Assembly: GCA_963575745.1 (NCBI GenBank) | Contig: CAUYUJ010003625.1 | Location: 184,501-248,500 of the forward strand | Length of the DNA stretch: 64,000 bases | Direction: 5' to 3' | Source of the DNA: Prorocentrum cordatum | Lineage: Eukaryota > Sar > Dinophyceae > Prorocentrales > Prorocentraceae | Part shown: positions 1 through 64,000 of the stretch, piece after piece | Position numbering within the stretch: position 1 is the stretch's first letter | How the letters are laid out: every line of letters begins with the position of its first letter | Notes under the pieces: model-generated | Told to the model about the DNA's origin: nothing | Databases searched by the model: none | What the model saw: only the letters and a program-made list of their open reading frames with translations | Made by a program: the position numbers and the translations under genes

Positions 1-1283
1 TGCAAAATGCCAGGATCTTCGGCAACTGGCTGCTGTTCAGTAATTGCACAACGCCAATGACGGAAGAAATCGCGCTCATTCTTCAGCGCGTTACGTGCTT
101 GCCTGCCTTCGACGTGGCGATGTGAGATGTATTTGATAGATCGGACAATGCTGGATGCAGCGTCGCTCCCCATGGGGGCAGGGATTCCTCTGACGAGGGA
201 TCTCCATCCGTCTGACTCGGGAGCCGCAGGAGCGTCCGGCCTTTCATTGCCTCCGGGGCGATCAGAGCCCGCATCCTCGGCAGTCTTGGCTTCTGTCTCG
301 ATTGCCGCAGCCTTAGCGATGGAGCTCTCGGCCCGCGCAGCCGGGTCCATCCCGGCACTGCCTTGGGCAGGCTGGGAAGTCCCTGGATGAGCTTTAAAAT
401 GCTGTCGCTGTGGCGCCGCCTTGGGCGCGACATCAGCTTGCTGCAGCCTGCGGTCAGCACGCGGCGAACGCTCAACGCTCCACCTCTTGGCCCGAGGAGG
501 GGGCTCGGGCACGCGCAGACTTGGTGACCAAGTCGGCTTACTCAGAGGCGCAGGCCAAGCCTGGGGCTTGCCTGTCGCCGTCTCTGAGCCCGCTGGCTTG
601 GCCGGCGGCTGCGCAGCCGTAGGCGCAGCACCAGAGGGCCTCGCTAACGGCCCCTCCCCAGTAACTTCGCTGCCGGCCGAACGAACAGAAGGGCTGTCAG
701 CTCCAGTATCCCGGCGAGCCACCTTAGCCGGTGGAGGCTTCGGCGCACGTGCCTCTGGACTCGGATGGAATGGTGGCGGAGGCTTCTTCGGCACATCGTC
801 ACCCGACCTGAGTGGGGGTGAATCCTTCATCGGCGCGACGTTCGGCGACTTGGCCGGGGGCGGCGCCATCTTCATGTTAGATGGCGGCGGAGGCTTCTTC
901 GGCACATCGCCCGCTGTCCTAACTGGCGACGGCGCCTCCCTCGGCGGGGGAGGAGGTGCAAGCGCGCTCACGACTGCTGCAGCATCGGGAGGGGGAGGCA
1001 CCTCCTCAGCCACGGCTTTGCCGGGCGAAGACTGGGGCGCTCTCTCGACCCGGGGCGCAGGCTGTCCCAAAGGTGGAGAACTCTCGGCATCCAACGAAAA
1101 AGACGCATCGGACGGCTTTGCCGCCGGCGCCTGCGCCTGAACACCCGTTGACGACTTGGCTTTGGCCTCCTCTTCACTCGCCCCGTTGGCCAGGGCCAGC
1201 TTCTTGGATGCTTCCGAGGCCTCGCCTTGGATTGATCTTAGTGAGCCTGACTCCTTTATCCTGGAGCCATGGCCAAATGTCAT
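1..1283 (-). CDS. Pro/Ala/Lys-rich C-terminal region of element A, partial, runs off the window
   Basis: An open minus-strand frame runs from after a TAG at 1341-1343 to base 1 without a stop. The first ATG is at 1283, giving about 427 codons in the window. It is low complexity: A, P, K, S and E dominate, and the nine-residue block DVPKKPPPP occurs twice, 108 bp apart. The last 60 residues, near base 1, are more normal (R, H, W, F-rich), so a folded domain may begin there. No family is recognisable. Two family-A hairpins (541-588 and around 1113) fall in the frame. The function is unknown; a disordered linker is my inference. Confidence 0.5.
   Translation of the reverse strand, partial: MTFGHGSRIKESGSLRSIQGEASEASKKLALANGASEEEAKAKSSTGVQAQAPAAKPSDASFSLDAESSPPLGQPAPRVERAPQSSPGKAVAEEVPPPPDAAAVVSALAPPPPPREAPSPVRTAGDVPKKPPPPSNMKMAPPPAKSPNVAPMKDSPPLRSGDDVPKKPPPPFHPSPEARAPKPPPAKVARRDTGADSPSVRSAGSEVTGEGPLARPSGAAPTAAQPPAKPAGSETATGKPQAWPAPLSKPTWSPSLRVPEPPPRAKRWSVERSPRADRRLQQADVAPKAAPQRQHFKAHPGTSQPAQGSAGMDPAARAESSIAKAAAIETEAKTAEDAGSDRPGGNERPDAPAAPESDGWRSLVRGIPAPMGSDAASSIVRSIKYISHRHVEGRQARNALKNERDFFRHWRCAITEQQPVAEDPGIL
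541..588. repeat. Family-A hairpin, 20 bp paired, inner stem not of the usual GGC/GCC type
   Basis: Inner stem AAGCC/GGCTT (557-561/565-569), loop TGG, bulged C at 556, next stem CAGGC/GCCTG (551-555/570-574). Then GGCG/CGCC (547-550/576-579) and CTCAGA/TCTGAG (541-546/583-588). It has the same bulge and 3-base loop as the others but different stem bases. Confidence 0.7.
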
Positions 1284-1343
1284 GGGCCTCGCTACGATTC
1301 CCACGGTAAGGACTTCGATCCTTCTGCCAAACGATGGGCCCTA

Positions 1344-3012
1344 AATTTGGGACCCACTGGCTCTGTGCCTTTCGGACTTGGTCCGGGGCAGCCTCTCTTT
1401 CCTTGTCGCGATACCGCTCGACCCCAAGGTCTTGCTCCAAGGGCCGCCCCTTTTGTCTAGCGACATGTTGCAAGAAGGCATCGGCCGGAGTGACATGAAG
1501 TGCTGCGGGAGTCCAATGGTAGAGGCGAAGCTCATATAACACCATCTGGGATGTTTCACTGACAAACTGATCGGGCGAACCCCTGATAATTACAGGCTTC
1601 GCATAGAAAGTGGTCCCCGCAGTTGCCCAGATGCCATCTCCAAAAGTCTCTTCCGCAACAGAATAAACAGCATGCGTGGAAGTATTGTTGGTACAAGGAA
1701 GAGAACCCACACCAACCCGTAGAGAGGATCGGATGTAAGCAACTGATGGCCCTCCAAAATCTAATGGGGAGCGGTCACAGACGTGCCATGAGATTGTCTG
1801 ATCCAGCCTGAGGACGGGTCTTGGACCTCCCCAAGCTTTTCCTCCATTACGCAGAAGGGCAAAGTTAGCTGCACGCAGTGATTGATGCCCGCCCCGTGGG
1901 TCTTCGTCGACAACTTCGCCCGACCCAGGCGATCAGCAACGGTAGCCTTTGGGTCTTCACGTGACCGACCGGCTTAAAATCACAAAGAAACGTGCCCACT
2001 TGGGAACCAAATAATTGGGTTCCAAGACCGGGGTCTTCGTGGACGGGCGCAGCATCTGGAAACCTAACCACGCCTCTCCAAAGGCGTGAACTTGCCGAAC
2101 TCTTTGCTGCGGGCCGGATTTTCCCCTTTCGCCACTAGTGCAACGCGGCCTTCCTCCCCTGGGTAAGCATTCCCAGGCGTCATAGGTCTGTGGAGCTCAC
2201 CGCTCGCCACAGTGAATGGTCGGAGAAAATTATAAATAACTGGTTCCGTGTTCAGCGCACTACTATAGGGCAACTTCTTAACCTTCTGATAAAGCTGCTG
2301 CACCGGCCAATCGTGTTCCCAATCGGCAAGGTTATCGGGGTAGCCCCCTTCTTTGACGCGCTGTGGGAATCTGCGTTTACCGCTGAGCTTGGTTCCTGCC
2401 AACAGGGCATTTCAAGCGGAGAGCTTCCTCCACTGCTTCACCAGGCGCCGTAGCATCCTGCACGCCCTTCGCAGGAGCAAGAGCGGGACCGCGGGACGGC
2501 TGGGCCGCCCGCGCCACAGCAACGTCACCCGAGGCGGCTGGGCCGCTGGGTGCGGCAACAGATGCTGCCTTCTTCAGCTCCTCTACGGCCGGGCGCATAT
2601 GTTGATGATTTTGCACTCCTTCATCTGGCAATCGAAGGCGTTTTCCCTTCGGGGGCATTCCCGGACAAAAGGGCTGGCATCTCGACAACAAATAATGGTT
2701 TTCCTGCCGCGGGAAAAAGTCTGCATGCGCACTCCCTCGCTTAAGAAACTCAATGAACGCAACGGAATAATTGGATCGAGTAGCCCCGCCCCCTGACCCG
2801 TCTTGGACGGCAGGGAACCTAATGGGGTTCAAAGGTTTCGCAAACGGACGAGTGTTAAGCACAGACTTGGGTGCATTGTTTTCTGTGGGGCTCCAGTCTT
2901 GCCAGTGACTAACTAGCTCATTAATGGTAGCCTCTTCCATCGTATATCCGTCGGCTCTTTTCTTCGTCGATGGGTCACCCCCTGAACGGCTGGGCCGCCG
3001 GAGGGTTGTCAA
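1344..3012 (-). pseudogene. Unrecognised element A coding region, frame-broken
   Basis: Several overlapping minus-strand frames (1174-1710, 2064-2402, 2377-3012) have protein-like composition but none starts convincingly; the 2377-3012 frame begins at a TTG. The upper part has ordinary globular composition, including the stretch ATINELVSHWQDWSP. It then passes into an Ala/Pro-rich tail containing AAQPS, where a family-A hairpin (2491-2512) is translated. It follows directly from the 3009-3932 ORF and is probably the same polyprotein after a frameshift. I recognise no domain. Confidence 0.4.
2491..2512. repeat. Family-A hairpin
   Basis: Outer stem GCGGG/CCCGC (2491-2495/2508-2512), bulged A at 2496, inner stem CGGC/GCCG, loop TGG. 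Antisense to the Ala/Pro-rich tail of the 2377-3012 frame. Confidence 0.7.
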
Positions 3013-3932
3013 AATAACAAGACGGCGAGTTTAGCAGCCTTAAACATGTGCTCAGCGCACATCTCGGCCGCCTTAGCTTTCACCATCTGTCCGTCCTTGT
3101 CCACCTTATAGTCATTATGTTCCGACAGAAAATGATAATTATATAAAAAAAATCCCTGTAGGTGCTGCAGTTTGCGATAAACGCAAGCACCGTCAATAAT
3201 CATGATGCGCGGAAGCGTTCCCGCAGCTTTGTAGTTCTCAATCCGACGGTTCATTCTAGCCCGTACAAGGGTGGCAACGTCATCCCACATAGGGTTAACG
3301 CCGCCTCCGGCAGACCTCCAGCACCTGTGGTCCCCGCCAACGTACATGATCTCAATCGCTCCATCAGACGAGCGAAAGACTGCTTCGTCCACAAGGCGTT
3401 CGGCTGCCTCCACCATGACTCGGAGGGCTCCAGCGAATAGGGTTGGATTATCCTGTCGCTTCCCCTCCGCGCCAACTCCAAGCAAGTCACCGGTCGTATC
3501 AGCAATGTCGTTGAAGTTCCAAAATATGTAACGCACCAGCGTACGAATCCCTTTCTGGTAGTACCGGTGCTCTGACCACATGTGGTTCTGTGCCGCTTCC
3601 CGAGGATCGGGAGCCATGCGACCGCTCATGATCTTAGAAGAAGTGTCATGAAAGTGATCTTGCAGAAAGAATTTAGGGACGTGGCTATTCGCGGCTTTCC
3701 CGGATGCATTCCGAAACGCGATCGTGGAATCAGAGACAATATGGGTGAAACAAGACCAAAACTTGCATTGATGATAATCCATCAAGCACAAAGGGCGGAA
3801 CAAGTCCTTAGCAGATTTGCCTGCGGCCATCATGGCCGCAATGTCCTCGCCAACACAAGGAATCCATGAGTGCCCATTCTTGCGGGCAATCTCAGTCATG
3901 GCCTGACACTTCTCAAAGAACGGCAATTCCAT
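3009..3932 (-). CDS. Conserved-looking globular protein of unknown function in the post-pol region of element A
   Basis: This ORF of 307 codons starts at a true ATG (3930-3932). It has balanced composition with many aromatic, His and Cys residues. Distinctive stretches are GHSWIPCVGED near residue 20, FWSCFTHIVSD near 58, YVGGDHRCWRSAGGG near 197 and RIMIIDGACVY near 244, the last two each ending a hydrophobic strand-like run. It overlaps the end of the upstream ORF (3896-5359) in another frame, and the joined reading continues through 3,935, so the ATG may be internal to a longer polyprotein. I do not recognise the family. The absence of low complexity in a region otherwise rich in linkers suggests a real folded domain. 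Confidence 0.5.
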   Translation of the reverse strand: MELPFFEKCQAMTEIARKNGHSWIPCVGEDIAAMMAAGKSAKDLFRPLCLMDYHQCKFWSCFTHIVSDSTIAFRNASGKAANSHVPKFFLQDHFHDTSSKIMSGRMAPDPREAAQNHMWSEHRYYQKGIRTLVRYIFWNFNDIADTTGDLLGVGAEGKRQDNPTLFAGALRVMVEAAERLVDEAVFRSSDGAIEIMYVGGDHRCWRSAGGGVNPMWDDVATLVRARMNRRIENYKAAGTLPRIMIIDGACVYRKLQHLQGFFLYNYHFLSEHNDYKVDKDGQMVKAKAAEMCAEHMFKAAKLAVLLF

Positions 3933-5359
3933 GCCCAGGCCATCAACCGAGGGTCTGTAATATCAACATAAAGCTGAATAATTTCGGACACTCGAGAGTC
4001 CCACCCACGCAGTGGCGGCTCGGGGCTCGCAGCAAACTCTCTCTTCAACCAATGGTAGTCGAGGACGTTCCAGGGGCCCGGCCCAAGATAGGGCGGGTCA
4101 TTTCCCTCGTTATCCACTGCCGTCGATCCCGCATCCGGGGGCCCACCTCCGCCGCCGCCCCAAAGGGGGTTACCGGAAGGAGGAGGGTTTCCAATGGGAG
4201 AGCCGCCTGGGCCCGACGGGGCACCTCCGACACCGGCTGGGCCGGGAGGAGAGCCGCCGCCCGCCCCGCCATCGGCTCGGCCGGGCTGGGCAGCCCGCTT
4301 CGAGGCTGACCCAGCGGATGATCCGCCGGCCGCCTGCCGACCAGCTCCAGGGTTGTCCAAAGGCTTATGTGGGTCAGACCTAGCCAAAGGATGCGTCATG
4401 GCGACATTCGCTTGGTAGCTTGCCGAACCGACTGGGTCGGTCGACGTCTCCGCTCCCAAGCGTGGCCTTTTCGGCGCCTTGATGGGGCCCTCCTCTATAT
4501 AGTCAGGAGGGCCCTCAGAGGGCGCCTCAAGGCGTCGATGTTCAGGATCTCCGGGCAAAGACGGCCGCTCTCCAGCAGCGACTGGGTCGTGCTGGCCAGC
4601 CTCAGCCTCTGCGTCTGGCGGGGTGCGTGGCTTGTCAGTCGAACCAGCACCGTCTTCAAGGCCATCACTCGCGAGCCATTCCTTGAAGTCGCATGGGCGC
4701 GCCCACCAAGGTGCTGCCTTGCGCCCGGCCACCGCCTGCTGAGGGGAAGACTCAAAACAATTGGCCCTGGCTGAATCGGCGAGAGCCTCCTGAACAACAT
4801 GCACGTGCAAGTAAGGTCTGCCCTTGGCAACAGGCAGGGCATACGTTGTACCCCAGCCGTCCCCAGTGGCTTTGCCACGGGGCGGTGCATGCGGCGAAGG
4901 GCTCCAAATGTTCAACCACAAAACGGGAGCACCTTCTGTCTTGCTGCCCCTCACTGGGACGCTCACAAAATCACCGCACATCGTCCTCCGCCGAATGGCT
5001 GGGCCAACGGCGGGGCCCACGACCTCTCCCTTTTCGAGGGTTCGGGCAGGACGTCGAGTCTCCCTCGGTTCATTCGTGTACAATCTGCAGACCAGCTTCG
5101 CCATTTCATCAGGGTATGACTGAAAGTAAGACTCCTCAGGAATCTGATCAATTCCGGGGGGGGCACAATCAAAACGGCACGTTGCCATTCTGTCGAATGT
5201 CGTCCAATGGACGCCCCACGGATCTTGTGAGACACGAGAAAATAGACGCTCGAAGATCGTTTGGGGGGTGTCGGCTAAATCTGCCTTCGGCGCGGTAACG
5301 ACGCGGTCGTCCCGCATGTATAATACATGCGTATCCACATCGCGAAGCGCCAACTCCAT
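3896..5359 (-). CDS. Unknown element A protein: globular N-terminus and long Gly/Pro-rich C-terminus
   Basis: 487 codons with an ATG at 5357-5359. Residues 1-200 are globular (for example TPQTIFERLFSRVSQDPWGVHW and a later WLNIWSPSPHAPP segment). Residues 220-440 are a disordered Gly/Pro/Ala/Asp-rich linker containing AAQPGR, which is a translated family-A hairpin. A short globular tail (NVLDYHWLKREF) leads into the 3009-3932 ORF. A hairpin with a 4-bp outer and 5-bp inner stem lies at 4861-4882. It follows the methyltransferase-like ORF and overlaps it at 5169-5359. Function not recognised. Confidence 0.45.
   Translation of the reverse strand: MELALRDVDTHVLYMRDDRVVTAPKADLADTPQTIFERLFSRVSQDPWGVHWTTFDRMATCRFDCAPPGIDQIPEESYFQSYPDEMAKLVCRLYTNEPRETRRPARTLEKGEVVGPAVGPAIRRRTMCGDFVSVPVRGSKTEGAPVLWLNIWSPSPHAPPRGKATGDGWGTTYALPVAKGRPYLHVHVVQEALADSARANCFESSPQQAVAGRKAAPWWARPCDFKEWLASDGLEDGAGSTDKPRTPPDAEAEAGQHDPVAAGERPSLPGDPEHRRLEAPSEGPPDYIEEGPIKAPKRPRLGAETSTDPVGSASYQANVAMTHPLARSDPHKPLDNPGAGRQAAGGSSAGSASKRAAQPGRADGGAGGGSPPGPAGVGGAPSGPGGSPIGNPPPSGNPLWGGGGGGPPDAGSTAVDNEGNDPPYLGPGPWNVLDYHWLKREFAASPEPPLRGWDSRVSEIIQLYVDITDPRLMAWAWNCRSLRSVRP
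4861..4882. repeat. Family-A hairpin
   Basis: Outer stem CCCC/GGGG (4861-4864/4879-4882), bulged A at 4865, inner stem GTGGC/GCCAC, loop TTT. Confidence 0.7.
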
Positions 5360-5660
5360 CCCCTTTCGCGCACGAACTTAATATTCCCGGCATAACTAGG
5401 TATGGACCATTCGGTCTTGTCAGGAAAACAACGAAAGATGGGTCGCTCATCGCGGGGTCTATAATTCCCCGTGAAGAGGCAGCTGCCCTCTTGGCAGGCT
5501 TGTTGTCATCAATAGCAGCGGAGGCAGCTCTCTTGCGAGCTGCAATCTCTTCTGCGTGAATCTCAACGCCACCCTCCATTTCGACGTCAACATTCATCAT
5601 GACATCACTTGAACTAGAGGGGTCAGCCGTCTCCCCGGCCGGCTGGGCCGGAGGGGCGAC

Positions 5661-5688
5661 GCCCCCACTCGGCTGGGCCGATGGGGGC
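5661..5688. repeat. Family-A hairpin, 12 bp stem with one bulge
   Basis: Outer stem GCCCCCA/TGGGGGC (5661-5667/5682-5688), bulged C at 5668, inner stem TCGGC/GCCGA (5669-5673/5677-5681), loop TGG. A related hairpin with inner stem CCGGC/GCCGG and outer CCCC/GGGG lies directly before it at about 5,633-5,656. Confidence 0.75.
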
Positions 5689-5824
5689 GCCTTTCGAATT
5701 GGATTGGAAGGGGCCTTTCCTTTAGGCCAAATCGGAGGTTCTTCCTCCTCAGGTAAATCAGGGGCGAGTTCATGCATAATGTCATCCGAGCAAACCGAAG
5801 TCACATCCTCCACCGACGGCTTTG

Positions 5825-5843
5825 CCGCTGGGGGGCCCAGCGG
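5825..5843. repeat. Hairpin with 8-bp perfect stem and 3-base loop
   Basis: Arms CCGCTGGG/CCCAGCGG (5825-5832/5836-5843) around loop GGG. It overlaps a GGCTTTGCC core at about 5,818-5,826. A possible relative of family A. Confidence 0.55.
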
Positions 5844-7048
5844 TTGACGCATGGGTTTGGCCGATGACCAATCGGGCGCGCGGGGGCCGCGGCAGGCGAG
5901 GCCCGCGCGGCCGCAGCGAGGCGGCAGCGCGGTCCGAGGGGGGGCCGGCCGCTGAGCAGCCCGCGCAAGCTCTGGAGACAAAACGGCAGCAGCACATATG
6001 GAATCAGAGGAGGGGGCGGGACGACGACGAGACGACAACATGCGCTCCGCGGCACGAGCGACAACAATGTGAACCTGTTTGGCGAAGGCATCCGTGTAAT
6101 CTTCCGCTGACTTACACTCCCTTCCTCTGGCCTCAACATGCTCATGCGTGCCGTCACACTTGCGCTCAAGTCCCTCTGTCACGTCGTGAGATGTGGATGC
6201 GATCGTCCAGGGCTTCTTCATGAAATTACCCTTGCTGTCCCTCAATCCATGCGCGCACCCATGCACAGCCGTTTTGACAAACTCAAGCTCTCTCATGAAC
6301 TCTTTCACCTGGGGATCCCTCCAATAATTACACTGAGTCGGCCATTCAAGGCAAACAGTACCCCCCGCTTTGTGCGCAGCACGGGCAATCCCGCGGAAAT
6401 TCCAAAACAGATGTCTGAAGTCTGTCCTAATACCTCGAAGCCTACGCATCGCTCTCTGGTTCCCAGTGCAAGAAATTATGGGCTTCGTCCAAGCATTGCC
6501 AGGGGGAACCTCCTGTACAGGGCATAGAGCCCCATAACGTTATGCGTTTGCCTTTGAACGTCTTTATGTCATTCAGAGCCGACCTTCGTCCCTTATCGGC
6601 TCTCATATCTTCCTTCTCCGTGTGCCGTATTTCCTTACACGAATTATCGACAAAATCCTTGGGGTTTCCGATCCTGCTCTGTGGGCGCCATCGCTGGAAT
6701 CGCCATTCGAATTTTGCTGAAAAGGGGTGATGATATCTATTATCTTCGTCGCGCCAACTATCCGCACGGTCAATAGTCAAACCATTTCGGGTATTGATTG
6801 CATCGGTACGACGCCGATCATCTAACCTATCCGGGTCAACTGGGCAATCGGTATTTGCGGGCGTAAACGTGACAAGTCTGGGAACGAAGTGTCATCGTTT
6901 GAGACTCTGTCCGCGTTGTGTCCATTGATCCCTCCTATCCTGGAAATTAGCAGCAGCAGCAGCAGGCGTAAGGTGAGGAAGAAGAAAATTATAACCGAGC
7001 AAGTATTCCTCTTGCTCGGTGTTAACTGGCTCAAAGCTCGACCGTTCT

Positions 7049-7528
7049 TCACATCTCTTTTGAGAGATTTGATGTGCCAGATTCACTTTCGCTGTCGGTC
7101 ATGTCAAACATCGCTGTCATCTCAGCGTCCTCCATTGACCTGGGTTTATCGGAGCTTCTCCTGGAACCTTCCTCCCTCGTAACAGGTGTAATTGTACTTG
7201 CTTCCACGGCTTGGCCGGGCGCATTCGCCGCCACGGCTTGGCCGGGGACGTTCGCCACCACGGCTTGACCGGGGGCGGCCTCGGTAGCAGCCGGGCGCTG
7301 GGCGCCGTCGGGTGCCGCTGGGATATCAATTGGTTTTGAAGAATGCGCAGCGGGCTTACCCTTGTTGGGGCGTTTCTTTTTCTTGTTCATCTTCTTGCTA
7401 GGTGCAGCAGCTCTTCTCCGCAATGCCGAACTCGGACCTAAGCGGGGCTTCAGAATCCCCCCGGGTTCCAGGGGGGGGCGTCTGAAAACGTCGAATCTAA
7501 ATGGTATCGATACCGCTTGGCGGTCCAA
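7049..7528 (-). CDS. Lys/Ala/Pro-rich linker after RNase H with a 9-residue tandem repeat
   Basis: 159 codons, low complexity. A basic stretch rich in K and N (near residue 50) is followed by three copies of a nine-residue repeat of the type PGQAV-(V/A/E)-A-N-(V/A). These are encoded by the 27-bp repeats at 7204-7284, each holding a family-A hairpin core. The C-terminus is acidic and Ser-rich. It overlaps the end of the RNase H reading region and bridges to the methyltransferase-like domain. No function can be assigned. Confidence 0.4.
   Translation of the reverse strand: MDRQAVSIPFRFDVFRRPPLEPGGILKPRLGPSSALRRRAAAPSKKMNKKKKRPNKGKPAAHSSKPIDIPAAPDGAQRPAATEAAPGQAVVANVPGQAVAANAPGQAVEASTITPVTREEGSRRSSDKPRSMEDAEMTAMFDMTDSESESGTSNLSKEM
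7204..7284. repeat. Three 27-bp tandem repeats, each beginning with a family-A hairpin core
   Basis: CCACGGCTTG recurs at 7204, 7231 and 7258, exactly 27 bp apart. In the third copy GGCC is changed to GACC, which breaks the stem. On the minus strand they encode three nine-residue repeats. Confidence 0.75.
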
Positions 7529-8533
7529 AACGTAGGAGTCACAACGTTGACGGGATATAATACCTTAACCCAGGCCAAAGGGCATGTAAACCTCTTCGTT
7601 CCAGTTCCAATGTCGACAGCCTCATTTTGAGCCCGCCCGTACTGGAGCTCAACGATACCTCGAGAAAAATTCCTCAGACACTGCGGCACCGTCAATGCGA
7701 TGAGTTCGCGGTAGGTGCATTAGCTTCATGGGCCCTCCGGCTTTAATGACCTTGCAAACTGGCCGGTTGTCTTCTAAGAACAAACAACGTATCTGTCGTC
7801 CGAGCAGTATTTCTCATAGTGGAAGGGCTGCCAGCAGCTCTTTTCGCAGGGCGAGGTCGGCAGCCGCAATTTCAGCCTCAAGAGTATTATGGGAGACGCA
7901 TGTCTGTCCCTGAGATCCCATAGATTGCCCAGTCCTGGTGTATGGGCCACAAATTGCTTGATAACTGGCACCCGCGCTCCTATGTGTTCGGGTGTCACTG
8001 GCCAGATCCGCATCATAGTATTGCTTCAACAAGACATCCCCCATTCTGTCGCCTACCCATAAAGACATTCGGTAGTGAGAGGTACACTTGATGTAACAAA
8101 TGAGGCGGAAAAGGTCCATGTCTTGTTGCTCTGCCCACTTGGTAATGCAACTGGCCGCGTGGCAAACGGCACGGAGCAGGTCGCATCGAGCCACTCTCGC
8201 ACCGTAAAGGGTCTTCATCAAGACTTTCGCCGCGATTGGCTGGAGCACTCCCGACTGGGTCGGTGGCTCCGGATCATTGGGGCTGGCCGCTGCGGATTCA
8301 AGGCCGTGCACAACGACTTCTTGATCTGGGGGCCCTACGTCAACTTTGATGTGTAACGCTGAGGCTATTGCCTCCTCTGCAGGAGAGCAAACTTCACCTC
8401 TAGGGAAGCCTTGGCCGTCCTCGAGGTCGGCAAGTTCAGGGCCAAACGGGGTACCTGCAGCGGGATATGCAGCTGGGTCAGCATCTGTGAGTTGTGCGTG
8501 TAAAGTGACACAGGATTCGAAGAATTCAATCAT
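7450..8533 (-). pseudogene. Ty1/copia-type RNase H of element A
   Basis: The frame 7814-8533 holds the RT-RNase H connection (LMKTLYGARVARCDLLRAVC) and the RNase H core, with the acidic strand YYDADLASD followed by SAGASYQA and then NTLEAEIAAADLALRKE, the usual copia E-A-E helix. After a frameshift near 7,800 the reading continues with LFLEDNRPV, a MxLxHLPRTHR-like segment, and in the 7450-7695 frame VELQYGRAQNEAVDI. This matches the conserved end of copia RNase H (D-N, RTHxI, ADI-TK). The expected catalytic acidic residues are visible in DAD, E and D-N. It degrades the RNA strand during reverse transcription. At least one frameshift disables it. Confidence 0.75.
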
Positions 8534-8554
8534 GTCGTACTCGATAACTCTGGC

Positions 8555-9450
8555 CTATTTGGGTTCTCTCGGTTGGTATGGCTCGAGCGGCTGGGCCGTC
8601 GAGTCACCCCCCGTTTCCCCCTCATCGCTCTCGCCTGGGACGGAAGCGTTCTTCTTGGCTTTAGGGGGCGGTGGGCCCAAAGTCGTGGGCAACTGACCTT
8701 GCCACTCTATTAACTGCGTAGACAGTCGATGTTCACAACCCAAATATCGTCCGACCGCGGTCGGAGGATCGATCTCTATGCCTTTCGAGCAATTGGGAGA
8801 TGGGGTTTGTAACAACATCCAACCTTGAGCTAGCTTGTCTGCAGGGCCAGCCAGCTCAAAATCGTCAGCGTAAACTGCCAAGAATATCTGCAGCTCTTTA
8901 TGGAAATAGCAGTTGCGCCAGCCGTACCCCCTGAAACAGGGTGTCAGTATAAAGACAAAATCAACGGGCATTCGGGATTGCGCATATGCGACCATGACTC
9001 GGGCCACTCATCGCGGGGTAGAAACACCCACGTCGGGGTGCCACCCAATTTTAACTGAGTATAGGCCTGACTGGCGTCGGCTTGTTCGATACTGTGGCCT
9101 TCAAAGAGCCCGTAGGTATCAGCTGCTTTGCTGGCCTGCATTGTAGCGGGACTGCTGGGCAGTTCTTGAAATAAAGCAACGTCCTGATGCTGATCTCTCA
9201 CACTCGAGGCCATCGAAAACTACCCGACCTTAAATATTTACGACCTTAGTGTCCGAGCGGCAATTCTGAATGCTTTTCGACGAGGATTGCGAACAGACGA
9301 CCGAAGTGGGCAGTCTGTCCTTCGAGCTCTGCAACAACATCGGAATATTATATGACGCCTTCCTCGCCCCATGTGCCGGTGTCTCGCAATATGTTCCATT
9401 CCTTTCCTAGAGCAGCCTGGGCATCTCGATTAGCCTGGGCCTCAACTTTG
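8555..9450 (-). pseudogene. Ty1/copia-type reverse transcriptase of element A
   Basis: The domain begins in the 9348-10031 frame with KEWNILRDTGTW, the usual start of copia RT. It passes a broken stretch (AHFGRLFAILVEKHSELPLGH, a stop, then a frameshift at about 9,220-9,245). The 8944-9213 frame continues with QADASQAYTQ, motif A with its Asp codon at 9076-9078, and FLPRDEWPESW. The 8555-9007 frame contains AVYADDFELAG, motif C, with YADD at 8861-8872, and then GRYLGCEH. Both catalytic aspartate motifs are intact while the frame is not. The C-terminal tail is a linker containing AQP from a hairpin at 8580-8605. Confidence 0.8.
8580..8605. repeat. Family-A hairpin, 11 bp paired
   Basis: Outer stem GGCTCG/CGAGTC with one G-T pair (8580-8585/8600-8605), bulged A at 8586, inner stem GCGGC/GCCGT, loop TGG (8592-8594). 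It lies in the linker just after RT. Confidence 0.7.
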
Positions 9451-9973
9451 GAAACGGAGCGAGCTACAGCGGCATCAATCCTTGCATGCTGCCATTCACT
9501 GGGAAGTTGAAAAGGCTCGTCAACAATTGAAATGAGATCAGTAAAAAGATTGTATAAGTAATCCAAATCAAATCTTCCCTTTTCACGGTGACTAGGCATT
9601 GGGGCCGTGCCGGGTTGCAGCGGCATTCGAGGCGCGCTTCGCCGCGACGCGGCGGCCGCCGGGCTCAAGGTCAGACTTGCCTCTTGTGTCACCTCAGACT
9701 CCACATCGGATAACGGGCCCCTGCTGGCTGGGCCGGAGGGATCACCGTCACGTGCCATGGCGCCACCGCGCCAAGCTTGCTTCCACCATATATCCTCATC
9801 ATCCGAAAGATAGTCGTCGGAGTCGTCCTCCTCAGAGGGTTCAGTGGCTACAGCTGCGGCTTGGCCGCCCTGCTCCGCCTGGCGTCGGAATCGCTCAATA
9901 ACCCACGGCGCGGCTCTTCTTGCCCTTGGATGCGTCGCAAAGTATGCAGCGCCCTCCTCAGAGAGTGGACGAA

Positions 9974-9997
9974 CCGCGGGTGGCTGGGCCACTGCGG
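9974..9997. repeat. Family-A hairpin, 10 bp paired
   Basis: Outer stem CCGCG/TGCGG with one G-T pair (9974-9978/9993-9997), bulged G at 9979, inner stem GTGGC/GCCAC, loop TGG. Confidence 0.7.
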
Positions 9998-10436
9998 GCT
10001 CGGGCGGAGTCGGCGGATCTTCCACGTCCAAGCCTATGTCGCGCAGGAGGGCAGGACAAGGACCGGGATCGTCTATGCCAAAGAATCCTCTCTTTTCGGC
10101 CTTCTATCGCTCGACTGCTTGTCGGCGCTGAGTCTGACTCATGTTGAACCAGCGTCCAGGACAAATTCCAGGACTGGTGGATTCAAGCAATTTCTGCAGC
10201 CATTGAGCACCGCGCTTAGGATCTGGATCGGCGACCCACATACGGGCCACGGGAACGTAGTCGGGATCATATTAAAGCACAACCCGTACGCTGCACGTCT
10301 TGCGACGACCTGTCAAGGGGAGCTTTTGAGTTAACTCTTCTTTCGTTAGGCCGACGACAATACGCCTGTCCTCATAGTATTCCATCGTATCAAGGTTCTG
10401 GGTCGCGCGAGCAAGGAGCTGCCCTTTCCCGGGAAC

Positions 10437-10464
10437 TTTCTCACGCGGCTTGGCCGCTGAGAAG
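10437..10464. repeat. Family-A hairpin with an A/T-rich outer stem
   Basis: Outer stem TTTCTCA/TGAGAAG (10437-10443/10458-10464, last pair G-T), bulged C at 10444, inner stem GCGGC/GCCGC, loop TTG. The A/T-rich outer stem rules out simple GC bias as the cause of pairing. Confidence 0.75.
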
Positions 10465-10800
10465 CTAGATTGTCGACCCAAACGACACTCAATCTGTGCG
10501 AGAACTAACTTCTGATCTCTATCTTCTTCGCCTGGATGAGAGTCTCGCCGCGGGCCACGGCCGTCGATCACCGCGGGCTCGTCATCCACGCATAACCCCC
10601 CCGGACCGTCATCATCATCGGAATCGGCCTCGGAGTCCGGTGGTGGAGCGCCCTCGCCTCCTCGAGGAGGCGGTGGCATAATTATGGCGGGATCTTCTGC
10701 ACAAAACGGATGGACCGATTGTGCCCCTGCCCCCTGCCCCGAACCGTCTGGGACGGCCGCGGCCTCGCCGGCTGGTAGGATCGCAACGAAGCGCACTTCG

Positions 10801-12190
10801 GGCACCATCTGCATAACAATGCTCTAACTTCTCTCCCGGGGCTTTAAGGTTTACTAAAAAGTTACAAACATGAACCGCAGACTTGTCGCGTGCACCCTGA
10901 GCGGCGACGAAATCAGTTGCTCGGTCGCGAAAAGTCACGCACGCGGTCTCATCGTGGAGCCCCCGCGAGAGTTCATCCATCGCAAACCAATGATCCATCG
11001 TCGTCAGGTGTCCAAACGAGGTGGGGTTAGCGCATGGGCGGGGAACCTTCAGCCCTTTGTTGCGCGCTTTGCGCTGCTGTCGTCTGATAGCTTTGGCCCA
11101 ATTGCATACTGAGCAATACGGGTTCTTGGGAGTATGAGTTAGATGGCGCGGCAGGGAGGCTGCGGCACTTTTGAGCCGCTCGGCAAAGGAACCCGACACC
11201 TCAACCTCTGCATCGTCTCGGTCTGGTTCTGACGGTGCGTCGATGTCGACTAGGTCGACACCGTCAGCTTCTCCAACTTCACCCTCCTCGGGCCCGGGGG
11301 CCGCGTCGCGCGCATTGGAGTCCAGCCCTCGATCCATGTCGTAGGGGAGATATCCTAGGACCCCGCGCCAGCAAGAGCTCTTACACGCGGCTGCGCAGGC
11401 CACGGCTTTGCCGGGCTGCTCGTCGGTCTGACCAACGGCTTGGCCGTGGCAGGGCAAAGTCGAAAGACATTTGGAGGCAGCAACGCAGGTCGGTGTCCGA
11501 TTCCAACCGCTTTCGCTAGCCTTACGAGGCGAATCGTAAAAATAAATGATGGTATCCGCAGATTCTAATGAGGACGGAAAAACGGGCGCGAGCTCAGTCG
11601 GCCGACCGTCAACGCGGCCGTGGTTGCCAATCAACTCGTGTGTATGCAAGTCTATGGTTACGCGAGTCTGAACAGCGTGGGCCGGAGGGCCCCCCGCCGA
11701 TTCCACATCGCCCAGACATGCCTTGGCGCCTGGCGTCACGCAACACCACCGCTCGGGAGGTTCACCCTCCCCAGCGGCAACCGCGCACATCCACAGACCC
11801 AGCGCCGCTTTGCCTGAAAGGGTCAAGTATGGGATCTTGCCCTCAACGACCAGGTCCACTCTTTGACCTTTGGGCAACAAAATGCAGGGCCTTCGGCCTG
11901 CTGGCCAGAAGAAACTAAAGCCGCGATCCATGCACCGCTCTCCTACCGAGATCACGCACGGGGTCTCCGGCATGACCAGAGCGTTAAAACTACCACCCTT
12001 AAAATTAGGGCATGCGATGCGACCTGAAACGAGGGCTTGCGATTCTCCCCCGGCAGTATTCAGAATGATCGATTGCGGAAGCTTTCGAATCAGTCTCATT
12101 GCGCCTGCACTCTTAATATCACTTTCCGCGACGAGGTTCTACCCGCACCCTGCATCAATTATAAAGCTCAGCGCAGCCAAGATACGCAGC
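10801..12190 (-). pseudogene. Aspartic protease and truncated integrase of element A
   Basis: Reading 12,190 to 10,801 in one frame gives FIIDAGCG, the protease active-site D-x-G type motif with its Asp codon at 12154-12156. An in-frame TAG (12139-12141) follows, then an open frame with TPCVISVGERC, FFWPAGRRPCILLP and GKIPYL, typical of the C-terminal half of dinoflagellate copia proteases. After an acidic linker come HLTHTPKNPYCSVCNWAKA (the H-H-C-C zinc module before integrase) and TMDHWFAMDEL with the first catalytic Asp. CYADGARS holds the second Asp near 10,805. Sequence resembling the rest of the core, including the catalytic Glu, is absent: linker follows at once. Two hairpins at 11.4 kb interrupt the protease-integrase spacer. 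Confidence 0.7.
11432..11449. repeat. Family-A hairpin, short outer stem
   Basis: Outer CC/GG, bulged A at 11434, inner stem ACGGC/GCCGT, loop TTG. A further core, CGGC/GCCG with loop TTT, lies at 11403-11413. Confidence 0.55.
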
Positions 12191-12844
12191 GTCTTTGTCT
12201 GCGCATCCCGCAGCGGCTGCGCCGCGTGGGCCCTCTCCCCCCCCCCCCCCCTCAGTCCTCAACCAAAGGTGCCAGACGTCATCTTGTAGGTCTGACGCCC
12301 TGGTCAGGGCCTCCGCCGCAGATGCTCTCCACTGGGTGGACAACTGCTGGCGCATTTTAGCTGGGAACCTCAACCTATCTTCGCCACTCGAGGGCAACTC
12401 TTTTAGGTCGTGGCGGCGCGCCTTCCTACAAGTGCTGGCGGGCTCCGCAGTCGAGGGGTAAAATCGGACGCGGAATTTGCACCGATCCTTCGTCTGCGAT
12501 CGAATGCAACTCTTGTTAGGGGACTCGCCCCAATACATCTTGATAGCGCCCCGAGAAAGAGGACGCAGGAACATGGCGCAAATATTGACAAGATTTCCAA
12601 CTTGCCGCCTGCACTCGTGGAAGGGCTCTCCACTGGAAGGGTATGTTTCAACTCCTCCTTTTGTATTTACAGAGGCCTTTGGAAAATGAGGGCCGGCCTG
12701 CCCCTGCCCAGGGAGGCCCCGAACTAACGGGGCGGGGCGCGCTATCGCGCCCAAGCTGACTGGGTCAGGCGACTCCTCCCTGCCCCCCCCGATTTCGGCT
12801 TGACCGACGCGGGCGTCGCCGCGTCCGTCTAGCGAGGATGGCAA
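12155..12844 (-). pseudogene. Spacer between nucleocapsid and protease in element A
   Basis: A 229-codon frame rich in Arg, Gly, Glu and Ala links the CCCH nucleocapsid ORF to the protease. Only short stretches look globular, for example the part containing MRQQLSTQWRASAAEALT. Its end overlaps the protease active-site region in a different frame, so a frameshift near 12,190 separates them. No domain recognised. Confidence 0.35.
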
Positions 12845-12878
12845 GAAAGAGTACCCGTAACAAAATTATACCAATCAG

Positions 12879-13799
12879 TCATCCTGCACTGACGGCTGGG
12901 CCGCCAGCGCGGAGCCAGCGTCGCGGATGGTTGGGCGTGGTCTGAGCGAACCGACGCTCCTCTCCACGCGTGCACTTTCCCGTTTCCTTGAAAGAGCGAC
13001 ATATCATGTCTTTACCTCTGCCTCTGCCCTTGTTCTTGTCTCCATCTTCCCTTCGTGTCTCCGAACTGGCGCTGGAGGCCCTAGAGCCACCGCCGCCCGC
13101 AGACGAGGCGACATTTGCGGCAGCGGCATTGGCCTGTTTGATTGCGCGCTCATGCTTTAGAGTCTGACCTGCATTAAACTTCGCTGGTTCATACTTGTCT
13201 CGCTTGAGCTTTTCTGCGTCGGTCAAGGCTCTGCGTTCCCTGTGACAACCGTCTGGAGGTCCACGGCAGTTCTTGGGGCCCCGTGAGTAAGGGTAACACG
13301 GCATCTTGCTCTGTTTTCCACTTGAACGATCGGATTGGCTCCTGTTCCGTTGCTGCGCACCCTTTCTACGGCTACCCGTCGGGGTCGGCGACCGGCTCTG
13401 AGCCTTTCGGCCTCCGCCTTTTGGTCTCTCAGACCTCCCTCTGGGATTCGAATTCGGAGCCGGGGCGGCATTCGACTTAGCCCCCGCACCCGGCTGGGCC
13501 GGTGCGGCGGCCTTGGGCTTCTTGTGATTAAGCGGGCATCCCTGACCTGCATGCGGGCAAGTGTCTCCCTTGCGTACAAACTTGCACGTCGTCTCGCCCT
13601 TGGTCGATCCGCTCTGCATAACATCCGTGGATTTCCCGAGACGAGCTGCGACTTCTGCCGCAGCGGCTTTGCCGCTGGCACCTCGACGATTGTCATGGCC
13701 GTTGCCTCCACCACCGCCTAACCGCGTTTGTCGGGCACGTTGGTTCAAAGTACCCTCATGCATACTGATGTTCCATTCTTCCTTCTCACGCAGCATCAT
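12879..13799 (-). CDS. Nucleocapsid-like protein with CCCH zinc fingers, Ser/Arg/Gly-rich
   Basis: 306 codons. A first CCCH finger (CKFVRKGDTCPHAGQGCPLNH, spacing C-x8-C-x6-C-x3-H) lies near residue 72. A Cys-rich segment (CYPYSRGPKNCRGPPDGC) lies near 165. A degenerate third finger (CRSFKETGKCTRGEE) near 267 lacks the expected third Cys. Between them are SR/RG-rich basic tracts, as in RNA-binding nucleocapsids. Dinoflagellate copia elements use CCCH fingers where other elements use CCHC knuckles. It lies just after the Gag core and probably binds genomic RNA. Family-A hairpins at 13484-13507 and 13661-13677 are translated inside it. Confidence 0.6.
   Translation of the reverse strand: MMLREKEEWNISMHEGTLNQRARQTRLGGGGGNGHDNRRGASGKAAAAEVAARLGKSTDVMQSGSTKGETTCKFVRKGDTCPHAGQGCPLNHKKPKAAAPAQPGAGAKSNAAPAPNSNPRGRSERPKGGGRKAQSRSPTPTGSRRKGAQQRNRSQSDRSSGKQSKMPCYPYSRGPKNCRGPPDGCHRERRALTDAEKLKRDKYEPAKFNAGQTLKHERAIKQANAAAANVASSAGGGGSRASSASSETRREDGDKNKGRGRGKDMICRSFKETGKCTRGEERRFAQTTPNHPRRWLRAGGPAVSAG
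13484..13507. repeat. Family-A hairpin, 10 bp paired
   Basis: Outer stem CCGCA/TGCGG (13484-13488/13503-13507), bulged C at 13489, inner stem CCGGC/GCCGG, loop TGG (13495-13497). It lies within the nucleocapsid ORF. Confidence 0.75.
13661..13677. repeat. Family-A hairpin, unbulged 7-bp stem
   Basis: Arms CAGCGGC/GCCGCTG around loop TTT, within the nucleocapsid ORF. Confidence 0.6.
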
Positions 13800-13841
13800 C
13801 CATTCGATTTGAGATATGAGCCATTCATGGGTTCTTACGCC

Positions 13842-14648
13842 CTATCCTAGCTTGTCCGAATACAAATCGAACAGTTGACAAACAAGCTCCAACTTCTTAG
13901 GCTTCCTGCGTTGCTCGATGAAGTGTGCATGGATCGAAGTTCTCATCTCGTCAGATGGGGGTCGTACGCGGTAGAGTTGCCGATAAACATCTGTCCACTC
14001 AGTATAGAAATTGTATAAATCAGCGTCTGGGCGATTGGGGTCAACGACTACCTTAAAGATGTCACGCGAAATTCGATGTTGGCCGAACTCCGATCTGACG
14101 GAACACCAATAGCAAATGGCTCGTATCATCTCGCGCCCCGTCAAAAGCCTCTGCTCATTCTGGGCGCCGCATTCCATTCGGTTGATCTGTTGAAGGAAAC
14201 GCATGTGATGAGTGGAAGGACCGCGATTCCTACGCAGTTTGTTGAACTTCTCAATCAAGTTAGTGGCGATTATAATGTTCAGACGTGGAAAGCGACCCGG
14301 GTTTCTGAGCTGTTCCTTATCCACAAAAGGGCCCATTGCTTCCATGATCTAGAGCTGTGCTTCTCGAATCTCAGGAGACGAGCCAGCAACAGCACGAACC
14401 GTATGCATCTGCCACTCCCGTAAGCTTGCAACATCGGGAATGTCCATCAGATCAACCTTCTGATTGTTTCCAACCTGTCTCCACTGATCTAGAGGGGCAC
14501 TCTCATCGAGACCTCCCGGGCCACGTGGCCCTGCCGGACCCTGAGGTCCGCCACGACCACCCCCACCGCCTGGGGATCCAGGACCCCACGGACCCCCTGG
14601 GGGCGGCTTATCCGACCGGTCTCGAATAGCGCTAGCGAGTGCCGACAA
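13842..14648 (-). pseudogene. Gag core (capsid-like) of element A, split by one in-frame TAG
   Basis: Frames 14349-14648 and 13842-14345 are in the same phase, separated by one TAG at 14346-14348. A Gly/Pro-rich leader is followed by DLMDIPDVASLREWQ, then after the stop RFPRLNIIIATNLIEKF, LLTGREMIRAICYW, FYTEWTDVYRQLYR and SIHAHFIEQRR. The layout matches the capsid-like Gag of element C at 43.8-44.5 kb (IPQLPRIAQLQEWQ, VLKGRRIYWTML, FIVDWDNMLLDC, LFRAQIRRH), so I call both Gag. It would assemble virus-like particles. A single clean stop inside an otherwise open frame could be a point mutation or a readthrough site. Confidence 0.6.
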
Positions 14649-15620
14649 AATCTCGGTACTTGGCGCGGAACTATGATCGCCCCCACCCTTTTCTTGTCCT
14701 GCCCCGCCTGGCTGCGCGCCCGCCGGCGCATGGCCTTTATCTCCACCAGGCGGCCGGGCCGCTAGCGGTTTTAATGGCCCGCCCTTGGTGACAGGGTGGC
14801 ATGGCGGTCATGTAATCGATGGCACCTGTCAAGTCCGCGTTGATGGGCACGCCGTTCCCGGAGGTACCAAGCTTGGCCGGGCCTTCGGCAACCGGGCCAG
14901 GAACAGTATAATGGGGTTGCATGGTGGGTCTCACAGGCGTCCTCTGCGAAAGCAAAGGCATATCAAATGGACTGAACTTGGGCATCTTATCCAACTCTTT
15001 CTCAATATATAGAAAAGTTTCCAATCCAATTGATCTCGTCATCTCTTTCGTTCTTTCGACTATTGCCGCTTCTCGGTCGGCAATTAGCAGCGAATGCTGC
15101 ACGTTTGGCCCTTTCTCTTTCAAGGGCTCGTTGATGATAGCTCTGAGCTCCATCAACTCTTTCTCCGATGCAGCTGCGCGTGCCAGAGCCCCATCCATCC
15201 CCCGACTGCTGGCAACTGGCGTTTCTGAGCTCATTCTGATCTGCTCCTCAGCTTGCTCCTTTATCCGCTGTGCGTTAAGTTTGTCAGCACTCAATCCATC
15301 AAGGGGCTTCTGCTGTCGGGCCCGAAAATTATGATCAGCACTGCGTCTTTGCCATTGCTCGCCCCGCTCCTCCTGGTCTGCTGGCAAACTCTTTCGTTGA
15401 GCACATGTGGAACACCGTCTGGCGTTTGCATTGAAGTGGTCTTTGCAGCTCGGCAATCCACAAGTGGCGCAGTCTCCAATTTTCGGATTCGGGCAGATCG
15501 AGTAACTCTCTTCGTCAGCCCATCTCGCTGGCTGCGGCTGCAGCGCAGCCCTTACTCGCAGCATTGGCGGCATCCCGCCCCCCATGGTCGCCAAGCCAGG
15601 CTGGGCCTGCGAGGGCGTTG

Positions 15621-15644
15621 CGCCGGACGGCTGGGCCGCCGGCG
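15621..15644. repeat. Family-A hairpin, 10 bp paired
   Basis: Outer stem CGCCGG/CCGGCG (15621-15626/15639-15644), bulged A at 15627, inner stem CGGC/GCCG, loop TGG. Confidence 0.7.
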
Positions 15645-15660
15645 ACGGTCGTCTACTCGC

Positions 15661-15682
15661 CCCAGCTGGCTTAGCCAGTGGG
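15661..15682. repeat. Family-A hairpin, 9 bp paired
   Basis: Outer stem CCCA/TGGG (15661-15664/15679-15682), bulged G at 15665, inner stem CTGGC/GCCAG, loop TTA. Only 16 bp from the previous hairpin. Confidence 0.7.
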
Positions 15683-16561
15683 CACGCAGTGTCGCCTAAC
15701 TGCACACACTGAAGAGATGCTCTGGCATTTTCATGTAACTTGAACTCTTCTCGATACTGATTGTTCTGATCAACTATCGTCGCAGCTGCAATCTGGGCAT
15801 TGGCCACTTCCAGCCTGGCAGTGTGAAGTTGTTTTTGGAGCTCCTGTTTTCCATGTTTCTGCCCTGGCTGTGGCGGCCCTCTCTCCTTCTATTCTCGCCA
15901 CCGCAACAGCGGCGGATGCGGTCTTGGCATCGACAGACTGGCTGATCGCTGTCATTTCGGCCTGTCGTTCGGAGGACATCGTCTCAGCAATTCTGTTCTC
16001 GGCTTCTTCTGCCGCGCGCTGCTGGGCAGCCGCGGTTTGATGGGGCATTCGTTCCAGTAGCTCTTGTTCCCGCTTGCTGGCAGCCTGGGCCAGAGCGAGT
16101 CTGTCAGCCTCGAACTTCCTCCGAACGCCCTCAATAACTGCATTCAATTCTTCTCGGCCCAGTCGGGCCTGCTCGGCCCTCTCGGCTTCAAGGACCACAA
16201 TTTCTTGCTGGGTCTTGGCCTCGACAAATCTAGCCCGGTCCTGCATGGCTTGCATGAGAAGGTACGAGCAGTTATGTTCTTCCATCTGGAAGCAATCCTC
16301 ACGCAACCATTGATTGCCACAGTTGGGACACACATCATAGCAACTTCCACACACTGGGCGCTTACAGGGCCCTTCCTGTTTGCGGGCTTTCCCCGGGCAT
16401 CTGCTTTCCGCCGGGGGCGGGCAGTTGGGGCCCCGGTTCCAGCGCACCTCGCGCATGGATACTGTACTGTTGCTCCTCGAAGCGGATCGGGCACCAGATC
16501 GCGGCATCTTGGGCCTTCCCCTGCTCGAAGCAGGTGATCGAGGACGAACGTGCGCACCCTC

Positions 16562-16578
16562 AGGTGGCTTGGCCACCT
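16562..16578. repeat. Family-A hairpin, unbulged 7-bp stem
   Basis: Arms AGGTGGC/GCCACCT around loop TTG (16569-16571). Confidence 0.65.
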
Positions 16579-17114
16579 CTCGAAGCTCCTCATCCCGTTC
16601 GTCTTGTCTAACCAACTCAATTAGCGAAGCCGGGGGGTTGAGCATTTCATCATCCTCAACTGCAGCGGGCGTCGACGGTTGCCAATCGCCTGTGGCGACG
16701 GCAGTTCGATAGAACCCTTCATGAAGCGGGGAATCATTCAAGTCGTAGTCATCATTCCTGTGCTTTTTGGGTTGAGGAGCGGGAGTTCGCCCCGTGATCT
16801 CGCGGACATGCCTCGCATGAGTCTGGTGCCCTATTTCAACCTCGACCGCCTGGGGCGGCAGGTCACTTATCACGGTATCTGAGTCTGATTATGCAAACGC
16901 TTTCCCAAGGGCCTCCAAGTGATCATGGTCAATCGCATCCTGCCCAGGGGATGATATCCCGTCCTGGACGGGGTGATCAGCAACAATTATCGACGACAGA
17001 TCTCGGCTTAGTGACACTTGATAATTGTCGTATGTATTATATTTTCCATGGAGTTTACGTCGTCTTCGTCATCGACCTGTTCGTCACTATCTTGGCCCGT
17101 TTGTCCGTTCAAGG

Positions 17115-17681
17115 CTATCGGGATGGGGTGCGTCCCTTGAGCGTTCCCCCATCCGTCTGGGACGGTGGGGCACACGCCGCCGGACTCCTCAGCTTCCCAC
17201 TGGCTTGGCCAGCGGCCAGCACGATAGTCCGCATGGCAATCGGGCTGGAATGTACTGTCTCAGAGGATTCGGCAACCCCAGATGAAAAGGCTCCTCGTCT
17301 GACATTTGCTGTTGTGCCATCCCGCCTCGTCGGGTCTGGGGTCTGTTCACGATCACCGATCGGAATTCGAGAGGGAGAATCATCCATTGACAAATCTATA
17401 ACTTCTCCCCTACCCCTTCCACGAGAAATCCGGGTGGTATTAGAAGAAGCGGGAAGGCGGCCCCTCCCCGGGCCGCTGTCCTGATGTTATTGCCCGTCGC
17501 GTTGTACAACTTGCGATCCGACGGGCAATCCGGCTGTCTCATCACAGCTCATCCCTGTTGCGACTCGGTCGCGGGTTTCGGCTGATAACCAATCTTTCCT
17601 CTGAGGACCGGGGTGAGATGCCAAAGGAACTAAGGTCTCATGTTGACTCTGCTCAGTGGTAGAGGATACGGGATGAGACAT
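17115..17681 (-). pseudogene. Probable N-terminus of the element A polyprotein
   Basis: Frame 17487-17681 starts at an ATG (MSHPVSSTTEQ) at 17681. After a stop near 17,487 the coding-like composition continues (RGRGRGEVIDLSMDDSPSR, then the 17115-17393 frame). It is Ser/Thr/Pro/Arg-rich and disordered, as Gag N-termini often are. Upstream of 17,700 the coding character stops, so this is the best candidate start of the element's polyprotein. A family-A hairpin (17200-17212) falls inside it. Confidence 0.35.
17200..17212. repeat. Family-A hairpin core
   Basis: Arms CTGGC/GCCAG around loop TTG; CC/GG continue outside an A-C mismatch. Confidence 0.5.
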
Positions 17682-17694
17682 CGATGAAACTATC

Positions 17695-18145
17695 CATTAA
17701 GCAACTGCACTCAAATATAGGAAGGGAGGACGTCCAGCCGGCCGATGACCGACGACGGGCGCGGGCCGAAGGCTGGCGCGCTCCTTTTCACGCCTGAGCA
17801 GCAACAGCTGCGTATCAATGTCAAGGTAAGACAAGACAGGCAGCAGAAGAGACAAGTGCAGAATGAGGCGGAGAGGAGCATATTTACTTATAGGGCTATA
17901 GGGCTACTGGGCTAGTGGGCTATTGGGCCGTTGGGCACCCCCGGGGACCCTGGCACCCCCGGGCGCCCGGGCACCAGGGCCCGGCCACCGAAATCGGCCA
18001 CGCACCTCACCGGCCACCCGGGCACCCGGGCACCGCCGGGCACCCGGGCACCTGGGCACCCGGGCCCGGCCACCGAAATCGGCGACCAACCTCACCTAAC
18101 CCTTTAATCCGCGAGGACCCCTACAGAGGCAAGCTCTGATTGGGG
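17695..18145. repeat. Non-coding spacer with short GC-rich repeats
   Basis: Nothing coding is visible. At 17,886-17,935 degenerate repeats of about 8-9 bp of the type GGGCTAxx occur. At 17,936-18,075 CCGGGCACC-type repeats follow. A 25-bp block beginning GGGCCCGGCCACCGAAATCG occurs twice, near 17,978 and 18,063. Confidence 0.6.
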
Positions 18146-18149
18146 AATC

Positions 18150-20810
18150 ACCATGACCAGCATCCAAACCGTCATCGTCTGCATAGCCATCAGCATGTCA
18201 TCACAATCGCTACCTTGGGTACCATCACGGTCATCATCATCAGCAGCAGCATCATCAGAATCACCATCATAATCAATAGCACTATCAGCAACAGCAGCAT
18301 CATGATCATCATGATCGTCATCATCAGCAGCAGCATCAGCATAAGTAGCACACTCATCATCAGTGCCATCAGTATCAGCATAACAAGCATCAGCATCCTC
18401 ATCAGCAGCATCAGCATCACCATCACCGTCAGCATTATCATTAGCATCTCCGTCATCAACATCGTCGTCATGACCACCGCCATCATCAGCAACACCGCCA
18501 GCAGTATCATCATCATCACCAACATCATCATTGCCGCAATCACCATCATCACCATCATCACAAAAAGAAGCAGCAAGAGCAGTACCAGCATCGTCATCAT
18601 GATCATCATCAGCAGCAGCATCCTCATCGTTATTAGTGACTATCATCACCAGCAGCAGCAGCAGCATGGCGATCACCTTCCTCATCGTCACAATGCTAAT
18701 CGCCGGCATCATCATGACCAACGCCCACATCAGTATCGTATGCATCGCCATCAGCATCATCAGCACAATCGCTATCCTGATTATCAGCATCGTCATCACC
18801 ACCAGCAGCACCAGCATCATCATCATTATCAAAAACAGTATCAGCAACAGCAGCATGGCCGTCGTGATCATCATCAGCATTATCAGAATCATCAGCAGCA
18901 TCAGCATCAGCATCAGCATCACCATCGTCATCATCATCGTCGTCGTCGTCAGCATCATGGCCATCACCATCACAACCAGTAGCATCACGAACATCATCAT
19001 TGTCGTATTCACCATCGGCATCGTCATCATCAGCAGCAGCAGCAGTACCAGCATCGTCGACATAATCATCATCAACGGCAGCACCCCTATCGTTGCTAGC
19101 AACTGCCATCATGAGCAGCAACAGCATCGTGATCATCATCCTCATCACCACACTGCTAATCATCACCATCGTCATCATGGCCCATACCCAACTCAGTATC
19201 GTGTGCATCGCCATCGGCATAATCACCTCAATCGCTACCCTGATAAGCAGCAGCATCATCATGATCAGCAGCAACATCATCATCGTCACCATCCTAATCG
19301 ATACCAGTACCAGAAGCAGCAGCATCATGGCCGTCATGATCAGCATCAGCATCATCATAATCAGCAGCATCATCAGCAGCAACATCATCCTCGTCATCGT
19401 CAGCATCATCATCATAATCAGCATCATCATCAGCATCGTAATCACAACCAACAGTAGCATCATCAACATCGGCATTGTCGCATTGACCATCATCAGCAGC
19501 AGCAGTACCAGCGTCGTCATCATGGTCATCATCAGCAGCAGCATGCTCATCGGCTTTAGTAACTACCATCATCAGCAACGATCGCATCATTATCATAATC
19601 CGCATCATCACAATGCTAATCGTCAACATCGTCATCATGACCAACAACGTCTGCATCGCCATCAGCATAATCAGCACAATCGCTATCCTGATTGCTATCA
19701 ACGTCATCATCATCAGCAGCAGCATCACCACCATCATAATCAATAACAGCATCAATCAGCAGCAGCAATAATATCATGGTCGCCATGATCATAAAAATCA
19801 GCACCAACAGCATCAGCATCATCCTCAGCAGCATCATCATCAGCATACTCATCATCACCATGAGTGTCATCGTCAGTATCATCGTGGTTGTTAGCATCAG
19901 CATCATCATCACCAACAGTGTCATCACCAACATCAGCATTGTCGCAGTGGTCATCATCATTACCAGCAGCAATACCATCATGGTCGTCATGATCATCATC
20001 AGCAGCACCGTTATCGATACCAATAACTACCATCAACAGCAGCAACATCATCGTGCTCGTCATCCTCATCAGCACAATGTGAATCGTCAGCATCATCACC
20101 ATTACCAATATCCTAATCAGCAGCATCTTGCATCGCCATCAGCATACTCATCATAATCGTGATCCTGCGTACCAGCGTCGTCACCATCATCACCCTCATA
20201 ATCAATAGCAGAATCAGCAGCAGCATCATGGTCGTCATGAGCATCATCGTCAGCAGCAGCATCAGCATCAACATCATCGGCATCATCACCAGCATCATCA
20301 CCATCGTCAGCATCATCATCATCGCTCACAGTGTCATCATCAACATCAGCATTGTCAGATTCACAAGAACCATTAGCAGCAGCAGTACCAATATCGTCAT
20401 CATGATCACCACCAGCAGTGGTATGCTCATCGGCATTAATGACAGTAGTAACTACCATCATCAGCAGCAACAGCATCGTGATCACCGCCCGCATCATCAC
20501 AATGTAAATCGTCAGCATCATGATCCTGACCAACATCCTAATCAGTATCGTCTGCATCGTCATCAGCCTAATCATTACAGTCGCGACCCTGATTACCAGC
20601 ATCGTCATCATCATCAGCATTGGCAGCATCATCCTCATCACCATCATAATCAATGACAATATTTGCAGCATAATCATGGTCGTCATCATCATCATCAGCA
20701 GCAGCATCAGCATCAGCATCATCAGCAGCAGCAACATTATCATCAGCAGCAGCATCATCAGCATCACCATCATCAGCATCATCATCACCAGCAGCATCAC
20801 CGCTCTAGGT
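18150..20810. repeat. CAT/CAG trinucleotide satellite with higher-order periodicity
   Basis: About 2.66 kb of imperfect CAT, CAG and CGT triplets. Long frames on both strands (poly-His, Ile/Ser, Met/Leu, Asp/Ala) are by-products of the repeat. A less repetitive anchor, GTCTGCATCGCCATCAGCAT and close variants, recurs at about 18,178, 18,738, 19,201, 19,649, 20,128 and 20,549. A second anchor containing AACTACCATCATCAGCA or variants recurs at about 18,635, 19,092, 19,553, 20,016 and 20,437. The array is therefore built from higher-order units of roughly 420-560 bp. Confidence 0.75.
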
Positions 20811-20904
20811 CCTATTCTAAACGCCCTCACATAGCCGAGCAGACGGACATACAAACAGAGAGACAGGCAGAGATCTCAAGAAATCGCTGGAACCTCCCAT
20901 AACC

Positions 20905-21175
20905 TTCACCTTTGCTTTTCCCTCTCCTCCTCCTCTTCCTCCTCCTCCTCCTCCTCCTCCGCCTCCTCCTGGTTCCTGGTTCCCCTAGAAGCTACTCTCA
21001 TCCTTCTCCTCCTCCTGCTCCTCCTCCTCCTCCTCGTCCTCCTCCTCAGTCTGCGTCCTCCGTGTCCTACAAGAGAGTGCGAGGGAGGGAGGGGGGAAAG
21101 GAGCGAAGGAGGGACGGGGATTGGAGGAGAGAGGGAGGGAAGGAGGGAGGGAAGGAAGGTGGTGGGACGCTGACA
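20905..21175. repeat. Strand-asymmetric low complexity: CTC-rich then GGGA-rich
   Basis: From 20,920 to 21,055 the plus strand is (CTC)n/(CCT)n. From 21,075 to 21,170 it becomes (GGGA)n/(GGA)n. The tract sits at the presumed 3' end of the LINE on the minus strand, where LINE tails are often simple repeats. No gene is seen. Confidence 0.6.
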
Positions 21176-21213
21176 TGGGACCTGGGTCCGAGTTCAACTG
21201 CTGGCCTCCGAAC

Positions 21214-22375
21214 TTACTCCTCCTGATCTGTAAGAGGAGGGAAGCAAGAGGCGGGGCCGGCCTGGAAGTGGCCCGCGAAGGTGAGGGTGCCGCGCCAGGG
21301 GGCTCTCCTACGGAGCTCCTCCTCGCGACGCGCCTCGCGAGGCGCCTCGCGTCGGCGCTTGGCCTCCGCCCTGTTGGCAGCGATGCGGCTAAGCTGCTCC
21401 GGGGAGAGACACGGAGGGGGAGGCAGCGGCAGCGGCGGCGGCGGGGGAGAGGAGGGGGAGGAGGGAAAAGGCCTCAGCCAACTCTCTAACTCCTCATCCG
21501 ATCCAAACTCGTGCAAGAGAATATTCCTGCTGGGGCTGTCAGGAGCTGGAGTCGGAGCTGGGGCGGGAGCTGGAGTCGGAGCACATGTGGGGCCCATGGG
21601 AGTCTCATTGGGGTCGTCCTGGAACCTGTGCATCTCTGGATCAGCTCTCTGTGTCTTGGTCGTTCTCCCTGCAAAATCTGGTGCTGTGTCAAAGTCCGCA
21701 CCTATCTCTGGCAGGTAAAACTTGCGTAGGTCAGCGCACAGCGCGCTCTCGTCAATGTGCTGATCTTCATTGTCAGCATCTGTGAAAATGTTGTGCATAG
21801 AGGCTGCAATGGCTGCTGCAAGTCGGGCACACATCTCCTCAGGATATGTCTTCTTAGCATGCGTTTTAAAGACAGTGCGTCCTCCAACATGCTCCTTTCC
21901 CTGCAGTGTCTTGTGCGCTCCTTTCCCGTGGTGACACCAGCCATTGCCTGGTCCCTCGCACAAGCGGCTTCGCAAGCATGGCATTCTAAGTCCAAGGAGA
22001 CGCGTGGGAGCTCTTCCAAACTCCGCAGGGTCTCGATCTGTCGGCTGCAGCGTGCATTGGTCAAAGTCGGCTGTGATCGTGATAGGAGCTGATGCCAGGG
22101 CCTCAAGGGGCTCCCAGTGAAAGCTGCTGGGAGCCTCTGGCCTCCAATGGGCCGGGAGAGGATGCTCGATCCACCCAGAAGTCCCCGCCACCATATGACA
22201 GCCCAAGAGAAACACCAGGTTCTGCAGTAGCGTATTGGCCGCGTGTAGTTGTAGGGCCTGTCGCTCCGAGACCCAAGGGACGCCCCAGTACCACTCGTGC
22301 GTGCGAAGGGGAGGGGGGCCCCCGTCCAGCCATCTGGCCGCGCTCCAGGTTTCACAGGGGGCCCCCCCCCCCTGT
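21214..22375 (-). pseudogene. LINE methyltransferase-like domain, second half (PC, EHP and Cys/His tail)
   Basis: After the C11 run at 22362-22372 the domain continues in another frame: GGGAPCETWSAARW (PC motif), GWIEHPLPAHW, a segment with CTLQPTDRDPAEFGRAPTRLLGL, then CHHGKGAHKTLQG and KKTYPEEMCARLAAAIA. This tail (APT/KPT, then C-x-H-G..H, then YPxxMCxxLA) matches the modules of elements A and B. A one-base change in the G-run would join it to the preceding frame. The downstream part (21,214-21,700) is Pro/Glu-rich and ends near the simple-repeat tail. The catalytic Cys of the PC pair is present. DNA methyltransferase activity is a hypothesis. Confidence 0.6.
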
Positions 22376-24206
22376 GTTCCACACCCGTCTGGCCAAGATG
22401 TGTTCACCCCACTGTGTGATAGTATCTGTGCGCATGAGGTCCCCCATGTCTGTGTCAATGGCTATGTCCACTGAAAGCATAACAATGTGGTAGGCTGTCG
22501 CAACATGTTCATGCTCGATCCAGGCCTGCACGTCGCCCTCGCGTCGCCTGCCTGAAAAAAGGTTAAGCACAAAAATCTCCTTTCTGTGTACTCGCGTGGG
22601 CACCCACTCAGCGGCTGGTCCACTGAAATCTTGCGGTCGGTATCTGTAGTATCTGTCACTGAATGTGAGTCCTTCCTGCAGTGCTGGCTGGGGGGGGTCA
22701 TTGAAGAGAGCAGTGTATGCCGACAGTGCAGTAGGTCCTATTTCGTATGCATGTGTACGTAGTAGTTCCTTGGCCTCACTTTCGGAGAAAAAGGCAGCTG
22801 CAAACATGGCTGCTGGATAAAGCCCGTCCGTCGGATATTGTACATGTGCTGGGAATGCTGCTCTCCATCTGCCTAGTCCAGCACGTCTCTGCTTCTCATG
22901 CAAATCAAGGTCTGCCTGTCGCAGCTCTTCTGCCCTCTCTGGAGGGACTGTAGCTCCGTGCAACATGTATGCGAGCTGGCACACTGCTGCGTCGAAGGCA
23001 AGGTGATCCCTGAGGAGACGCCTAGAGGAGAAGGCCATAGAACACGCCATGCATACTGTCCCTTCCCCCATGAATCTGGATACCACATGTACCTGGCTGT
23101 AGTGTACGCGCACGATGTGCTGTCGCGTGCTCTTTGCCGTCTTGCCCACATAGTCACACCACATGCATCTGAGATCAGTCTGTGCCTGTGGGGGGGGATG
23201 AAGAGGGTGATTCACGTTCGTGATCGGTATCGGTACTCCTGCCGGGTGCACAAGTTGAAAGAAATCCTGCTGTGCCTTGTCCGCCAAGGCTGCTCTTGCC
23301 GCTGCATCAGCATGCGCAGCAAGAGTGACATGCAATACCTTCTTCCAAGCTGAAAGTGACTGCAGAATTCGAACTTCCCATGCCTGGAAGTCCTCAGCTG
23401 GATCTGGCATCTCGCGAAGTCGGTGGTTGTTGGTCCGCACCCACTGTAAGTCATGTAGTACTCTGTGTAACCACGTATGTTTGTGTATGTGATCCTTGCG
23501 GTACGCATGTGCAAGTAGGCTGCGTAGTGTAGGTGTGCCATGGTGTAAAAGGCGACCTAGCAGGCGCAGCCTGTGTACTCTAAGCACTGCGTGTAGATCT
23601 GCCCGTCGTACCCTTGCTAGTATGAGCCTGTCGGGGTCAGCTTCAGAGTCCTTCTGAGGGGCCCTCAAAACCTGACGGTATTTGTTGATGATCAGGTGCT
23701 GGATGTGCGCGTGCTGAGCTTCCGTGAGTTCTGGCCATGTACCTGCATTGTATAGGAGGCCCGCAAAAATAAGCGTGTCCACAAAGTGCAGAGTGGCCTG
23801 CGGCGGGAGCCCAATAGGGGAGCCAAAGACCCGTCTACGCAGTAGTGTACTGGACGACCTCACAGACGCTTCCCGATGGGCCAGCTCGGGCCCGATGGAT
23901 CCCAGTTCATCTAGCTGCGTGCCCAAGTGTGGGTATGTCCTCACTGCGAGCAGAGTGAAGCGTCCTAGGAGCTCTGATTGGATCTCGAAGCGGCCTTCTC
24001 GCTCGAGCCATAACTCCCGTTTGGCACGCTTGGCGCCAATTCCTCTGAGTTGAAACAGCACCTCCGTCTTGCCTGCAGCAAAGTTGAGCCTGAGTCCTCT
24101 TCTCACAAAGCTGGCAGCTACCACCGCCGCTACCTTGGGCGCAGCTTCCAGCAAGTGCAGGGCTGCTCCTAGAACGACAATCGCACCATCATCGAAAAAA
24201 ACATAT
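22352..24206 (-). CDS. LINE ORF2, C-terminal part: RT motif C, thumb, C2H2 fingers and start of methyltransferase-like domain
   Basis: Reading in this frame from 24,206 gives YVFFDDGAIVVLG, the RT motif C with its Asp pair (F-x-D-D), then LNFAAGKTEVLF and YPHLGTQLD, typical of the RT palm and thumb. A long helical connection follows. Two C2H2-type fingers come next: CMWCDYVGKTAKSTRQHIVRVH and CMACSMAFSSRRLLRDH. A methyltransferase-like region begins with EIFVLNLFSGRRREGDVQAW, which resembles SAM-binding motif I, and VMLSVDIAI. The frame ends in the homopolymer at 22362-22372, just before the PC motif. The listed ORF's first start codon is at 24154, inside RT, so the true frame enters from upstream. 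Confidence 0.75.
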
Positions 24207-24509
24207 TTCCAAGCCTCCTCGCATAGTGTCTGGAGCGTGCTGCATCATGTCAGACATTGATGCATGTAATGATATAGGTATACGTAGATCGAGCTCCAGT
24301 TCCTGCAGCCCCTGCTGAGCTTCCTTCACGCATGCTGCCATTACGTAGTTGAAAATTACGTCGCCTAGCTGCTGTCCTGGCACCGCTCCTTCAAGTGAGA
24401 AGGCAACTGCTGACGCTCCTGGGTACCAGAACCAGTTGCCTGAGTAGCTAGAGGCTGTGAGCGCGCGCACGTGCCGAGATATCCCTGCTTGTTCCAGTAG
24501 TGTGTGATG
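24189..24509 (-). pseudogene. LINE ORF2 RT middle segment with motif B, out of frame
   Basis: The frame 24189-24470 reads SSYSGNWFWYPGASAVAF, then GAVPGQQLGDVIFNYVMAA, the RT motif B type (G-x-x-P-G-x-x-L-x-x-x-I-F-N). It links the end of the 24510-28043 frame to the downstream RT segment and is in a different phase from both. It ends at the T7 run (A7 on the plus strand at 24195-24201), where the next frame takes over exactly at the catalytic FFDD. Confidence 0.65.
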
Positions 24510-27500
24510 TTATGCGATGTGCGCCTTGAGGTCCTCAATGGCACCTGGTGGGAGCCCCGCTGTGTGTAATATGCTGTGTAGGTCCGCATCTGAGGTGCCC
24601 AACTGCATAACAAGCTCGCGCACTGCCCGATAAAAAGCTGAGACTGCGTCAAGCATGAAAAAGAGCGCTGACAGCTTGAGCGTCTGTGCGAGTTCTTGAA
24701 ATGAACGCACAGCGAGCGCTGCAAGGTCGACTCCTCTCCCTGCAATTCCTCCATACTGCGAGTCCCCTGCATATGCAGGGAGAGCTTCTGCGAGCGGCGC
24801 CCGCAGCAGCTGTCGGTATTTTTTCCCAGGTTGGGATGATATCATCACAGACCGATGGTTCTTGCATATGGCCGGGGTAGCTTTCTTCTTCCAAATGTTC
24901 CAGTAGTTGCCCCCCTTCCATTGCAAGGGTTCCTCGATGCGGGTACAAGCTTTAACCACCACAGGGTAGAACAGGGCTCCCAGGGCCGTGGCAAAACTTC
25001 TGAGAAGGGCTCCTGGAATGCCGTCTAAGCTGGCAGCTGAGGGCTTGGCAGTGCGGCAAGCTCTTTGGTAGCTGAAAAGGGTAGGAAGGAACACTTCAGC
25101 ATACGTGATATCGTGTGTGAGTTCCTGAGGGAGGGATGGGATACTTCGCGCAAATGTGTTGGCGTCGGCAACTGGCACCACCACTCCCACTTCTTCTGCC
25201 GCAAAGTGGCGCAGCCATCTGTCTGCTGCTGCTTCATGCGTGGCAGCCATGCTGCCATCCTCTAGCTCTATGATGGGTAGGGCCCTGGTGTTCACTTTCT
25301 TGGACGAACCGATTCCCATAGCACGTAGTTTGGCAAACACCTGATCATACTGCCTGCGATCCCATGCATCCGAAACTCCCTGCACAAGGTTGTTGTAATG
25401 ATGCAAGGCATCTTGCATAGTCGCATGTCGGATCAGTAGTGTAGTGTGAAAAAGCAGCAGCTCACGATGTGCTAGGGCACAAGCGCGCACTCCATGCGCA
25501 TAATCCCAGCAGCACGTAATGTAGTCCCATATTCCCGTCTCCGTCCCATGCCCCGTCTGATACTCCTTTGGTCTGAAAGGGGGAGGTAGTATGATGGCCG
25601 TGACCCCTTGATGTCCCCATTTAGCAAGTAAACGTGGTTTGCCTATGCCTCTGCCATTGCCTTGCTGCCTGCGTATGTCCGCTTCTCGGCACAAGAGAGA
25701 TGCCGTTGCTTGCGGAAGGAGGAGGCATGACTGCTGCATCTGCCGTGTGCGTCTTACTAAGGTAGGCAGGCATGGCATGCGCCGCGATCTTTTGCTGCTG
25801 TGGCCACGTGGCCTATCATGTTCTGCATCTGTCGTCGCAAAATGCAGCTGCCAGGCGAAAAAGATGACTCGCAGCATGGCTCTGTGCGCTTGCAGCCCGA
25901 TTTTGCGAGCTAGGCGTAAGTATATACTTCGCTCATCCTGCATAGCAAGTGTGCTGACGCTGATCCATGATTGCCGTGGTTGCCGCCCCGCTGCCGTCGT
26001 ACGTACTGGGAAGGCTGTGGCCATGGCATACCTCACGTACTCTTCACATGTTTTGACGTGATCTGTACTGTGTACTGCAAAGTCGGGCTGTCGGAACTGC
26101 GAAAGCAGATGTTGGAATAAACTGACGGACGCTGGATCCTTGTACATGTCAGGATCGTGCTGCACCTTGTAGGGCCTCGGTGCTGTTGGCACAAAGCTGG
26201 ATGGCGGGAAAAGTAAGCATGCTGCCACCACGTTGTGGTCTGGCTGCGTGACTGTGAGGTCGATGCCGTGATCGACTCCTTGCGCAGGCACACGTATGTC
26301 AGCGGACACAGCTATGTAGTCGCGCCTCTTAGGTGTGGTGCGTGCTCCTGGTGCCGTCCAGGTACCCGCGGATCCCGATGGGTCTTCATAAAAGGTAGAA
26401 GGAGCCCATTGGGCTGTGCCCTGGAGGAACATACGAAAACTGTGTCCAGGTAGGTTTTCAGGCTCTGCATGTATGGGCCCTACATGTGCGTCCGTGTATG
26501 ACCCAACTGCTGCATTGGCGTCAATCAGTGTAATCACATGCTCTGCAGTACCCCTGTGCTGTATAATAAGCTGCTGTAGTCGTTTCCACCACTGTCGTAT
26601 GTGTGCTGGGGGTCGGCGCGAATGCGGAGCATGAGCAGCACATACACAGAGCGAAAGTGAAGGGGCCCTCACGGCCACGATCATGATGTCTGGCGCTGCA
26701 TATAACACTTGGCAGTGAGAAGGCTGTACCTTGCATCCCTCCTGGTATTCCCAATGTGTGTTGATCCAGACAGTACATCCATCCCCTCCGGAGTCGTTAG
26801 CCTGGGCGTGCAACAGGAAGTACGGGCCAAGCTCGGATGTGCCTGTCCGCCTGAGACGCGTCTCAACTGTGCCTACTATGAAGTAGGGCCGTTGCGCAAA
26901 CTGCCCCGCCAGCTGCATCATGCGGCCTGTGGCGTTGAAACCCTGAAACTTGTCGTGTGCCTGTCGGGAACCCTTGTAGGCTCGGGGGTCCAGCGAGAGC
27001 ACATTGGCCATGGCCATCCAGCCCATGGCAAAGACATGTCGGCCTCGTGGAGGTCTCTTGGGGCTCGGTAAAATTTCCCGAATGCCCGTAGTGGGGACCT
27101 GAGGCGTAGGGAGAGGCATACCGTGGTTGGGTGGGTAAGCCTGTCGTATGCTGGAGTCGGAGAAGAGTAACCAAATCCAGGGTAGGGCCTTTTGGTGGGG
27201 GTCCTGATGTATAAGGGATCTCCACGCTGGCTCAATGAAATCGGGCAATACACGCATGGCATATAGACGTGCAAGCGTGTCCACGCACTCGTTCCACGGG
27301 AGTGCAGTGTGTCCATGTACATGCTCATACGCCACCACAATCACACAAGCTCGTATGATCTGCGTAAGACTGTCAAGTAACGTCTTAGCTGGCAGCAGCA
27401 CGCCGTGCACATATCCTCCTTGGTAAATACGCAACACGTCCATGTTGTCAGTGTAAAAACATATCGGAGCCTGCCTGCAACACGATGGTGCTTGCAAAAG

Positions 27501-28043
27501 CCAGGCTGTGGCCCAAATGGCCGCTTCTAGCTCAGCTCTCAACGGGGTTCTCGCATCAGAAGCATCCCATCCCTGCAGAGGGCCAGCAAGAAATCCTAGG
27601 AAGGAGACTCCGAAAGTGGTGACAGCGAGCACACAGAACGCCCATGCTGGTGAGCACGTCTGTCCCTGGTGTTTGAAGGTCCCTGCCGTCGCATCTGTGT
27701 ATATCTTGAGATGGTCAATCTGGACCTTCGGGTCAAAAGGTACGAGACTGGCAAAGGCTGACACTGTAGAAGAATGCCAAAACTGTGCCCACGACAGCAA
27801 GTCATTGGAAAGCTGAATGGGCCATTTCTTCTCTAACAGCTTCTTGGTAGAGTGGAGCGGCGGGATGGGAGAGTAAGGAGCACCTGTCGTTGATTCCACT
27901 GGATTGCTGCAAATCTGGTATCCGAGGTGTTCCGAGCAATTTTCCCTTGGCTTGTCCTCTTCACTGGGGAATGGGCAAGCTGGAAAATCTGGATCTTGGA
28001 TGGGAGTATTTGAATTCAGAGCGGGCCGAGACGCTTCTGACAC
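24510..28043 (-). CDS. LINE ORF2, N-terminal part: RNase H, endonuclease and first half of RT
   Basis: 1,177 codons. RNase H is first: IYTDATAGTF near residue 114, AELEAAIWATAWLL, CFYTDNMDVL and HVHGHTALPWNECVDTLAR supply the D-E-D-D set. An endonuclease/exonuclease/phosphatase domain follows (about residues 345-620): AAHAPHSRR, VITLIDANAAVG, RRDYIAVS and QPDHNVV, matching the H, DAN, DY and DH motifs. RT begins near residue 950 (KPSAASLDGIPGALLRSF, PAICKNHRSVMISSQPGKKY) and reaches motif A, FFMLDAVSAF, with its Asp codon at 24648-24650. The frame ends at a stop within RT. The first codon is GTG and the frame is open further upstream, overlapping ORF1. An RNase H ahead of the endonuclease is unusual, because LINE RNase H normally follows RT. 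Confidence 0.8.
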   Translation of the reverse strand: MSEASRPALNSNTPIQDPDFPACPFPSEEDKPRENCSEHLGYQICSNPVESTTGAPYSPIPPLHSTKKLLEKKWPIQLSNDLLSWAQFWHSSTVSAFASLVPFDPKVQIDHLKIYTDATAGTFKHQGQTCSPAWAFCVLAVTTFGVSFLGFLAGPLQGWDASDARTPLRAELEAAIWATAWLLQAPSCCRQAPICFYTDNMDVLRIYQGGYVHGVLLPAKTLLDSLTQIIRACVIVVAYEHVHGHTALPWNECVDTLARLYAMRVLPDFIEPAWRSLIHQDPHQKALPWIWLLFSDSSIRQAYPPNHGMPLPTPQVPTTGIREILPSPKRPPRGRHVFAMGWMAMANVLSLDPRAYKGSRQAHDKFQGFNATGRMMQLAGQFAQRPYFIVGTVETRLRRTGTSELGPYFLLHAQANDSGGDGCTVWINTHWEYQEGCKVQPSHCQVLYAAPDIMIVAVRAPSLSLCVCAAHAPHSRRPPAHIRQWWKRLQQLIIQHRGTAEHVITLIDANAAVGSYTDAHVGPIHAEPENLPGHSFRMFLQGTAQWAPSTFYEDPSGSAGTWTAPGARTTPKRRDYIAVSADIRVPAQGVDHGIDLTVTQPDHNVVAACLLFPPSSFVPTAPRPYKVQHDPDMYKDPASVSLFQHLLSQFRQPDFAVHSTDHVKTCEEYVRYAMATAFPVRTTAAGRQPRQSWISVSTLAMQDERSIYLRLARKIGLQAHRAMLRVIFFAWQLHFATTDAEHDRPRGHSSKRSRRMPCLPTLVRRTRQMQQSCLLLPQATASLLCREADIRRQQGNGRGIGKPRLLAKWGHQGVTAIILPPPFRPKEYQTGHGTETGIWDYITCCWDYAHGVRACALAHRELLLFHTTLLIRHATMQDALHHYNNLVQGVSDAWDRRQYDQVFAKLRAMGIGSSKKVNTRALPIIELEDGSMAATHEAAADRWLRHFAAEEVGVVVPVADANTFARSIPSLPQELTHDITYAEVFLPTLFSYQRACRTAKPSAASLDGIPGALLRSFATALGALFYPVVVKACTRIEEPLQWKGGNYWNIWKKKATPAICKNHRSVMISSQPGKKYRQLLRAPLAEALPAYAGDSQYGGIAGRGVDLAALAVRSFQELAQTLKLSALFFMLDAVSAFYRAVRELVMQLGTSDADLHSILHTAGLPPGAIEDLKAHIA

Positions 28044-28048
28044 GGCCC

Positions 28049-29653
28049 CTAGCGAAAAAGTGGGCTCTCTGGTGTTGCGCTGACTGGCGGAAAAACAAAA
28101 GCCTGGGCAACACTCGCAGGCGATTGCGAGGCAGCATGATCACTATCCTCTGCGGCAGCTCTGGCTGCCGCTTCCTCTGCTGCCTCACGGCATGCCACTT
28201 CTCCTGCACCTGCGCCCATGGTTCCTCCGCCTTCTCGATCAGCTCGTAGGACTTTGGCCCCCGCCTGTCCACTGTCCGTGTGCCGTCTAGGAGATACTGA
28301 ACGTGTAGCTCTGCGCCCCAACAGGGCCGCCTCCAGCTTGGCTCGGTTGGCCTTCTGGATCTCTGCTGGCACCGGTTTGTCCTTGTCCTTCTTGGGGGTC
28401 TGCATGGCGACTGCCGTCTTGGCCGCGTCGATGGCGGCAGCGGTGATGGTCTCCATGTCCGACTTCTTCTCGGTCCTGATGTTGGCAATCTCAGTCTGGA
28501 GAGTAGCCACGGTCTGCTGGAACGATGACATGTTGTGCAGCATTTGCGCATTGGACTGCTGTATTGCTGCCAAAAGTGCTGGCATGCTGACTTCATTTGC
28601 TGCCATGACCACTGCAGCTTGCCCTCCGGGCGGTACCTGCGGATTGGGCGGGGCGGCTTGGGAGCGCGGTGTCTCCTGTCCACCAACTGCTGTGGCTTGG
28701 GCAGGCGTGCCCGAGGCCGCGGCAGGACTAGCTGTCGTGCGCTGCACTGTCGCTGTCCTGGGCGGCGTCGTGAAAGGTGAGGAACTGGCTGTCGTCCATG
28801 GTGCTCTGCTGGTTGTTCCTCTCTGCCCTGGGCGGAAGCTCGTCTGGGTTCCGTCCATCATGAGCTCGTCATCATCATCGTCAGGAACAGCAATGTTGCC
28901 TGCGATTGGCTGCTCGTCGTCCAAGTCTTCAAAGTGTTCCAGCAACTGTTCTGCTTGTGAGAGTTCGTCTGTGAGAACTTGACATTGAGTGTCGGCCGCC
29001 TCTAATTGCTCTTGTAGCAAGTGCATCTTTGCCTGGGCGTCCATGAGGCGCTTCTTGCAGCGGCCGACAAACATGCGCTGCTTCGTGATTCTGGCCTGGG
29101 GCGACCTGGAATGCATCATCTGATACAATAGTACGCTGTACTCTTCCTGCATGCGGCCCACCTGCTCTTGATCGAGGTTGAGCGCGGCCGCGCAGTGCAG
29201 CTGGCGCTCGATGGACTCCATTGTCGCGGCCAATGCCTTCCTGAAGTCTCCGAGCTGCTGCGGGTCCTGTGGCGGTTCTCGCCATCGCCGATGTGCCTGC
29301 GCCGTCTCAGGGGATGCTGGCATGGTCGGAATGATTCCATCTGGGTCATCTTCAACCTGCTTGTTGGCCGTGCTCACTGCGCCTCGCTGTGGGGGCTGCG
29401 AGGTGGCAGTTCTACGCTGGCCACGTGGGCGTGACGCCGATCTGGCTCGCCGCTCTCTCCGATCTGAAACTTGGCTGGGATGGCATTTGGCACATACCTG
29501 CGCTGCCCAGGCATTGTGGTATGCACATGCTGGACATTCCCATAGGCGCTTGTACTTGGTGACTGTCTTCCATGGCGGGGAGCGAGGCTCGTGTTCTCGA
29601 TCTGAGCGATCCGGGCGTCCTCTACTGTCACCTCTAGAACGTCCTTTCGTCAT
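28049..29653 (-). CDS. LINE ORF1 protein: RanBP2-type zinc finger and coiled coils
   Basis: I chose the ATG at 29653 (MTKGRSRGDSRG). The frame is open upstream to 30,157, but the first start-like codon there is GTG and the sequence loses coding character. About 534 codons. Residues 36-57 hold W-x-C-x2-C-x10-C-x2-C (LWECPACAYHNAWAAQVCAKC), a RanBP2-type finger that could bind single-stranded RNA. A basic Arg/Ser region follows, then a coiled coil around residues 125-240, an acidic patch, a Thr/Ala/Pro-rich linker and a second coiled coil around residues 345-410. LINE ORF1 proteins are RNA-binding chaperones that trimerise through coiled coils; that role is inferred. The stop (28049-28051) lies 5 bases before the ORF2 GTG. 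Confidence 0.7.
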   Translation of the reverse strand: MTKGRSRGDSRGRPDRSDREHEPRSPPWKTVTKYKRLWECPACAYHNAWAAQVCAKCHPSQVSDRRERRARSASRPRGQRRTATSQPPQRGAVSTANKQVEDDPDGIIPTMPASPETAQAHRRWREPPQDPQQLGDFRKALAATMESIERQLHCAAALNLDQEQVGRMQEEYSVLLYQMMHSRSPQARITKQRMFVGRCKKRLMDAQAKMHLLQEQLEAADTQCQVLTDELSQAEQLLEHFEDLDDEQPIAGNIAVPDDDDDELMMDGTQTSFRPGQRGTTSRAPWTTASSSPFTTPPRTATVQRTTASPAAASGTPAQATAVGGQETPRSQAAPPNPQVPPGGQAAVVMAANEVSMPALLAAIQQSNAQMLHNMSSFQQTVATLQTEIANIRTEKKSDMETITAAAIDAAKTAVAMQTPKKDKDKPVPAEIQKANRAKLEAALLGRRATRSVSPRRHTDSGQAGAKVLRADREGGGTMGAGAGEVACREAAEEAAARAAAEDSDHAASQSPASVAQAFVFPPVSATPESPLFR

Positions 29654-29659
29654 GCTGCT

Positions 29660-31050
29660 GTGATGTCTGCCTAACAATGCACTGGCTGAGGCAATACGTA
29701 GCAAGGTCCTGGCCCTGCCTCGTTCGGCCCTGGCACGACGATGCCAGGCCGGCTCGCCTCTGTCACGGCTGGCCCTCCTGCTGCGCGCCGTGGCGGGGCA
29801 CGCGGGAAGGGCGGGCGCGTCTGGCAGCAGCCCCGGGTGAGAGGTCGCCTTACCTGGTAAGGCACCCGAAATCCTCTCGGGCCGGGGCGGCGGCTGAGGG
29901 AAGGAAGAGCGAGGAGGGAGGACAGAAGAGGGAGGGGGAGGGAGGGTGCTGGAGTGTGACCCTGGGCAGTAGCGACCTCTGGCACGTAGCTTGCCGATCG
30001 GCGCATGCGATGCGACAGTGGCGGCCTGCGGGCTTGGGTTTGGCCCCCCTGTAACCCCCGAAAGCCATACACCACAAGCCCGTCGGACTATGTGGATGCT
30101 CAACCCGCCGTGTCTCGTGGCGGCGCGCACAAGAATCGAATAGCTGTCCAAGTCCACCTCCTTCCCCCAGCCCTCCCCTCGCCTCCCCCGATTAGTTAAT
30201 TTCCACCTTTCCGGGAGGGACGTGGGGATGATCCAAACCCCCGACGTCGTGATGTTTTCACACCGCGGACCCCGCGAGGTCTCGACCCAGTCCCCGGGAC
30301 CGACCTTTCATCCTGCGTCGTTTCGTAACGGTCCCCAGCCCCGGCGGGCCCCCAAGGGCCGAGAATAGCAAAACACCATCCGTAGAGTGCTTGTTCAAGA
30401 CGCGGGGATGTCAGGGGAGCGACGAGCAGCGACGGGCGCCCCTGCCCTGCGGAGCGGCTCGACCCCCGCTCGCGGGGCCTCCCGCGGGGCCCCAGTCGGA
30501 AGTAGAGGGGCCTGCCCCGAGGGGGGCGCCCACTCTCGGCCACCGAGCCCCCACTGGAGGGGGGGGAGGGAGGGCGACCCCTGGGCGGCGGCACGCCCGA
30601 GCGTCACGCACTTCAGGACAAGTCTCGAGCGTGCCACCGTCAAGGGGCCGGCTCTCCCCACGCCGATGGGGTCTTGGTGGCGACCCCCGTTTCTCTGCTT
30701 CCCGCTTCGGCTCGCGCAGCCTGCTTCCACGCGGCGCCTCCTGCTGAAACCAGCGGCCGCATGAGGCAGAGCTCGCACCCACCTCCCAATTGAGGAAGCT
30801 TCGGGATGGCCCCAACCCCAATGGCTGGATGTTTGGGCCGCGACTGGAATCAAGGCAAGAAGCCGAAGAAAAACTGAGCCTGAGTGCGGCCCCCCCCGCA
30901 ATCATGTCGCACGTGTCGACCCCTTCCTCGCCGCCCCCCTGGGCCAAAGCACGCCAACGACCCGTCCCCCACTCCGACCGGGATCCGAGCCGCGCCCAGA
31001 TGTCCGAGCCGAGCCCAGCCGTGGCGAGGAGAGCATCCTGAGATGCCATG
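29660..31050. other. GC-rich non-coding region upstream of the LINE
   Basis: Overlapping Pro/Arg/Gly frames on both strands reflect base composition and share no recognisable domain. It may hold the LINE 5' UTR next to 29,660. Nothing else can be supported. Confidence 0.5.
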
Positions 31051-31055
31051 TCGCC

Positions 31056-31118
31056 GTAGGAGGAGGAGGAGGAGGAGGAGGAGGAGGAGGAGGAGGAGGA
31101 GGAGGAGGAGGAGGAGGA
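31056..31118. repeat. (GGA)n microsatellite
   Basis: About 20 uninterrupted GGA/GAG triplets, encoding poly-Ser, Pro or Leu only by frame. Confidence 0.9.
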
Positions 31119-31515
31119 TATGTCCCCGCGACCAAGCGAGAGCCTCGCGACTGGCAGCGTGCCTGAGCAACCAGGCTGGAGGAGGGAGGAGGAGCACCGT
31201 CGAGGACCCAATACCCGCAGTCTTGGATTCACAGGAACCTGAGGTCCGACGTCGCGAAAAAATACAAAATCGCGAAACATCACGACCAGATCCTTACAAC
31301 CCTTTCTGCGGCATTGTTCTAGCCAGGAGGGCCCCGGGACGCGAAACAGGGCGAAACAGGGATGAGCTGCGCCGCCGTCGTCGACTCTCCCGTTCGCCCG
31401 TCCCTTCCTCCCACCACGCCCCCCGAAAGACGTGCATCAAAGGTCACCCCGTCAAAGGGTCCCTCTTACGTGTAGCCGATTCGTCGCCGTCGTCGTCGTC
31501 GAATCCCCAGGAGCG

Positions 31516-31612
31516 CCCGCCGCAGCGCTCCGCCGCGGGGCGCTCCGCCGCGGGGCGCTCCGCCGCGGGGCGCTCCGCCGCGGGGCGCTCCGCCGCGGGG
31601 CGCTCCGCTGGG
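31516..31612. repeat. 15-bp minisatellite, about six copies
   Basis: The unit GGGGCGCTCCGCCGC repeats about six times. The last copy diverges (GCTCCGCTGGGG). Since 15 is a multiple of three, open frames pass through on both strands, but no gene is supported. Confidence 0.85.
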
Positions 31613-31619
31613 GATACGG

Positions 31620-34600
31620 GGCGCGCCAGGGAAGGGGGGTGGGCTGGCGCCTTGCCGCGGAAGAAGTCCACGACCTCCCGCGAGGGGAAGGCTGACGCGC
31701 CCATCCTTCGGGGGGGGGTCGGCGCAGCCGAACAAGTGAGCGAACGCTGAGATCCTGGCGTCGGAAGTTTCTCACAGCGGCGGACCCTCACGAACCGATG
31801 TGGCTCGAAAAGTGCCGCAGAAAGACGGGCTCCGGGGCTCTGGTCGTGTTGTTTCACGATATTAGAACCATTTCGCGCCGTCGGACCTCAGGGAGCGAGC
31901 GAAAGGGCGAACGAAGGCCGGAGTCGTGCGCGCTCCGCTAGGGAGTCCGCCCGTGCCAATCAGGGCGCGGCTGCGAGGCAACGATAAGAGGGGACCCGCT
32001 CAGGGGGGTGAGAAACATCGGCCTGGAATCGGCGATACGTCGCCAATACATCCATCAAACTCCCAACAACGATGAATGGGCGATTGGGAGTCGATGCATC
32101 CCCCAGAATCGCCAGATCGGATCGGATCGGAAACAAACCGGATCGCCAGCGAATCGTCCCGAATAGGATCGAAATCGGATCGCCGTGCCTGGCCTCTGGC
32201 TGGCCCAGGCCGATGCCGGTGGTGGAACCGAATCGAATCGTATCGGAATCGCGGGCCCAGCTGGCGAATCGAAGCGCATCAAGTCGGATCGTAGGCGGCC
32301 TTGTGTCCCCCCTTAACGTTGTCCCTGAATCGCGCGGGGGCCGCAGCTTCGAAAGAACTGGTTCTGTGCCCGCCCGTCGCTTCGGCGACAACGCGCCTGC
32401 CGAAGAGCCCGTCCGGTCCTCTGAGGGCTGGCGTCGGCGGGCGGGTGCCTTGCCAGGGGTGGCACCAGCCCGAGGTGGCATGGTGAAGTCTCCCAACTGG
32501 GGTCCGCGCAGATTGGGTCGGAGGATCTCCGAGGACCTCGGCAGGTGGTGGATATGAACATTTGACATGTTTGGCCCCCCAGGGCCCGAAGACGCCCATA
32601 TCCACCGCCTTCCGAGGTCCCCGAAGATCGATCCCACAGGCGGTGGGTATGTATGAATCGCCGCCTCGGACCGAAAGAGGGAGGCGGGGAGAGGGGGGCG
32701 GCGAGGAAGAGGCCGGCGGCGAGGTCGGGGGTGGAGTATCGCGTCCATCGGGGTCCCAGATGGGGTCTCAGTAGGCGGGGTCGGATGATCGCGTCGCATC
32801 GCCCACGAATCGCCAAAGCATCGGCGCGGTCGGCATGGAGCAAATCGGGCTCCACATCGAGCCGCATCGCCGACGCATCGGGGACGTGGCGCGATCCTCC
32901 GACCCCATCTACTCGGACCCCATCTGGGAGACCTGGAAATTGTGTCCCCGCTCCTTGGGCCAACGAGGCCGCGTGCAGGGCGGGCCCCCGAGAGGCCCCC
33001 AGGGGGCCCGCAGCGCCAGGCTGCACAGCAGCGCCAGGCAAGCATCGGGCCGCCTCGCATCGTCAGAATGTGTCGTCACCAAGTCGGATCGAGCCCGCCG
33101 TGCCGCGGCGCCGCGCCTCTGCGGCTCTGCCTTCCCGAGCGCGACGGCGAGCCTCAGGCGCGGTACCGCAAACGCGCGAGCCCGATGGCTTGGCGGCGAG
33201 CCCAGGATGGAACCCCTTAGGGGGGGGCCTTGTGATCCTCGCCTCTTTAAAAAAATCACGACCGAAGGTTGTTCACCATCTCCAGTTTCTGGGGGCCCTC
33301 GCCGGGCTCCAGGACCGTCAACAAAACGCCTCAGGATGAAAAGCTGAACCCAGGGAAGGGGTCCAGACCTCTGGGGAGCCGCGTTGTGACATGATCACCT
33401 GAAATGTGGTTCGGAGATCCTGGCAACAAATCTTTTGTTCGCAGCGGGCGATTCTGCCAGATCCCGGGCCTCGGAATCCTCACGGATCGGTCCTGTTCGA
33501 AACGTGCCGCAGAGAGATGAGTTCCAGGGCTCCAGTCGAGTTGTTGTGATGATGTTGTATTGTTGTTCGTGACAGCGGATCTCAAGGAAGCCAGAGTGGA
33601 CGGGGCTTCTCAGAAGTCTCGGAAGGCCTCCAACCGTATGAAGAGCTCTCTGAGCCGTCTCCTAGGAAACCGACTGCTTCTCAGGAGGCGCGTGGGTTTC
33701 TGAGAAGCCCCGAAGCCTTCTGAGAAGGCCTTGAACAGTCCGCAGAGAAGAGGAAGGTAGAAGCATGGAGTAGACAGGCGTTGAGCGTTGGGATTCGCCT
33801 ACCTCCCCAGAGGAAAAGCCGTTTGGAACGTAAAGCCAAACTCCACGCACCGTACGCTTGCATTCCCTAGCGCGGAGGCACGGCATCACGCGCAACGCAT
33901 CTGGATGAGCGGTCAGCACATGTCCCGCTCAGCGTTGCAAGCCACGCGCCTCTGGCAGACCGGATGCCTTGAATCTGATCCTGGCAAATCTCCCAAACCA
34001 TTGTCTGAGTCGACATGGAAAATATGTTAGACGGTATTTCCAGCGGCACCTAGTCGCAGTTGATTGGTCGACGCTGGTACAGTGGACGCCACGAAGAGGC
34101 CTCCTCCTGATCGCGGCAGTCCTGTACATCTCGTCGGAGGTGTCAAAGAGTTCATTGTTCATCTCGTACAGAGTTTCGACCTGCCAAGGCCAATCAGCAT
34201 CGAATCGGGAAATCGGATCGGATCGGAACGCGTGTCGGATCGGACTGCATCGGCACGGAGTCGAAGTCGAATTGAATCGGCCGCGCCAAGATGCACAACA
34301 ACGCCATGCAAACACTGGGCCGCATCGGAACCTCGAAGTATCGGAAAATCTGACTCGAATCGGATCAGGCCAGCCGAGACCAAGATCGAATCGGCTTTGC
34401 GGGGATGGATATACGCCTAACGGTGCCAAGAACTGGACCCAACCTGCTGGACCAAGTTGAAGTGCCGAGAATAGTCCGTGGCCAGAACGGCCTCGATGAT
34501 GTAGTGCCGCACCTGGAAAGGTCACGGGCGGGAGGCGGGACGGGTAGTCGCAAGGAGACAGACGCACATTGGTGGCGGCGGTGTTCTTAGCGGAGTGTTG
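31620..34600. other. Non-coding region with ATCGG-rich tracts and diverged duplications
   Basis: GATCGGATCGGA-type tracts occur at about 32,110-32,190 and 34,195-34,250. A block near 33,010-33,065 (GCGCCAGGCTGCACAGCAGC..) resembles one near 34,272-34,335 (GCGCCAAGATGCACAACAAC..), suggesting diverged copies. Large open frames here have Arg/Pro/Ser composition without domains. No gene is supported. Confidence 0.5.
32530..32623. repeat. 27-bp imperfect inverted repeat
   Basis: Arms 32530-32556 and 32597-32623 are complementary at about 24 of 27 positions around a 40-base spacer. The spacer contains a smaller palindrome, AACAT/ATGTT. It could form a cruciform or a long RNA hairpin. Confidence 0.65.
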
Positions 34601-34929
34601 GTGATGGTGGGTCGGTGGTAGGTGGTGGGTGGGTGGGTGGCTGAGTGGGTGGGTGGGTGGGCAGGCGGGTAGGTGGGTGGGTGGGTGGGTGGGTGGGGGG
34701 GGTGGTGGTGGTGGTGGTGGTGCTTGTGGTGGTGGTGGTGGTGGTGCTGGTGGTGGTGGTGGTGGTGGTGGTGGTGGCGGTGCTGGTGGTGGTGGTGGTG
34801 GTGGTGGCGGCGGTGGTGGTGGTGGTGGTGGTCGTCGTCGTCTGCGTCGTTGGCGCCGTCGTCGTCCTCCTCTTCTTCCTCCTCTGCCTTGACAATGCAC
34901 GGCGGAAGCGTTCAACCCGAGAAATAGTC

Positions 34930-34964
<35 letters not shown>

Positions 34965-34965
34965 C

Positions 34966-35005
<40 letters not shown>

Positions 35006-35790
35006 CAGCAGTAATAGCAGCAATGGTAGTAGCAGCAGCACTAGTCGTGAAAATGGTGTCAGTAGTAGTAGTAGCAGCAGCAGTAGGAGTAGTAGTAGTA
35101 GTAGTAGTAGCAGTAGTAGTAGTAGTCGTAATAATAGTAGTAGTAGTAGTAGTAGTAGAAGTAGCCATAGTAGTTGTAGTAGTAGCAGTGGTGGTAGTAG
35201 TAGTAGTAGTAAAAGTAGTAGTAGTCGTAGTAGTAGTAGTAGCAGTAGTAGTAGTAGTAATAGTAGTAGTAGTGGTGGTAGTAGTAGTAGTAGAAGTTGT
35301 TGTAGTACTAGTAGGAGGCAAAAATAAAAGTTAGTAGTAAAAGTCGTCGTAGTAAGAGTAGTAGAGTAGTATATTAGTAGTGGTAGTAGTAGTAGTAAGT
35401 AGTAGAAGTAGTAGTAGTGGAAGCAACAGTAATACACATAGTAAGTAAGTAGTAGTAGTAGTAATAGTAAGTAGTAGTAGTATTAGTAAAGAGTAGTAGT
35501 AGTATAAAAGTGAATAGTAGTAGTAGTAGTAGCAGTAGTAGTAGTAATAGTAAGTTACAAGAACAAGAAGTCAGTAGTAAGTATAGTAGTACTAGTAGTA
35601 GCTGTAGTAGTAATTAGTAGTAGTATATAGTCGGTAGTCGTAGTAGGAGTAGTAGTAGTAGTAGTAGCAGTAGTAGTAGTATTCAGTAGTAGTAGTAGCA
35701 GTAGTAGTAGTCGTAGTAGTAGTAGTAGTAGTAGTAGTAGTCGTAGCAGTAGTAGTAGTAGTAGTAGTAGTAGTAGTCGTAGTAGTAGTC

Positions 35791-35823
<33 letters not shown>

Positions 35824-35850
35824 CTAGTGATAGTCATAGTAATAATAATG
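34600..35850. repeat. GGTGG/GTG array passing into a GTA array
   Basis: 34,615-34,850 is (GTGG)n and (GTG)n. After about 70 bp of mixed sequence, 34,925-35,850 is imperfect (GTA)n with scattered GCA and GTC. Long Val, Ser, Tyr and Thr frames are artefacts. Confidence 0.85.
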
Positions 35851-36061
35851 CTAATCCGCCGGCCCCCTTGTGGGGCCACCAGGATGTAGGCCGAAGGTTC
35901 GCAGTTTCCTGTACCAGTTGCAGCTTCCAGTTTCCACTGTTACAGTTCTGCTTCTTGCTGCTCGCTGCTTCTTGTTGATGGACCGCGCGAGGGGGGGGAG
36001 GCCCAAACGAGCAGGTTTAGCAAGCCTTGAGCGTGTGCTCTGAATTGCTGGGGTGGGTAGA

Positions 36062-36545
36062 AATTGGCACATCTCACGCAGATCGGCGGGGTCAGGGACC
36101 AAAAACACAAGGGATTTGCCACATTCTCTGAAATCGGGTGGCAACCCTCACGCAGATCGGCGGGGTCAGGGTCCAAAAACATATGGGATCTGCCACATCT
36201 CAATAATTGCTGGCACCCCTCACGCAGATCGGCGGGGTCAGGGTCCAACACATATGAGGTTTGCCACATGTCTGACATTCGGTGGCACCCCTCACGCAGA
36301 TCGGCGGGGTCAGGATGCAACAACGCAGAGGATGTGTCACATTTCTGAAATTCGGTGGAGCACATCACGCAGATCGGCGGGGTCAGGGTCCAAAAACACA
36401 TGGGATTTGCCACATTTCTGAAATTCGCTGGCACCCCTCACGCAGATCGGCGGGGTCAGGGTCCAAAAACACATGGGATTTGCCACATTTCTGAAATTCG
36501 CTGGTACCCCTCACGCAGATCGGCGGTCAGGACACAAGAGACTTC
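36062..36545. repeat. Tandem repeat, about 73 bp, seven copies (family R1)
   Basis: CACGCAGATCGGCGG starts at 36075, 36149, 36221, 36293, 36366, 36439 and 36512, a spacing of 72-74 bp. The unit also contains GATTTGCCACATTTCTGAAA. The period is not a multiple of three, so open frames through it are not coding. Confidence 0.9.
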
Positions 36546-36780
36546 CAACAAGTTCAAATTCGGGGAGAAGATTTGGGCACAGCATACGGGAGCAAATGGA
36601 AAATACAACAGCGAGTACAACAATAGACTCGCAATCTCCATTCGTCTTGCCAATTACCCATCGTCTTCGCATGAAGTTGCGACGCTGCTTCACGGTGAAA
36701 CTAAAGCCTCATGGCGTCCCTCTTCCATGGCCCATTATCCGAGAGAGGGGGCCGGCGGCAGGGGGCCAATCCCTTACGGA

Positions 36781-36869
36781 TAGAAGTAGTAGTAGTAGTA
36801 CTAGTAGTAGTCGTAGTAGTAGCAGTCGTAGTAGTAGTAGTAGTCGTAGTAGTAGTAGTAGTAGTAGTC

Positions 36870-36922
<53 letters not shown>

Positions 36923-37058
36923 TGTAGTTGTAGTTGTAGTTGTTGTTGTTGTAGTAGTAGTAGTAGTAGTAGTAGCAGGTGGTGGTAGTAGCAGTAGTAG
37001 TAGTCGTAGTAGCAGTAGTACTAGTACTAGTAGTAGTGGTAGTGGTAGTGGTAGGGGC

Positions 37059-37093
<35 letters not shown>

Positions 37094-37129
37094 TAGTAGT
37101 AGTAGTAGTAGTCGTAGTAGTAGTAGTAA

Positions 37130-37165
<36 letters not shown>

Positions 37166-37179
37166 TAGAAGTGGTAGTG

Positions 37180-37216
<37 letters not shown>

Positions 37217-37359
37217 TAGTAGTAGTAGTGGTAGTAATAGTAGTAGTAGTCGTAGCAGTAGTCGTAATAGTAGTAGTAGTAGTAGTAGTAGGAGTAGTAG
37301 TAGTAGTAGTAGCACTGGTAGAAATTGTAGTGGTCGCAGTCGTAGTCGTAGCCGTCGTG

Positions 37360-37393
<34 letters not shown>

Positions 37394-37458
37394 AAGAAGA
37401 AGAAGCGGTAGTGATAGGATTAGTAGTAATGGTAGTAGTAGTAGTAGTAGTAGAAGTA

Positions 37459-37515
<57 letters not shown>

Positions 37516-37531
37516 CGAGTAGTAGCGGTAC

Positions 37532-37564
<33 letters not shown>

Positions 37565-37859
37565 CAATAGTAGTGGTAATAATGGTAGTAGTAGTAGTAG
37601 TAGTAATAATAGTAGTAGTAGTAGTAGTAGCAGTAGTAGTAGTAGTAAGAATAGAAGCCGTAGTCGTCTAGAAATGGCAATACTAGTAGTAGTCGTAGCA
37701 GTAAGTGGTCGTAATCGCAGTGGTAATCGTACGGTACTAGTCTTAGCCGTACTCGTAGTCGTAGGTGTAGTCGCAGTCGTAGTCGCAGTAGTGGTTGTAG
37801 TCGTCGGCGTAGTAGTAGTAGTAGTAGCAGCAGTAGTAGTAGTAGTAGTAGTAGTAGTT

Positions 37860-37898
<39 letters not shown>

Positions 37899-37974
37899 CG
37901 TCGCCATTAGTAGTAGTAGTATTAGTAAGTAAGTAAGTGTAAGTCGTAAAGGTGAAATAGTAGTAGTAGTAGTC

Positions 37975-38013
<39 letters not shown>

Positions 38014-38045
38014 ATAGTAGTGGTGGTAGTAGCCGCAGTAGCGGC

Positions 38046-38093
<48 letters not shown>

Positions 38094-38242
38094 CGCAGTC
38101 GTTGTAGTCAGGGTAGCAGTGGTAGCAGCAGTAGAAGAAGCAATAGTAGTAGTAGTAGTAGTCGTCGAAGTAATAGAACAGAGTAGCAACAATAATAGAG
38201 GTAACCCTAGTCGTAATCGTGATAGTAGTCGTATAGGTAGTC

Positions 38243-38282
<40 letters not shown>

Positions 38283-38290
38283 CAGTAGAG

Positions 38291-38333
<43 letters not shown>

Positions 38334-38335
38334 CC

Positions 38336-38387
<52 letters not shown>

Positions 38388-38470
38388 CCGTAGTAGTAGT
38401 AGTAGTAGTAGTAGTAGAAGAAGAAGGAGAAGGAGAAGTAGTAGTAGTAGTCGTCGTAGTAGTAGTCGTG
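36781..38470. repeat. (GTA)n array with interruptions
   Basis: About 1.7 kb of AGT/GTA triplets with scattered AGC, GGT and CGT. It has the same orientation as the array at 34.9-35.85 kb, from which it is separated by the 73-bp repeats. Confidence 0.9.
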
Positions 38471-38944
38471 AGTGCCGTAGCGGGGTGCATCGTTTTGGGT
38501 ACAGCTCCCGGTAGGGAGACGAAACATAGGAGAGATGAGCCGACGTGGGGATGCAACTGCATGCGAACCCTGCAACTGGGGCCTTCGGCGGAACTCCTAA
38601 TGGGGCCACGGACCGTGTGAGGGGTGCGCCGAAATTTCGTGTGGAACTGCTTGCGCAGTTTCCCATTGTGGCCTGCGGGGAGGCTTCTTAATGGGCCATG
38701 AAACATGCGAGGGGTGCGACGAGATGGAGATGGAACTGCACGCGATATTTCCCTCTAGGGCCTTCGGTGGAACGCCCTACGGGGCCACGAAACGCGTGAC
38801 GGGTGCGCCGAAATGGGTTGGAACTGCATGCAAACTGTCCCATTGGAGCCTTCGGTGGAGCTCCCTTTGGGACCACGAACTGTGTGAGGGGTGCGCCGAA
38901 ATGGGGGGGTGGGACTGCACGCGAACTCTCCCACTGGGACCTTC

Positions 38945-39160
38945 GGTGGAAAGAATAACAAAGGAGAACAACGAAATATTAAGCAAAAAAAAGAAATCAT
39001 AAAATAGAGGAGCTATCCTAAAGTGACAAAAAACACAACAAGGGATAAGCCACAAAAAATAATAAAGAGAGAAAAAAAAAAAGACAAAAAAAGACATAAC
39101 AAAAGACCCAAACATAAAACAGAAAGAGCCCCGGACCCTAATATAAGCTAAAACCGAAAA
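38945..39160. repeat. A-rich island interrupting the R2 array
   Basis: About 215 bp of strongly A-rich plus strand inside a GC-rich array; normal R2 copies resume at about 39,170. No ORF or RNA gene is recognised. Confidence 0.6.
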
Positions 39161-39544
39161 TAATGGGCTACCTATGGGGCCACGGACCATGTGTGGGGGG
39201 GAACGCCGAAATGGGGCGGAACTGCATGCGAGCTTTCCCACTGGGGACTTCGGTGTAGCGCCCTACGGGGCCACGAAACGCGTTAGGTGTGTGTGCCGAA
39301 ATCGGGGGTGGAATTGCATGCGAACTTGCCCAATGAGACCTTCGGAACTCCGTAGCGGGCACGAACCGTGTGAGGAGTGCGCCGAAATGGGGGGTGGAAC
39401 TGCATGCGGACTTCCCCACTGGGGCCTTCGGTGGAGCTCCCTATGGGACCACGAAACGCGTGAAGGGTGCGACGAAATTGTGGTGGAACTGCATGCGAAC
39501 GTTCCCTCTAAAGCCTTCGTTGGAACTCCATACGGGGCCACGAA

Positions 39545-39595
39545 AGTAAAAAAAAAAAAAAAAAATAAAAAAAAAGAAAAAAAAAAAAAAAAAAA

Positions 39596-39632
<37 letters not shown>

Positions 39633-39905
39633 GAAAAAAAAAAAAAAAAAAAAAAAAAAACCCCCCCCACACCCCCCCCCCCCCACCCCCCCACCCCCAA
39701 CACCCACACCCAAAAAAAAAAAAATAAAAAACAAAAAAAAAAAAAAAAAAGAAAAAATACAAAAAAGAACAGAAAAAACAAAAAAAGAAAAAAAGAAAAA
39801 AAAAAAAAAACAAAAAAAAAAAAAAAGAAAAAAAAAAAAAAGAAAAAAAAAAAAAATAAATAAAATAGATATAAAATAACAAAAAAAAACAAAAAACCCC
39901 CCCGT
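39545..39905. repeat. Poly(A)-rich island with an internal C tract
   Basis: About 360 bp that is almost all A, with a C-rich block at 39,661-39,710 and a final C run. It begins within an R2 copy. It could be a retroposed tail, a slippage expansion or an assembly artefact. Confidence 0.6.
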
Positions 39906-40289
39906 GTGCTGGTGGTTCCGAATGAAATGGAACTGCTGGAACTGCATGCAAACTTCCCTCTGGGCCTACGTGGGGCCACGAACCGTGTGAGGGGTGCGCC
40001 GACATGGGGAATAGAACTGCATGCGAACTGTCCCACAAGGGCCTTCGGTGGAACTCTCTGCGGGGCCACGAACCGTGTGAAGGGTGCACCGAAGTGGAGG
40101 TGGAACTGCATGCGAACTGTCCCACTGAGGCCTTCGGTGGAGCTCCCTATGGAACCACGAAACGTGTGAGGGGTGCGACGAAATTGGGGTGGAACTGAAT
40201 GCAACATTTCCCACCAGAGCCTTCGGTGGAGGTCCCTATGGGGCCACAAAACGTGTGAGGGGCGCACGGGATGAGAGGGTCGGGAGGAG

Positions 40290-41230
40290 GGGGCAGAGGG
40301 GGAGGAGGAGGAGGAGGAGGAGGAGGAGAGGAGAACAGGAGAACGCGGGGCGATGTCTCTTCAAAACAGGGGCCCAACACCACAATATGGTTGGGAAGAA
40401 GTCAGGTTCGGGTTCGGGCTCGGTTTCAGGATCGGGATCTGCACAATACAAATAAAATACGCATTCGCTAAACTACTAAGGCCATACGGAACAGACACAA
40501 TCCACATGCATTACAACACACAAATCCAATACACGACAACTGCACTACGAGCACAAACACAATTCAAATACACTGCCATCCAAACACGATATACAATGCA
40601 AACATCAAACACCTACAAACGCAAAACAATAGACATACCATACGCATAAACTGCCAATTATATATTACACATGTTCTTCCCGCGCGCAAATGACGTTTTG
40701 AATTGCCCCGTTTCAAATTTAACCTCTACACTCCGTGGTGCGACCCTAATACAAGCCCTGCTCAAAAGACCGCACACACGTAACAGAAAAACCAGGGCTC
40801 CGCCGAGAGTCCTCAAAATTTTGGCAGTCGCAGCGCTCCCGTGGGAATCCTCACGGATTCTTCCAGGATGCCTTAAGACTAGTCGAATACTTTAGGTTTG
40901 CCCAGATTCTCCAAAGATCTCGTAAATGTTCCTCAGATTCCTTTCGGGTTCCGCAAGTTCCCTTGGGATTCCGCGGGATCTCCGGGGGTCTCTCAGGGTT
41001 CCCCATACTTCCTCCAGGGTTCGCCAGCACTCATTCGATTATTCGACAATTACTCTGGTTCCCTTCGGGCTCCTTCTAGATGTCCTGCGCATGCCTCAAA
41101 ACTCCTCATAATCCCCTCGAAGTCCCCCTGGACAGCGAAGAACTCCTGAAGGGCCCTTCGGGACTCCCCAAGTATCTTCAAAATTTCCGAGGAACCCGCA
41201 GACTCCCGCATCCTGACTCTGATACATGCA
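40290..41230. other. Non-coding: small GGA run, A/C-rich stretch, degenerate GGTTCC-type repeats
   Basis: A (GGA)n run lies at 40,298-40,330. From 40,480 to 40,660 the plus strand is A/C-rich with almost no G. From 40,880 to 41,050 degenerate blocks such as GGGTTCCNC and GGGATTCCGC recur every 12-18 bp. No gene is seen. Confidence 0.45.
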
Positions 41231-41760
41231 CAGTTACACGGATGGAGCGGGGTGTCTTTCAAAATGAAGCTCTCGCATTGGCCCTGGTGCCGCGCACATT
41301 CGTCCGAAAAAGTTGGCAGCAATTAAACATGGAGGGGGGGAATTGGGCCATCGCCTCAGCGCCGCGCACAGTCGTCTTCACAGTTTGCAACAGCTTCGAG
41401 CATGGACAAGTAGTTTTCGAAATGGGACTCTTGCCTTAGCGCCGCGCACGTCCGTCTGGAAGGCTTGCAGCCGTTTCGAGGATGGAGGGGATGTCGTTTC
41501 CAGCATGAGGTTCCCGCCTCAGCGCCGCGCACGAGCGTCTGAAAAGTTGGCAGCAACTTCAAGAACGGACGGTAGTTCCTCTTCAGGATTGAGCTCCCGT
41601 TGTCGCGCCGCGCACACGCATCGCAGAAAGTGCGCAACACAACAGCTTCGAGGATGAAGTGCGCTCCCATTTCGAAATGGGGTGGTCGCCTTAGCGCCAC
41701 GCACATTCGTCCGACAAATTTGCAACAAGTGCACATATGAAGAACATATCATTTTCAAAC
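41230..41760. repeat. Tandem repeat, about 80 bp, six copies (family R3)
   Basis: The GCCGCGCAC anchor lies near 41,287, 41,359, 41,439, 41,522, 41,605 and 41,693, a spacing of 72-88 bp. The unit continues with a GTCCGxAAAGTTxGCA segment and TTCGAGGATGGA. The copies are diverged. Confidence 0.8.
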
Positions 41761-41764
41761 GGGC

Positions 41765-42420
41765 TTCTCCTCGGTTGTTTTCTAGTAAAGAGAAAGCTGT
41801 TACAGCTGCTTGGACGGAGAACGGTTTCTTTTTCGAAGGACATGACCAAATGCGCAAACGCGTGCAACAATCATTCAGATTAGAGCCGCCGTTCGTTAAA
41901 ACGGGAATTTCGTGGGACACCTCGCTGAACTGTATGATCATACCATCTCGTATTTCTTATTCGTCGACAGATGAATGCAGGCAGCGACTTTTCAAAAAGA
42001 TGTTTTCGCCTAGATGGCAGGCCCATGGGGCGCTGGTCCTCCTCCTCCTTCTCCTCCTCCTCCTCCTCCCTCCCTGCCTCCTTCCCTCCCTCCTTCCTCA
42101 TCCTCCCCTCCTCCCCCCCCCCCTCCTCATACTTCCTCCCTTCACTACGCGGAACAACCGACCTCCTTGTACCTGTCCTTCTCGAGGTCCCCGAAGATCA
42201 TCATGCCTGGCCTCTGCGGCGCGCACGGGGGGGGAAGGTCAGGGGAGTGTCCGGGGGGGCGTCCTGAGGAGGCCGCCGCCCCCTGGCAGGGTGCAGGGTC
42301 ACGAGATCTGAACTTTTCTTCGCCTATTTATGATGTTTATGCTTCTTCTCACAACAATAAATATTATTATCCGCCGACCCCACATGCGTGTGAAGCAAAG
42401 AGGCGGGACTCCCCACCAAG
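41765..42420. other. Non-coding spacer with a TCC-rich tract
   Basis: 42,037-42,145 is (CTC)n/(TCC)n and C-rich. The rest is unique sequence without a supported gene. Confidence 0.45.
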
Positions 42421-42640
42421 CCTCCGCCACGTCTGACCCCAGCCACCTCGACCTCCTGAGCGTGGTGTTTTAGGACCCCCCCACCCCTGCTAAAACTTGC
42501 GCTGGCATCCCCTACCGCGTTTGGCATCCCCAACCACCTCGACTTTGTGGGCGCTGCAAAAACTCACGTTTTCACCCATCTGCGCGTCTGACACCCCCAA
42601 CCACCTCGACCTTTTGGGCGTGGTGTTGACGACGCGATAG
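42420..42640. repeat. R4 satellite, first block (about 2.5 copies)
   Basis: GTCTGACxCCCCCA, CCACCTCGACCTCCTG and TGCAAAAACTC recur at about 70-95 bp spacing, the same unit as at 46.4-50.9 kb. It abuts the truncated protease of element C. Confidence 0.8.
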
Positions 42641-43830
42641 CCGTTGGCAGCCTCGAGGATGTGATCGCGCCCTTGCCGTGCTCGATTAGTCTCGTGAGGT
42701 CGGAGGTCGGACTTGTCCTGTATATGATGGGCTGAACCACTGTGCAAGATACGTGCACGTGAAAGCGCAGCCGTGGACCGCAGGGGCGTCGGTGTGGGTG
42801 TTACCACCGACGCGGAAGCGGTCGTGGTCGCCATGGTAATGACGCCATACAATCGTTGGGCGCCCTCCTGCGCGGCACGAAGCGCAAACGTACACGCCTG
42901 CTCCGTCCATTTGTACTTTGTGCCTTTTACCGTTTATGTAGTAATGTCCACGTTGTGTGGGTCAAATATGATATGCTTCATTGCGGAGTCAGACAAGATG
43001 AGAGTCCGTTCTCGTGAGACCGCAGCGCGGTCACGCCGTCGATCGTAGCGGCCTGGAGCTGGTAACCGAACGCGATCACGCGTCGACGGTGAGCGACTGT
43101 TGTATCGGGACGATGAACGGCTGTTCGATCTGTCACTCCTGGTAGGAGAACAGCCACAGGACGCGTCCCAGTGGGATGTCCTAGACGGAGAACGCGAAGG
43201 CTGTGGAGGACGTGGTGACCATCTGCAACGCTCTGGAGAGCGAGACTCGCGTCGCCCCCCGCGCTGTGGAGATGGTGATCCTCGTCGTGACCAACTCGTG
43301 CCCCCCGGACTTCGAGACTGCTGTCGTTTCTTGTAGGGTGATTGTCGCCGGCCCCCCGCTCGTCGCGGAGAGGGTGTCCTGTTGCGGCTGTCTTTGCTGC
43401 GTCGCCGAACAGGGCTCCGGTCGGGAGTCTTCGTGTCGGGGTTGATGTGGGCAATGCGGCAGCGGTCGACGTGCTTGCAGGTTTGCTTCGGGACTGCGTA
43501 GAAGGTGCATGCTGGCACGTGGGGGTATGTGCAACGCTCTTTCTTGGAACGGGATCATGTCTCGGCGAAATCAAAGCAGAAGTTTTGCCGCGGCTTGTCT
43601 TTCGTCGTTGGTCCAGTGGAGCAACCAATAGAAGATCGTCTGTCACGGTAGTTACGGGCAGAAGACGTAGGAAGTCGCGTGGAGCCCGCGTGGAGCACTT
43701 TGCACTTTTCCCCATCTTTGCATTTGCCCGATTTGAACGCCGCGCTGATCACGGAGACGTGTCGGATAGACTCGTTTTTGAGGTGGTGCTGAATGCGCTC
43801 AAGTCGGTAAGAGTTCAAGATTGTCAAGAA
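42640..43830 (-). pseudogene. Nucleocapsid and start of protease, element C
   Basis: Frame 43555-43827 has a CCCH-like segment AAFKSGKCKDGEKCKVLH whose first Cys position is Ala. Frame 42934-43518 has CTFYAVPKQTCKHVDRCRIAH (C-x9-C-x5-C-x3-H), then an Arg/Ser-rich basic tail with many RS and SP pairs. The protease start is readable near 42,750 as RILHSGSAHHI. The expected catalytic Asp of D-S-G is His, one base different. The frame then runs into the satellite. The basic tail suits RNA binding; the protease is dead. Confidence 0.55.
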
Positions 43831-44503
43831 CTCGTTGTCGAAACCTATCGTACGTTTTGTTGGGATTGTTTGGAGTCGTTTCGTTGTAGTCGTGCATGTC
43901 CTGCTTCATCAGACAATGACGTCGTATCTGAGCACGGAATAGAGACTCCAATATGATCGTGTCGGGTGGTTCGCGGCAATCCAGTAGCATATTGTCCCAG
44001 TCTACGATGAACCGTTGCAAGTCGTCGTCCCGCATGCGCAGTGGCTGCAGGCGTTCGAAGTCGTGCAGAGTGTCGTCCACTGCAGTGACCTTGTGGGACT
44101 GCAGCATCGTCCAGTAGATTCGTCTGCCTTTGAGCACACGGCCGGCCTTGTGCTCCTGAGCTGTAAGGTTCCTAATGCGGTAGCGGAGCTCAGAATTGAG
44201 GATCGCGGCGAGCCCAGCTGCGAGTTTGCAGTGGATGCTCTCCAAGTCGCCGCTGTCCTGGAGGTCGTCGTAGGTCGTTGTCGGTTTTTCTGCAATGCAA
44301 AGGAAAGCGCACGCCTTGGCAGGGCGCCCAGATGCACTGCCAAAGTTGTTGCGAACTGTCTGCTGCCACTCCTGTAGTTGCGCAATGCGTGGCAGTTGTG
44401 GTATACGTACGGTGTCGGGCTCCTTGATAGGAGCAACGGCGGTGGCAGAGGCGCGCGACAAAGTCTGCGAAGGAACCGGTTTTGGTGGAGAAGAATCTCG
44501 CAC
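43799..44503 (-). CDS. Gag core (capsid-like), element C
   Basis: 234 open codons. IPQLPRIAQLQEWQQTVRNN, LNSELRYRIRNLT, RVLKGRRIYWTMLQ, LQRFIVDWDNMLLDC and LFRAQIRRHCLM occur in the same order and spacing as the Gag core of element A. The composition is helical. Upstream is the coiled-coil leader, downstream the CCCH nucleocapsid. This is the best-preserved Gag of the window. Confidence 0.65.
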   Translation of the reverse strand: MRDSSPPKPVPSQTLSRASATAVAPIKEPDTVRIPQLPRIAQLQEWQQTVRNNFGSASGRPAKACAFLCIAEKPTTTYDDLQDSGDLESIHCKLAAGLAAILNSELRYRIRNLTAQEHKAGRVLKGRRIYWTMLQSHKVTAVDDTLHDFERLQPLRMRDDDLQRFIVDWDNMLLDCREPPDTIILESLFRAQIRRHCLMKQDMHDYNETTPNNPNKTYDRFRQRVLDNLELLPT

Positions 44504-44647
44504 CGGAAAACGCGACGTGTCTGAGCGGAAGCCGCGGCTAAAGCGGCCCCAGGTGAGGTGCGTCGTGCACGGCCCGCGGGGGCGCTCCCATCGGCAGGCG
44601 TAGGAGCGCGACGATGGTCTGGAGGTTGGCGGTGGAGCTCAGCGTTG

Positions 44648-46120
44648 CTAACGTGCGAGGTCAGCGTAATTAGCTTCGTTGGTCGCGTCGGTGCGCTGCA
44701 TGTGTTGGACACTCTGTTGGAGACCACGTATTTCAACGTTGGTATCGTGGGTCCGCTGGGAGTACCTGTCCAGCCTGCGCTCGAGGTCTTGGAATTGTTG
44801 GTTGTGTGCTTCGCGCTCTTGTTCCAAACGGGCAAGTAGTGAGTCGGCCCGCGCTTGTTCAGCGTCTGCCTCCTGGGAGATCTGAATAAATCGCATCTGC
44901 ACGTGGTCCGCTGCCTGCTGTACCTCGGCCAAGCGGGCGTCGAGAGAGGCGAAATCGTAAACCGACGTCGGGGTGCCCGGCTGGTCAGTCTGGGCCCGCG
45001 CAGCATGCAACTCGGCCAGCGCAGTCCGTAGCTTTGGGAAATGCTCCTCGACCTGGGAGACTCGGTTCTCAAGCGCTGGGGCGCGTCCTTCGAAAGTTCC
45101 AGGTCGGTGAGTGAGGGCCGTCTCGGCACCGCGCAGCTTACCATCTAACTCAGACGTGAGGGTGGCATGGGTGGAGGGCATCGTAGCAGCGTGCTGTTGG
45201 ACCTGGTTGCGAGGCGTATCCAAATCATCACGTAGCTGGGAGTCCGTAGATCCATGTACCTCCATAGGTGGGGTACGCCGTGCCATCAGGAGCTCATCGT
45301 GTAGGGTCCTGACAGCAGCAGCCCCAGTATCCCTGACGGTCACAAGTTGTGCCTCCATCTGTAGGTGGTAGTCGTGAAGCGTCTGGCTCGTTCTGGAGTC
45401 GGCACCCCGGTGTGACTCCATCTGGTCGACCTGGAATTGGACCTGAGGGATGATCGATCGATCCTCGGCGATCCTAGCGTCGACCAGGGCAAGAGCTTGC
45501 TGAAGCTCCTGTCTCATTGTGGTCGTCTGAGCGGCCAGACCCGACAGTTGTTGGGTCGTGCATTTTCAACCCGGTCTCGAAGCTCCGCCAGATCGCTGAC
45601 GGTAGGAGAGGATTGCGCAGCAAGGTTGCGCAGCTGAGAGCCATGCCGGGAGCGCCGCTGTGAGGGGCTGCGGCTGGCGTCTCGAGTAGGAGAACGAATG
45701 TGATACCTCTCTGGAACCTGTCGCTGAGATGCCCGGCCAGCGCGAATCTCGATGACCCGCGCATGCTCTGAGACAGAGACGTTTGTAGGCGACGGAATCT
45801 TGGCCCAGCGGCAATTGCGACCGACGCCGGTGCGTGTCAGCGGAGGCGGGCGGCGAGACAGCAGGCGCATTGAAGCCAGGGTCGGCCCCGAAGACAGACG
45901 CGACAACTGCGGGTGTAGCCACCGACGGGTCGGACGCATCAGGCTCCGCGGGAGGCGAATCCAGCCGCTGTCGCGAGGGTCGTGGCGCGCGAGAGGAGCC
46001 GGCGGAGACGTCGGAGAATCGGGTGGGAATTCCCCGAGAGCCGCCGCAGGAAACGAGGCGCTGCCGTCACCTGAGAGGGGGGAGATGGGCATCGCAATTT
46101 CTTGCGCCCTCTCCACGACG
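44648..46120 (-). pseudogene. Coiled-coil Gag leader, element C
   Basis: Frame 44648-45517 (289 codons) is almost wholly alpha-helical, with heptad-like runs: MRQELQQALALVDARI, then ALENRVSQVEEHFPKL and FQDLERRLDRY. The preceding Arg/Ser/Pro-rich leader sits in the 45514-46326 frame and ends at SDLAELRDRVENA. The coil crosses to the other frame near 45,540, so one frameshift separates them. The first plausible ATG of the leader is near 46,100 (MPISPLSGDG). Assembly through the coil is inferred. Confidence 0.5.
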
Positions 46121-46424
46121 CCATTGCTAGCATGCGCCGTCGAGGAGAGCGCGCGCTGAAGGCAGCGCAACGAAGTCGCGACGCCAAGCGGTGGAATCCA
46201 AGATGGCGCGAATTGCAACAGCAAGAAGCGGTTATGAAAAAAGGCTGATAAACTGTGCGCACAGGGAGACGGCCGAGGGGCCGCTCCTGCATGGGGCCCG
46301 TTGATGGAGGTTGTTTTCCCAGGCACTGCGCAGCGAGCAGCGCGCCGAGTCAGTGTTTCAATACCTGAGCAAGCACAGTTGCGGACGGGATGCGATAGGA
46401 AAGCGAGCGGACTTCACGCACAGG

Positions 46425-47460
46425 CGCGGTGTTTCAGGACCCCCTTCCCTGCAAAAACTCGCGCCGGCACCCCCCGCCGCGTCTGACACCCCCAGCCACC
46501 TCGACCTCCTGGGCGCGGCGTTTAAGGCACCCCCACCCTGCAGAAACTCACGCCGGCACCCCCCGCCGCGTCTGACACCCCCACGCCCCCCGCCGCGTCT
46601 GACACCCCCAGCCACCTCGACCTCCTGGGCGCGGTGTTTGAAGGCCCCCGACCCTGCAAAAACTCGCGCCAGACCCCCCCGCCGCGTCTGACGCCCCCAG
46701 CCACCTCGACCTCCCGGGCGCGGCGTTTCAGGGCCCCCCCACCCTGCAAAAACTTGCGCCGGCACCCCCCACCGCGTTTGACACCCGCAACAACCTCGAC
46801 CTCCTGGGCGCGCCCGATCCCCCACCGCGACGACACCCCCAGCCGCCTCGACCACATGGGCGCGGTGTCCTACGGCCCCACACCTTGCAAAAACTCGCGC
46901 CAACGCCCCCCGCCGCGTCTGACGCCCCAGCCGCCTCGACCTCCTGGGCGTGGTCTGCAAAAACTCGCGCCGGCCCCGCCCCCGCCTCCCGCGTCTGACA
47001 CCCCAGCCACCTCGACCTCCTGGGCGCGTTGTTTTAAGGCCCCTCCCCTGCGAAAACTCGCGCCGGCACCTCCCGCCGCATCTGACGCCCCCAGCCACCT
47101 TGACCTCCTGGGCGCGGTTTCAAGGCCCCCCCCCACCCTGAAAAAACTCGCGCCGGCGCCCCCCGCCGCGTCTGACACCCCCAGCCACCTCGACCTCCCA
47201 GGCGCGAAGTTCTACGGCCCCCATCACCCTGCAAAAACTCGCGCCGGCACCCCCCCCGCCGCCTGACACCCTCATCCACCTCGACCTCCTGGGCGTGCAT
47301 TTTTAAAGGCCCCCCGCCCTGCAAAAGCTCGCGCGCCCATCCACCTCGACCTCTAGTCTGACACAGCCACCATGCACGTCTGTCACCTCGACCTCCTGGG
47401 CATGGTTTTTTCGATCTGCCCCGCCCTGCAAAAACTCGCGCCCGCGCCCTTTTTTTTGGC
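46425..47460. repeat. R4 satellite, second block (about a dozen copies)
   Basis: A unit of about 90 bp: CGCGTCTGACACCCCCAGCC, CACCTCGACCTCCTGGGCGC, a variable GTTT..GGCCCCC part, then CCCTGCAAAAACTCGCGCC. Frames through it (RSRWLGVSDAAGGAGAS) are repeat by-products. Confidence 0.9.
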
Positions 47461-47532
47461 CGCAACGCCACGCCACAGATGAACAGTGCAACGCTGGCTC
47501 CGTGGCCGAACCAACGGAAGAATAAATTCAGA

Positions 47533-48330
47533 TTACAGCAGGGACTTGAATTCATCCAGGTCAACTGTAACCTGATCTTTCTCAGGATGCAGACCCCTCC
47601 TGAGACGGCGAAGATTTTTCAGGCCTGCCGCAGTCGGGTTGGAGCAGGCCTTTCCCAGCTCCATGGCCCCGGCACCGCTGCTATACGACTTGCAACATGC
47701 ACAGGAACAAGTGACTGTTGTCACTGCAACGAAAGGAGATGACACGGCGGCCGAGCGGCCGAGCTTCAGGAGCTCGCCCCTATCCAACCTTGAACGGCCG
47801 CGGCAGTCTCCCGACACAGGCGGAGCCGAGGATCTGGACCCGACGAGGCAAACTCTACACTGCCAAAACGGGCCCACACGAATCCAGGTGTGGGAGACAA
47901 GCAAAGACGGCGCCTTCTCAACAGGAGGTGGCTGCACCCTCGGCGCCCCTCGAAACTCAAGGCGAGGCCAGGGGGGCAGCAACTGCGCACCAGCAATAAG
48001 AACAGCGCGAGCAATCTGGATGCGGCGGTCTAACTCCTCCGCCTCCAGAGGCGCCAGAAGACGGGCGCTGCCTCGCCCCCTCCTTGGCCGCTAGGTCGGC
48101 GTAAAAATTGCCGAGGCGACGAAACCTCTCCTCCGAACTCAAACCAACCTCCTCCGCATCTCTGCGCGCATCCACCTTGTGGAGCGCCGTGCAAAAACTG
48201 CAGAAATGATGGCGGGCTTGGAGCACCTGCCCCGAGCACTGTCGCTTGGCACTCGTTGCGGCACTGGCCCCAAGGGCCTGATGCAAAACTACATTAGCAC
48301 AGTCAGAGCAACACGCAGCAGGGCCCTCAG
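47533..48330 (-). pseudogene. Retroelement-like remnant with Cys pairs between R4 blocks
   Basis: Minus-strand frames 47957-48286 and 47533-47982 overlap. The first has HHFCSFCTALHKVD and EERFRRLGNFYADLAAKEG. The second has SHTWIRVGPFWQCRVCLVG. An H-W-..G-..C-x2-C segment of this kind is common near the C-terminus of dinoflagellate retroelement proteins. The segment has normal composition, unlike the satellite on both sides. The family assignment is weak. Confidence 0.35.
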
Positions 48331-48464
48331 ATTAAAGGCCAGCCCAAGCCAAAGCCCCGAACTCCGAGCCCTGAAGGGGCTGAGGCCAGGGGGCCCAAAG
48401 AGGCCCCTTGAAGGTGCCCGGGCGCTCGCCAGATTCAGAGGCCATGACCGCCCGCGCCCCCCGC

Positions 48465-50935
48465 TGGGTCTGACACCCCCAGTCTCCTCGACCTCCTAAG
48501 CGCTGTCTTTTCAAGCCTCCCCACCCAGCAAAAACTCGCGCCTGCGACCGCCGCCGCGTCTGACACCCCCAGCCACCTCGACCTCCTGGGCGCGGTGTTT
48601 TAGGGCCCCACCCACCCTGCAAAAAACTCTCGCCAATGACTCCCGCCTCGTCTGACTGACACCCCCAGCCACCTCGACCTCCTGGGCGCGGCCATACCCC
48701 CCCCCCCCCCCCCCCCTGCAAAAACTCGCGCCGGCACCCCCCGCCGCGTCTGACACCCCCAGCCACCTCGACCTCCTGGGTGCGATGTTTTAAGCCCCGC
48801 ACACCCCTGCAAAAACTCACGCCAGCACCCCCCGCCGCGTCTGACACCCCATCCACCTCGCCCTCCTGGGCGCGGCGTTGCAGGGCCCGCCCTTGCCATG
48901 CGAAAACTCTCGCTGGCACCCCCCACCGCGTCTGACACCCCCAGTCACCTCGACCTCCAGGGCGCGCTGTTTTCAGGGCCGCCCCGCCCTGTAAAAACTC
49001 GCGCTCGCGCGCCCCGCCGCGTCTGACACCCCCAGCCGCCTCGACCTCCTGGGCGCGGCGTTTCCGACCCCCACCCACCCCCTGCAAGAGCTCGCGCCAG
49101 CACCCCCCTCCGCGTCTGACACCCCCAGCCACCTCGACCTCCTGGGCGCGGTGTTTCAGGGCCCCCCCACCCTGCAGAAACTCGCGCCGGCCCCCCCCCC
49201 GCGTCTGACACCCCCAGCCACCTCGACCTCCCGGGCGCAGCGTTTGAAGGCCCCCCTACAAAAACTCGCGCCGGCACCCGCCGCCGCGTCTGACACCCCC
49301 TGCCACCTCGACCTCCTGGGCGCGGTGTCATTTAGGCCCCCCCCTGCAAAAACTTGCGACCGCACACCCCGCCGCGTCTGACACCCCCAGCCTCGCCCTC
49401 CTGGGCGCGGCGTTGCAGGGCCCCCCCTCGCCAAGCGAAAACTCTCGCTGGCACCCCCCACCGCGTCTGACACCCCCAGTCACCTCGACCTCCAGGGCGC
49501 GCTGTTTTCAGGGCCGCCCCGCCCTGTAAAAACTCGCGCTCGCGCGCCCCGCCGCGTCTGACACCCCCAGCCGCCGCCTCGACCTCCTGGGCGCGGCGTT
49601 TCAGACCCCCCCCCCCACCACCCTGCAAAAACTCGCGCCCGCGCCCCCCGCCGCGTCTGACACCCCAGGCCGCCTCGACCTCCTGGGCGCGGCATGTTAG
49701 GGCCCCCGCACACTGCAAAAACTTGCGCTGGCAACCTCCACCTCGTCTGACACCCACCTCGACCTCCTGGGCTTACGGCGCCCCCACCCTGAACTCGCGC
49801 CAGCACCCCCCGCCGCGTCTGACACCCAGCCACCTCGACCTCCAGGGCGCGGCTTCTCAAGGCCCCCCCACCCTGCAAAAACTCGCGCTGGCGCGCCCGC
49901 CGCGTCTGACACCCCAGCCACCTCAACCTCCAGGGCGCGGCGTTTCAACGCCCCCCCGCTCTGCAGAAGCTCGCGCCGGCACCCTCTATCGCGTCTGACA
50001 CCCCCAGCCTCCTCGACCTCCTGGGCGCGGCGTTTCAGGGCCCCCCCACCCCGCAAAAACTCACGCCGGCACCCCCCGCCACGTCTGACACCCGTAGCCA
50101 CCTCGACCTCCTGGGCGCGGTGTTTTCGGGCCCCCCCACCCTGCAAAAATTCGCGCCGGCGCCCCCCGCCGCGCCTGGCGCCCCCAGCCAGGGCCCCCCC
50201 ACCCTGGAGAAACTCGCGCCGGCACCCCCATCCGCGTCTGACACCCCCAAGCACCTCGACCTCCAGGGCGCGGTGTTTGAGGGCCCCTCCGCCCTGCAAA
50301 AGCTCGCGCCGGCGCCCCCTACCACGTCTGACACCCCCAGCCTCCCCGACCTCCTCGGCGCGGCTTCTTAAGACCCCCCCACCCTGCAAAAACTCGCGCT
50401 GGCGCGCCCGCCGCGCCTGACACCCCCAAGCACCTCGATCTCCTGGGCGCTGTGTTTTACGGCCCCTTCACCCTGCAAAAGCTCGCGCCAGCACCCCCCA
50501 CCGCGTCTGACGCCCCCAGCCTCCTCGACCTCCTGGGCGTGGTGTTTCAGGGCCCCCCCCACCCTGCTAAAACTCACGCCGGCGCCCCCCGCCGCGTCTG
50601 ACACCCCTGGCCACCTCGACCTCCTGGGCGCAATGTTTTTGGGCCCCCCCAGTGCAAAAAATTGCGCCGGCACCCCCCGCCGCGCCTGACGCCCCCAGCC
50701 AAGGCCCCCCCAACCTGCGAAAAACTCGCGCCGGCACCCCCCGCCGCGTCTGACACCCCCAAGCACCTCGACCTCCTGGGCGCGGTGTTTCAGGGGCCCT
50801 TCACCTTGCAAAAACTCGCGCCCGCACCCCCCACCGCGTCTCACCCCTGGCCGCCTCGACCTCCTGGGCGCGGCGTTTCAAGGCCCCACCCTGCGAAAAC
50901 TCGCGCCGACACCCCTCACCGCGTCTAGTTCGAAG
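48465..50935. repeat. R4 satellite, third block (more than two dozen copies)
   Basis: The same unit of about 90 bp as the 46.4 kb block, with variable lengths caused mainly by C-run changes, for example the long C run near 48,700. One sub-segment (about 48,890-49,030) is nearly identical to another at about 49,440-49,570, showing a recent duplication of several units together. Confidence 0.9.
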
Positions 50936-51415
50936 GGGGCTGGGAGGCCCCGCCAACAGCTTCGCCTCAGGCGAAGCCAAGCTCCAGCTCGGCTGTATCG
51001 TGGGATGCCACGTCAAGAAAAAGGAAAGCCTTTTAGTCTCGATAGCGATAGCGTGCCTCGCGGCGAGGCACAACCAAATCTAGGCGGCCGGCCGCTCTGA
51101 GCCAAGACGGCCGCGGGCGCACGCTCGCTTCCGCCCCTTGCGCCCCCCAGCTCGATTTAGAATCGGGGGGGGGGGGGGGAGGGCGAAGCGCGCGTCCGCC
51201 GCCCATATAGCGAGAACAGATCAGCAGCTAACCTGCACGAAGACAGGAAAGGAGACGGACCCAAAGGAGTTGGACCCGTCAGCGAGTTGCCTCGCGAATG
51301 TAGGGCGCGCGCATCAGGCGGCGTCAGAACTTTGATGTCTGGCCGGCCCGATATGGCGTACGTCTCTTCAAGTCATGTTCGAAGGTCCGTATACCTCCCA
51401 TGACTTGTAGAACAT
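50936..51415. other. Non-coding region after element B; possible 3' UTR/LTR
   Basis: It lies directly downstream of the element B RNase H stop. A perfect 9-bp inverted repeat CAAGTCATG/CATGACTTG (51369-51377/51399-51407) starts 9 bases past the stop on the minus strand and could form an RNA hairpin. A second short palindrome, GCGAAGC or similar, lies near 50,965-50,990. No LTR boundary could be proven. Confidence 0.45.
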
Positions 51416-53107
51416 TTATATGTCAATGCTCCCTTTTGTGTGTCCATCCGCAGTCATATCGCGGGTACCACACCACTGAATGCCATGCACGATTCCGCGC
51501 TCCATCATCTGTCGTATCCAACTTATGTGTCCTAAAAGGGTACACTCAGCCGGCTTCTTCAAGTCTTTGCTTGACAAGGACTTAAAGACAGACTCAACAT
51601 CGATGGTCAAGGTGACCTTGATACTCAGGCCACCCAACTCAAGTATGTCTTTCAACTGAATGGGTGTGAGTGGCCCCGCATGGAGCTCGTGCAGAGTCAC
51701 CACCGTGGGATAACAATCCTCCAAATTATGGGCTGCTGCAAGTGTCTCTGCTGAGTAGCTTGAGCGGACTTGCAAGCGGTGAGACTTGCAGTACGAATCA
51801 ATCAAGTGAACGACAGGCTTGCCAGATGACGCGCTTCCACGTCGCAGCAGGTTTGCCCCGCGAATGCCATAGCCTTTGACGTCGTCGTTGGCGTCTCCAC
51901 TCAGGCGTCGATAGCCTGAGTCGCTATGTAAGTCGACCTCGCCCGTGGGGTTCATCGCTTGGTCGACGATTTTCTCCGGGCAGGCCTGCAGCTTTCTGGT
52001 GATCGCGCTCAATCGTCGCACTTGAATATTGGTCGGTTCTTGGACACGTTGGAGAGATAGAACATAAACCATCAACCAGATCTGGGTGATCAATGCGTAT
52101 GCCAGCGCACCTCTGAGGCTGACGAACATATCTGCTACCACCTTGGTCGCTTGAGCGTCAGCGTCAGCGCCGGTCAATTCAGGATGTTGTATAGGAAGGA
52201 GCTGTTTAATGTATTCGTATTGATCCAAAGTGGCATTCCCGTCCTCATCCTTGGTGTACCTCACAGCACAGTTCGTATATGTGTGCTTGTTGAGTTTACA
52301 CTTACCAAAGGTATCCTCAACGAGTTTGATATACTCGTCAATAGTGTCCTCAGTACCGGCCGTGTTAATGTCATCAACATGTTTGGCCGTGAGCATGTTA
52401 CTGCTAGTCTCGAACTCCTCGTCGTAGGACGTAGGTCGGGGGCCAAATCCTCTGGTGGTTCTCCTGAGCTCAAGTAAGAAAGCCCGTGGGGAATCCTTAG
52501 TGCCTGTGCCCGGTTCCATGCACTGCAGACAGTGTTCTGACTCGTCGTAGTTCTCAAATCCTGGAAGAGCACGGAGCACAGCTGCCGACCCAGGCGGCAA
52601 AGTAAAGCACACCACACGTTCCTTTTCACAAGTTGCCTCGGCGAGTTCTCGATAGGTCAATCCCTGTAGGAAGGCCACGCTGATGTCCAGGAGGCAATGA
52701 TCCACTGTTTCTTGCACGCTGCCACGCTGGCAAGTAACCTCTGGCTTGACCTTCCGGCCGTTCCCGAACATGTTTCTACGTCGAAAGCTTCTAGGTCCAT
52801 GAAGCCCCGAAGTACCAGACGAAGTCGCATGGCGCGTTCCATCTCACCCGTCGTTTTTAACGAATTCTCATGTGTATACATATCTCGAAGTCATGATGGT
52901 CGACGCTTTGGCGATCTCCTGCATTTTCAAGCATCTATTGCCGAACCATGTCTTGAGCTCAATGAAAAGGGCCTTCGATACGTTCTCGGGATTCACCTGG
53001 ACGTCAGCCTTCGCGAGGAGGTCATCCTCCTTGGCGACCGCAGCTCGCTTTGCAGCGGCAGCAACATATACTCGCATTGTGGCCACGCGGCCGGCGTCTA
53101 ACAGCAT
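51416..53107 (-). pseudogene. Reverse transcriptase and RNase H of element B
   Basis: The domain starts in frame 52868-53107 (ALFIELKTWFGNRCL, then MTSRYV) and continues in 52657-52881 (RAMRLRLVLRGFMD). It shifts near 52,690 into the 51416-52771 frame: LDISVAFLQGLTYRELAEA (motif A), EPGTGTKDSPRAF, then AKHVDDINTAG (motif C, VDD at 52370-52378). RNase H follows with DLHSDSGYRRL, YSAETLAAAHNLED and the terminal IQWCGTRDMTADGHTKGSI, which matches the usual copia C-terminus (D-M-x-A-D..T-K). The TAA stop is at 51416-51418. Two frameshifts inactivate it; the RNase H part is intact in one frame. Confidence 0.8.
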
Positions 53108-53116
53108 GCGTTACTG

Positions 53117-53473
53117 CTAAGACAAGACTACCTTTGACACCTCTGTTGTAAAGCAGAGCTCAACGTATGGACCGTTTTCGTCAGAGTCGAGTCCGTAGCT
53201 GTCGTCTTCGACCATGGTGCACAAGGGAGCGTAGTACGTTTCCTCGGTATCAGGATCATGAGTGCGCCCCCACTTCGGCAGGTGTCCCCGCTGTTCATCA
53301 GCTACAGTAGTCACGAACGAACGAACCACCACTGCGGACAGCTGTCCGGGCCTACTCAAGACCTGGTCGGGGAGGCCGTGGCCTCCTGAAGCCTGCGCGT
53401 ACGGACTACACGCGATCATGCATAATATAAACAGCTGGGAGAAACGAGGAGCTACGAATCGCAAATTAAACAA
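53117..53473 (-). pseudogene. Linker between integrase and RT, element B
   Basis: A 118-codon frame with mixed composition and an acidic part (DPDTEETYYAP, EDDSYGLDSDENGPY). It lies in the variable region before RT. No family recognised. Confidence 0.3.
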
Positions 53474-53566
53474 AAATACGCCGGTGATAAAATGCGTATG
53501 TGATGTTAATCGAAATGGCTGTACACAACGCTGGAAAGCAAAGGTTGTGTGACCCGCTCTATATGT

Positions 53567-54238
53567 TTAGCGTGTCTGGGAAGACGCCTGCCGATGCCGC
53601 TTCACATGTAGGTTCTTGAAGTCGGAGCTGTGTACCCAGCGCGTCACGTCGTACAACTCAGCAGCCAAGCTGGGGAACCGCACTCTCATGTCACCCTCGC
53701 CGTCGATCTCTATGACCTGTCCCTTTGTGCTCCTTTTCAACCATATGCGCAGACTGTCGTACGAGAGAAATTCACGGAAGATGCATACCACGTCGCCTGG
53801 CTGAAAAGTGTCTGCAGGTTCGAACTCATCCATGTCCGAATCATAGTCGAGACCTGGTTCCGTGCACATGCAACTACAATCAGTTTGAGTCGTGGTTGTG
53901 GCTCCCTGGCCGATGAAAGATTGATCACGGCAGGCATATCGGTCCGGGTTTGAGTCAAAACGGAGCCTGCGAGCTGTCGATGAGCTCTTGGTCATGTGCC
54001 TAGAGAGGCGTGGTCTTTCCGGTGTAGCCTCCATGTCTGGTTCGCCATTTGCGACGCGGTCGAGCCTGTCGAACTCTTCGAAACCATGCCGGAAGAGCAA
54101 CTGTTCAACCCTGTGCAGCCTGCCCGAAACGTCGACGATATCCTCGATGCTGCTGTGCGCGGTCTTCAGTCTCTCTGGCATGTCGAGGTTGCTGCTCTCG
54201 ACCTTTGCACGTACCTCGCCCATCTCTTCATGATGCAC
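53567..54238 (-). CDS. Integrase-RT linker with an SH3-like beta-rich domain
   Basis: 223 open codons. The N-terminal half is helical (HRVEQLLFRHGFEEFDRLDRV), the middle is disordered and Cys-rich (DCSCMCTEP). The C-terminal 80 residues look like a small beta barrel: FQPGDVVCIFREF, then STKGQVIEIDGEGDMRVRF and WVHSSDFKNLHVKRH. The alternation of short strands and the G-D-V..G-x-V-x-x-x-D-G..V-R-F pattern recall SH3-like or chromo-like modules in integrase C-terminal regions. That assignment is a guess from pattern. Confidence 0.4.
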   Translation of the reverse strand: MHHEEMGEVRAKVESSNLDMPERLKTAHSSIEDIVDVSGRLHRVEQLLFRHGFEEFDRLDRVANGEPDMEATPERPRLSRHMTKSSSTARRLRFDSNPDRYACRDQSFIGQGATTTTQTDCSCMCTEPGLDYDSDMDEFEPADTFQPGDVVCIFREFLSYDSLRIWLKRSTKGQVIEIDGEGDMRVRFPSLAAELYDVTRWVHSSDFKNLHVKRHRQASSQTR

Positions 54239-54262
54239 GTAAGCTTCCTCTTCTCACTCTGA

Positions 54263-56267
54263 TCAGGAACCATCTGTGTGGGTACGGTAACGAGATCTTC
54301 TAGTGGAGCTGCCTCCAACAATTCCTTTTTCCTCTCGCAACTCTGCGTACCATACCTCCATGACATGTGGCTCAAGGTCAGCTTCTGCTTCTTCGTAGAT
54401 CGTAGACAGCCGTCCGTCATCATGCTGTGGTTCGGCTTCTGAAGCCTCTCTAGCGGCTCCCTTAGGTGTCGGCGCATCAGTCAAGTCCTCGAACTTAGAC
54501 ACGTCCTGATCGAAGCCTGCCTGAGGTTTGGTGGACTTCAGGCATTGGATGATTCGTGAATGTGCTGATCCAATGATATCATTTATACTCAGAGCAGTAC
54601 CTGTTGCTTCATAGTAATGGAATCCTGGATCCACGTCGCTATCGTAATGAACCAATGTGCCACTGTCAGCATAAGTAACCCGGGGTAGCTCATGAATACT
54701 CTTGGCTAATCTGACCGAAACAATATTCTCGATGCGGAATAAGTTCCCGATGAGATATTGCAGGGCCAAGTGTACCTTTGGAGATAGGCGACTTGCCTTT
54801 GTCATCTGAAGCGTACCTTTCCTGGTCGGCACATAGCCAAAGGCAAACGCAGGTCCCCCCGCTGAAAGGCTAGCTACGGATGTCAACACTGTACCTAGTG
54901 CAGTGTTGTCCGAGACATTCTCTCGGGCTGTGAGTGCTTCACTGTAGAGCGAGTGTCCTGAATCGCCGTATTGTACTTGAACATCTCGGTTGCCTACTCG
55001 GGTGATGACCTGACCCGTTTCGGGATCATTCCTTACAACTGGTAACGGGCCATTCCAGCCTCCCCAGTCATCTTTAGTAGTCGTAGGGCGATGGTAGTCA
55101 ACCACGACTCCTTCGTCATAATCATGCTGACCTGTAATTGTCGTTTTGGTGCGTAGAGCACGATTGGTCTTAGCTACTGCCGTGGCCTGTGTGATCGCCT
55201 CAACGCAAACCCTGCGTATTGTCTGCTCACGAGAATGATCTGTTGTTTCTGTCGACTGCTCGTGGTCCAGAACAGGGAGGTCAGGGGGCATTGCTGGTTG
55301 CCGTCCAAATAGTGCACTGTATGGAGACAGCTCGTTGTTGAAAGTGAATGCGTTGGCAGCAAACAAGGCTTCATGCAGTAGTCTAGTGAACACAAGAGGT
55401 ATGTCTAAGCTATTGAGTTCAACCTCCATTACGTGAAGTAGATGACGTAGGATGCCACTTCTGGCCTCGATGGTCGTAGCGCGCCGTCCGCGCGCGAGTA
55501 TTCTAAGTTCAGTGCCTTTGGCCTTGAGGACTGTTTTCGCAGTGTCATTATTAACGGCACCTTCTCCATCCGAGTAAAGTACCTTAGCTGGTCCAAACTG
55601 CATCCAGCACTGATGATATGCATCAAAGATAATAGTCATCGTTTTATCTGGTATTTCCATCCCAGTAGCATATCGTATACCACGATCGATAATATGAAAC
55701 ATAGTGTGTTCTTCCTTGTAGAGCATCAGATCACATTCCACATTCCACTTCATCGTTCAATTTGCCAGGTAATGCAGTAGAGGGCATAACTGCGTGTCCA
55801 GCTTTGTCCCAAGCTCTGCATTCTCGGCATGTATCGCAGACCCCCTTGATGAGGTTGAATCCAACAGTGTCCAGAAATATTTTGCTTAAGCTGAGTCTCA
55901 TGTGAAGCCCTTTCGCATGGAACAAGCGTAAGTGTAGCTTTCGCAACTCGCGTGTTACCACGCTGGGGTCAAGGCTTCGTAGATTTTGTAGACTGATTTG
56001 TACATCGAACCGTGACCAATCTGGTAGTCGTGGTCGCGCGGCATGGTTCCCAACTGGTGGTGGTGGAAGCGCTTCTCCACCGTGCTGTCGACCACGTCTG
56101 ACTCTAAACTGTGGTAGTCGGAGGTGGTCATCCGAGCTACCGGCTCCGCTTGAGGCAGGTTGCCCTGCAGCAGGCTCAGCAGCATGTCTTCCAACGGTGA
56201 TATCGTGACTGCTTGCGCCTGCGGTAGATCCAGCTCTCGAGCCAGGTCTAGGTGCTCTCAGACGCAA
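54263..56267 (-). pseudogene. Pre-integrase zinc module and integrase of element B
   Basis: Frame 55731-56267 ends with VTRELRKLHLRLFHAKGLHM and CDTCRECRAWDK, the H-H-C-C module ahead of copia-like integrases. Frame 54263-55753 holds the catalytic core: VECDLMLY with the first Asp, KVLYSDGEGAVNND with the second, and ATTIEARSGILRHL with the Glu. A copia-like C-terminal part follows (SPYSALFGRQPAMPPDLP). The two frames differ because a 7-bp unit ATTCCAC is tandemly duplicated (55735-55741 and 55742-55748, plus strand). All three catalytic residues are intact. The C-terminal 250 residues are a variable extension. Confidence 0.75.
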
Positions 56268-56808
56268 GTGCCGGCGCTGCTGGTGCCTCAGGTGGAGGTG
56301 CTGCTACTTCGGCAGGATCCGGCGGTCCAGGCCCTGCTGCCGGTCCGACGGGAACCAGCGGGATCTGTCCATGATTGTCGGGGAACTTCCAAGGATTGGC
56401 AAACTTGCATTTGCCAAATGCTAGTACATGTCCAGGTTTGCTCTTCCCGTAGTTCTTCTTGCAACTCGGACACTCCCAATGATAGTCACCATTGTGGCAC
56501 CATCTGCAATGTCTCGGATTCCGATCATGTGATGGAGAATGCATGTTCACGTGATCCGCGCAGTCAAGACAGCCAAGCCCTCCCGACGGTGGTCTCGTAA
56601 TCGAGCCGTCAGGCTGTCGGGGAAGACTCGGATCGTCCAAATCGCATCCCCTTGCGTTGGTCGCCAACGCGGTAGACGAATATGGGTAACCATGGAAAGG
56701 GCCACGATTTGTTTGGAAAAGGTCGTGTGCGATCTGAACAGATTCAACAAAAAGCGACTGCATCTTTGGCGCATACTGCGCAGCCATGTACAGTTCCTTA
56801 TTGCACAC
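56248..56808 (-). CDS. Cys/His-rich zinc-binding segment before integrase, element B
   Basis: 186 codons. The start (MCNKELYMAAQYAPKMQSLF) is the tail of the preceding methyltransferase-like module. In the middle, CLDCADHVNMHSPSH, CRWCHNGDYHWECPSC and KKNYGKSKPGHVLAFGKC form zinc-ribbon-like Cys pairs near residues 77-130. The C-terminus is Pro/Ala-rich. A family-B copy (56155-56168) lies just downstream. Nucleic-acid binding is likely but inferred. Confidence 0.45.
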   Translation of the reverse strand: MCNKELYMAAQYAPKMQSLFVESVQIAHDLFQTNRGPFHGYPYSSTALATNARGCDLDDPSLPRQPDGSITRPPSGGLGCLDCADHVNMHSPSHDRNPRHCRWCHNGDYHWECPSCKKNYGKSKPGHVLAFGKCKFANPWKFPDNHGQIPLVPVGPAAGPGPPDPAEVAAPPPEAPAAPALASEST

Positions 56809-57960
56809 CGATGCATGTGGATGATGGCCACCACATCGCTTTCGCTCACAAGGAAAAATAATGAACGATGGTTAGCCATGATCTCAGTCGGATTTCTTAT
56901 TAGTACCCCATGGGAATCGCGTAGGCCTTACATTTATCCATATGCACTTTGCAAGTGCCCTTGCTGTTGGCCAACGTAGTCCATGGCGGTATCTTATCCA
57001 CCCGAGTCCCAACCTGGTCGTTCTCGTAGATAGAATCGGCAAAGATCATTTTGACGTGAAGCTACCTTCCCACAGAACCTGATGCGTGGCAAATCCTCTT
57101 TATGATGTTCGTGCTGGGTGTCGTAGTGAACCTTAGCATTGAAGTAGGAAGGTAAGCCAGTCGCGCGGCAGTGCAGCATGACAACCTTAACGAAGCAGGC
57201 GTCTAAATAGTGCATCCCTGCATCTTGGACCTCCTTGTTTCCAAGATCAACGAAAGTACGTATGTCGAGGTTTTCCCCTGAAGACATACCTCGGCCGAAT
57301 GCTAGCTGGGAGATGCCCCCCAATTCCCTCGCATAGTTCTAGCATATCTACCTTGTTGTGTCGTCCATAACGCAGGGTGGGGATTATGGAGAATAGATCT
57401 GCGTAGGACTCAGCAGGTTGCCCCGCAGGTAGGGCGATGAAGGTCTCCTCTTCGCGGCTACTATCCGTGTCGGAGTCCAAAGGTACATCGGTGTAGTACG
57501 CGCTACACCCGAGTCCTTTGAGGTCGTCTCCACAGTCGTCGTTGCCTTCTTCGACTATTTTGGGTGTCTTGCGTGGTTTGATGCCAGCTCCTTTGCCTGC
57601 CTTCTGTTTTTCTTTTTGCTTAGTCCTGGCATCTCTTGGTAGTGCTGCCTGTTGTTCTGTTTCTGGCAAGCCAAGTGCCGGAAATTCTGGAATGAAGGGC
57701 AGCACGCTGCCGCGCTCAATTGAGGGGGGAGGAAGACGATCGTCACCGATGACCGCCGCTCGCCTTGAGCGTGGTCGTGAGCTGCCGTCTCCCAGAAAGG
57801 TAGGTTCCGGCTGCTCCCAGTATAGTCGAGTACGGATGTTAGTAAAGTTAGTAACACCATCCGGCAGTGGTGCGTTATAGTTGTACCCAGTCGGCTGGTC
57901 CTGGATCTTGATGTCCTGGATGATCACGTTGTCGTCCAGGTTCATAGTCACCCGTCGCAC
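56800..57960 (-). pseudogene. Methyltransferase-like domain with motif I, element B
   Basis: Frame 57247-57960 begins with a disordered Lys-rich region, then PAGQPAESYADLF (family-B peptide) and DMLELCEGIGG, which resembles SAM-binding motif I. Frame 56994-57323 continues GGISQLAFGRGMSS, TFVDLGNKEVQ, ATGLPSYFN and DLPRIRFCGKV. The next frame gives VDKIPPWTTLANSKGTC. Beyond, RNPTEIMANHRS and CERKRCGGHHPHA match the KPT..C-x-G-x-H-x-H tail in the LINE and in element A. At least three frameshifts are present. The PC catalytic pair is not preserved in the visible frames (HCRATG at that place). Confidence 0.5.
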
Positions 57961-58120
57961 AACATGGCTCCATTCAGGGCCATTCTTAGGAGATTGAACG
58001 TAGGCTCGAACTCCTTTATCAGCACGAGTATGAATGCTCAGATGTACAGCACTTGTATGGGTTCTTTACGTTTATGTAAATCCATTTGATCGATCAACCT
58101 TGCGGTCATGATTGCTAGTG

Positions 58121-59392
58121 TCATATTCCGCCATCCGGCTTTCCGAGCACCTTGTCCGTACCAATCCAGAATATGCTCAGTAGGATCTGCAGGTTTCCCT
58201 TCTCTGTTGCATGTGCATCTCCATAATTTGGTGGGGATGCGCGCGGCGTAGTAGCCACTTGTAGATATGATCCTCTGGGCAACTTGTTCGCGAGGTCGTA
58301 CTTGAAGCCGAACTGGCAGAATCGCATGCGCATGACTTGTAGATCAAGATCTTCAACCACATCTCGTATGGGACCTTGTCTCCTGAGATGCCCTGGTGGT
58401 CCCACAAGTACAATGCTCATACGTAGAGCCCGAGCCTTTGACATCACATTGTGGATACGCTGGCAATGTGGCCCTGCCCGTTTGCCAGGCAACCTCACAC
58501 ACAAGTCGGCAGGTGTTGCAACCCACAACAGTCGGTAATCACCCGAAAGCAGCGCACCCAAATACTGTGTTCCAATGGAGGTCATCACCTCTGCATGTGT
58601 GATACGGCCGCACATATCCACGGGCCCGGAGTTCAGCGCAAGCTGTCCGTATATCCTCAATAACGAATGCACGAGAATTACAATGATGCGACAATCGTTC
58701 TTTTCCTGCAGCGGCCACGCAGCCGGGCCCACTGCTCTCTGCGGCAGCCGCACAGCTGGGCTCGCCGCGGCCCCTGGCGCGCACAGCCAGTGCCTGGGAA
58801 AAGATTGCAGGTTTCCCCGCGTTTGCTGACAGCACCTGAATGGTCGGCCTGCCCTTGCAAGCGCGAGTGGCCGCGGCGCCCGCCTGCCTCCGTCACTCGA
58901 TTGGCGATGGGAGCGTCCATATACCAGTGCCGCGCTGCGCTGCAGAACTGCTGCTTGAAGGAAACATTTCCAACTTCTCAACAGATCATTTTCTTCCGCC
59001 GGTGTCCCTGCATGCGTGTCAGGAGGGGTCCATTTTCTCCCCGCCTCGTGAATGGCATGATATATCTTCGCCTGCAGGTTGTGGGCGGCGACGCCCTTGT
59101 CGGCCGAGGTAGGTGCAGTCCCACAGGACGCATTTCTGCGATGCCAGGTCCTTAGGGTGTTGTTCACCAAAGACTGGGTCGTGAAAGCGAACGTCTCCTC
59201 ATTGATGGACAAGCTGATGCCCTGCGCGTCTTGCGACATCATGTATGCATGGGCATCGCGCACAGCAGGTGCCCCTGCAGTTGGCTCTGCGTCGGAAGTC
59301 CCCTTCAAGCAACGGAGCTTCTTCGCGCTGAGGATTGGCCGTGATAATAAAGGATATGGGCCCTTGAGCCTCCGTAGCCGTCTCGCATTCAT
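58121..59392 (-). pseudogene. Second conserved module of element B between protease and methyltransferase-like domain
   Basis: 423 open codons with a recognisable but unnamed core in the last 150: GTQYLGALLSGDYRLLWVATP, IHNVMSKARALRMSIVLVGPPG, PIRDVVEDLDLQVMRMRFC and FGFKYDLANKLPRGSYLQVA. The pattern (strand-P, helix, IVL-G-P-P, helix, RMR-C-x-FG) parallels the PC/EWP/GC..GL layout of the element A domain, so it may be a diverged relative. The N-terminal part contains TAGAPA and HAGTPA from family-B copies. Function unknown. Confidence 0.4.
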
Positions 59393-60427
59393 CGGCCTTG
59401 AGTGGCAGATGCCCGGAGGGCGTCTTCATCAAATCAAGCGCCCTGGCACCTCTCCCGAGTAGAACCTTGCACATCTCCACTCCAGGGGTGATCATCTGCT
59501 CGTGCCCCTGCTCGAGGATCAGGACGGTCCTCATGTTGGACATGCTCCTCAGACCCAGAATAGCAAGGAGGTTCTCTCCAGAGCCCTCAGCCACACTTGC
59601 TGAGTACGCATCAAGTCTCGGCACGGGCAGGTTGCCCCGCAGAATATCCCTTTCTTTGCGCGCGATTGCGCACTGCAGGGATTTATTATAGATCGCGGCG
59701 CCGTGCCCCGCTCCCGACATACAATCTTTTTGTGAGATTCAACATTTTGATGGCGTGTCCGTGGGAACGTGATACCTGCTCGAACTTCTGCGCCGTCTTT
59801 AAACCATTGTTACTAATGTTACTGCCCATATCCAATAATATAGTCAACATACCCTTGATCATGGTCCCGCAGTTGGCTGCCAGAGCTAACTCATGACGTT
59901 CGGCAGAATAGTCCAAGAACTTCGGACACTGTCGTACTACGTAGGCCTTTACGGCGCCTTTGCTCCAACACCCAATCGTTTCTTGACAGAGATGTAATCA
60001 CGTTCATATACCCACGCGCTTCTTCTTCCGTAATAAAGCTGTTTTCAAACATCAAAACTGCGGGGCACTCGTCATACGTATGTGGGTGCGACGTGGAGGC
60101 GGTGGGCAGATTCATGAACGCATCTTTCTCCGCGCGCATGCTCATCTGGCCGTCGGTATTTACAATAAGTACCGCGTGCAGCATGTCGCGTTCAGAGATC
60201 CCACTGTTACCACTGCGCATGCTTACCGGGCTTTCAGTCCTGCGCTGACTGTGTGAACGAAGGTCTCGCCCATATGGCATGTATGCGGGTGAAGACTGAA
60301 GCCATTGGGCGCTCCTGTCAGTAGCCCTTTCCATGCGCCTCAACCATGTATCATTCACTGGCACCGAAGGTGGAGCCGATCGGGCAGGTGTCCCTGCGTT
60401 GCTGTCGATCTTTGCTAACAATGGCAT
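59199..60427 (-). pseudogene. Aspartic protease region of element B
   Basis: Frame 59891-60427 is the upstream helical part (TEEEARGYMNVITSL). Frame 59686-59916 contains MLTILLDMGSNISNNGL, where LLDMGSN is the active-site motif (D-x-G-S) with its Asp codon at 59830-59832. Frame 59199-59720 continues with ENLLAILGLRSMSNM, DLMKTPSGHLPLK and RGNLPVP (a translated family-B copy). The ILGLRSM and TPSGHLxL stretches are typical of dinoflagellate copia proteases. Frameshifts near 59,900 and 59,700 break it. Confidence 0.6.
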
Positions 60428-61154
60428 AGGTGCGTCAATAGCAGGTGCCCCTGCGGTGTAGCTGCCCCCAGTACTAGCTCCGCGTTGGCCGATGATGCAG
60501 GTGCCCCCGCGCGAGTCGTCATCGATATCTCCGCGGCGCTGGTCATCATGGCTGCAACGCGGTTGAGCTCCTCACGGAGGTCCCTGAGCTCGTTCGCCCT
60601 CTGGGGAATATCTTCATGACGATCATGTGCTTCCTGATCTCCAGCAAGGGCGTAATGGAACTCGGCAGTAATGAGGCCAACACCCCTGCATATGGCACAG
60701 GGGGGGCCCACGCGCGGAACCTCCCATGTTACCAGCCACCTGTCTATCCACATGGGCGTGTACCACACGATCCCAACATTGCGCGTGGAATATGCGGCCG
60801 GACTGGAGACGCCAGATCTTGTCGCTATTCATGAAACAGGTCCAGGCATATGGCACACTTACTGAAATCGCCGTCACTAATGATAGGCGGTGTTGCCGCT
60901 GGCCTGATGCGCATCTGACGCTCCAGGGTGGATTCACCAACTTCGAATCGAATCGGTGAGAAAGTCGGCGGCTGCATCGATGCAGCCATGGCTGGACTGC
61001 TCGCAGGTGCCCCTGCTGCACGGTGGTTGGCAGGCTGCCTTGCGCGGCTCAGCATTCTGTTGGCCTGGCGATCTTGATGTCGGCGCTGCCGCGTGGCCTG
61101 CATGGCCAAGTTTGCTTGCTGCGCCTCGTGTGTGGCCAGGGTCTCGGGGCGCAT
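60415..61154 (-). pseudogene. RING-like zinc finger of element B, degenerate
   Basis: Frame 60825-61154 ends with GDFSKCAICLDLF, the first Cys pair of a RING. The next frame continues with WRLQSGRIFHAQCWDRVV, where RING domains usually have C-G-H-x-F-H-x-x-C; here the first Cys and His are Ser and Arg. A third frame (60415-60768) supplies GPPCAICRGVGLI, the last Cys pair, followed by a helix and AGAPA. RING domains act as E3 ubiquitin ligases; with two ligands lost and two frameshifts this copy cannot fold normally. Confidence 0.55.
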
Positions 61155-61967
61155 CTCTCATGGTCGGTGGCGGCGCTAGGCCTGGAGCCTGCTGCTGCAC
61201 ATCTTGATCCATGGAGGGTGCCAGATAAGCATAGTGAGGTATCTGTCCTGGCATACCTGATGCGTATCCTGAGCCACGTGTCAACTGAGACGGATAGAAA
61301 TCGTCGGCCGTCGCCCGAACATAATGCTTTTCAGGCAGTGTTCCCACCCGAGCAGTTCCACTCACCTGCGCATGATAATCAGGAAAGAGTGGATGATCCA
61401 TTGGCGCTGCCGCTGGGCGATCAGCAGCTGTTGGATCGCAAGTCGGGTGGCTGAAGAATGCTGGTACATAACCAAACCGATTGGGGTTGTCCGGAGAAGG
61501 ATTCGGATCCAGAGCATACCCCCACGGCGGTGTCCAGTTGGCATTAGGGAAGTATTTGCCATCCCTCCGCATGCTCTGAGCGGCCTCACGCATCTGCCGG
61601 TACATCCACTCCTGCTGACCAACTAAACTTCTCTGTATGGCGCATTGGTCTGGGATAGTAGGTTGCCCCGCAATTGGACGTGGTGATGCGACCGGCGATA
61701 TTGCCTGTAGAGCCTGGTAGAGCTCCGGTTCGTACGGATACTTTGGAGCCTCGCCTGCAGGCTGTTGGTGCTCCCAGCACTCTGCGGGGTGCCAAATGGT
61801 GTAGTAGCTCTGCTTATAGGAGCGAACGAAGCAGGTTGCCCTGCAGGTACTGGCAGCTGTTGAACCTGGGCATGCCACGGATCGTTAGCGTATAACGTAC
61901 CAGTAGGCGTAATACCACTTGGCGTAATACCCGTCACATCAGCGCAGCGCTCTGAGCCTGCATCCAT
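60934..61967 (-). CDS. Pro/Tyr-rich linker between Tpt1-like and RING-like domains, element B
   Basis: 314 open codons (60934-61878) plus the overlapping 61623-61967 frame. It is rich in Pro, Tyr, Asn and Gln, for example FPNANWTPPWGYALDPNPSPD and DHPLFPDYHAQV, consistent with a disordered Gag linker. IAGQPTIP is a translated family-B copy. No domain. Confidence 0.4.
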
Positions 61968-62169
61968 GATCCATCAGCGCCCCCTGCAGGTGCCCCTGCT
62001 CAGCATGCGCTCATCATGAGCACCTGTGACAATACAATCGGAAGCGGATCGGGGCACTTCAAATTGTGGGGGGCACCTGGAATAAACCAATTCTTTAACG
62101 ACCATGCGTCATTACGAATCTCGTACATCTCATCAATCCTGGCACAGGTGCACTGCTGCTTGTCGCTTT

Positions 62170-63210
62170 TCAGATATAAGGGATTATCCATGGCTTCCCC
62201 GCAAGATTGCACTGACAAGTGTGACTTGGCAAGATCCCAATCAACTGGACGTTGTGGGTAGGAGGGATCCTGCCATTGCGGCCTGCTGTCATGACGATGT
62301 CGTCCGCCGAACGCCACACTGGAATATTGTCCCGAATCAAATTCTTCAGACTGACCATGAGCAGGAGCTCGGAATCCATGCGTAAACCAGATTGGATTCT
62401 ATTGTCACCAGGAAGGCATGGGCATCCATGTACAAACTGCCTGCCCCTTTTCGCATTGGTGCCGTCGGCGCGACAGGATATACCTATACTGCGAATACTC
62501 GGTGTAGTCTCCCATTGAGTTTCATGAATGAAATACCGAGACGCCTCAGGTTCTGATAAGTCAGTGGTCCTCATATATAGGGATTCTGGGCACCCGATGC
62601 GAGGGCTGCTATGCCCGTTGGACGGGCGGATGAAGTAGGTGTCGTAAGTCGTATCAGAATACCTCATCTGCTTGATATGCAGCCTGTTCTTTCTTCATTC
62701 CAGACTCATCTATCACGCCGATGAGCTCCAAGACAGCATAGGCCTGATACGCCCAGCGATTGTGTTTAAGCAAGCGACGTACCACGTCGAGATTCTTATG
62801 ATGGTAGTTTTCTCGCCCGTCTGCGGGCCATGCGTTGAGTAGCTGCGATGAGTCTGCCCAGCCGTCGAACTCGTCGTTGGACGCAACTTCACGAACGCAT
62901 CGCACTGAAAAGCAACATTATGAAATGGTTTATGACGGAAGGCTGTTGTCAGCCACTCAGACACCACGCGTTGTCCTCCGCACTGGAACCTCGGCCTGCG
63001 AATATTGTCCGTGGCGAGGGCGTTCTTCAAATATGCCTTTCCTGAATCCAACGCGAGGACCGGGCGTTTCCGCGGGATGTTGCGCGCTGATTGACGCGCG
63101 CGTGCACCTTCGTCAGAATGGGCAGCAGTGTCCATGATGTTGCACTGCGCAACCATGTAGCGACCAGATCCATCATCACTTCGCGGATGATATGCTGGAT
63201 TGATATTCAT
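62170..63210 (-). pseudogene. RNA 2'-phosphotransferase (Tpt1/KptA)-like domain in element B
   Basis: Frame 62713-63210 has SEWLTTAFRHKPFHN, resembling the L-R-H motif of the Tpt1 N-terminal lobe. The next frame (62654-62905) has FDGWADSSQLLNAW, like the G-W-V..dLL segment. Frame 62170-62667 has FIRPSNGHSSPRIG (R-x-x-x-G-H-S), RYFIHETQWETTPSI, FVHGCPCLPGDNRIQSGLR, and finally DIVMTAGRNGRIPP. This order, R..GHS, HxT..W..I, H.....SG.R, ILT-x-G-x-x-G-x-x-P, matches Tpt1/KptA, enzymes that remove a 2'-phosphate from RNA with NAD+. Two frameshifts lie inside. That the element once encoded the enzyme is inference. Confidence 0.6.
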
Positions 63211-63954
63211 GCGGTTGCCTGGACAGGTTGCCCCGCTGGACTGTTAGCAGGTTGCCCCGCAGGACGCGGGGCAGCCTTTGACGCTGGCGCTGCAAACGCT
63301 GCTGCGCCACAGCCGATGCAGTCGCACCAGCGGAACCTCTGGGCGTCCTTGGAGCTCCATGCGGGGTACTGATGTCGAAGTCCTGTTGTTTCTTCTCCCT
63401 GGTGTTGTAGGCCTCGATATCCTGGCCCCTGGGCACTGCTTTTGGTACCTTTGGCGTAATGGCAAGGAGCTTCTCGGCATGCCTCGTGGAAGATGCACCC
63501 CTTGTTCCTGCCTCCAAAGTAGGCGTCCAACCTGACCTGTGTCCGACCAGGTGTAGGGCCGCGACGTGGAACAGAATCCTTTGGGGTAGGCTTACCGGTG
63601 CCCTGGAATCTGGCTGCCGCCGCGGCCACTGCTGGCCCTCTAGATCGTTGTCGACCAGCGCGTTGCTCAGCAGGTTGCCCCTCATATCTCTTGATGTCCC
63701 CGGGATTAGGATCATCGCCCGGGCCCTGGCGCTTCTTCTTCTTCTTGAGCTGAGGGCGATCAGGTCCAAGAGATGGGCGTATTGAGCCAGCATCAGAATC
63801 AGAAGACGAAGGGAAGTTCGATAGTTTCTGGCTTCGGTTTGGGCGCTGCCTTTGCCGTGGCTCCTGCCAGTGCCCCAGAAGAAAGCCGACGATAACGTTC
63901 TATGGGGCCCTGGCCAGGATTCAGATATTCACCGCCTGGCCTTCTGAAAGCCAT
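63207..63954 (-). pseudogene. Start of the element B polyprotein (Gag N-terminus)
   Basis: The ATG at 63952-63954 opens MAFRRPGGEYLNPGQGP. The frame ends near 63,810 and coding continues in the next one (SDSDAGSIRPSLGPDRPQ, then KKKKRQGPGDDPN and YEGQPAEQ). The frame 63207-63629 adds a basic Gly/Pro region, CIFHEACREAPCHYAKGTK and WCDCIGCGAAAF, and two PAGQP copies from family-B repeats. It is the earliest coding sequence seen for element B, so the start choice is plausible, although the 5' LTR is not in view. Confidence 0.5.
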
Positions 63955-64000
63955 GTTCTGAATAGGAACTTTGCGTGGCTTTCCTTTCCCGCCAAGTACT

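Follow-up and report, generated by a model that had tools for sequence, protein, structure and literature searches.

For single-stranded RNA phages, dispersed packaging signals have been proposed whose sites share a motif of loop and bulge, and in the MS2 motif, as described there, the loop ends in A and one arm contains an unpaired base (PMC6281560). The CDE hairpin bound by Roquin is characterized as a triloop read by its shape, without preference for stem sequence and closed by C-G in the solved structures; its loops follow YRN (best YAU), and it lies in 3'UTRs with 1-2 sites per mRNA in the high-confidence set (PMC6294493). In LTR retrotransposons, cis-recognition and RNA packaging are described as lacking a clear definition even for Ty1 of yeast, the packaging signals of Ty1 and Ty3 being located near the RNA ends and not dispersed, and the review names scattered sites only as likely contributors (PMC4974528). 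Dispersed packaging signals of RNA viruses vary around a common motif and are hard to prove from sequence alone. Palindromic sequence inside reading frames, which is translated, is furthermore known from the palindromic elements of Rickettsia, which are longer mobile inserts. In the literature searched, no description of the hairpin architecture reported here was found.

Hairpins of one plan in element A

The window, i.e., the whole stretch of 64,000 nucleotides that was analysed, lies in a genome of 4.13 Gb. Element A, which occupies its first part (Table 1), probably represents a copia-like family of retroelements encoded on the minus strand, and variation in its minus-strand ORFs is in excess at third codon positions. 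The domain evidence for this assignment is weak, including Pfam matches below the curated cut-offs to RVT_2 in the relative L047 (E=1.5e-4), to rve in P0012 (E=0.029) and to gag-asp_proteas in P0009 (E=0.0091), while the scanned ORFs of the window itself gave no Pfam match to integrase or reverse transcriptase. One ORF with zinc-finger-like repeats, in which two more CCCH-like stretches were found by eye, is a candidate for the RNA-binding part of a Gag-like protein, an assignment based on sub-threshold Pfam matches.

Hairpins of element A are in excess, fixed in orientation and constrained in structure. On the RNA strand, the A-type hairpin combines two stems, the outer one 4-8 bp and the inner one 4-5 bp long, which are separated on the 3' arm by a single unpaired base; the inner stem is closed by C-G and carries a triloop whose last base is A (CCA, CAA, AAA or UAA, in relatives also UCA). 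The coding (minus) strand of the DNA accordingly features CCA/CAA/AAA/TAA loops and the bulge on the 3' arm. Among the 21 hairpins of alignment A1, CCA is the commonest loop. The outer arms quoted in the original prediction, GCCCCCA/TGGGGGC (5661), TTTCTCA/TGAGAAG (10437), CCGCA/TGCGG (13484), GGCTCG/CGAGTC (8580) and CGCCGG/CCGGCG (15621), were all recovered at their positions together with its example at 551, and its "at least 15" hairpins became roughly 37, of which about one in three is weak.

In a strict scan of 1-17300 (triloop, inner and outer stems of at least 4 bp each), 13 hairpins had a single unpaired base in the 5' arm of the plus strand, one had it in the 3' arm, and one hairpin for each arm had two unpaired bases there. 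The 5'-bulged class reached a mean of 0.36 and a maximum of 2 in 300 dinucleotide shuffles of 1-17400. A looser class (C-TGG/TTG/TTT/TTA-G, stem of at least 4) occurred 47 times in 1-17400 vs. a mean of 1.5 and a maximum of 6 in as many shuffles, and twice in the opposite orientation (mean 1.2, maximum 5); the remaining 46.6 kb of the window held 3 and 4 by orientation. The pattern noticed originally is confirmed and goes beyond what had been claimed. With wobbles allowed, 32 scored hairpins were present on the plus strand, 26 of these 5'-bulged, and none on the minus strand. Trained on 21 ungapped hairpins of 24 nt, the covariance model R1 matched the whole window 38 times at E<=0.5, once on the plus strand and 37 times on the minus strand, the minus-strand matches all falling within 1-17.3 kb and comprising the 21 training hairpins and 16 others. 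At the same threshold, no match was obtained in 17.4-64 kb of the window or in ten pieces of 4 kb taken from other contigs, a small sample of 40 kb, and the Rfam 15 models gave no match at E<=1 in 1-17400. The near-uniform orientation and the placement of loop and bulge on the coding strand had not been part of the original prediction.

Table 1. Positions of the elements, of the zinc-finger-like ORF and of the hairpins in the window.
Feature	Position	Strand	R1 E value	R1 training	Remark
Element A	1..17400	-			copia-like retroelement family (probable), coding; left end beyond window
A-type hairpin	352..375	-	0.0013	yes	
A-type hairpin	551..574	-	0.0029	yes	changed inner stem AAGCC/GGCTT
A-type hairpin	587..610	-	0.0058	yes	
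A-type hairpin	1106..1129	-	0.0057	yes	
A-type hairpin	2490..2513	-	5.4e-05	yes	in register in 19/19 rows printed
A-type hairpin	2527..2551	-	0.013	no	
A-type hairpin	2791..2815	-	0.1	no	2-nt bulge
A-type hairpin	2980..3003	-	0.00028	yes	
A-type hairpin	4225..4251	-	0.23	no	weak
A-type hairpin	4422..4445	-	0.00057	yes	
A-type hairpin	4572..4595	-	0.00047	yes	
A-type hairpin	4860..4883	-	0.0015	yes	
A-type hairpin	4989..5012	-	0.00011	yes	
A-type hairpin	5633..5656	-	5.3e-05	yes	absent from local fold
A-type hairpin	5663..5686	-	1.5e-05	yes	8-bp outer stem (5660-5689)
A-type hairpin	5810..5833	-	0.21	no	weak
A-type hairpin	5887..5910	-	0.33	no	weak
A-type hairpin	8581..8604	-	0.00028	yes	homologous in L047 and L048, compensatory stem changes
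A-type hairpin	9718..9741	-	0.0027	no	homologous in L047 and L048
A-type hairpin	9850..9873	-	0.023	no	unformed at homologous place in L047 and L048
A-type hairpin	9974..9997	-	0.00021	yes	homologous in L047 and L048
A-type hairpin	10439..10462	-	0.00016	yes	homologous in L047, L048 and L049
A-type hairpin	10738..10761	-	0.019	no	homologous in L047 and L049
A-type hairpin	11428..11452	-	0.12	no	weak
A-type hairpin	12207..12230	-	0.07	no	weak
ORF with CCCH-type zinc-finger-like repeats	12882..13841	-			Pfam zf-CCCH E=0.0057, below curated cut-off
A-type hairpin	12887..12909	-	0.083	no	
A-type hairpin	13484..13507	-	1.5e-05	yes	
A-type hairpin	13656..13680	-	0.42	no	weak
A-type hairpin	14744..14767	-	0.12	no	weak
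A-type hairpin	15591..15614	-	0.14	no	weak
A-type hairpin	15621..15644	-	2.7e-05	yes	
A-type hairpin	15660..15683	-	0.0019	yes	absent from local fold
A-type hairpin	16012..16035	-	0.00013	yes	
A-type hairpin	16680..16703	-	0.0022	yes	
A-type hairpin	16840..16862	-	0.1	no	
A-type hairpin	17147..17170	-	7.4e-05	yes	
A-type hairpin	17194..17217	-	0.096	no	
Element B with own hairpin family	51282..63260	-			GC[A/G]GG-GNNA-CCTGC and stem variants; 17 sites, sense strand
Element B hairpins 1-9 of 17, first bases (high ends)	63260, 61999, 61844, 61016, 60510, 60454, 60397, 59640, 59278	-			
Element B hairpins 10-17 of 17, first bases (high ends)	58820, 57426, 56964, 56168, 55963, 54862, 53291, 51295	-			

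Local folds (probability of at least 0.5; 5887-5910 left out) formed 26 of 36 hairpins in the sense and 23 of 36 in the antisense direction, so that folding neither confirms all hairpins nor indicates the strand. Likewise, the wobble types in element A do not settle the strand, as a first count gave 95 sense-compatible vs. 112 antisense-compatible changes and a second, of non-independent changes, 203 vs. 145.

Variation among copies and related families

The stems are conserved beyond the needs of coding, and the bulge is free. Twenty copies of element A were fetched, one of them a duplicate (the rows L027 and L028 are identical), with main stretches about 78-90% identical. Throughout the nine regions displayed (3 to 20 rows), each copy that extends over a hairpin site shows the hairpin in register, in some cases with pair-breaking changes, and no empty site occurs. 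Relative to expectation, stem diversity was 0.598, a value as low as in none of 2000 shifts, and it was likewise reduced at third codon positions (0.079 against 0.148); the loop ratio was 0.749 (63 of 2000 as low), and the bulge ratio of 2.1 lay above expectation (7 sites; 41 of 2000 as high). Most A-type hairpins sit inside ORFs showing the third-position excess of variation, and since the loops are spread over the three codon phases (8, 11 and 1 among 20 phased hairpins of 26 listed), no single peptide is being conserved. Double changes within the copies barely exceed independence (25 vs. 20.1 expected; 15 complementary), which is expected for mostly dead copies and constitutes weak evidence alone. 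At 8581, 18 other displayed copies feature A-C and the window A-T, and at 9718 one inner mismatch is common to six copies. At 10439, compensatory change is seen in L015, where A-U has become G-C, and in L022 and L027, where U-A replaces C-G.

Three related families (L047, L048 and L049), with a DNA identity to element A of 70-73%, feature sense-strand hairpins at homologous positions. All 14 R1 matches at E<=0.5 in L047 and L048 and both matches at E<0.001 in L049 are on the sense strand, some of them being non-independent because they are positional homologues of model members. In five homologous hairpins, 82-94% of the cells pair in register vs. 23-64% with partners slid by 1-2. Compensatory changes were found in two of these five, with three pairs changed on both sides at 8581 and two at 10439, and none at the remaining three. 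The inner stem at 8581 reads CGGC/GCCG in element A, CATC/GATG in L047 and CGTC/GACG in L048. The 9850 hairpin and one near-tandem unit of 7204/7231 in element A are without counterpart in L047 and L048, which indicates gain or loss of hairpins over long periods.

The low stem variation, including third positions, the highly variable bulge and the compensatory changes in relatives support the selection on structure that had originally been suggested. It had also been stated that hairpins shared by all copies at ordinary substitution rates, with no insertion polymorphism, would refute the idea; in the nine regions displayed, the copies do share the hairpins without such polymorphism, which counts against mobility, but the substitution rates are not ordinary.

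Element B in the same window carries another hairpin, with GNNA loops on the sense RNA strand. Ten of its 17 hairpins are perfect and seven include one G-U pair; in these imperfect GCNGG...CCNGC hairpins, the sense strand features G-U in 7/7 and A-C in 0/7. This different hairpin points to a separate code for every element family.

Candidate function and alternative explanations

From these structures we infer a function: the hairpins may be dispersed, packaging-type recognition sites on the RNA of element A, read by an RNA-binding protein encoded by the element, to which we give slightly better than even chances. The genomic or messenger RNA would carry about 37 copies of the motif, some weak, throughout the coding sequence; the hairpins would form in the RNA and be recognized by their shape, i.e., triloop, C-G closing pair and bulge, most likely by the product that resembles Gag and has CCCH-type fingers. 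Each RNA would then offer many binding sites, by which the element could package or handle its own RNA, in line with the proposal for the dispersed signals of ssRNA phages (PMC6281560). The end-located signals of Ty1 and Ty3 count against this dispersed packaging. A wider generalization is more tentative and rather doubtful: large protist retrotransposons might carry, across their own reading frames, a hairpin code specific to the element, with tens of repeats of a bulged triloop (A) or a GNNA tetraloop (B), by which the own protein tells its own RNA from thousands of related elements in a 4-Gb genome.

The structural evidence for reading by the own protein is identical to that for selected sense-RNA structures serving a host factor or general RNA architecture, e.g., stability, nuclear export, translation pacing or avoidance of splicing or silencing, and Roquin exemplifies a host protein that reads triloop hairpins whatever their stem sequence (PMC6294493). 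Nevertheless, about 37 copies per element exceed the need of a single regulatory site, the 40 kb taken from elsewhere in the genome, a small sample in which no host genes had been singled out, gave no R1 match at E<=0.5, and the unlike hairpin of element B renders one host factor reading both less expected. This explanation appears unlikely. Loops of the type T-N-G closed by C-G would also fold as DNA. A role of the structure in single-stranded DNA (first-strand cDNA or a displaced strand) would agree with the fixed strand, the plus strand being the one first made by reverse transcription, and with the slight lean of the first wobble count; it is improbable in view of the opposite lean of the second count and of the sense-strand G-U pairs and GNNA loops of element B.

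The two mechanisms originally proposed besides selection fared worse. If inverted repeats arose without selection, through template switching or through self-priming of the reverse transcriptase, their position in a reverse-transcribed element and the fixed strand would fit, but the fixed 24-nt plan, the bulge on one arm, the constrained loop, the scarcity of third-position variation in the stems and the compensation seen at homologous hairpins of other families would be left unexplained. In addition, non-systematic inspection of the regions displayed brought to light no recent copies in which palindromes had newly become perfect at random sites. This mechanism is very improbable. Even less credence is given to mobile palindromic hairpins inserting into coding sequence, to which only the hairpin and the unit without counterpart in L047 and L048 lend support: such mobility is not supported because, in the nine regions displayed, every covering copy has the hairpin in register and no site is empty, the orientation is fixed (47 against 2), and the stems differ from place to place and are not copies of one sequence.

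If recognition by an own protein is true, a second layer of information lies over the gag/pol coding sequence and shapes the protein (AQP, GKA and GQA tracts), and the hairpins offer a means of classifying dinoflagellate elements. The sites of element A are numerous, follow one plan, are strand-fixed with some covariation and occur in many sequenced copies of a retroelement; the 24-nt motif makes cis-recognition and RNA packaging of LTR retrotransposons testable.

Comparison with known systems

The original comparison with Rickettsia palindromic elements fails, as the nine displayed regions revealed no insertion polymorphism among copies and the hairpins have no common stem sequence. With Ty1 and Ty3, the proposal for element A would share an LTR-retrotransposon RNA recognized by Gag. 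The Roquin CDE, as far as described, resembles the A-type hairpin in the triloop, the C-G closing pair and the free stem sequence. Unlike the CDE, the A-type hairpin is bulged, occurs about 37 times per element, lies mostly within ORFs instead of 3'UTRs, and most commonly has a CCA loop, which does not fit YRN, although CAA and TAA would. The MS2 motif comprises an (x)xYA loop and an unpaired A in the 5' arm, whereas the A-type hairpin has a triloop and a variable bulge base on the 3' arm; MS2-type signals also stem from ssRNA phages, and the hairpins from a eukaryotic retroelement whose binding protein is only a candidate. Still, both feature, on the published description of the phage, many stem-loops across a coding genome which keep loop-and-bulge features while the stems vary, and with 37 sense R1 matches at E<=0.5 in 17.3 kb, element A shows such dispersed stem-loops with a common motif.

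Occurrence and setting of the hairpins in element A

The original prediction that bulged triloop hairpins are scattered through the coding sequence of element A was confirmed and enlarged, as every quoted example is present in the sequence and the number of hairpins is clearly in excess of dinucleotide-shuffled controls. Hairpins with a C-G-closed loop of TGG, TTG, TTT or TTA occur 47 times on the plus and twice on the minus strand of window 1-17400, compared to means of 1.5 and 1.2 (maxima 6 and 5) in 300 dinucleotide shuffles of the same interval, which rules out a chance origin; a somewhat broader loop set gave 49 versus 2 by strand. A single 5' bulge followed by an outer stem was found in 13 hairpins of this interval (shuffle mean 0.36, maximum 2) and a bulge on the opposite arm in one (mean 0.32, maximum 3). 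In the other 46.6 kb of the window, the C-G-closed class counts 3 and 4 and the two bulged classes 1 and 1. Gap-free alignment at 24 nt was possible for 21 hairpins, whose pair cells are standard in 93.8% of cases with both-side changes at nine of ten pairs, figures which describe the architecture and prove nothing, as these hairpins were picked for pairing. At E<=0.5 (the E-values being rough), a covariance model built from them detected 16 further minus-strand hairpins in element A and one on the plus strand, with no matches in window 17.4-64 kb or in ten samples of 4 kb each taken from other contigs. Known RNA families of Rfam 15 gave no match at E<=1 in window 1-17400. The iron-responsive element and the Smaug site were rejected due to the misfit of loop size and sequence on the sense strand.

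Features of the window
Feature	Positions	Strand	Description
Element A	1-17400	minus (coding)	one retroelement family
CCCH-finger-like repeats	12882-13841	minus	weak sequence match
Tandem array	18198-20773		
Tandem array	36053-36526		73 bp
Tandem array	38552-40278		89 bp
Tandem array	46396-50850		about 90 bp, G+C-rich, diverged copies
Element B	51282-63260	minus	17 tetraloop hairpins GC[A/G]GG-GNNA-CCTGC with stem variants

The assembly comprises 4,128,499,153 bases in 21,875 contigs; the genome is described with 4.15 Gb and a G+C content of 59.7% (PMC10666404), and that of the window is about 56% according to 4-kb values. A genome search with a 160-base piece of element A yielded 40 scored matches (265 candidates). 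Domain matches are weak, yet consistent with a copia-type element: a relative of element A matches RVT_2 (E=1.5e-4), and homologous proteins show integrase and protease matches, both sub-threshold. Neither a Pfam integrase nor a reverse transcriptase was matched among the window ORFs scanned, viral contigs contained no relatives of the homologous integrase protein P0012, and the longest open frame of L048, a piece of a related family, had no PDB match at E<=0.01. The coding sequence of element A is divided among overlapping reading frames, and seven proteins matching its 3' ORF (3012-3962) carry the EukProt label Pyramimonas sp., a green alga, possibly by contamination or a mislabelled source.

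Constraint on the stems among copies and relatives

Twenty copies of element A were fetched at 10 kb each, of which 19 were used after L028 had been dropped for aligning identically to L027. They share about 78-90% identity with the window along main stretches, and the comparison spans approximately window 600-10450, with the right half of the element outside it. Some 100 extra bases at window 6686 are present in copies and missing from that of the window, where the alignment breaks. In all eight ORF blocks tested, diversity between copies peaks at third codon positions, which shows that these frames underwent translation in the active lineage.

As predicted from the covarying stems, selection appears to act on structure, since pairwise stem diversity among copies is depressed to 0.598 of an expectation matched for base and CpG, with none of 2000 circular shifts as low; the window copy was excluded, so that the choice of hairpins adds no bias. 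Loop diversity amounts to 0.749 of expectation (63 of 2000 shifts as low), while that of the single-base bulges is 2.1 times the expectation at seven sites, two of them invariant (41 of 2000 shifts as high). Other hairpins in the same region reach 0.1065 versus an expected 0.1203. Constraint on the encoded protein fails to explain the stem diversity, because this is low at each codon position (0.035, 0.054 and 0.079 at positions 1, 2 and 3 versus expected 0.082, 0.089 and 0.148). Conservation of a peptide is moreover ruled out as a cause by this third-position constraint together with the differing codon phases of the loops (8, 11 and 1 of 20 phaseable hairpins, 26 being listed). Double changes within the copies, 25 versus 20.1 expected with 15 complementary, count against structural selection; their small excess fits mostly dead copies. 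Overall, structural selection on the hairpins is supported.

The proposal of a mobile hairpin found no support among the aligned copies of this family. No empty site was found in nine hairpin regions displayed across copies (3 to 20 rows each), where the hairpins stand in register in every covering copy, and their orientation is fixed. These regions feature substitutions, part of which break pairs, along with small deletions next to hairpins. Two near-tandem hairpin-bearing units are located at window 7204-7246 (protein PGQAVVANVPGQAVAANAPGQAVEAS), the extra unit being absent from the related pieces L047 and L048, and local duplication may accordingly spread some hairpins.

Related families were reached by a genome search with P0012 (98 scored matches among 3,974 candidates). 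L047 and L048 are 4.1-kb pieces with 87% mutual identity and 70-71% identity to element A, and L049 is a 560-base piece, 85% identical to L047 and 73% to element A. In the former two, the covariance model matched 14 times at E<=0.5, always in the sense orientation, and antisense matches begin at E=0.58; L049 has two sense matches at E<0.001, the reverse of one scoring E=0.32. Five homologous 24-nt hairpins (10738, 10439, 9974, 9718, 8581) pair in 82-94% of cells compared to 23-64% after shifting the partners by 1 or 2 positions, and both-side pair changes occur at two of them (three at 8581, two at 10439), as against once among the shifted versions. The inner stem at 8581, CGGC/GCCG in element A, is CATC/GATG in L047 and CGTC/GACG in L048, and one outer pair of this hairpin, A-T in the window, is G-C in both pieces and an A-C mismatch in the 18 other element A copies displayed. 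At 10439, A-U is replaced by G-C in L015, C-G by U-A in L022 and L027, and U-G occurs in L049; mismatches are found in each of L011, L019, L022 and L047. Hairpin 7512 reads ACCGC/GCGGT in element A, GCCGC/GCGGC in L047 and GCCGC/GCGGT in L048. Loops of the relatives are UCA, UAA and CCA with a constant final A. Disagreements comprise an inner mismatch in L048 at 9974, A-C in L047 at 9718, where an inner mismatch is common to six element A copies, and hairpin 9850, to which neither L047 nor L048 has an equivalent. Both pieces have an inter-ORF frame change at overlapping places of the sense strand (L047 1327-1391, L048 823-1207), which may be shared and may reflect a frameshift, an intron or decay.

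A second hairpin type in element B

On one strand, element B carries ten hairpins of the GNNA type whose stem is 5 bp long. The opposite strand has none, and neither does the rest of the window contain any with a 5-bp stem. Stems of three of the ten are altered yet paired. In seven further hairpins, the central base of the 5' arm is G and forms a G-U pair in the sense RNA; the A-C alternative occurs in none. Counting GNNA-loop stems of any sequence, the sense strand of the window features 9 G-U and 8 A-C, most of the latter unrelated to the motif, and seven other loci sum to 27 and 8, respectively. The hairpins of element B were found at all seven loci (L040-L046), L046 with shorter stems only and L045 with one compensated stem, GCGGG/CCCGC. 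Both the G-U pairs and the GNNA loops suggest that the sense RNA is the strand that folds. The RGNL and AGAPA/AGQPA tracts of element B were rejected as peptide repeats, being the translated hairpin core.

Possible function and known systems

In element A, sequence comparison reveals a strand-fixed, structurally constrained array of one motif within coding sequence, which is missing from the other sequence sampled. Wobble pairs have no clear lean to either strand, and local folds do not discriminate between the strands (26 of 36 hairpins form in the sense orientation and 23 of 36 in antisense). We infer that the hairpins would fold in RNA and that a protein would recognize the C-G-closed triloop and bulge, the most likely candidate being a Gag-like protein of element A itself with CCCH-type fingers. 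One RNA would then offer tens of candidate binding sites for assembly or self-recognition.

No description was found in titles and abstract openings of the open-licence papers listed on dinoflagellate and retrotransposon hairpins, copia RNA structure and Ty1 packaging, and the words "hairpin" and "retrotransposon" are absent from the main text of the P. cordatum genome paper (PMC10666404). The hairpins would represent a dispersed kind of RNA recognition in a setting without description in the literature searched. The packaging signals described for yeast Ty elements lie close to the RNA ends, and scattered sites are considered likely contributors (PMC4974528), whereas the hairpins of element A occur throughout the coding sequence. 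The same logic of many dispersed binding sites per RNA is described for phage packaging signals (PMC6281560), and Roquin exemplifies a protein that can recognize triloop hairpins whatever their stem sequence (PMC6294493).
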